From the IMG/VR virus record IMGVR_UViG_3300028423_001190, positions 1-27,053 of that record: a stretch of 27,053 bases of DNA, one strand, 5' to 3'. This document shows positions 1 through 27,053 of this stretch, piece after piece. A model generated the notes under the pieces. That model was not told the origin of the DNA. It did not search any database and saw nothing but the letters and a program-made list of their open reading frames with translations. Within the stretch, counting starts at the first letter, position 1; each line of letters starts with the position of its first letter. The position numbers and the translations under genes are program-made. The stretch is from a virus.

Positions 1-1
1 G

Positions 2-301
2 CCCAGTAAAAAACTCCCGCCAGAAGTTATTAACTATTGGCCGGAAGTTTTTGAAGACGTTGAAGTAGAAGTAGTCCCAGTAGATTATCTCCACTCTGTA
101 CGAATTTCTTTCGAAGATGGAATAACCTGGGACATAGACCTCACAAAAGACGAAGGTTTGTATGATCTAGAAGCTTCGATTGCAGATCTGTTTGAGACCT
201 ACGAAGACTCAATAGTGCATATTGATTTTCGACTCAACACGGAAAAAGTAAAGGAAGACATTTCTAAACGCACTCACCTATTTATGAAAAAGCGGCGATA
301 G
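2..301 (+). CDS. Conserved small phage protein, 5' truncated by window edge
   Basis: An open frame runs from the window edge to TAG at 299-301 and gives about 99 C-terminal residues, beginning PSKKLPPEVINYWPEVFEDV. It is acidic in the middle and ends in a basic tail (MKKRR). It has no membrane segment or cysteine motif. The style (PVDYLHSVRISFEDGITWDI) recalls small uncharacterised proteins found near structural genes in T4-like marine phages; this is from memory, not a search. The true start lies outside the window. It precedes a late promoter and a tail fibre-like gene, so it probably belongs to the structural module. Function unknown. Confidence 0.7.
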   Translation, partial: PSKKLPPEVINYWPEVFEDVEVEVVPVDYLHSVRISFEDGITWDIDLTKDEGLYDLEASIADLFETYEDSIVHIDFRLNTEKVKEDISKRTHLFMKKRR

Positions 302-316
302 TATATCCGATAGATT

Positions 317-324
317 GATAAATA
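317..324 (+). promoter_or_regulatory. T4-type late promoter (GATAAATA)
   Basis: GATAAATAC matches the T4 late promoter -10 element (TATAAATA), which in T4 is read by the phage sigma factor gp55 with gp33 and the gp45 clamp. It lies about 30 bases before the ATG at 355, in the short gap after the preceding stop. The same NATAAATA motif precedes the three - strand structural genes at the right end, which supports the assignment. No other promoter was seen ahead of the metabolic genes 1527-6661, so they may depend on this late promoter. Confidence 0.72.
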
Positions 325-354
325 CTTTAGTAAGATTAATCTAGGAGCAAATTG

Positions 355-1530
355 ATGGCACTTCAATTTCGTCGTGGCACTGACGCAGAAAGACAAAATA
401 TAACCTTTAAATTAGGCGAGCCTGTTTTTACAACCGATACTGGAAGACTGTATGTGGGCGATGGTAGTACGCAAGGAGGACAATTATTATCTGCTAATTT
501 AATTGACGATGAAAATCCTTTCTTAGGTGGAGATTTAAATCTTAATAATAACAAAATTGTCGGACAAGGCAACATTAACATTACTGGTAATATAGATATT
601 GATGGTTATATCAATGCCACTGGAAACATAAATCTAGGTGACGGTGCAGAAGACAATATTATTGTTGGCGGAAATATAGAATCTAGCCTTATTCCAGGGC
701 AAGATGGCACATATGATTTAGGTGATTCCACTTCAAAATGGCGCTCTGGTTTTTTTGAAGGAATAAGCGTAGATGGAGAAATTTCTGCAAACTCCTTATC
801 TGTGAATAACATATATAATACTGATAGCTCGATTATATATAACGCTTCTACAAATCAATTTACTGCAGATATAATAGGCAGTGTCCTAGCAGAAGACTCT
901 GGCGTAATTATTGATACAAGCACCGGTGACATTAACGCATCAGATATTTTTGCACAAAGCATTAATGCAGAAGAAATTTTTTCTATATTAGAAGGCGATG
1001 TTAGATCATTAAGCGGTACTAAAGCTTACGATTACGAAGCCGAATTATTCCAAGGACAAAGATTAGATCTTTCTAATCTTGATACATCCAAAATCTCTTT
1101 GAGGAAAAAAAATACAAATATCGATTTATCAACTTCTATAGATGATAGAGGACAAATAAATTTTGAACGGAATGACATAAATGGAATTAAAACCGAAGCA
1201 TTTATAGCAGGAGGACCAGATGCTATATATGCAGTCATAGACGACGGAACCTTAAGTTATCCCGAAACTAATGCACTTGTATTTAAGGAGGGCGGAAATC
1301 TTGGGGTAGGCACGTTTAATCCTTCCAATAAACTAGATGTAAATGGCAACGCAAACATAAATGGAACAATTTTAGTATCAGGGTGGATTCAGTTTGGCTC
1401 TTACGATAATACACAAATTGCATCTATTACACCTCAAAATGGTATGGTATATTATAATACTACTGAGCAAAGATTTAGGGGGTACCAAAACGGACAGTGG
1501 ATAAATTTAGATGACGGTACTTTAGCATGA
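355..1530 (+). CDS. Tail fibre-like structural protein with Mtd-like N-terminus
   Basis: This 391-residue virion protein is probably a tail fibre or adhesin. I chose the ATG at 355 over the in-frame TTG at 352 because AGGAG (343-347) is well spaced from it and MALQFRRGT is the usual start of this protein type. Residues 1-42 (QFRRGTDAERQNITFKLGEP, then TDTGRLYVGDG) match the N-terminal fold named after the Bordetella phage major tropism determinant. Repetitive Asn/Gly/Ile-rich segments follow (NINITGNIDIDGYIN), then a DLGDSTSKWR motif seen in many T4-like fibres. The C-terminus has GVGTFNPSNKLDVNGN and a terminal YYNTTEQRFRGYQNGQWINL module. Its TGA overlaps the next ATG (ATGA at 1527-1530), so it is translationally coupled to the desaturase. 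Confidence 0.85.
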   Translation: MALQFRRGTDAERQNITFKLGEPVFTTDTGRLYVGDGSTQGGQLLSANLIDDENPFLGGDLNLNNNKIVGQGNINITGNIDIDGYINATGNINLGDGAEDNIIVGGNIESSLIPGQDGTYDLGDSTSKWRSGFFEGISVDGEISANSLSVNNIYNTDSSIIYNASTNQFTADIIGSVLAEDSGVIIDTSTGDINASDIFAQSINAEEIFSILEGDVRSLSGTKAYDYEAELFQGQRLDLSNLDTSKISLRKKNTNIDLSTSIDDRGQINFERNDINGIKTEAFIAGGPDAIYAVIDDGTLSYPETNALVFKEGGNLGVGTFNPSNKLDVNGNANINGTILVSGWIQFGSYDNTQIASITPQNGMVYYNTTEQRFRGYQNGQWINLDDGTLA

Positions 1531-2219
1531 TTTTATTATTTGGATTCATATTCTACTTTGTAGCAGCTACAATAGGAATAAGTGCTGGTTATCACAGGTA
1601 TTTTACACATAAAAGTTTCAAAACAAACCCATTTATCGAAATAATTATGTTATTTTTTGGCTTACTTTGTGGCGGAAGAAGTGCGATTACATGGTGTGGT
1701 GTTCATAGGATGCATCATGCCGAGTCGGATACAGAGAAGGACCCGCATTCTCCGAAATTCAAAGGTATTTTTAAGGTACTTTTTTCGTTATGGAAAGTAA
1801 AATATATTCCTCCACGTTATTTGAAGGATTTAATTAAAAATCCTAGGGTTGTTTGGTTTCATAAATATGGCAAAATTTTGCATATATTCTATTCGATATT
1901 GTTACTAGTAATAGGAATACAATCTTTTATAATATTTGCTTTTATACCTTTTATTTTCTCATGGATATTTTATGGAATATTAAATTACGCTACCCACAGG
2001 CACAGTGAACCTGTCGATATACCTTATTTAAGTATTGTTGCACCTGGCGAAGGCTGGCATAGACAACATCATCTATATCCAGGTTCCCAACAACTAAACA
2101 AATTTGATCATGTCGGGTGGATAATAAAAAATATTTTAGCAAATGACACAAAAAGACTTACAAGAACTTCTTTTGCAGCAAAGTTTAGCAATCAGAACTC
2201 CGGTTCTGCCAGAAGTTAA
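1527..2219 (+). CDS. Membrane fatty acid (acyl-CoA/acyl-lipid) desaturase
   Basis: A di-iron integral membrane desaturase of the stearoyl-CoA desaturase type, which introduces a double bond into a fatty acyl chain using O2 and electrons from a ferredoxin or cytochrome b5-like donor. All the histidine ligands are visible: HRYFTH (residues 23-28), HRMHH (60-64), NYATH (153-157) and GEGWHRQHH (174-182). Hydrophobic stretches at about 1-20, 37-50 and 117-150 fit membrane segments. At 230 residues it is shorter than the usual roughly 300, mainly through a short N-terminus. It overlaps the fibre gene by 4 bases and the next gene by 77 bases. It may remodel host membrane lipids during infection or act on a lipid-linked product of the neighbouring enzymes; both roles are inferred. 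Confidence 0.93.
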   Translation: MILLFGFIFYFVAATIGISAGYHRYFTHKSFKTNPFIEIIMLFFGLLCGGRSAITWCGVHRMHHAESDTEKDPHSPKFKGIFKVLFSLWKVKYIPPRYLKDLIKNPRVVWFHKYGKILHIFYSILLLVIGIQSFIIFAFIPFIFSWIFYGILNYATHRHSEPVDIPYLSIVAPGEGWHRQHHLYPGSQQLNKFDHVGWIIKNILANDTKRLTRTSFAAKFSNQNSGSARS

Positions 2220-2922
2220 AAAATCTATAGAAAAAATTAATCCAGATTTTGACTCTGTTACTGATTACAAAACCAATATCAAAAAGTGGTTGGAACCAAT
2301 TATTGATTTAAGCAATTTCTATGTTTATCCGATGAATGGTATTACAGAAGGATTAAATTGGTGGTCTGGTAAAAACTGTTACAACATTAAAAAAAATACA
2401 GGTGATTATCAATGGATTGAAAATTCTTATAACAATAAAGAATCTATATGGTATTATAGTTTACCTAGTGCTGTAGACGGAAATTATAAAACATTTAAAA
2501 AAAATACAAAATATGCACTCGACCTGGCATATGTAGGTAGTACAACTGTATCTAAAATAGATATTGATAAGAACTGTCATTATGCTTTTTTTAGTTTAAG
2601 TAAACCGTTTGGTATAAGAAACATACGAACAGGGTGGTATTTTTGCAAAAAACCAGATAAAAGATTAGAAAATCTTGTATACAAAGCAAAATATTATAAT
2701 TATTATGCAAATCAAGTTGCTGAAAAGATTATTTCAAATTTTGACGTAGACTATGTCTATACAAGACTAAGTAAAGAACAACGTAAATTTTGTTCCTTAC
2801 TCAATTTAGATCAAAGCCATAGTGTTTGGCTTGCTACAAGTACAGACGAGATATATTCAAAATTTAGACGGAACAAGAATATTGCCCGATTAAACTTAGC
2901 AGGACTATATACATTATGTTAA
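2143..2922 (+). CDS. Miniature PLP-dependent aminotransferase-like protein (fold type I)
   Basis: This 259-residue protein keeps the landmarks of class I/II aminotransferases in order: YPMNGITEG (62-70, cofactor phosphate region), ALDLAYVGST (125-134, where D127 could bind the PLP nitrogen) and FFSLSKPFG...IRTGW (149-165, where K154 would be the Schiff-base lysine). A late RLNLAGL (from R249) resembles the substrate-carboxylate arginine region. Full-length family members have about 350-400 residues, so both the large and small domains are trimmed. It starts 77 bases inside the desaturase gene, without a clear Shine-Dalgarno sequence. No other ATG upstream of the motifs was seen. Activity is uncertain; it could be a reduced but active enzyme or a degenerate relative. 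It overlaps the next gene by 7 bases. Confidence 0.68.
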   Translation: MTQKDLQELLLQQSLAIRTPVLPEVKKSIEKINPDFDSVTDYKTNIKKWLEPIIDLSNFYVYPMNGITEGLNWWSGKNCYNIKKNTGDYQWIENSYNNKESIWYYSLPSAVDGNYKTFKKNTKYALDLAYVGSTTVSKIDIDKNCHYAFFSLSKPFGIRNIRTGWYFCKKPDKRLENLVYKAKYYNYYANQVAEKIISNFDVDYVYTRLSKEQRKFCSLLNLDQSHSVWLATSTDEIYSKFRRNKNIARLNLAGLYTLC

Positions 2923-3530
2923 AAAAACATTCCCTACCAACAATAGCAGATTTTAATCTAAACATCGATTTAAATAAATTGCAAATAGAAACAGACAAAT
3001 TAGCAAATAAATTTGTAGATGTTGAAACAGCTAACCCAATGCTATGCAATAATCATAGCGAACTGGTGAAAAGTGTTTACGATAATTTTGAACAAATAAA
3101 TCTTACAATGCCAGAAAAAGTTCTTTCTTACACAACAAGTATAAAAGAAAGACTAAAAAGAAAGGAAGAATTTCTGTATAATATTCCAAGTCCGGAGTAC
3201 AAAAAAAGCTATTTTGAAGAAATTATTAATCAATTAAAGGCCAATGCAATTAGAGTAAGAATCACTAAATTAGCACCAGGAAAATTTATCCCCTTTCATG
3301 TAGATTATGATGTTAATTACGCTGTTAGATGCATTTGTCCTATATACAGCGACAACAATGTTATTAACATGTTTAAAAGAAACAATAAGATAGAATCATA
3401 TATACTAGAGTCAGGGCATGCTTACTTTCTAAACATTGGATATCCGCATGCTGTTGTAAACATGAGCAACAATCCTAGAATTGCACTAATGTTTAGTCTA
3501 GACAGTACACAAGACATAAAAAATCTATGA
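2916..3530 (+). CDS. Asp/Asn beta-hydroxylase-like 2OG-Fe(II) oxygenase
   Basis: A 204-residue cupin-fold oxygenase candidate. The iron triad is visible: H128 and D130 in PFHVDYD, and H178 in YPHAVVN. R138 (after the strand following HxD) and R188 (NNPRIAL) are candidates for binding 2-oxoglutarate. The layout PGKFIPFHVD...GYPHAVVNMSNNPRIAL resembles the aspartyl/asparaginyl beta-hydroxylase family, which hydroxylates side chains of peptides or small molecules. The first 100 residues are helical and not recognised. ATG 2916 overlaps the previous stop (ATGTTAA) and its own stop overlaps the next ATG. The substrate is unknown. Confidence 0.78.
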   Translation: MLKKHSLPTIADFNLNIDLNKLQIETDKLANKFVDVETANPMLCNNHSELVKSVYDNFEQINLTMPEKVLSYTTSIKERLKRKEEFLYNIPSPEYKKSYFEEIINQLKANAIRVRITKLAPGKFIPFHVDYDVNYAVRCICPIYSDNNVINMFKRNNKIESYILESGHAYFLNIGYPHAVVNMSNNPRIALMFSLDSTQDIKNL

Positions 3531-4006
3531 TTGAATGGTATATCGGGCCTATAGAAAAATATACAAAACAAATCAATAAACTTTTTTATCAAAATAAAAA
3601 TCATAAGCTGTGGCAAAATTATCTTATAGAAAAGAATAAACTATTTGAACACACAATATTTGCGAGGATAGGCTTTGTAAATAACAAGGTAATATACTAT
3701 AGTGCCGGTATAGAAAGACCTGAGTATAATAATTCAATAAGAATTATGAGTAGACATACAAGATCTAGAACTTACAATTTTGGCACAAAAAAACAAGATC
3801 TTGCAAGAGGATTAGAAACACTAGACATTAGTGTTGAATATGCTCAAAATCTTAGCTATACAAATATATGGGCATCGAGAGAATTTAATAATAATTTATT
3901 GAAATGGTTTAAAAAGAATAGCAAATTTGATTGGAAATTATCCTATGAAAAAATGCACTACGGCGGTTATCAACATATATTAAGTTTAGAGCAAAAAAAT
4001 GAATAA
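3527..4006 (+). CDS. Conserved hypothetical protein, possibly GNAT-like
   Basis: A 159-residue soluble protein. The middle (MSRHTRSRTYNFGTKKQDLARGLETLDISVEYAQNL, given here in parts: MSRHTRSRTY about 84-93; GLETLDISVEYA about 105-116) followed by a YTNIWASRE strand and a helix has the alternating strand/helix pattern of small acyltransferases. I cannot identify a clear acetyl-CoA pyrophosphate loop, so this is a weak suggestion. It starts at the ATGA overlap with the oxygenase gene before it and overlaps the oxygenase gene after it by 8 bases. Its position between two 2OG oxygenases suggests a role in the same pathway. Function unknown. Confidence 0.75.
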   Translation: MIEWYIGPIEKYTKQINKLFYQNKNHKLWQNYLIEKNKLFEHTIFARIGFVNNKVIYYSAGIERPEYNNSIRIMSRHTRSRTYNFGTKKQDLARGLETLDISVEYAQNLSYTNIWASREFNNNLLKWFKKNSKFDWKLSYEKMHYGGYQHILSLEQKNE

Positions 4007-4553
4007 AGATGATATCTATTTTACATTTGACATCCAATATAATAAGGAAGAGTTGGCTGAAGTTTTTTATGACTTAGATAGAAAAGACAAATGGGACGGC
4101 TATATTCCTCCAAAATATGATACGACTAAATATAGTATCAACAATTTTACAGCAGTTACATATAGATATTATCAAGATATAGATGATATAGACATTATAA
4201 AAAAAATTAGAGAAAAAATAAATTTTCCATACTTAAATTATGAATATACTCAACTATTAAAGTTTCCTCCTTTTAATGGGCCCACTATTCATCGAGACAG
4301 AGAGAGACAAACTGCAGTCCTTTTGCCTGTTTATACTTACGAAATTTACGAACCTATAAAATTTTATGATAATAAAACTAAAAAAGAACTATTTGAAGTA
4401 GATTATAAGGATTGCGGAATTGTTTTTGATGCTCAACATTTACATGCAGTGAAAAATAAGGCTCATAACAGATACAGCTTACAGTTCGACTTGCGTGAAA
4501 AATTTAGTGAAGTATACAAAAAATTTAAAGAAGGCGAATTCCTAAAATGCTAA
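3999..4553 (+). CDS. 2OG-Fe(II) oxygenase-like protein
   Basis: A 184-residue oxygenase candidate. The HxD iron motif is at TIHRDRERQTAV (H98, D100), and the distal histidine is in FDAQHLHAVKN (H149; H147 is the alternative). R158 in HNRYSLQFDL fits the 2-oxoglutarate-binding arginine. The arrangement HRD...HAVKN...R is that of short phage and bacterial oxygenases that act on peptides or small molecules. It differs in sequence from the other four oxygenases in this window, so it is not a recent local duplicate. Start and stop overlap both neighbours. Substrate not predictable. Confidence 0.75.
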   Translation: MNKDDIYFTFDIQYNKEELAEVFYDLDRKDKWDGYIPPKYDTTKYSINNFTAVTYRYYQDIDDIDIIKKIREKINFPYLNYEYTQLLKFPPFNGPTIHRDRERQTAVLLPVYTYEIYEPIKFYDNKTKKELFEVDYKDCGIVFDAQHLHAVKNKAHNRYSLQFDLREKFSEVYKKFKEGEFLKC

Positions 4554-6661
4554 ATGTATATGGAATACAACTAACTTCAGATCAATATATAACACTTCCG
4601 GTAAGTATAGGAACCCTTTGGTCATATATTGAATCAAAAAAAGAAATAATTAATCATTTTTGTTTTTGCGGTTGGGCTGTTTATCATCCTAAGAACGATA
4701 CTGTGTTAAGCCTTTTGCCAAACTTGTACAAAAAAGGCCGGCCCGACGTAATTTTAGTAAGTTTATACATGTGGAATAGAAATCGGTCAAATAAAATTAC
4801 TAAAGCCATAAAAGAATTATATCCTGATGTAAAAATAATTGTAGGAGGCAATGATGTTCCGCAAAATTCTGAAAAATTCAACAAGTTCATAACAGACAAT
4901 CCTCAATATGATTATTATGTTCATAGCGAAGGCGAAATTGCTTTGGAAATGATATTGAAAGAAATTCTATTTGAAAGCGAAGGTGTAGAATTAGAATTTA
5001 ATACAGATTGCTTTACAAAAGTAAGTAATGGAAAAATTGTAAATAGACACAAAAAAAGACAGTATTTAAATCATAAAGTTGATTTAGATTTTCCAAGTGC
5101 TGCGGAGTTAGGTTTATACGACGATCTAATAAAAAGCTTACCAACAGATTTACAAATACAAGGTGTTATTGAAACAAATAGGGGATGTCCGTATAGCTGC
5201 ACATTTTGTGACTGGGGATTAGAAGAAAAATTAAGAAGGTTCAGTCTTAAACGGATTAAAAAAGAAATCGACTGGATGATAGAAAATGTCCACGAGATAA
5301 TGTTTGCTGATGCTAATTTTGGAATTTGTAAAAGAGATATAGATATAGCAAAATATATTGTTAAAGCCAAACACTCTAATCCTAACACTCCGTTTCATAG
5401 TACTGCAATAACATATGCAAAAAACAATAAGGAGCGAGTATTAGAGATAGCCGAAATTTTAGAAAGATTTGACTTTAGTAGAAATGGAGCAACTTTTGCT
5501 CTTCAAAGTTTGAATCCTGCTACATTAATCTCTATTAAAAGAGATAACATGCATATTGCGAGAGATTTTGAATGGATTGCAGAAAATTTTATCAAAAAAG
5601 GAATTCCTTATTACCATGAAATGATAATGGGCCTTCCATTAGAAACTAAAGATACATTCCTTCAAGGGCTTAGTAAGTTACTTAGGTATAATCCTATAGA
5701 TATTAACATTTATAAGTTAGGATATTTAGAAAATAGTGAAATTGCGTTAATGGATCATTCTGATAAGTATGATATGAAATGGACAAAATTCGAACACGGT
5801 CCTAGCTTATATGAAGACGAAAAAGAATATACATATCTAATAAGAAGCACAAATACTATTAGCAAAAACGATATGAAATACATAAAACATATAAGAGATT
5901 TAATTCAAATATTATGGTTAGGAAAAACAATATTTTATGTTGGTCGATTTTTGCAGCAGGAATTAGCAATACAAGCATGTGATTTAATAGAATCATTAGT
6001 AGAGTATGGGTTTAGTGAAGGGGATAAACATTTATGGGAAAAATTATTTCTTAGTAAAGAAGACTCATTAAGAGACGAAAGGTATAAGAATGCTCCTTTA
6101 TATTTCTCTTTTGGCCAGGACAGGTTAAAATATTTACGTTATACAAATGCTTGGTTATACATACACGGAAAAAAATCGACTAAAGAACGTTTTTATACTG
6201 ATTTAAAAAATTTCTTAATAAAAAAATATGATTTGCAAAAAAACATAATAGAAGATTTAGTTACTTTTAACAAAAATATCTGTGTCGACGGAGAACAAAC
6301 AGAATTTAAACACAAATTTACTACACAATACAACTGGATTGAATATTTTATATCAAAAAAGTTGAAAAAAATAGAAACTACATATAACTGTGAAATTAAT
6401 TTAGCAGGAAGCACAAAGGTTAAAAAATCTGAAGTAGATACTAAAACATTTTTATATTATATAGCAGGAGGACACGAGTTTACATTCAATAAACAAAATG
6501 CTTTTGATTATTCTGAAGGCTATTATTCTAATAAGGAAGTAGGAAGTGTACCGTTTATAAGCAAAATGGGAATGTTTTACAATTCTAACAAATACTTTAG
6601 CACTTCCGACGATATAATAAAGATTATCATGAAAGAAAAGTTACTACTAGAAAATTTATGA
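4547..6661 (+). CDS. B12-binding-type radical SAM enzyme
   Basis: A 704-residue protein. Residues about 1-140 form a Rossmann-like domain (DVILVSLYMW, then DVKIIVGGNDV, YVHSEGE) typical of cobalamin-binding radical SAM enzymes. The usual DxHxxG cobalt-ligand motif is not visible, so binding could be base-off without a histidine or lost. The radical SAM core follows, with CPYSCTFCDWG carrying C214, C218 and C221 (CxxxCxxC) for the 4Fe-4S cluster. Characterised relatives often methylate unactivated carbon or phosphorus, or rearrange rings. A helical C-terminal region of about 250 residues is unassigned. AAGAAGG about 12 bases upstream is a good ribosome binding site. It is the last gene of the + strand run and faces the - strand run with a one-base gap. 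Confidence 0.88.
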   Translation: MLNVYGIQLTSDQYITLPVSIGTLWSYIESKKEIINHFCFCGWAVYHPKNDTVLSLLPNLYKKGRPDVILVSLYMWNRNRSNKITKAIKELYPDVKIIVGGNDVPQNSEKFNKFITDNPQYDYYVHSEGEIALEMILKEILFESEGVELEFNTDCFTKVSNGKIVNRHKKRQYLNHKVDLDFPSAAELGLYDDLIKSLPTDLQIQGVIETNRGCPYSCTFCDWGLEEKLRRFSLKRIKKEIDWMIENVHEIMFADANFGICKRDIDIAKYIVKAKHSNPNTPFHSTAITYAKNNKERVLEIAEILERFDFSRNGATFALQSLNPATLISIKRDNMHIARDFEWIAENFIKKGIPYYHEMIMGLPLETKDTFLQGLSKLLRYNPIDINIYKLGYLENSEIALMDHSDKYDMKWTKFEHGPSLYEDEKEYTYLIRSTNTISKNDMKYIKHIRDLIQILWLGKTIFYVGRFLQQELAIQACDLIESLVEYGFSEGDKHLWEKLFLSKEDSLRDERYKNAPLYFSFGQDRLKYLRYTNAWLYIHGKKSTKERFYTDLKNFLIKKYDLQKNIIEDLVTFNKNICVDGEQTEFKHKFTTQYNWIEYFISKKLKKIETTYNCEINLAGSTKVKKSEVDTKTFLYYIAGGHEFTFNKQNAFDYSEGYYSNKEVGSVPFISKMGMFYNSNKYFSTSDDIIKIIMKEKLLLENL

Positions 6662-6662
6662 A

Positions 6663-7448
6663 TTACCATTCATAATTAGTACCACAATTAACTCTGTATA
6701 ATAATCGTGATGTAGCATCAGGCGTTGGCGGGCGGCGATGCTGTGTAAATATACTTTCGGTTATAAAAAGATCCCCTATATCCCATTTATGCTTATAGAC
6801 CTCTATATTTTCAAATTTAGATTTTAATAGATTATAAAAATACTCATTGTCGGACGTGCCAAATATTTGATCACAAAACAACCACGGATAAAACAATCCT
6901 TCGTCTCCATAAGGCGATTTAACAATCAATTTTTTATAAGAGGACTGTGCCTTTACAATATCTTTTAGATCGTTTTGAAAGACTTTCTGATTAAACGAAA
7001 ACAAGCCCATAGCTTTCTTTAATTCATTTTTTTCGTCATACGTCAAAGACTCTAAAACTAAATTATTTGATAGATACTCTTGTGTACCATGTTCTACATC
7101 TTCGATACCTTGAAACATAATAAAAGGCTTAGGATTCTTCATTATACAATTATCACTATGCCACCCGACTTCTGAAGTCTTTCCTAAACGTCCTATAGGA
7201 TTTCCGTTTTTATCAACTCTGCCAGTTATTAACCCTATATGTTTACATTCTGGATGACACCTTGGTCTAGAATCGTCTAAATTTCCTAACAACTTTGCAA
7301 AGCTTAAGATTGTGTTTATATCTGTATCTAACTTCTTAAACAGCAAAAAACCATATTTCCATATTAGTCTTTCTAGATACTCTCCATCATTTTTTATAGA
7401 AAAATTTTTAATTTCTGCTCCAAAAGGCAATAATTCTTTTATAATCAT
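6663..7448 (-). CDS. TauD/TfdA-family 2OG-Fe(II) dioxygenase
   Basis: A 261-residue member of the TauD/TfdA/gamma-butyrobetaine dioxygenase superfamily, which oxidises small molecules (taurine, carnitine precursors, amino acids) with O2 and 2-oxoglutarate. The iron ligands are H97 and D99 in VGWHSDN and H237 in IFTQHRRP. R248 (SRLLYRVN) fits the 2-oxoglutarate-binding arginine. Length is near normal for the family. It is the last gene of the - strand operon and ends one base from the stop of the convergent radical SAM gene. It follows the preceding gene after 7 bases. Its intact HxD contrasts with the TauD-like protein at 8499-9419. Confidence 0.87.
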   Translation of the reverse strand: MIIKELLPFGAEIKNFSIKNDGEYLERLIWKYGFLLFKKLDTDINTILSFAKLLGNLDDSRPRCHPECKHIGLITGRVDKNGNPIGRLGKTSEVGWHSDNCIMKNPKPFIMFQGIEDVEHGTQEYLSNNLVLESLTYDEKNELKKAMGLFSFNQKVFQNDLKDIVKAQSSYKKLIVKSPYGDEGLFYPWLFCDQIFGTSDNEYFYNLLKSKFENIEVYKHKWDIGDLFITESIFTQHRRPPTPDATSRLLYRVNCGTNYEW

Positions 7449-7455
7449 ATTTTTA

Positions 7456-8028
7456 CTATCCAGTTATAACTTCTGCAACTAAATGTAATCGATTTTCCAT
7501 ACTACTATTGACAGCAGTGTGGTAAACTTGGGTATTTACATAGTACCATTTTCCTTCGTGTAGATGCTGGACCTTATCTTGGATCACCATAAAACATCCA
7601 ATTTGTGTCTTCATAGGAAAATGTATTCTATCAGTGTAATCAACATGCCACGATAAACATGTTTTTGGTTTACTATTCATTATTCGAAGCCTGCCAATAT
7701 TGTATTTTTTCTTTAAAATATTAAACGCATCTTCAAATAAAGTACCTTTAAATGGTGAGGCGATTATAGAGAAGTCAGATTCTTTCAAAGGAATGTCTCT
7801 TTTTGGCACCTGTATATTACCCTCTTCGTCTCTATATGAATTGTTCCAATCGTGGGTAAGACTACCATGTCCAGCAAATATATCATCGGGGCGATCAGCA
7901 ATTGTATTAACACAAATTTGATTTGGTCTATCCTTGTTCCACCAAATATCTCCTCTCTGGATAAGGCGGTTATACTCATCCAGCAGATTTAAAAAAGGTA
8001 ATGTATAAAGTTCTTCAACGTATTCCAT
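7456..8028 (-). CDS. Asp/Asn beta-hydroxylase-like 2OG-Fe(II) oxygenase
   Basis: A 190-residue protein with the oxygenase triad H128/D130 (CLSWHVDYTD) and H170 (QVYHTAVN), plus R180 (ENRLHLVAEV) as the likely 2-oxoglutarate anchor. The pattern WHVD...VYHTAVNSS...RLHLV is that of Asp/Asn beta-hydroxylase-like oxygenases and parallels the + strand protein at 2916-3530 (PFHVD...YPHAVVNMS...RIAL). The two are distant relatives on opposite strands. The N-terminal half contains Trp/Asp-rich segments (RGDIWWNKDRPNQ) that may form the substrate pocket. It starts 1 base after the SDR stop, so it is probably coupled. Confidence 0.8.
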   Translation of the reverse strand: MEYVEELYTLPFLNLLDEYNRLIQRGDIWWNKDRPNQICVNTIADRPDDIFAGHGSLTHDWNNSYRDEEGNIQVPKRDIPLKESDFSIIASPFKGTLFEDAFNILKKKYNIGRLRIMNSKPKTCLSWHVDYTDRIHFPMKTQIGCFMVIQDKVQHLHEGKWYYVNTQVYHTAVNSSMENRLHLVAEVITG

Positions 8029-8029
8029 T

Positions 8030-8458
8030 CTAAGGAACCACTGTAATATCTTTAACCCTATAAGGTTGTTTTAAAATCCAATCAATAACATTTATGCAAT
8101 ATGATATTGGCATTTTTTCTTCTTTGATATGAGACACTCGAGGACTATCGAAATATCCAAATTTAATAATAGTCGTATTTATACCTTGATAAAAAAGCTG
8201 TTCGTTTGCTTTTTCTAGTGCAGCTTTTTCAATTGCATATATGTGAGGTCTTTTTTTAATGCCGTCAGAGGAATTAGACCCTATGTTAATTATGCGACAG
8301 TTTAGATTGGCAGCTTCGTATAATAATTTTACCTGATCAAAATTTTCATGCTTGCAATTTATAAAAGTGTCACACGAATATAAATCGTTGCAGTTACCAT
8401 ATTTTTGAGACAAATAATAACCAAGTCCTCTCTTTGTTCCAGTAATATAAAAATGCAT
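8030..8458 (-). CDS. Miniature short-chain dehydrogenase/reductase (SDR)
   Basis: Only 142 residues against about 250 for a classical SDR, yet the defining motifs remain: TGTKRGLG (residues 6-13, TGxxxGxG nucleotide-binding loop), IINIGSNSS (57-64, strand ending in catalytic serine candidates) and YAIEK (74-78, the YxxxK catalytic pair). The segment that normally lies between the nucleotide loop and the catalytic serine, including the NNAG motif, is greatly shortened, so the Rossmann fold must be compact. An NAD(P)(H)-dependent oxidation or reduction of a carbonyl or alcohol is the expected role. It lies between two oxygenases in the operon, which fits a multi-step oxidation pathway. Whether it is active is unproven. 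Confidence 0.75.
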   Translation of the reverse strand: MHFYITGTKRGLGYYLSQKYGNCNDLYSCDTFINCKHENFDQVKLLYEAANLNCRIINIGSNSSDGIKKRPHIYAIEKAALEKANEQLFYQGINTTIIKFGYFDSPRVSHIKEEKMPISYCINVIDWILKQPYRVKDITVVP

Positions 8459-8498
8459 ATAATATTATCTCTTATTTAACAATTAACATAGGCTATCT

Positions 8499-9419
8499 TT
8501 AACTGATTACATTCCTCTTTTGTAGCCAACTAGGGTTTCCTACATTCGAAAGTCTAAAGGTAATTCTATGTAAAACACGTTTTTCTAAAATTTCTGGATC
8601 ATTTTGATCTCTTTTATGAAGACTCAATATCTGATCGCTTAATACAATATCTCCCCTTTCATAAAAATGTTGGTAAATGTATTTTTCTTGGAATATAAAA
8701 TCTCTTAAATCGCTATAAAGATTTGTATCTCCTCCTATAATTTTACAATTATTATTGGTATAAAAATGAAGACCTTTTTTTCCTCCTCTGTTTTCTTGTA
8801 TTAACCACATTTTATATTTAGATCTATTTTTAATCATTGCTTGTTTTTGTCTTTTAGGTAAACCTGCTGCCCATGTCTCTGGAGAATACTCGTATTCGCA
8901 ATACACATTTTCACAACGTTTTTTTAAGTCATATGGCATCTCTTCGTATGCCTTCGCCATATTGAGATAAGACGTGCTTGTTTCTTCACAATTAGAAATA
9001 GCTTGCAGAGCGACACCGTCGGCCCTGTTTAAACCATTCAAGTTTGCATGCCAGTCTAATATACCTGTTCCGAATATACCTGAAATTTCTCCGCCTACTT
9101 TTTTTCCTGTTACACGTTGCACAGGATATGTATCATATGCACCCCATTTGTCAGGAGGAATAAAACTATCTGTATCTTTAGGGTGATATCTATATTCACC
9201 GGTAATTGGATCAAAAACAAATTGATTGTAATTAGCTATATGACCGATCTGATCGACAAACTTTGTAAAAATTCCTGATCGTACATCTTGATTTTTTATT
9301 ACCACAATGGTATTTTGCAAAAGTAAATTTTTTACTTGCTCGGAATTGTAATTTGTAGAATTAATATCTAAATCAAAAATTTCTACTGCTACGCCGTTTT
9401 TAATATTTTTTGTATTCAT
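8499..9419 (-). CDS. TauD-like 2OG oxygenase with HxN in place of HxD
   Basis: A 306-residue TauD/TfdA-superfamily protein. The position of the iron motif reads DWHANLNG: H124, then N126 where the family has Asp or Glu. The distal histidine is H268 in LSDQILSLHKR and R285 (VLHRITFRL) fits the 2-oxoglutarate arginine. The codons at the motif are CAT GCA AAC, with no sign of a frameshift around them. Loss of the carboxylate ligand is what distinguishes Fe/2OG halogenases (HxA or HxG), but an amide ligand could also support hydroxylation or leave a non-catalytic protein. Gaps of 42 and 40 bases flank the gene, the largest inside this operon, but I saw no convincing promoter in either. Confidence 0.82.
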   Translation of the reverse strand: MNTKNIKNGVAVEIFDLDINSTNYNSEQVKNLLLQNTIVVIKNQDVRSGIFTKFVDQIGHIANYNQFVFDPITGEYRYHPKDTDSFIPPDKWGAYDTYPVQRVTGKKVGGEISGIFGTGILDWHANLNGLNRADGVALQAISNCEETSTSYLNMAKAYEEMPYDLKKRCENVYCEYEYSPETWAAGLPKRQKQAMIKNRSKYKMWLIQENRGGKKGLHFYTNNNCKIIGGDTNLYSDLRDFIFQEKYIYQHFYERGDIVLSDQILSLHKRDQNDPEILEKRVLHRITFRLSNVGNPSWLQKRNVIS

Positions 9420-9461
9420 TTAATATTTTACATTCTTTTTAAGGCAAATTTAATTTCAATT

Positions 9462-10478
9462 TTAAAAAAATAAATTAGGACTTTTTGGTCGAAGAGAGTC
9501 GTTTGATCCTCTAAATCTATTGCTTAATACCATACTAATTTCTATTTCTAGATTTCCTGCTATATCTTTAATTTCTTCAAGTTGATATTCATTAGCACTT
9601 GTAGGAATTACCTGCCATATAACTTTTATTCCAGCTTCATGACAATTAATCATTGCATTCCAAATTTCGTAAAAGTTTTGACCTTTTCTATGAATTTTGC
9701 TTGTATCTTCTAATCCGTCGATGCCAAAAGTGATTATAGGTTTAGTTCCGCTATTCCTAACCTTCACCAGTTTATCAATAGTAGTAGTCCACCACTTTTC
9801 TCGGTGACCTGTTGCAGCTATGCTTGCTTTATATGTCTTCAAAGAGGAATCGACCACTAAATCTAACAAATCATGATAATAAGGATAAAAAGATGGATCT
9901 CCGTATCGTCCACAATCTATTACATCTTCTACACCATCAGTAAAAAAAATATCTTTCAAGATATCTAATGTTAGATCAGACTTAGAGTATCTACCTGTAC
10001 CTGCTTCGATTGTTCTCTGGCAATAAGGACACTTTAGGCTACATCTACTAGTAGTTTCCAACTGTATATCCTTATGCACTTTGAATTTTTCTTCTGCAAT
10101 TCTAAATGCACTGGAATCCGAAGATATATTTTTTTGCCACTCATCTTTCGATGTTAGCAAAGGATTAATTTTAGGAACACTTATGTTAGATATCTTTGCC
10201 TTATTATTTTTTGTTGTAAAAGTGCTACACTTTTCGCTGCATTTTTTAGGAGTATTATTATATATATTTGCTAATGTTTCCTGCCATTTGGTACTATACA
10301 ATATCTCTGATAGTGAATTATTGTAGAGATTAAAATCTTCCAGAAAAAAAGGGTTCTTTTTTATTCTAGAATCTACAAACTTTAAATTTTTTTCATATGG
10401 AATCCAGCAGCATGGCAATACGTAACCTTCATAAGTTATCTGAGGAGCTCTTCCGATCATACATTTTGGAAATATCAT
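9462..10478 (-). CDS. Radical SAM enzyme with N-terminal auxiliary cysteine region
   Basis: A 338-residue radical SAM protein. The core motif CSLKCPYC (C146, C150, C153) sits unusually far into the chain. Ahead of it, C6, C23, C24, C80 and C84 (LPCCWIP and KKCSEKCSTF) could ligate an auxiliary Fe-S cluster of the SPASM/twitch kind, here N-terminal rather than C-terminal. The GGEP motif that normally binds the SAM amino group is replaced by CGRYGDPSF, though the GxxGDP sense is kept. The chain ends soon after an ISMVLSNRFRG strand, so the barrel is short. It overlaps the upstream gene by 4 bases. Substrate unknown; SPASM/twitch relatives commonly modify peptides, but some act on sugars or small molecules. 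Confidence 0.85.
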   Translation of the reverse strand: MIFPKCMIGRAPQITYEGYVLPCCWIPYEKNLKFVDSRIKKNPFFLEDFNLYNNSLSEILYSTKWQETLANIYNNTPKKCSEKCSTFTTKNNKAKISNISVPKINPLLTSKDEWQKNISSDSSAFRIAEEKFKVHKDIQLETTSRCSLKCPYCQRTIEAGTGRYSKSDLTLDILKDIFFTDGVEDVIDCGRYGDPSFYPYYHDLLDLVVDSSLKTYKASIAATGHREKWWTTTIDKLVKVRNSGTKPIITFGIDGLEDTSKIHRKGQNFYEIWNAMINCHEAGIKVIWQVIPTSANEYQLEEIKDIAGNLEIEISMVLSNRFRGSNDSLRPKSPNLFF

Positions 10479-11335
10479 GTGATCCTTACTTCTCTTATTT
10501 TAGAATAGACTAAAGTATCTTCATAAATTTTATCGTTCTCTGTTTTAAATAACCTGCCAATTGGAATATATCCTAGAGCATTTTTTGGATCTTTAGGATT
10601 AAATCCACCTTCTGTCATCCATTTTTTACATTGGTTTATACGGTTATACTGGATATCGTACTCGGGTGCTTTTAATACAAAGAAAAAACTAGGGCTGTAT
10701 TGTTTCAATGGCACTGCGTCATTAGGACTTCTTCCACTTTTGAAAGTTTTTAAAAAGTCTTCTCCTACGGCGTTATAGTTTAAATACATAGTATATGAAT
10801 GCACAAAAGGATCAAATAATTGATAGTCAGATTCTTCAAAATTTTCTTTTCTTGCATTTGGTACGCCTGTACTCGGGTTCACAATCCTAAATCTCACACG
10901 AGGAGTGACACTTTTTTGTAAGCCAGAAACACTTCCTGCTTTACTTTCTGCTTGATGTATATAATCATTAAGCAAATCTCTAGCTTTGATTGCTTCGTTT
11001 TCGCATAGTGATCCTTTTAACCATTCTGGTTGTTGTGCTATCTCTTCGTAAATGTAATGGATATCACTTAAATTTTTAAGTGTAAACTCTTTTCTGTTAA
11101 TAAAATAACTAGGGATGGTTCCTCGACGATGATTATTACAGGTTTCCATAATCTCGTGTAAGCGCTTAAACTCGTCAGCTGGACCTAATCCTTGTAGTGT
11201 TAATTCATAGTCATGTTTGCTAGGTACCTCTTCTACATGTTCCTGCATCATTTTAAACCATCTATTCACAAAATTATTTTCGAACATGTGCCAGTCAAAA
11301 ACTATATTGTTTTCAAATATTATTTGTATTCTCAT
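10475..11335 (-). CDS. Unknown phage protein, paralogue of the 11332-12183 product
   Basis: A 286-residue soluble protein of unknown function. It begins with a short strand (MRIQIIFENNIVFDW), continues with helices including NLSDIHYIYEEI, and has a C-terminal domain with PRVRFRIVNP, YTMYLNYNAVGEDFL and NPKDPKNALGYIPIGRLF. Each landmark has a counterpart at the same place in the next protein upstream (PRIVVTFKNP, VCLNYAHVGKPLY, KNDPKNAWGKLTVGKV), so the two are diverged duplicates. The pair sits among radical SAM genes with 4-base overlaps on both sides, so the products could be substrates, carriers or partner subunits of those enzymes; that is inference. No catalytic motif was recognised. Confidence 0.85.
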   Translation of the reverse strand: MRIQIIFENNIVFDWHMFENNFVNRWFKMMQEHVEEVPSKHDYELTLQGLGPADEFKRLHEIMETCNNHRRGTIPSYFINRKEFTLKNLSDIHYIYEEIAQQPEWLKGSLCENEAIKARDLLNDYIHQAESKAGSVSGLQKSVTPRVRFRIVNPSTGVPNARKENFEESDYQLFDPFVHSYTMYLNYNAVGEDFLKTFKSGRSPNDAVPLKQYSPSFFFVLKAPEYDIQYNRINQCKKWMTEGGFNPKDPKNALGYIPIGRLFKTENDKIYEDTLVYSKIREVRIT

Positions 11336-12183
11336 AAAAACTCAATCCTATCAATATATTTCACTCCAGACAAGTTTGGCCAATTTTTAACTTTACCAAC
11401 TGTCAGCTTTCCCCAAGCATTCTTAGGATCGTTTTTTTTAAAACCTAAAGATCTTACTTTTTTTGACCTACTACTGGACCACCATTTTTCTACTGATTTA
11501 TAATATTCACTATTATGACCTCTTTCTTTGTAAAAAAGAATTTGAAAATTCGCCGACCAATGAGACTGAGGTTTTATATTTTTTTCGTCTACTTGATCGT
11601 CGACGTCTTTATATATATCATATAAAGGTTTGCCAACATGAGCATAGTTTAAACATACATCTCCGGGCTTTTGTAAAAAATTAAACTTATCTAAATAAGA
11701 TTCTGGTATATTATACTTTGGCGGGTTTTTAAAAGTGACTACTATTCGAGGAGAAGGTTTTTTTGGATTGAGTAAAATTCCTTCCATACGATGTATTAGG
11801 ACGTTGAAATCTCTTACTGCTTGTTTTACATTTTCAGGCGCTGATTGCATAAATTTACTAGCGACATCAGAATTGCGTGTAGTTTTATCTAAATCTATCA
11901 TTTTTTCAAAGAATACATGCAAATAATTTAAGTATTCTTGGTCTATGTCTTGTCTTATATTTTCTGGAACTCTTCCTGGAGAAAAATTATTTATAGTATC
12001 CATACAATTTTTTATTTTAGATTTACACTGGTCTAAAGTCCAGTCATTGTTTAATCCATAAAACCTATTTCTTTCTCGTATGTTTTTATTATGTTTTTTT
12101 ACCTCATTATACCAAGCTTTAGATAAACCGTCTTCCAACGGTACTATTTCTATAAATCTATTATCATCAAAATAAACTATCAT
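11332..12183 (-). CDS. Unknown phage protein, paralogue of the 10475-11335 product
   Basis: A 283-residue protein with the same architecture as its downstream neighbour: an N-terminal strand (MIVYFDDNRFIEI), a helical middle containing EYLNYLHVFFEKM, and a C-terminal domain with SPRIVVTFKNP, VCLNYAHVGKPLYDIY and KKNDPKNAWGKLTVGKVK. Sequence identity to the neighbour looks low overall and is concentrated in these motifs, which suggests an old duplication with kept structure. It is rich in Lys/Asn and has no signal peptide or membrane segment. It starts 8 bases after the stop of the cysteine-rich protein gene and overlaps the next gene by 4 bases. Function unknown. Confidence 0.85.
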   Translation of the reverse strand: MIVYFDDNRFIEIVPLEDGLSKAWYNEVKKHNKNIRERNRFYGLNNDWTLDQCKSKIKNCMDTINNFSPGRVPENIRQDIDQEYLNYLHVFFEKMIDLDKTTRNSDVASKFMQSAPENVKQAVRDFNVLIHRMEGILLNPKKPSPRIVVTFKNPPKYNIPESYLDKFNFLQKPGDVCLNYAHVGKPLYDIYKDVDDQVDEKNIKPQSHWSANFQILFYKERGHNSEYYKSVEKWWSSSRSKKVRSLGFKKNDPKNAWGKLTVGKVKNWPNLSGVKYIDRIEFL

Positions 12184-12191
12184 ACTGGATC

Positions 12192-12560
12192 TTAATAATT
12201 GGTCGAATTCTTGTTGCCGTGCTTTTTAACAATATTTTCATGTATTTTGTTTTTCAAAGATTTCCTTACATTTTCATCTTTGTATCTTGTACTTTTTATA
12301 TCTGCAACGCAGGTACAACTAGTTTTACCACATTCGATAAAATCAATAGGCATATTCCAGACCTCGTCGTCTACATGTCCAATTTTTCCGCCTGCACGGC
12401 ATGTTCCTCTATACATATCACCATTACTTTTTATATCTATGCTTTCTAGTCCTATACCACATAACCAACCTTCAAAATTTACCTGTTCGTCCTTTACAAG
12501 GTCATTTGCCCATATTTCTTCATACTCGTTGTTGTTTTTATAAATTATAATATCACTCAT
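12192..12560 (-). CDS. Stand-alone SPASM-like cysteine-rich domain protein
   Basis: A 122-residue protein with five cysteines: C34 (GWLCGIG), C54 (GTCRAGG), C77 (IECGK), C82 and C84 (SCTCVADI). The same pattern and spacing (C-x19-C, then C-x4-C-x-C) occurs as the N-terminal domain of the radical SAM protein at 13245-14189, together with the phrases F-x-GW-x-CG-x-G and DI. This resembles the SPASM/twitch auxiliary Fe-S domain in its first half (cysteine, Gly-rich strand, G-N/H turn), but the second-half spacing is not canonical. It is encoded directly after a radical SAM core that lacks this domain, with an 8-base overlap. I infer that it works in trans as that enzyme's auxiliary cluster subunit. 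Confidence 0.8.
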   Translation of the reverse strand: MSDIIIYKNNNEYEEIWANDLVKDEQVNFEGWLCGIGLESIDIKSNGDMYRGTCRAGGKIGHVDDEVWNMPIDFIECGKTSCTCVADIKSTRYKDENVRKSLKNKIHENIVKKHGNKNSTNY

Positions 12561-13248
12561 CGTACTCTTCTAGGACTGCATTTCTGTATTCATTATCTGT
12601 TAGAAATCTAATTTGATCTTCTGTGTATACTGGTATATAGTTCTTCTTGCCTTCATGAACTACACTTTTGGGCCTGATTCGTTTCATATGATAGGGTATA
12701 TTATGCCGTATACAATATTTCACCATATCTACTGCACGATTCCAGTATTCTGGCTCCATCATTAAATTTAGGCTTATGCTTTTATATTGCTTATTCGCAA
12801 CATAATCATTCACCGCTTTAAGCTTTGGCATAAATTGTGTTTCTTCTACATATTCAAAATGACTGCTAAACTGTATGATGTTGATATAAGTCATCAAATC
12901 AAGTAGATAATCTTGTGTTCTACTGCCGTTGGTATTTAGGCCGACTATGAATCTACCATCTTGAGACAACCATTTGCAAAAATCTAAAAAATTAGGATTA
13001 ACTGTCGGCTCTCCACCTGTAAACCATATTCTAATATTCTTAGATTGGGGGATGTTCTTTTTCATTTTTTCCGCTATTCCAACAAGATTATCTAAAGATC
13101 TATGCGGACTTTTAAAATCATGCAGACTATCGGGACAGTAAGAGCAATCATAATTACATCTACGTCCGATGTTCCAATGCACGTAAAAGACATTTTGCGG
13201 TCTATTACTCTGCATTGCATTGATATTTACGGGTTCTGAAAAACTCAT
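12553..13248 (-). CDS. Radical SAM core protein lacking an auxiliary domain
   Basis: A 231-residue radical SAM core. The cluster motif CNYDCSYCPD has C31, C35 and C38, and FTGGEPTVNP (from about residue 76) is the SAM-binding GGEP. The sequence WNIGRRCNYDCSYC followed by HDFKSPHRS is closely related to WNLGPRCNYDCSYC and HDNHSPHIS of the next protein upstream, so the two are paralogues. This copy has only about 20 residues before the core and no Cys-rich extension at either end. The missing auxiliary domain seems to be supplied by the separate 122-residue protein at 12192-12560. The gene overlaps its upstream neighbour by 4 bases. 7-carboxy-7-deazaguanine synthase-like proteins are an alternative family for such short cores, but I see no further support for that. 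Confidence 0.88.
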   Translation of the reverse strand: MSFSEPVNINAMQSNRPQNVFYVHWNIGRRCNYDCSYCPDSLHDFKSPHRSLDNLVGIAEKMKKNIPQSKNIRIWFTGGEPTVNPNFLDFCKWLSQDGRFIVGLNTNGSRTQDYLLDLMTYINIIQFSSHFEYVEETQFMPKLKAVNDYVANKQYKSISLNLMMEPEYWNRAVDMVKYCIRHNIPYHMKRIRPKSVVHEGKKNYIPVYTEDQIRFLTDNEYRNAVLEEYDE

Positions 13249-14189
13249 TTTGGCAATCTCAGATATTCTAGTTCTTCGTCAGTATAATTAAACATTTTAT
13301 TGTTATTGGTTTTATCTACCAAGGGCTCAACATTAATTTTGTAGGTACCTTTACTGGAAGGTAGCTGGTTGATAAAATCCTTGCATTCTTGTAACTTGCC
13401 CGGCACTAGCATATATTTAACTATGCAATGGCCTTCTTCTTTGCTAAGTTGACTTACTTTATCTGCCAGTTTGTCTACTTGAGCAAATTCTGTATGCACA
13501 CTTATATGTAAACCTCCTGCATTGCATAGCTTTCTAAGTTTATTTAAACTAGCAGTTCCGTTTGTGTTTGTAAACACTCTAGCATTATGCTGCACTACAT
13601 AATCAACTATATCGATGTATTCTGGGTTCAGGGTAGGTTCCCCGCCTGTGAATGTAAACTTGAAATTATAGTTAGTCCCAATTTTGAATATTAAGGCATC
13701 AAATCCCTGTTTAAACTGTGTAAATGAAATATGCGGGCTATGATTATCATGAACCGTACTAGGACAGTATGAACAGTCGTAGTTACAACGCGGACCTAGG
13801 TTCCAATTAATTGCAAACTCCTGTTTTGCCGATTCTAGTGCTAATACAGTATCATTTTGAGATTCGTATTGCGGTAAATTATAATCATAAAAACTCTTTA
13901 TGCTGTTAAAATCTTCTAAATTCTTTGCTTTTAATATGTTAATATCGCTAGCACAATAACAATTTTCTACAGGACAAATTATAGGTTCAGAAGGCAATGT
14001 AAAATTATTAAAAATATTTCCGTATGAACCGCTTTTTCTACAAACATTTCCAAACACTTCTCCTTTATTGTTTATCCATAAAAAGTCCATTCCTGCACCA
14101 CAATACCAGCCCTTAAAATTATTAAAACTGGTTTTTGCTTCTGATAAAGTTGCTTGTTTGTAACCTTGCTTTGTTTTAATTACAAGCAT
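13245..14189 (-). CDS. Radical SAM enzyme with N-terminal SPASM-like domain
   Basis: A 314-residue protein from the ATG at 14189; an in-frame TTG at 14195 is less likely. Residues 1-85 form a cysteine-rich domain with C30 (GWYCGAG), C50 (GNVCRKS), C72, C77 and C79 (CPVENCYCASDI). The radical SAM core follows with CNYDCSYC (C135, C139, C142) and FTGGEPTLNP (G172-P175). In well-known SPASM proteins the auxiliary domain is C-terminal; here it leads. The core is a close paralogue of the 12553-13248 product and the Cys-rich domain a paralogue of the 12192-12560 product. The gene overlaps the upstream twitch-like radical SAM gene by about 10 bases. The likely role is oxidative or radical tailoring of a peptide, sugar or small molecule. 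Confidence 0.88.
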   Translation of the reverse strand: MLVIKTKQGYKQATLSEAKTSFNNFKGWYCGAGMDFLWINNKGEVFGNVCRKSGSYGNIFNNFTLPSEPIICPVENCYCASDINILKAKNLEDFNSIKSFYDYNLPQYESQNDTVLALESAKQEFAINWNLGPRCNYDCSYCPSTVHDNHSPHISFTQFKQGFDALIFKIGTNYNFKFTFTGGEPTLNPEYIDIVDYVVQHNARVFTNTNGTASLNKLRKLCNAGGLHISVHTEFAQVDKLADKVSQLSKEEGHCIVKYMLVPGKLQECKDFINQLPSSKGTYKINVEPLVDKTNNNKMFNYTDEELEYLRLPK

Positions 14190-15352
14190 AACCAACCCAC
14201 TGTTTTCTGTCCTATCACGTCTTCTGCATTCATGTTTCTCTGTCGGAGATAAAATTTTATATCTTTTTTTATACTTTTTAAATCAGCTACCGGCTTTTTT
14301 TCTAAATCTGTTTGTATAAGTTGTTTTGCTTCTTTATTTTTAATTTTTTTATAAACGCTATGCTTTATCTTAAAAGGTAAATTTGTCCACTGTAGCGGAC
14401 TGTTATTCGGTTTTAATGTAAAATCTAGACTAAAGTTTAGATTATTGTTAATAAAGAATCTTTCAATATCTGGTAAAAGCTCGAAATTAAATAAGTTTAT
14501 AAGAATAGACACTTTATAATCACAATTGTTAGGTTTACAGTCTCTTAGCAAAAATAAATTCTTTTGCATCTTATTCCAATTATGTGGCCATCTAATAAAG
14601 TTGTAATTATGTCCTATGCTATCTACACTTATTCGTAAATAGGAAGATTTTACTTTAGACAATCCGTCTAAAACACTTTGGTTCATTACTGTGCCGTTTG
14701 TAGTTACTTCTAAGTGAAGATCTTTACAAAGATTTTGATCTAATACTTCGGCTATAGGTTGCCAGTTTTCTTTTAAAAATGGTTCTCCTCCGACTATTTT
14801 AAAAGAATAGATATTATACTTTTTGAGTAATTCGGCACAAACTTGTCCTGTAATTTTAGGAGAGGCTCTATTATTTTTATGCGCATCGTTCCAGTGAAAA
14901 GGTAGTTTACTTTGGTTATATTTTGAAGAAATCTGCTCTATTAAACTACTAGATCCTTGATTACAAAATGGACAAGCTAGGTTGCATAAGTTACCTATTA
15001 TTACATCTAGTTTTAGAAAATCAAAATCTTTATTTTCCTTGTCTAACTCATTGAATTTTTGCCTAACACTTTTTACCCCATTTTTTTCATGATGGATGCA
15101 GGTTGCGCATGCAGGATGCAAAGTATCGTTATTTTTAAAATAATCAATGAAATACTTTCTCATTTGATGTGATAAGACAGAATCTATATCTTCTAAAGCA
15201 GAAAATTTTTGAATTTTATCATCTATGTAGTCGTAGTGAAGATGACAGCAAGGAGATGTTCTTACATTATCAACTCCATCCTTTTCTAAGAAAGAAAGGC
15301 GCAATCCTTTACTTACATACGCACAGTAATTATTTTTCACTCTTATATCCAA
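14180..15352 (-). CDS. Twitch-type radical SAM enzyme
   Basis: A 390-residue protein. The core motif is NLCNLACPFC (C123, C127, C130) and KIVGGEPFL (about 186-193) binds SAM. Ahead of the core are C10 (NYCAYVS), C35/C36 (SPCCHLHY) and C82/C85 (ACATCIHHEKNG), followed by S-x-R, the arrangement I associate with N-terminal twitch auxiliary clusters in marine phage radical SAM proteins. VTTNGTVMN and LRISVDSIG are standard core strands. About 100 lysine-rich residues at the C-terminus end in a late GWLCL. The gene overlaps the methyltransferase gene upstream by 23 bases and the next radical SAM gene downstream. Substrate unknown. Confidence 0.88.
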   Translation of the reverse strand: MDIRVKNNYCAYVSKGLRLSFLEKDGVDNVRTSPCCHLHYDYIDDKIQKFSALEDIDSVLSHQMRKYFIDYFKNNDTLHPACATCIHHEKNGVKSVRQKFNELDKENKDFDFLKLDVIIGNLCNLACPFCNQGSSSLIEQISSKYNQSKLPFHWNDAHKNNRASPKITGQVCAELLKKYNIYSFKIVGGEPFLKENWQPIAEVLDQNLCKDLHLEVTTNGTVMNQSVLDGLSKVKSSYLRISVDSIGHNYNFIRWPHNWNKMQKNLFLLRDCKPNNCDYKVSILINLFNFELLPDIERFFINNNLNFSLDFTLKPNNSPLQWTNLPFKIKHSVYKKIKNKEAKQLIQTDLEKKPVADLKSIKKDIKFYLRQRNMNAEDVIGQKTVGWLCL

Positions 15353-16019
15353 TTCTCATAAATCTTGTGTATTGTTCTAAGTCTAAATCGCCTTCATATA
15401 AAACTGTTGACATAGGTGTTTGGTTTCTAAAATCTTTCAAATTATTCACACAATTTACGTGTTCTTTAATATCGTAAAAATTATTACTTTGTAGGATAAC
15501 AATAGTATTATTAGGTATATTTGCATACCATTTATTAAAATCTTCTATGTGCTCACAACTTGTGTTGATAATAGTATCTGGGTTTTCGGTTAATTCTACT
15601 AAAGAACTATTAGCTCTATAGGTTACATGAGTAGCAGGATATTCCATTTCTAGTATATCTAAAGTACTTGCTTTAAATTTCCATCCGTCCTTAACCCATG
15701 ATTTATTAATAGATTCAGCTATTTCAGCACAATTAGTGTCGATATCAAAACTTCTAATTACTTTAAATTTTTTTGAAACTTGTTCAAACATCATGCCAGC
15801 AAGTGTTCCATACCAGCCACCGCAAATAAAAACTACGCCCAAATTATCAGGTAAATTATCGATTAACCACTGTTTGCTTTTTATCTGTCCCCAAGACAAA
15901 CAATCTGACAAATCTACTTCGTATTGATCGATTGTATTCCTAATATTTTTAAGTAAATTAGACTGTGTTAATAGATGTAACCTACCGAAAATATCTTTAT
16001 CGTCTTGCCAATTTATCAT
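15330..16019 (-). CDS. Class I SAM-dependent methyltransferase-like protein
   Basis: A 229-residue protein with a Rossmann methyltransferase pattern: VVFICGGWYGTLAGMM (62-77, motif I, Gly-rich), FKVIRSFDIDTNC (85-97, where D92 or D94 would bind the SAM ribose), and DTIINTSCEHIEDFNKW (from about 138, motif IV-like) followed by an NNTIVILQSNNF strand. Length is normal. Expected role: methyl transfer to O, N or C of a small molecule, glycan or protein; the target cannot be read from sequence. It sits between a GT-A-like gene and a radical SAM gene, overlapping both by 23 bases, so it probably belongs to the same tailoring pathway. Confidence 0.8.
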   Translation of the reverse strand: MINWQDDKDIFGRLHLLTQSNLLKNIRNTIDQYEVDLSDCLSWGQIKSKQWLIDNLPDNLGVVFICGGWYGTLAGMMFEQVSKKFKVIRSFDIDTNCAEIAESINKSWVKDGWKFKASTLDILEMEYPATHVTYRANSSLVELTENPDTIINTSCEHIEDFNKWYANIPNNTIVILQSNNFYDIKEHVNCVNNLKDFRNQTPMSTVLYEGDLDLEQYTRFMRIGYKSEK

Positions 16020-17325
16020 ATTGTTCCTTTAACCAATCGAAGTCGTTAATCTTAAGTAATTTACATGGATTATCTTTGTTAATCTCGCCGAATTCTTTAC
16101 CAGCTTTTGCACCTTTAATTGCGTCTATACCAAAAGGTTTGTTCGTGCCAACATTACACCATGTGTCTAATCTCTTTTTAGTTTCTTGATCTTTTTGTCT
16201 GTCTATAACGTTACTTGCTAATTTTGCACATTCTCTAAATCCCGACTTCCAAGCATTAAACGAATCTGTATTAAATGCAGTTATATTTGAAATTTCTTTG
16301 ATAGGCTTGAACTTATTGGATATTGATGTAGTCATGTCTGGTTTACTAGTATCCATATTAATTGTCATGGCGGTAGGTAACAGTTTTACACCTCCGTAAC
16401 CGTATATTAATCCGTTTACGGGATTTTGCGATCTGCAGACATGAACTGTATCTCTTTCCCATCTAGGTACTTGGTAATCAAAATCAAAATCATCTTTGAT
16501 TTGTGCGTCTCCATCTACTACCCAAAACATCTCTGTTTTTACTTTTTTAGCAGCTTCAATATGAGCATTGTGTATACCTTTTACACCATGAACTCTTTTT
16601 GTATTAGGGAATCTACTTTTTAGCTTTTCGAAATTTTGTTCCGCGTTTGGTTCGTTATAGCTAATAAAAACAATATCAAATGCTTTTGGCCAAGATGCTT
16701 GTGTGTCAACTTCTTTCTTTTGTGTGAAAAATCTATATTCGAATTCTTTTTTTGTAATTGGACTGTTTGTATTATGTAGACTTATTCCATCGTAAAATTT
16801 GCCATTAAGTAACACATGAGGATACTTTTCGTACATAGGTGCTTGATATGAAAAATCAAAATTAGAATTTATTTTTACATCACTAGGAATAACCCAGAAG
16901 AATTCTGTGGTTGTTTTCTCAAGTGCGTTTAGGTATTCTTCATATGTGTCAATGTAGAATCTATCATAAGATACAGGAGTAGAAGCAACTATGTCAACTT
17001 CTTTCTTTTGTGTGAAAAATCTATATTCGAATTCTTTTTCAGTTGGCAGATTATTTTTTGGTATTAAACAAACACCATCATAATAATCTCCGTTACTAAA
17101 AACATGAACTACATCCTGGCTCCAATCATCGGGTTCGTATGAAAAATCAAAATCTTCATTTGTTTGTATATCGTCAAGTACTGCCCAAAAGAATCTAGTT
17201 AAACACTTTCGTTTTGCATCTAGCAAACTGGATGCTCTTTTTGCGTTAGGAAATTGTTCTTTTAGTTTTTGCCAATTTTCATTTGCATTGGGTTCTCCAT
17301 ATGAAAGAAATATAATATCGTACAT
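15997..17325 (-). CDS. GT-A-like protein with internal triplicated module
   Basis: A 442-residue protein built from three related modules at about residues 1-111, 112-208 and 216-325, then a C-terminal part. Modules 1 and 3 open with IIFLSYGEPNANEN and IVFISYNEPNAEQN; all three contain FFW/MFW...DFDF. Only module 3 keeps a DxD-like DGD (261-263), typical of metal-dependent GT-A glycosyltransferases; the others read LDD and PSD. Module 3 plus the C-terminus corresponds to the whole 300-residue protein at 20086-20988. The phrase EFEYRFFTQKKEVD occurs twice, 96 residues apart, encoded by identical DNA. I infer a nucleotide-sugar-binding or glycosyltransferase-like enzyme with two added, probably non-catalytic, modules. 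No named family is certain. Confidence 0.78.
   Translation of the reverse strand: MYDIIFLSYGEPNANENWQKLKEQFPNAKRASSLLDAKRKCLTRFFWAVLDDIQTNEDFDFSYEPDDWSQDVVHVFSNGDYYDGVCLIPKNNLPTEKEFEYRFFTQKKEVDIVASTPVSYDRFYIDTYEEYLNALEKTTTEFFWVIPSDVKINSNFDFSYQAPMYEKYPHVLLNGKFYDGISLHNTNSPITKKEFEYRFFTQKKEVDTQASWPKAFDIVFISYNEPNAEQNFEKLKSRFPNTKRVHGVKGIHNAHIEAAKKVKTEMFWVVDGDAQIKDDFDFDYQVPRWERDTVHVCRSQNPVNGLIYGYGGVKLLPTAMTINMDTSKPDMTTSISNKFKPIKEISNITAFNTDSFNAWKSGFRECAKLASNVIDRQKDQETKKRLDTWCNVGTNKPFGIDAIKGAKAGKEFGEINKDNPCKLLKINDFDWLKEQYDKLARR
16704..16751. repeat. 48-base exact direct repeat, copy A
   Basis: This 48-base stretch inside the GT-A-like gene is identical to 16992-17039. The copies are 288 bases apart (96 codons), so the repeat preserves the frame and both encode EFEYRFFTQKKEVD and flanking residues. 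Identity at third codon positions points to a recent duplication or gene conversion, while the rest of the modules has diverged. Confidence 0.93.
16992..17039. repeat. 48-base exact direct repeat, copy B
   Basis: Second copy of the exact repeat at 16704-16751, in module 1 of the GT-A-like protein. Unequal recombination between the copies would delete or add one 96-residue module in frame. Confidence 0.93.
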
Positions 17326-18701
17326 TAGTGTTCCTTATTTGCCCAATAAAAATCATTTAGCTCTGGAAAAGTTTTTAGAAAATCGGTTTTTCTTCTTGAA
17401 TCGTGCTGATCTACAAATCTACAAAAGTCTTCTCGGTTAAGTTGTAGTTCATCTCCGGTATAACGAAATCGTTCTATCCATTTTACGACTCTTTCTAGTT
17501 TTTTATATTCTGTTTCCGTGAATTTAAAAGAATTATTTTCTTCGCAGTTAGATTTCATATAGTCTAGTGTAGTATACATTCTTTCTATCATCCTGTCATC
17601 TGCAATTTGAGCCGATAAATGCGGAGGCTCTATCAAGTAAGGTGTATCAAAATTTACTCTCTGTATGCCTTGTGTATTATAACAAGCTCTTAATTCTAGT
17701 ATTTTGTCTAACAGTAAATCAAAATTAGGCATGCTCAAAAAATTAAAAGTAATCATAAAGTTTATAGTGCTTTTTGGCACCATATTTAGATAGATGTCTA
17801 TATTTTCTAAAAACTTTTCTTGATTGAAGCCAAAACGAATGTATTCAGTCTGAGGGCCCCAAGTATCAACAGAGGTAAACGTACTTACTTGCTTTATTTT
17901 GTTTCCATTAACAAGATCGGCTACTCTGTTTGCGTATTTTTTCAAATTTCTTTGAGGAATACACATGTTTGTATTTACAGACCATTCAAGATTAGGATTA
18001 GGATTTTCTGAAATGTAGTCTAAACTTTTAAACACATTAGAACTAAGAAGAGGCTCACCGCCGGTCACTCTGAAAGTGTGTAGGTGCGGATAAACTTCAG
18101 GAAACCATTTCCAAAATGCTTCAATATAGGGATTTTCTTCTTCCCGCTTCCATACTTGGTCTGATATTGAATACTGTCTCTTATTCACAGGATTTTTTAG
18201 ATCATAATCGCCGTGTTTTACAATTTCCGAATGCCAGCTCGAAGAAACAGAGCTTGCACAGTAAGAACATTTTAGATTACATTCGAAACCAAAATTTACT
18301 TCAAGGTATCTAGGGTACACATCTTCTGAACCGTCCATTTTTGCTGTTTTGTCTATGAGAGGCGTTGACCACTCTTCAGATGAACGAAGATATCTGTCAG
18401 ATATTTGATCACCGTCGAGGTCTTCTATGTTCCAGCAGTAGGAACATTCATCAGGACGGCCACCTTCTAGCATTATGCGTCTCTGTTCTTTTTTCCAATC
18501 AGTATTATGCAGCTTAGAAGGATCTTTTTTCACTTCTTCTAGAGGAATCGGGTGAGGCATTGGGTGATAGCAAGAGTGATTTACTCCTGTATGTAAATGT
18601 AAACTGACATGGTACCATTTTGCCATACAAAATCCTGACCCGATTGCATTTATTTTTTCTTTTATTTTTTTAATTTCATCTGGATTCATAAATTCTTGCA
18701 C
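17325..18701 (-). CDS. Twitch-type radical SAM enzyme, tandem copy 2
   Basis: A 458-residue protein. The core motif is CNLKCSYC (C141, C145, C148) and VTGGEPLLS (G214-P217) binds SAM. The N-terminal region carries C25 (FCMAKW), C44 (HSCYHP) and C86/C89 (ECSYCW), probably ligands of an auxiliary cluster. Segments such as HLHTGVNHSCYHPMPH and IPLEEVKKDPSKLHNT are nearly shared with the protein at 18686-20086, as are the C-terminal QHDSRRKTDFLKTFPELNDF and related phrases, so the two are tandem duplicates. The start overlaps the upstream stop by 16 bases and the stop overlaps the GT-A-like start by one base. SPASM/twitch enzymes modify peptides, sugars or alcohols; which applies here is unknown. 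Confidence 0.9.
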   Translation of the reverse strand: MQEFMNPDEIKKIKEKINAIGSGFCMAKWYHVSLHLHTGVNHSCYHPMPHPIPLEEVKKDPSKLHNTDWKKEQRRIMLEGGRPDECSYCWNIEDLDGDQISDRYLRSSEEWSTPLIDKTAKMDGSEDVYPRYLEVNFGFECNLKCSYCASSVSSSWHSEIVKHGDYDLKNPVNKRQYSISDQVWKREEENPYIEAFWKWFPEVYPHLHTFRVTGGEPLLSSNVFKSLDYISENPNPNLEWSVNTNMCIPQRNLKKYANRVADLVNGNKIKQVSTFTSVDTWGPQTEYIRFGFNQEKFLENIDIYLNMVPKSTINFMITFNFLSMPNFDLLLDKILELRACYNTQGIQRVNFDTPYLIEPPHLSAQIADDRMIERMYTTLDYMKSNCEENNSFKFTETEYKKLERVVKWIERFRYTGDELQLNREDFCRFVDQHDSRRKTDFLKTFPELNDFYWANKEH

Positions 18702-20086
18702 TCAAAATAAAAATCTTCCATTTCAGGAAAAGTATCTAAGAAATTTGTACCACGTCTTTTGTCATGTTCGTCAACAAATTTAACAAAATCTTGTCTATTC
18801 GTTACTTCGTCTTGCTTGCCTTTATAATAATTGTCTTTCAAGATAGAATATATTCTCTGCATTCTGTTTATTTCGTGCTCGTAAAATCCGTTACCACATA
18901 GAGGAGGCCAATAAGCATGCTCTTTGTTTTGATACATGTATGTAACCTGATCTTCTACTTTCTTTACGTATTCTCGATTTAGAACAAAGATAGTTTGGTG
19001 AGGCGGCCAACGCAGATACGATACATCAAGGCTCACCGGATTTCGACGTTCTGGCCCTGTGTTAAATTCCTGTCTTAGTTTAAGAAAATCTCTCATAAAT
19101 TCTCTAAAACTAGTAACACTTAGAGCGTTATAGGTTGCCATATTTGTAAGTTTAGAGTCAGGTATTTCATCAAGTATTCTATAACAGTTATCGAACCATT
19201 TGTTATAGTCTAAGCCGTTGCGTATATACTCTGCCTTTTGGCCATGGGCATCGCAACTGGTATAAATCTTAAATTCTCGAATTAACCCTTCTCCTTGTAT
19301 TCTTTTAACTTTTTCTATCAGTTTGTCGATCAACGGATTAGGTACCACAAGATTGGAATTAATACTGAGTTCGAGATCAGTATTAGGATTTTCTATAATA
19401 TAATCTAGGACTTTAAAAGTGTGGCGAGTCATTAACGGTTCCCCGCCTGTTATTCTAAAAGTGTGTAGATCAGGATATAAATCGGGCCACCACTGCCAAA
19501 ATGCTTCTACATAAGGATTATTTTCTCTTTCTGGTATTGGTGTTTTTTCCTGTTGTTTTATCCAGTCAAGGTTGTTGAATCTAGTAGAAGTAGGATATCC
19601 GCCGTGCTGTTTTATCTCTTCCATCCAGGTAGAACTTACTTCAGGAGAGCAGTACGAACACTTGAAATTACAAGAATTAGAAAAAGATACTTCAAGATAA
19701 GAAGGATTGATGTTTTTTGTACTGCCTGCTTCGATAATTTCTTTTTCATTATCTGCCCAAGGTTGAATGCTCTTTGTAATTCTATCTGAATAAACATTTT
19801 CACTATCTTTTGAGTCTTCGACTCGCCAACAGTAATCACATTCATTAGGACGTTCTCCCTTAAGCATTAGTTCGCGTTGTTGTTTTTTATACGCTGTGTT
19901 ATGCAGAGCAGAAGGATCTTTTTCAACCTCTTCTAGAGGAATCTTGTGCGGTGCAGGATGATGGCAAGAGTGTGTAAAGCCATTATGGAGGTGCAGGGTT
20001 ACCTGCTTCCACTTTGCAAAACACATCGAAGGAGATATTTTGTTTAATTTTTGTCTAAAAATTTCAAGATCATTTCTAATATCCAT
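18686..20086 (-). CDS. Twitch-type radical SAM enzyme, tandem copy 1
   Basis: A 466-residue paralogue of the 17325-18701 product. The core motif is CNFKCSYC (C139, C143, C146) and ITGGEPLMT (about 212-220) binds SAM. N-terminal cysteines C22 (MCFAKW), C41 (HSCHHP) and C83/C86 (ECDYCW) match those of the paralogue one for one. Both proteins share PYVEAFW/PYIEAFW before the GGEP strand, a single-residue-spaced HLH motif and the same C-terminal fold. Tandem retention of two diverged copies suggests two related substrates or two positions on one substrate. ATG 20084-20086 shares one base with the upstream stop (TAATG), so the two are tightly coupled to the GT-A-like gene. Confidence 0.9.
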   Translation of the reverse strand: MDIRNDLEIFRQKLNKISPSMCFAKWKQVTLHLHNGFTHSCHHPAPHKIPLEEVEKDPSALHNTAYKKQQRELMLKGERPNECDYCWRVEDSKDSENVYSDRITKSIQPWADNEKEIIEAGSTKNINPSYLEVSFSNSCNFKCSYCSPEVSSTWMEEIKQHGGYPTSTRFNNLDWIKQQEKTPIPERENNPYVEAFWQWWPDLYPDLHTFRITGGEPLMTRHTFKVLDYIIENPNTDLELSINSNLVVPNPLIDKLIEKVKRIQGEGLIREFKIYTSCDAHGQKAEYIRNGLDYNKWFDNCYRILDEIPDSKLTNMATYNALSVTSFREFMRDFLKLRQEFNTGPERRNPVSLDVSYLRWPPHQTIFVLNREYVKKVEDQVTYMYQNKEHAYWPPLCGNGFYEHEINRMQRIYSILKDNYYKGKQDEVTNRQDFVKFVDEHDKRRGTNFLDTFPEMEDFYFECKNL

Positions 20087-20988
20087 TATTTTAATCTTTT
20101 AAATGTTCTCGGCGTATTTCTATAAACAGATTTAAAAAATCTGTTACCTGATTCGTCAAGTGTTGAAATATCAAGACCAAGCTTTTGACTTAGAGATTCG
20201 CCTAACTCTTGAATCTTTTGTTGTAGATTGCTATTACTAGTTTTAGAATAGTAATTTTTCCATTGTTCAGTTAGGTACTCAAAATCTCTCACTTGTGTAT
20301 AGTCCCAATCCGTACAATTAGTCAAATAACAGCCTTCCCTTGCTCCATATATACTCCATAAGCCGTTTTCTACGTCGGCACCTATCGAACACCATATTTT
20401 TAACCGTTCTAGATTCTGCCACCATACTGTTTTGATGTCTTTGACTGGTGATCCTTGATTGAGGCTCATCTTTACACCTTCTCTGAACCCTGCTCTGAAC
20501 GCTTGAAAGGCAGATGCGTTAGTATAGGAGGTAGAAAAGTTTTCATTGAATTGATAGTACAAGTCATCGAAACAAAATTCTACTAAAGAACGACTGTCTT
20601 TTCCGGTCGATGCTTCGTGAGTGCGCATATTTTGAACAAAATTCTTGTTCCATAATTTTAAACCGCCGTTGCCGTACATCAAGTTATTGACGTGTATTTT
20701 GCCACACCATGAAAAGACATGATCATGCGTTAAGCCTAGCTCGTCTAAGTCAATTTCCTGTACTAAGAATTTAGGATCTATCTGATTGTCACCGTCTACT
20801 GTAACAAAGTGATCTGTTTCTGATAAATCGGCACAGGCTTTGTGCGCTGCATCGGACCCTTTTACTCCGTGAACTCGTTTTGCCCAAGGGATCTTTTGAC
20901 AGAGGTCAGCGTAATTTTTTTCTGCGTTTGGTTCGTCGTAGGATAGAAATATAATATCTTGTTCTATAATTCTAATTTTATCAGTCAT
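20086..20988 (-). CDS. GT-A-like glycosyltransferase family protein
   Basis: A 300-residue protein starting IIEQDIIFLSYDEPNAEKN and continuing AKRVHGVKGSDAAHKAC, then FVTVDGDNQIDP, where D65-G66-D67 is a DxD-like metal and nucleotide-sugar site. LMYGNGGLKLWN and an AFQAFRAGFREGVKMS helix follow. The same series of motifs forms module 3 and the C-terminus of the 15997-17325 protein. The GT-A reading rests on the N-terminal strand, the helix and the DGD; no specific GT family is recognised. It directly precedes the twitch radical SAM pair, so the order here is GT, rSAM, rSAM, GT. It may act on the same acceptor as those enzymes (inference). Confidence 0.75.
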   Translation of the reverse strand: MTDKIRIIEQDIIFLSYDEPNAEKNYADLCQKIPWAKRVHGVKGSDAAHKACADLSETDHFVTVDGDNQIDPKFLVQEIDLDELGLTHDHVFSWCGKIHVNNLMYGNGGLKLWNKNFVQNMRTHEASTGKDSRSLVEFCFDDLYYQFNENFSTSYTNASAFQAFRAGFREGVKMSLNQGSPVKDIKTVWWQNLERLKIWCSIGADVENGLWSIYGAREGCYLTNCTDWDYTQVRDFEYLTEQWKNYYSKTSNSNLQQKIQELGESLSQKLGLDISTLDESGNRFFKSVYRNTPRTFKRLK

Positions 20989-21556
20989 TTATAACTCTTT
21001 TAAGCTGGTATGTGTCAAATTTCCTAGCTGTAAAAACACTTAAGGGAATGTCTTTGTATTCGAAATCTGCCGTAAAAGGCAATACTGCATAATTATCACT
21101 AAATGCCTCAGAAAAATCTACAGAAAGAGTTTTATAAAGAATATTAGGATCATGCTTTTTAGTAACAGCAAAATACAAAACTTGATTTAGTCCAACATTG
21201 TTTTTTCTTAGATTGTTTTTTAGTCGAGATCCAATCTTAATTTTCCAGCATTTTTCAAAAATATTGTGTTCTATTAGAATGTCAGGATCATTTTCCTTAT
21301 TTTCTGGTATTTCATAGATAAAATCATTTACATCTGATCCATCAAATGTTTGGATAAACTTGTGTTGTAGTTCTAACTGTTTTGTTTTTGCATTATATTC
21401 TACTCTATAATTCCTTCGAGGCTCTTTCCCGTCAAGCAAAGCTGTGATTTCTGATAGCTCAACAGGAATAGAATTGTCTTTGTCTTGTTTAGGACTTATT
21501 CCTATAACTTTACCTGTTTTGTCCTCAAAATTCACATACATTATAGCTTCAGGCAT
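20981..21556 (-). CDS. Conserved hypothetical protein
   Basis: A 191-residue soluble protein of unknown function. It begins MPEAIMYVNFEDKTGKVIGISPKQ and looks mostly beta-stranded (YRVEYNAKTKQLELQH; CWKIKIGSR; VLYFAVTKKHDPNILYKTLSVDF), ending in a SVFTARKFDTYQL strand. This resembles small phage structural or accessory proteins more than an enzyme. It has one cysteine and no metal or nucleotide motif. It overlaps the neighbouring genes by 16 and 8 bases within the early operon. Possibilities are a virion or tail-assembly protein, or a binding partner of the glycosyltransferase-like enzymes. Confidence 0.8.
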   Translation of the reverse strand: MPEAIMYVNFEDKTGKVIGISPKQDKDNSIPVELSEITALLDGKEPRRNYRVEYNAKTKQLELQHKFIQTFDGSDVNDFIYEIPENKENDPDILIEHNIFEKCWKIKIGSRLKNNLRKNNVGLNQVLYFAVTKKHDPNILYKTLSVDFSEAFSDNYAVLPFTADFEYKDIPLSVFTARKFDTYQLKRVIND

Positions 21557-22371
21557 TGTTCATACTTTCCTATTATGTCATCTGTGCAAAAATCTTTCTC
21601 TGTGTAATGAAAAACTGTGTCCTGTCTATGATTTCCTATTTTTAACTGCAGATCTTCTGCGAGATATACTCCTACTCGATCTTGCCATCTTGTCGTTGAG
21701 TTTCGCCAGTTCTGAATCTGAGATTTCATATGCACTATCTGCGGTAAATCGTTTGCGTGATTAGAAATATCGGTTTCGCAATCTAGAATTTTTGCTACAA
21801 TTGCTGTTGTAATGTCCATAGAAGGCTGTTTTGGGTAGTGTTTTCGACAAAATTCACCATAGAATAGCTCCCAATTATTAGACACCATCTCTGTCCACTC
21901 GTAAAATTCGTGTGTGAAGTTCCCTTTTTTAAAATAAAACAAACAGTTATAAAAGTTGGGCAAATTATTCTCTGTAAAGGCTTTTCTATAATAATCGGAT
22001 GTGACTTTTTCTTTTCGATATGTAAAAACTTCTGTAGGAAAGTACATATTGTAATTTTCAGCAAAATTCCAGAAATAATCTAGGTTTTCCAGAACTAAGA
22101 CGTCCGAATCTAATACGACAGTTTCAAAATAAGGCGTTGCATGATATATCTTCCACCGATTATCTGTACACAGACCTGTTTCTGACGGTTTATACCAAGG
22201 AATTTCTATTATTTTGTCAAATATAGACGCATATTTCCTAGAGACCTTGGTATTTGTTATCAAACTAACTGGATATTCATTTTTTGATGCCTGTAAGCTT
22301 AATGCTGCAAGGTATGCTTGCTTGACATAGTCAGTGCCCTCTGCATAAATGACAAATCCTTTATAGTTCAT
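21541..22371 (-). CDS. Glycosyltransferase-like protein (GT8-like, DSD motif)
   Basis: A 276-residue protein with the layout of GT-A enzymes of the GT8 kind: an N-terminal strand GFVIYAEGTDYVKQAYLAA, then SLITNTKV, and YFETVVLDSDVLVLENLD, where D88-S89-D90 is the metal/nucleotide-sugar DxD. The C-terminal third contains PSMDITTAIVAKILDCE and an HFxE-like HYTEKDF. It is a diverged paralogue of the 22361-23251 protein; both start with a GFVIYA/GVLVFA strand, a YVKQA/YIKQA helix and a VLDxDxxI strand. It probably transfers a sugar to a cell-surface or virion acceptor. Overlaps of 11 and 16 bases tie it into the operon. Confidence 0.77.
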   Translation of the reverse strand: MNYKGFVIYAEGTDYVKQAYLAALSLQASKNEYPVSLITNTKVSRKYASIFDKIIEIPWYKPSETGLCTDNRWKIYHATPYFETVVLDSDVLVLENLDYFWNFAENYNMYFPTEVFTYRKEKVTSDYYRKAFTENNLPNFYNCLFYFKKGNFTHEFYEWTEMVSNNWELFYGEFCRKHYPKQPSMDITTAIVAKILDCETDISNHANDLPQIVHMKSQIQNWRNSTTRWQDRVGVYLAEDLQLKIGNHRQDTVFHYTEKDFCTDDIIGKYEQCLKL

Positions 22372-23251
22372 CTAAGCACCTATTTAAACTGAACTTATTC
22401 ATAAAGTGTAAATTAAGATCTTTTACTCGTAAAGGAGTATATTCGCCGTCATACATGGGTTTTTCAAGCAAAACCAAAAGAGAATCATCATTTATATTCC
22501 ATAATATACACTTGTCTGAACAAAAATACAGTGTTCCTGGAGGCGTTTTTGCAAAATCACCTGATTGATATCCGTTCATTATGTGTATTGCTATAGAAAA
22601 TGCATAATCATTACGAAAATAAGGCGAATTTATTTGGAAAATATTGTTATAGTGCTGCCAATTTTCTTGAATATGCTGAACTAAATCAAAAAACAATTTG
22701 TTTTCTTGGCTTTTTCTAAAAAACACACAAGTTGCCCAATAAAAATCTACCGAAGTGTCTGAAATTCTTACGAAATCATCGCCTCTATCTATGTCGACTA
22801 GTTCAATCGAATTCTTATAAAGCAATAAATCATGACTCTGATCGAAACATTTCAGCCATTCTGAGTTGGAAATTATGATGTCAGTATCTAAGACCAATGT
22901 CTCGTCGTAAGGAGATAATTCGTACGCAAGAGCTCTGGATTGATTCTTCCATTCTAATTGTTTATTAACCAGTGACCCGTCCCAGAATTTTTTTTGGCTT
23001 ACTAATTCTTTTGCACAAAGAACAGAGTCGTTGTCTAGATGTTCAGAATCCCATACCAGCCCTATTACATTGTCGAACATGTCTTGCCAGTCGAGATATT
23101 GAGTTTTTAGAAAAGATACACTGTCTGTTACTACCGTGGTAGGCAAATTGAGATATTTTTTTGCTCGTTCAGCAACGAAACGTGCCTGTTTAATGTAGTC
23201 TATTTGTGAATTGTTCCTTGCAAAAACTAAAACGCCTTTATGCTGATTCAT
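22361..23251 (-). CDS. Glycosyltransferase-like protein (DTD motif)
   Basis: A 296-residue relative of the 21541-22371 protein. The N-terminal GVLVFARNNSQIDYIKQARF and LPTTVVTDSV are followed by a second nucleotide-binding strand, DETLVLDTDIIISNSEW, with D122-T123-D124 as the DxD. DFYWATCVFFRKS and NDYAFSIAIHIM match the acceptor-side segments of the downstream paralogue. Length is typical of short GT-A enzymes. It is the second gene of the operon, overlapping the conserved small protein gene by 14 bases. The sugar donor and acceptor are unknown. Confidence 0.76.
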   Translation of the reverse strand: MNQHKGVLVFARNNSQIDYIKQARFVAERAKKYLNLPTTVVTDSVSFLKTQYLDWQDMFDNVIGLVWDSEHLDNDSVLCAKELVSQKKFWDGSLVNKQLEWKNQSRALAYELSPYDETLVLDTDIIISNSEWLKCFDQSHDLLLYKNSIELVDIDRGDDFVRISDTSVDFYWATCVFFRKSQENKLFFDLVQHIQENWQHYNNIFQINSPYFRNDYAFSIAIHIMNGYQSGDFAKTPPGTLYFCSDKCILWNINDDSLLVLLEKPMYDGEYTPLRVKDLNLHFMNKFSLNRCLDEL

Positions 23252-23597
23252 ATCCCGCCAATTTCATAGTAGATCTGTTTTTTATTAGTTTTTGATATTC
23301 TTGATGATATGTATTAGCTGCAGTAAAGTATGTATCCATAATATCTGCGAAAAAATCTTCTAGATTTTCAACTAGAACAGGTAATTCGTTATCGTCAATT
23401 AGTACAATGTTATCTGTGTTATCTTTATCAACTAGTAAACTTACAAAAGTAACAAGCTGTTTTGTAACTGTAAATTGAGCACCGTTACAATAATAAACTG
23501 ATGATTCTCGAAATTTTTCTTTAAGAACTCTTTTTTGATTGTTAAGAGTTACCATATAGTTAGAAAATTCTAATGCCTTTTCTAATCTTTCGTCCAT
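23238..23597 (-). CDS. Small conserved phage protein, first gene of the early operon
   Basis: A 119-residue acidic protein, MDERLEKALEFSNYMVTLNN..., with a coiled or helical N-terminus, a central QFTVTKQLVTFVSLLVD and a C-terminal helix (FTAANTYHQEYQKLIKNRS). From memory it resembles a small uncharacterised protein common in T4-like marine phages, usually without known function. AGGAG at 23604-23608, six bases before the ATG, is the best ribosome binding site in the operon, and a strong sigma70-type promoter stands just upstream. It is therefore the likely leader gene of the 17 kb - strand operon. Confidence 0.83.
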   Translation of the reverse strand: MDERLEKALEFSNYMVTLNNQKRVLKEKFRESSVYYCNGAQFTVTKQLVTFVSLLVDKDNTDNIVLIDDNELPVLVENLEDFFADIMDTYFTAANTYHQEYQKLIKNRSTMKLAGYESA

Positions 23598-23623
23598 TGA
23601 ATACTCCTATATGTTTGTCAGTT

Positions 23624-23652
23624 ATTATACTGCAGTTTAATTAGACAGTCAA
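23624..23652 (-). promoter_or_regulatory. Sigma70-type promoter of the - strand operon
   Basis: On the - strand, TTGACT (23647-23652) and TATAAT (23624-23629) are separated by exactly 17 bases. This matches 11 of 12 consensus positions for the bacterial housekeeping sigma factor. It lies in the only sizeable gap upstream of 23597, and transcription would start near 23617, just before AGGAG and the ATG. In T4-like phages such promoters drive early genes read by the unmodified host polymerase. All downstream genes to 6663 overlap or are separated by at most 42 bases, so a single early transcript is plausible. Confidence 0.85.
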
Positions 23653-23654
23653 GT

Positions 23655-24500
23655 TTAAAATGAATTTGTAACCGATGCAGAAGGACTGGAAACAGTGACT
23701 GCGTTAGCTGCGCTTAAGGTAGAAAGTTCAAATTCAATATCGGCAGCTACTGATTCTTGTATTCCGCCGGCAATCGACCCCGGCCGGCCAGCGTCTGAAT
23801 CTGATTCTGGTCCATCATTTACAAGAGTAATTCTAAAACTAATAGACGAAGAAGTTTGTTCTCTTGCTTCAATTTGCCAGTTTTCGATTAGATCGTTCCA
23901 GAAGCTACCTCTCTGGGTTGATACATTTGTTACAGTACCCTGAAATCTAATTTCTCCGCCTGCGTTGAAGAAATATCTTCTATCGTTAGCAGATGCAAAT
24001 TCTACTAGGAAGATGGTGTCAATCAATCCGTTCCAAGAATTGGTTCTAACAGAGCTAGACAGTACATTTATTTCCTGTTGGTTTACTGCGATATTAAATC
24101 GGTTACTTTCTAGAGTATCTATAAGAGCAAAAAAGTCATTTATTCCTTTAGTTGCATCGCCGTTTAAAAACGTCTTAGAGCCGTCTAGCTGATGATCTAT
24201 ATCTGTGCCAGATTGATCTGCTCCTACTATATCACCTTGAGAAAAACTGTTGATGTCTGTAGGCTCACCTTGTTGGTGCTCATTAACAGTATTAAAATCT
24301 GATCTCAAGTTATTAAGCTGTTGAGCCAAAATCGAGTCGCCATCTAATAACGTCAAGTCTGTTATTTGTTCTACCGGAGAAGAGGACACAGGTTGTCCAT
24401 ACCCGAACGTGTTTTCACCGACACCTAAAATTTTAGATATTCTTGATTGTAATCCGTTGTATACTTCTGCGGTAATTGAATTGGAAGAATTAACAGCCAT
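23655..24500 (-). CDS. Virion structural (tail) protein, paralogue A
   Basis: A 281-residue structural protein. The N-terminus, SITAEVYNGLQSRISKILG...TFGYGQ, is a shared start of this protein type in T4-like marine phages (from memory). The C-terminal half (NSWNGLIDTIFLVEF, RRYFFNAGGEIRFQG, SFWNDLIENWQIEAREQ) is a beta-rich domain of the kind that makes fibre or baseplate-associated proteins. The next gene upstream encodes a paralogue with the same architecture, and two blocks of DNA are identical between them. It has its own late promoter at 24523-24530 and an AGAGATG ribosome binding site. The gene ends right next to the early promoter of the metabolic operon, without a visible terminator. 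Confidence 0.82.
   Translation of the reverse strand: MAVNSSNSITAEVYNGLQSRISKILGVGENTFGYGQPVSSSPVEQITDLTLLDGDSILAQQLNNLRSDFNTVNEHQQGEPTDINSFSQGDIVGADQSGTDIDHQLDGSKTFLNGDATKGINDFFALIDTLESNRFNIAVNQQEINVLSSSVRTNSWNGLIDTIFLVEFASANDRRYFFNAGGEIRFQGTVTNVSTQRGSFWNDLIENWQIEAREQTSSSISFRITLVNDGPESDSDAGRPGSIAGGIQESVAADIEFELSTLSAANAVTVSSPSASVTNSF
23727..23783. repeat. 57-base exact repeat, copy A (virion paralogues)
   Basis: Identical over 57 bases to 24636-24692. It lies in the C-terminal coding part of the structural gene and encodes GSIAGGIQESVAADIEFE. Bases before and after the block differ between the copies. Confidence 0.9.
23805..23880. repeat. 76-base exact repeat, copy A (virion paralogues)
   Basis: Identical over 76 bases to 24714-24789, at the same 909-base offset as the 57-base repeat. 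It encodes WQIEAREQTSSSISFRITLV and the following NDGPE. At its 5' end on the coding strand the paralogue carries about ten extra residues, so the edge of identity coincides with an indel. Confidence 0.9.
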
Positions 24501-24522
24501 TTTACATCTCTAGTTATATGCG

Positions 24523-24530
24523 TATTTATT
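24523..24530 (-). promoter_or_regulatory. T4-type late promoter (AATAAATA)
   Basis: AATAAATACG on the - strand, 23 bases upstream of the ATG of the structural gene ending at 24500, matches the NATAAATA late promoter core. Confidence 0.68.
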
Positions 24531-24560
24531 GCTGTTTAAAAACACGGATATAAAGATTGA

Positions 24561-25481
24561 TTAGGAAAAACTGTTTATTAAATTAATCGTTGGAAATTGA
24601 GTCACGACAGTTCCGCTAGCTTTCATAGCAGAATATTCAAATTCAATATCGGCAGCTACTGATTCTTGTATTCCGCCGGCAATCGACCCCGGATCGCCAG
24701 CGTCAAAATCACCTTCTGGTCCATCATTTACAAGAGTAATTCTAAAACTAATAGACGAAGAAGTTTGTTCTCTTGCTTCAATTTGCCAGAAACTGTCGCC
24801 GTATAATCCCGAAGGGTTTTCTATTAGATCGTTCCAAAAGCTGCCTCTTTGCGAGGATACAGCCGTAACAATCCCTTGAAATCTAAGCTGGCCACCTGCG
24901 TTAAAAAAATATCTTCTCTGATCGGCGTCTGTGAATGTTACTTCGATTTCTGATTGGATACTTCCGTTCCAGGCATTTGTCCTTCTATCTATTTCCAGCA
25001 TCTGTAATTGTTGCTGTGTAGAATCGATTTTAAATCTATTTTGTTGAGATTCTATTTGGCTAACAATTTCTACAAGATTATTAAATCCTTTGGTTTCGTC
25101 GGTATTGGTATAGGTATAATTATCACTATTATCTACTGTCACCGACGTGGCAGACTGGTCGGCGCCTATTACGTCTGCTTCGTCTGCAGTTTGAAAATTA
25201 TTGTCTGCCGAGCCTGCACCTTTAAATAGCCCAACGTCTAATGCTGAACCTGTTTGATGAATAAAGATACGAGATATATCATCTCTAATATTATTAAATT
25301 CTTCGGCTGTTATATTCGTAGCATTTGATTCGCCAGTTGCGGTCGGACCACTTACCTGTTGACTTTTAACCTGTTGCCCGTAGCCAAAGGTTTGAGAACC
25401 TTGACCTAAAACCTGTTGAACTCTGCTTTGAAGACTGTTATAGTCTGCTGCTGTAATGCTGTCGCCTGTGTTAATTGCCAT
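24561..25481 (-). CDS. Virion structural (tail) protein, paralogue B
   Basis: A 306-residue paralogue of the 23655-24500 product. It begins MAINTGDSITAADYNSLQSR and continues VLGQGSQTFGYGQ; the middle (DVIGADQSATSV, FNNLVEIVSQIESQQNRF) aligns with the equivalent parts of A, and the C-terminal domain is nearly the same from RRYFFNAGG onward. An extra segment (NPSGLYGDS) follows SFWNDLIE. The likely role is a fibre or baseplate-associated virion protein. A late promoter lies at 25508-25515. Two paralogues side by side with shared C-terminal DNA suggest partner subunits or alternative receptor-binding tips. Confidence 0.82.
   Translation of the reverse strand: MAINTGDSITAADYNSLQSRVQQVLGQGSQTFGYGQQVKSQQVSGPTATGESNATNITAEEFNNIRDDISRIFIHQTGSALDVGLFKGAGSADNNFQTADEADVIGADQSATSVTVDNSDNYTYTNTDETKGFNNLVEIVSQIESQQNRFKIDSTQQQLQMLEIDRRTNAWNGSIQSEIEVTFTDADQRRYFFNAGGQLRFQGIVTAVSSQRGSFWNDLIENPSGLYGDSFWQIEAREQTSSSISFRITLVNDGPEGDFDAGDPGSIAGGIQESVAADIEFEYSAMKASGTVVTQFPTINLINSFS
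24636..24692. repeat. 57-base exact repeat, copy B (virion paralogues)
   Basis: Second copy of the block at 23727-23783, in structural paralogue B. Confidence 0.9.
24714..24789. repeat. 76-base exact repeat, copy B (virion paralogues)
   Basis: Second copy of the block at 23805-23880, in structural paralogue B. Between this block and the 57-base block the two genes differ at several positions over about 21 bases. Confidence 0.9.
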
Positions 25482-25507
25482 AATTATAAATCCGTTAAAT
25501 ACGCACT

Positions 25508-25515
25508 TATTTATG
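25508..25515 (-). promoter_or_regulatory. T4-type late promoter (CATAAATA)
   Basis: CATAAATAAG on the - strand, 27 bases upstream of the ATG at 25481, matches the late promoter core. It overlaps the last codons of the upstream tail fibre gene (which ends at 25511). Confidence 0.65.
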
Positions 25516-26995
25516 TCTTAATAAAGCATTCTACAAGCTTTTCGTCCTGTTCTTTATCTGATTCTAAAGCAACAGCAAAAAAGTCACCGTTACCTTCGGT
25601 TGACCCGATTCCATTGTCAGCAGCGTATATCTTATCACCTTTGTTAACACTTCCTACAATTCTCACCGGTGTTCTGCCAGTAAGTGCTACAGGCTGTCCT
25701 TCTGCAGTTGCATTCATAAGATAAGCAGGATTTTGAGAAATCACTCCAATAATCACATCATTCTCTGCTGCTACACACACTTCGTGATTTCCGTGTTGGC
25801 AAATAGTAAGCACCGTTCCCACTGGATATTCTCTATCGGTGTGGTAAATTTCAGCAAGGTCGGCATACTTTGCAGTAAGAGCAGTCCCTCTAAATAAATT
25901 TGCACGAAGATCGCCGGATGCATCTCTTACTGCTACCGTATTAGGAGTAGCTTGTACATCTCCAAATCTTTTGCTTCCGCCCACAAGCAGTGCATTAGTT
26001 TGTTCGCTTACGCCCCAAAAAATGTCTGCATAAACTTCTGCAAACGTATCATCTGCTTCGCCTATTGTAACCGATTCTTTATTTCCATCGCCGTCTTTGC
26101 CTGGTCGAATACTGTCTGGCCTAATTATTAGAGAATTTTTTGCGGCGCTGCTGCCTTCTGGTTTTGCCCCAAGTTTGATTACCTCGCCTACTTCGTTGGA
26201 TATAACAGCTTCTTTGTCGTTTACAATTTCGACAAGCAAGTCACCTTCGTTACCAACTGTGAAACCAAAGTCTGAAAATTCTACTAATTCTGTAAACCCT
26301 GCATCGTCTAACGTAATATAACTTGAAGCATCTTTGCCCCCAAGTTGGTTAGCGTTAGCAGCGGTCCCCCAGAAAATATGATCCGTGCTTGTAACTCCGC
26401 CGGTGGCAAGGAGTGTATTTACAAGAGTGATTCCCTTTTTAACAATGTCAAATCCAGGAATTGCATTTTCAGGGGTGGCTTGAATTTGGAACTCTTCATT
26501 GGAAATTATATGAACTACAAAATCGTTTAAAACACTTACAATTACAGAATGAGATACTCCAGTAGTATCTATTAGCACACGGCTCTGCATCTGGGTAATA
26601 CCTTCGCCGGCATCCTGAGGTCCAACAAGAATAAAATCGGTTCCGTTGTAAGCGTATAGTTGTTCGTTTGCTGAATCCCACCAAAAGTCACCTTCAGTAA
26701 GTCCGGTGGGAGCAGAATCGCTAATTTCAGCTCCGCCTGTTGTTTTAAATTGAGTACCGTCGTAAAATTTCAGTTTATCGTTGCTGGCGTCGAACCATAT
26801 CTGACCACTAACTGGCTTAGGAGGAGGATTTGGGTTAGCAAAATTTTCCAATAGAAACACAAAGTTTTCGTTTTGTATTTCTCCGTATCCTGCATAGTTT
26901 CTACCTACCAGTTTTATATCTGTGTTAGTATCTATAGTGCCGTCTTCGACGGTAGTAAGTGTTGTGCCGTCGAATCTATTGATAGTATAAGCCAT
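25511..26995 (-). CDS. Large tail fibre-like structural protein
   Basis: A 494-residue virion protein starting MAYTINRFDGTTLTTVEDGT. The N-terminal third contains two copies of an IWFDASNDKLKFYDGTQF / FWWDSANEQLYAYNGTDF motif (about 67-85 and 102-120), a hallmark of fibre-like proteins in T4-like marine phages. The C-terminus, KYADLAEIYHTDREYPVGTVLTI through QPVALTGRTPVRIVGSVNKGDKI, resembles the Peptidase_G2-type autocleavage domain of phage fibres and spikes; I cannot confirm its catalytic residues. A late promoter (27020-27027) and an AGGGG ribosome binding site precede it. GC content is visibly higher here than in the metabolic region. It is likely to be a baseplate- or fibre-associated adhesin component. 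Confidence 0.86.
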   Translation of the reverse strand: MAYTINRFDGTTLTTVEDGTIDTNTDIKLVGRNYAGYGEIQNENFVFLLENFANPNPPPKPVSGQIWFDASNDKLKFYDGTQFKTTGGAEISDSAPTGLTEGDFWWDSANEQLYAYNGTDFILVGPQDAGEGITQMQSRVLIDTTGVSHSVIVSVLNDFVVHIISNEEFQIQATPENAIPGFDIVKKGITLVNTLLATGGVTSTDHIFWGTAANANQLGGKDASSYITLDDAGFTELVEFSDFGFTVGNEGDLLVEIVNDKEAVISNEVGEVIKLGAKPEGSSAAKNSLIIRPDSIRPGKDGDGNKESVTIGEADDTFAEVYADIFWGVSEQTNALLVGGSKRFGDVQATPNTVAVRDASGDLRANLFRGTALTAKYADLAEIYHTDREYPVGTVLTICQHGNHEVCVAAENDVIIGVISQNPAYLMNATAEGQPVALTGRTPVRIVGSVNKGDKIYAADNGIGSTEGNGDFFAVALESDKEQDEKLVECFIKT

Positions 26996-27019
26996 TATGG
27001 TAAACCCCTGTTATGAGTG

Positions 27020-27027
27020 TATTTATC
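27020..27027 (-). promoter_or_regulatory. T4-type late promoter (GATAAATA)
   Basis: GATAAATACAC on the - strand, 25 bases upstream of the ATG at 26995, repeats the same octamer seen at 317-324 on the + strand. Confidence 0.7.
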
Positions 27028-27053
27028 GTTGCTCGCTACAATTCTGTATCACT

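Follow-up and report, generated by a model that had tools for sequence, protein, structure and literature searches.

A conserved core of glycosyltransferase-like and radical SAM genes with exchangeable oxidative cargo beside tail-fibre genes of a putative T4-like phage

Do the many oxidative and radical enzymes encoded in one gene-dense stretch of viral DNA make a single molecule? The question is raised by the window analyzed here, the 27,053 nucleotides of IMG/VR record IMGVR_UViG_3300028423_001190, in which a sequence-only reading had described one dense tailoring cassette (1527-23251), phage-borne and flanked by structural genes. The density is real: coding sequence makes up 98.7% of the window, genes overlap or nearly abut, and intergenic gaps do not exceed 60 nt. 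Fibre genes indeed lie on both sides, with an Mtd_N domain on the left and a Peptidase_G2-type domain on the right, and the window ends inside fibre modules. The unity does not hold, as the genes are arranged in two convergent runs that meet at 6661/6663 (Table 1), and divide into a fixed core and mobile cargo.

Table 1. Features of the window, with position, strand and supporting evidence
Feature	Position	Strand	Evidence
Late-promoter-like NATAAATA	317..324	+	27 nt before left fibre gene
Tail fibre, Mtd_N domain, left-operon head	352..1530	+	Pfam Mtd_N 7e-12; equivalent position in L091/L092
FA_desaturase-type membrane di-iron enzyme	1527..2219	+	Pfam 7.5e-14; three His boxes; TM segments
Small PLP aminotransferase-like enzyme	2143..2922	+	Mosig homologue annotated aminotransferase
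Asp/Asn beta-hydroxylase-type 2OG oxygenase	2916..3530	+	Pfam PF05118 7e-6; 69% nt identity to Mosig gene
GNAT-like protein (weak)	3527..4006	+	no Pfam match; L089 relative at 3e-50
2OG oxygenase-like, HxD...H	3999..4553	+	motif; L091 orthologue 57% identical; no Pfam match
Putative B12-binding rSAM C-methyltransferase-like (TokK/KedN5/CysS group)	4547..6661	+	Pfam rSAM; PDB TokK 4e-55
TauD-family 2OG oxygenase, HxD	6663..7448	-	Pfam 1.6e-17
Asp/Asn beta-hydroxylase-type 2OG oxygenase	7456..8028	-	Pfam 5e-10
Mini SDR-like protein	8030..8458	-	motif only; no Pfam match; weak L089 relative
TauD-family protein, HxN variant	8499..9419	-	Pfam 1.5e-17
rSAM with N-terminal SPASM-like Cys domain	9462..10478	-	63% identical relative in L173
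Unknown-family protein, paralogue of 11332..12183	10475..11335	-	alignment; L173 orthologue
Unknown-family protein, predicted cyclophilin-like barrel with helical insert	11332..12183	-	model pLDDT 83
Stand-alone Cys-rich domain	12192..12560	-	homologous to N-terminus of 13245..14195
rSAM without N-terminal Cys-rich domain	12553..13248	-	profile match
rSAM with N-terminal Cys-rich domain	13245..14195	-	profile match
N-twitch-like rSAM	14180..15352	-	NF033640 153 bits, below cut-off of 170, not filed there
Class-I methyltransferase-like protein (MT)	15330..16019	-	weak PDB profile matches, class-I methyltransferase/spermidine-synthase folds
GT-A-like protein, repeated domain	15997..17325	-	Pfam GT2 sub-threshold; family shared with 20086..20988
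N-twitch rSAM NF033640	17325..18701	-	312 bits, NCBIfam cut-off 170
N-twitch rSAM NF033640	18686..20086	-	350 bits, NCBIfam cut-off 170
GT-A-like protein, invariant DGDN	20086..20988	-	alignment
Small two-domain beta protein	20981..21556	-	position conserved in relatives; model pLDDT 85
GT8-like glycosyltransferase	21541..22371	-	DxD invariant; weak glycogenin match
GT8-like glycosyltransferase	22361..23251	-	DxD invariant; weak glycogenin match
Conserved small protein of fibre module	23238..23597	-	anchor in relatives scan
Fibre/structural protein	23655..24500	-	late-promoter motif 24523-24530 just upstream
Fibre/structural protein, paralogue of 23655..24500	24561..25481	-	late-promoter motif 25508-25515 just upstream
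Tail fibre, Peptidase_G2-type domain, right-operon head	25511..26995	-	late-promoter motif 27020-27027 just upstream

The enzyme inventory largely bears out what had been read from motifs. Seven ORFs match the radical SAM (rSAM) family PF04055 (E 6e-8 to 4e-16), none with internal stops; CxxxCxxC is present in all seven, GGEP or a close variant in six. Two are filed under N-twitch NF033640; in the one at 18686 the N-terminal auxiliary-cluster cysteines C22, C41, C83 and C86 and, for CxxxCxxC, C139, C143 and C146 are invariant (alignment, n=15). The putative B12-binding rSAM scores 175.5 bits against NCBIfam KedN5, whose curated cut-off is 700, and is not filed as KedN5; its PF02310 (B12-binding) score is 30.9 bits, against a cut-off of 32.1. 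The five expected 2OG oxygenase-like proteins comprise two Asp_Arg_Hydrox and two TauD members recognized by Pfam, and a fifth assigned by motif and orthologue. One had been noted as altered: HxN replaces HxD, and recurs in its L173 and Mosig relatives, so that it is a conserved variant, not decay. The di-iron desaturase, which overlaps the left fibre gene by 4 nt, finds an acyl-CoA desaturase in PDB (6e-12) and is the only window protein with TM segments. The PLP enzyme stands as called despite missing Pfam support, SLSK154, D127 and R162 being invariant across distant relatives. Degenerate genes are ruled out by the lack of internal stops and by purifying selection wherever measurable.

Other calls are weaker. 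Motifs or weak profiles exist for the SDR (motif only), the methyltransferase and the four GT-like proteins, all of which bear DxD; Pfam matches are sub-threshold for two of these, and a PDB profile search with the GT-A-like family yielded nothing usable. The predicted model of the protein at 11332 resembles cyclophilins (Z 8.9 over 127 residues, 3.1 Å), a match that is suggestive only, and that of the small protein at 20981 is FnIII-like with Z only up to 5; Foldseek returned nothing at E <0.001 for either. The small protein is possibly a virion component or an acceptor.

The core of the right operon consists of fibre, two GT8-like, small protein, GT-A-like and N-twitch rSAM genes. Relatives were scanned with the fibre-module gene at 23238 as anchor, not with an rSAM, and those loci were counted that extended 7 kb or more downstream. 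An N-twitch rSAM resides in 57/57 loci, and the order GT8-GT8-small-GT-N-twitch is kept in 55 of them, the set spanning 23 sequence clusters; a relative of 281 kb has 19 rSAM matches. A search of 50,697 phage records matched neither the core GT proteins nor one of the N-twitch proteins; for the other N-twitch protein it gave distant matches only, almost all from Vibrio phages. Bdellovibrionota MAGs also carry many members of the N-twitch family, in non-phage surroundings, so that its function is not bound to virions as such; no functional study of a phage N-twitch rSAM was found in the open-access literature.

Late-promoter motifs go with the fibre genes. The window has fewer copies of ATAAATA than expected (8 sites observed, 20 expected), and half of the sites are placed some 25-30 nt upstream of the four fibre genes. 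Among relatives the motif precedes 47% and 45% of the genes in two fibre families, none of the N-twitch genes (0/185 and 0/115), none of the GT genes (0/96, 0/95, 0/93) and none of the small-protein genes (0/63). Judging from this motif, the core enzymes are probably made late, together with the fibres.

The left operon and the second rSAM block are mobile cargo, found in about four other contexts, SAR11 phage Mosig among them. The left block (desaturase-PLP-hydroxylase-GNAT-2OG-B12-rSAM) is present in relatives L089/L090, where no fibre was recognized nearby, and L091/L092, and is partial in Mosig and L173; the right rSAM block is almost entire in L173. Viral scans with the rSAMs at 13245 and 9462 hit two loci each only. 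Subsets thus travel together; the whole set does not. Relatives differ strongly in cargo, and many phages have homologues of single genes and lack the others, the B12-rSAM being present in more than 160 viral stretches. Such scatter would suit a hot spot at which auxiliary genes collect that have separate roles and nothing to do with one another. This is improbable, because the blocks keep their gene order in divergent contexts, the core order is fixed, and associations exceed chance among 108 deduplicated clusters (MT and repeat GT, p 8e-11; MT and nitroreductase, 6e-6; desaturase and hydroxylase, 2e-5), p values being approximate owing to anchored sampling. The opposite extreme, a single pathway of all genes, was rejected because core and cargo differ in distribution; a lineage-wide fixed fibre/GT/N-twitch core with interchangeable cargo does not support the one product that all genes had been supposed to serve. 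Cargo of relatives includes sugar-type genes (carbamoyltransferase, NDP-sugar epimerase, StrB1-like amidinotransferase, sulfotransferase-like). Some relatives bear A-type carrier or IscU genes, which could mature Fe-S enzymes. For their 'clu3' family a PDB profile search gave nothing usable; GT-B is only a reading, from the motif TEKIWKPIA.

Our tentative preference is that virion adhesins are modified late, probably with glycan, and that exchangeable cargo varies the result. The region would serve a T4-like aquatic phage as its host-recognition (tail-fibre) island, with two late operons headed by fibre genes and running on into tailoring enzymes. The core module (two GT8-like, small beta protein, GT-A-like, at least one N-twitch rSAM), made simultaneously with the fibres, would most likely act in the cytoplasm on fibre or adhesin proteins and probably build an unusual glycan on them: GTs may add sugars, rSAM enzymes may change C-H bonds in the sugar or the protein, and oxygenases, desaturase, PLP enzyme, B12-rSAM and further rSAMs may vary the final structure, an exchange comparable with antigenic variation. 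The genes, their motifs and order, the operon layout and the joint travel of blocks are read directly; the late timing, a virion as target, a glycan as product and the succession of steps are inferred. In favour stand the fixed order of the core, the motif before fibre genes, the lack of a flippase and of any precursor-sized gap, and the sugar-type cargo of relatives. Against an adhesin glycan, the putative GTs are called from DxD motifs and sub-threshold profiles, the desaturase and acyl-type hydroxylases are odd, the left block of L089/L090 lies where no fibre was recognized, and the N-twitch family also abounds outside phages. A doubtful wider version is a lineage-wide virion-maturation system, not recognized before, in which N-twitch rSAM and dedicated GTs modify sugars or, directly, amino acids of adhesins by radical chemistry and swappable oxidative cargo diversifies the surface. 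Among the products proposed earlier, surface glycan or virion protein is still the likeliest; lipid and peptide have less in their favour, since there is one desaturase only and no precursor peptide.

The odd enzymes would find a place in the main rival, an unlikely one, by which the infected host envelope (LPS O-chain, core, lipid A acyl chains) is remodelled, blocking superinfection or freeing trapped progeny. GTs would act on cytoplasmic lipid-linked precursors, desaturase and Asp_Arg_Hydrox enzymes, which belong to the family of LpxO, on acyl chains. The desaturase is predicted to be membrane-embedded, and Vibrio phage K566 has a gene annotated as PagP close to an rSAM cluster. Yet profile searches and TM prediction found no flippase, polymerase, ligase or lipid-carrier transferase among window products, fibre-coupled late expression would come late for exclusion, and the core is fixed across a large lineage, the hosts of which presumably have different surfaces. 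The envelope is nevertheless the target given for GTs of pelagimyophage host-recognition clusters (HRCs) in PMC7029224.

The B12-rSAM is closest to the natural-product methylases TokK and CysS, and genes for QueC-like proteins, carbamoyltransferases and amidinotransferases are found in relatives, all of which would fit a diffusible, antibiotic-like small molecule made during infection. That is very improbable: scaffold-building enzymes (NRPS, PKS, carbapenam synthase) and exporters are absent from the window, and nothing about the linkage to fibre genes calls for a product that diffuses. Phages employ rSAM, PLP, GNAT and GT enzymes for DNA base hypermodification as well. The same enzyme kinds occur here, QueC-like genes again in relatives, and some window rSAMs weakly match QueE-like PHROGs; the coverage of these matches is confined to generic rSAM motifs, no recognized nucleotide- or DNA-targeting enzyme is encoded in the window, and a late fibre operon is an unlikely site, leaving little credit to this reading. 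RiPP-like maturation of a dedicated small peptide is hardly credible; several rSAMs have the SPASM/twitch-like domains typical of peptide maturases, but the window holds neither a precursor-sized ORF in its gaps nor a peptidase or transporter. Were a virion protein the 'precursor', it would merge with adhesin modification.

Across a wide range of uncultured T4-like phages from aquatic habitats, N-twitch rSAMs occupy a fixed place behind tail-fibre genes. If these enzymes modify adhesins, radical chemistry would have a part in virion maturation and phage host-range evolution. With two GT8-like genes, one small protein, one GT-A-like gene and one rSAM, the conserved core is compact enough to test, and cargo relatives are present in an isolated phage, Mosig, on SAR11.

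Among known systems, two were set aside: a gtr-like serotype-conversion cassette, as neither flippase nor polytopic GT is encoded and TM segments are limited to the desaturase, and a RiPP cluster, as there is no precursor gene and no gap >60 nt. Close in content are the HRCs of pelagimyophages, described in the sections of PMC7029224 covered as hypervariable, situated between VrlC and neck gene gp14, with fibres, Mtd-type domains, GTs (GT8 the commonest family) and rSAM cassettes. The window is likewise a variable island with all of these, its position relative to VrlC/gp14 falling outside the fragment; it has in addition a fixed GT/N-twitch core, promoter coupling and an oxidative block, which do not figure in those sections. 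The variable region of Pelagibacter phage Mosig EXVC030M (MT647606) shares with the window desaturase, PLP enzyme, hydroxylase and TauD with HxN, and holds MT, rSAM and nitroreductase in the same island, adjoining fibres. It differs in having a carbamoyltransferase and a DegT-type aminotransferase, and the N-twitch/GT core family was not detected in the stretch examined.

T4-like Campylobacter phages CP220/CPt10 carry, beside baseplate genes, a module of five rSAM and two NDP-sugar-transferase-fold genes, thought to be exchanged en bloc (PMC2853527). It has a glycine amidinotransferase-like gene, whereas profile searches found no amidinotransferase among window products, and no annotated 2OG oxygenases; its rSAMs are only distant relatives of ours. 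The 183 kb T4-like marine genome TARA_ERS488813_N000010, compared by description only, has 12 rSAM genes and an A-type Fe-S carrier, discussed in the available part of PMC5332604 as Fe-S metabolism with no link to fibres or glycans. Mycobacteriophage virions bear glycans on capsid and tail tube (Freeman et al. 2023, as cited in PMC12619734). The likeness would lie in the glycans proposed here for virion proteins. We know of no rSAM or oxygenase chemistry in mycobacteriophage virion glycosylation. The earlier statement that no phage pathway of this combination is described is right for the chemistry, within the literature searched; it is not for rSAM-rich islands in T4-like phages, which, with the pelagimyophage HRCs and the CP220 module, were already known. 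New to this analysis are the core of fixed order, the promoter arrangement around it and the blocks that travel together.

The core downstream of the fibre genes was monitored in relatives from the small fibre-module gene 23238, chosen as anchor instead of the N-twitch radical SAM (rSAM) gene to avoid circularity. The N-twitch rSAM (NF033640) resides in all of the 57 loci counted, each with at least 7 kb downstream and grouping into 23 clusters at 80% nucleotide identity, and the order GT8-GT8-small-GT-N-twitch is kept in 55. Viral relatives of the window N-twitch protein exceed 100. N-twitch matches above the curated cut-off (170) were found in 15 of 16 sampled parent records, and the T4-type capsid gene Gp23 in 9 of the 10 records larger than 150 kb. 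A-type Fe-S carriers were detected in 6 and IscU in 3 of the 16, including the Gp23-bearing parent of locus L098 (281,658 bases, 19 rSAM matches). Bacterial N-twitch relatives (loci L178-L255) come predominantly from Bdellovibrionota MAGs, with up to 8 copies in a single ~21 kb locus; a few, e.g. L194 and L224, resemble phage contigs that were placed in bacterial bins.

The window, a 27,053-base fragment of a virus genome with 98.7% coding density, is made up of two gene runs converging at 6661/6663, start and stop codons overlapping in most of both operons, as those of the desaturase and its preceding fibre gene do. Fibre genes begin both runs, matching the structural flanks recognized in the sequence-only reading. 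The sequence NATAAATA, the T4-type late promoter core, lies ~25-30 nt upstream of all four fibre genes; the remaining four copies are intragenic, and the motif is scarcer than expected from shuffling (8 vs. 20). Among relatives, 47% of the genes in one fibre family and 45% in another have the motif just upstream; it is absent upstream of all 300 N-twitch, 284 GT and 63 small-protein genes. Motif and gene order thus suggest that tailoring enzymes are transcribed by read-through from fibre promoters. Two paralogous fibre proteins have in common a near-identical stretch, SSQRGSFWNDLIEN...WQIEAREQTSSSISFRITLVNDGPE, probably denoting recent duplication or gene conversion.

Coordinates of features in the window
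Feature	Position	Remark
Rightward run	352-6661	headed by Mtd_N fibre gene
Leftward run	26995-6663	headed by Peptidase_G2-type fibre gene
Fibre genes after NATAAATA	352, 23655, 24561, 25511	lower coordinates
Paralogous fibre proteins	23655-24500, 24561-25481	
TauD-family protein	8499-9419	HxN replacing HxD
Right rSAM block	15997-9462	
Paralogue pair	10475-12183	adjacent genes; family without name
Cys-rich domain	12192-12560	stands alone
rSAM protein	13245-14195	near Cys-rich domain
N-twitch protein	18689-20086	
Small beta protein	20981-21556	

Coordinates and gene counts of the oxidative tailoring cassette that the same reading had placed at 1527-23251 are essentially right, as judged by Pfam, motifs and orthology. 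Seven rSAM proteins (Pfam; all frames open, CxxxCxxC intact in each), five 2OG oxygenases (four matched by Pfam, one recognized from its motif and an orthologue), a three-His-box desaturase that is the only protein with TM segments, a PLP enzyme with invariant Lys/Asp/Arg, a probable class-I methyltransferase and four DxD-bearing GT-type proteins were all found; the SDR is assigned at motif level only. The HxN replacement is conserved in TauD-family proteins of two relatives (L173:13151-14020, L008:18017-18826). The stand-alone Cys-rich domain is homologous to the N-terminus of the nearby rSAM 13245-14195, and apparently represents that enzyme architecture in split form. The paralogue pair is predicted by modelling to form a cyclophilin-like barrel, with a helical insert bearing conserved His/Asn; its family co-occurs with a carbamoyltransferase among relatives (p 4e-6, approximate because loci were anchored on chosen genes, ORFs called mechanically and families assigned by HMMs built for this analysis).

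Unlike the fixed core, the left block (desaturase-PLP-hydroxylase-GNAT-2OG-B12-rSAM) and the right rSAM block appear to be exchangeable cargo; recurrence in ~4 independent contexts makes the statistics modest. The left order is kept in L091/L092, again downstream of an Mtd_N fibre and with another gene where GNAT stands in the window; it recurs with changes in L089/L090, where no fibre was recognized nearby. A PstS-like phosphate-binding gene lies a few kb from the latter block. Pelagibacter phage Mosig EXVC030M carries the desaturase-PLP pair with a hydroxylase nearby; L173 carries PLP-B12-rSAM plus hydroxylase, and the right block nearly gene for gene, with a QueC-like insertion. A wider marine-phage operon, found in many contigs (L114:3994-11791 and similar loci among L104-L148), adjoins neck/sheath genes and encodes a GT-B-like protein, two hydroxylase-like proteins, an NDP-sugar epimerase, a StrB1-like amidinotransferase (PDB 1bwd, 1.6e-84), and a PLP enzyme and TokK-like B12-rSAM related to those of the window.

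Activities among relatives (GT, epimerase, carbamoyl-, amidino-, sulfo-, methyl- and acetyl-transfer) look, by homology, like a sugar-decoration set. Flippase and polymerase are absent from the window, which argues for a cytoplasmic acceptor that would be decorated there. Modification of the host envelope, the published view of pelagimyophage GTs (PMC7029224), is a serious rival; probable late expression coupled to fibres points to virion adhesins, which would be the modified target. One candidate for the acceptor, or for a component of an adhesin, is the small beta protein.

No earlier account of a fixed core of fibre, GT and N-twitch genes, of the promoters it shares or of the co-travelling oxidative block was found in the open-access literature; that the window holds something categorically new is less likely than not. 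T4-like phages with many rSAM genes have been reported before, as have variable fibre islands (PMC2853527, PMC7029224, PMC5332604). The window B12-rSAM resembles TokK, the enzyme that C-methylates carbapenem side chains.
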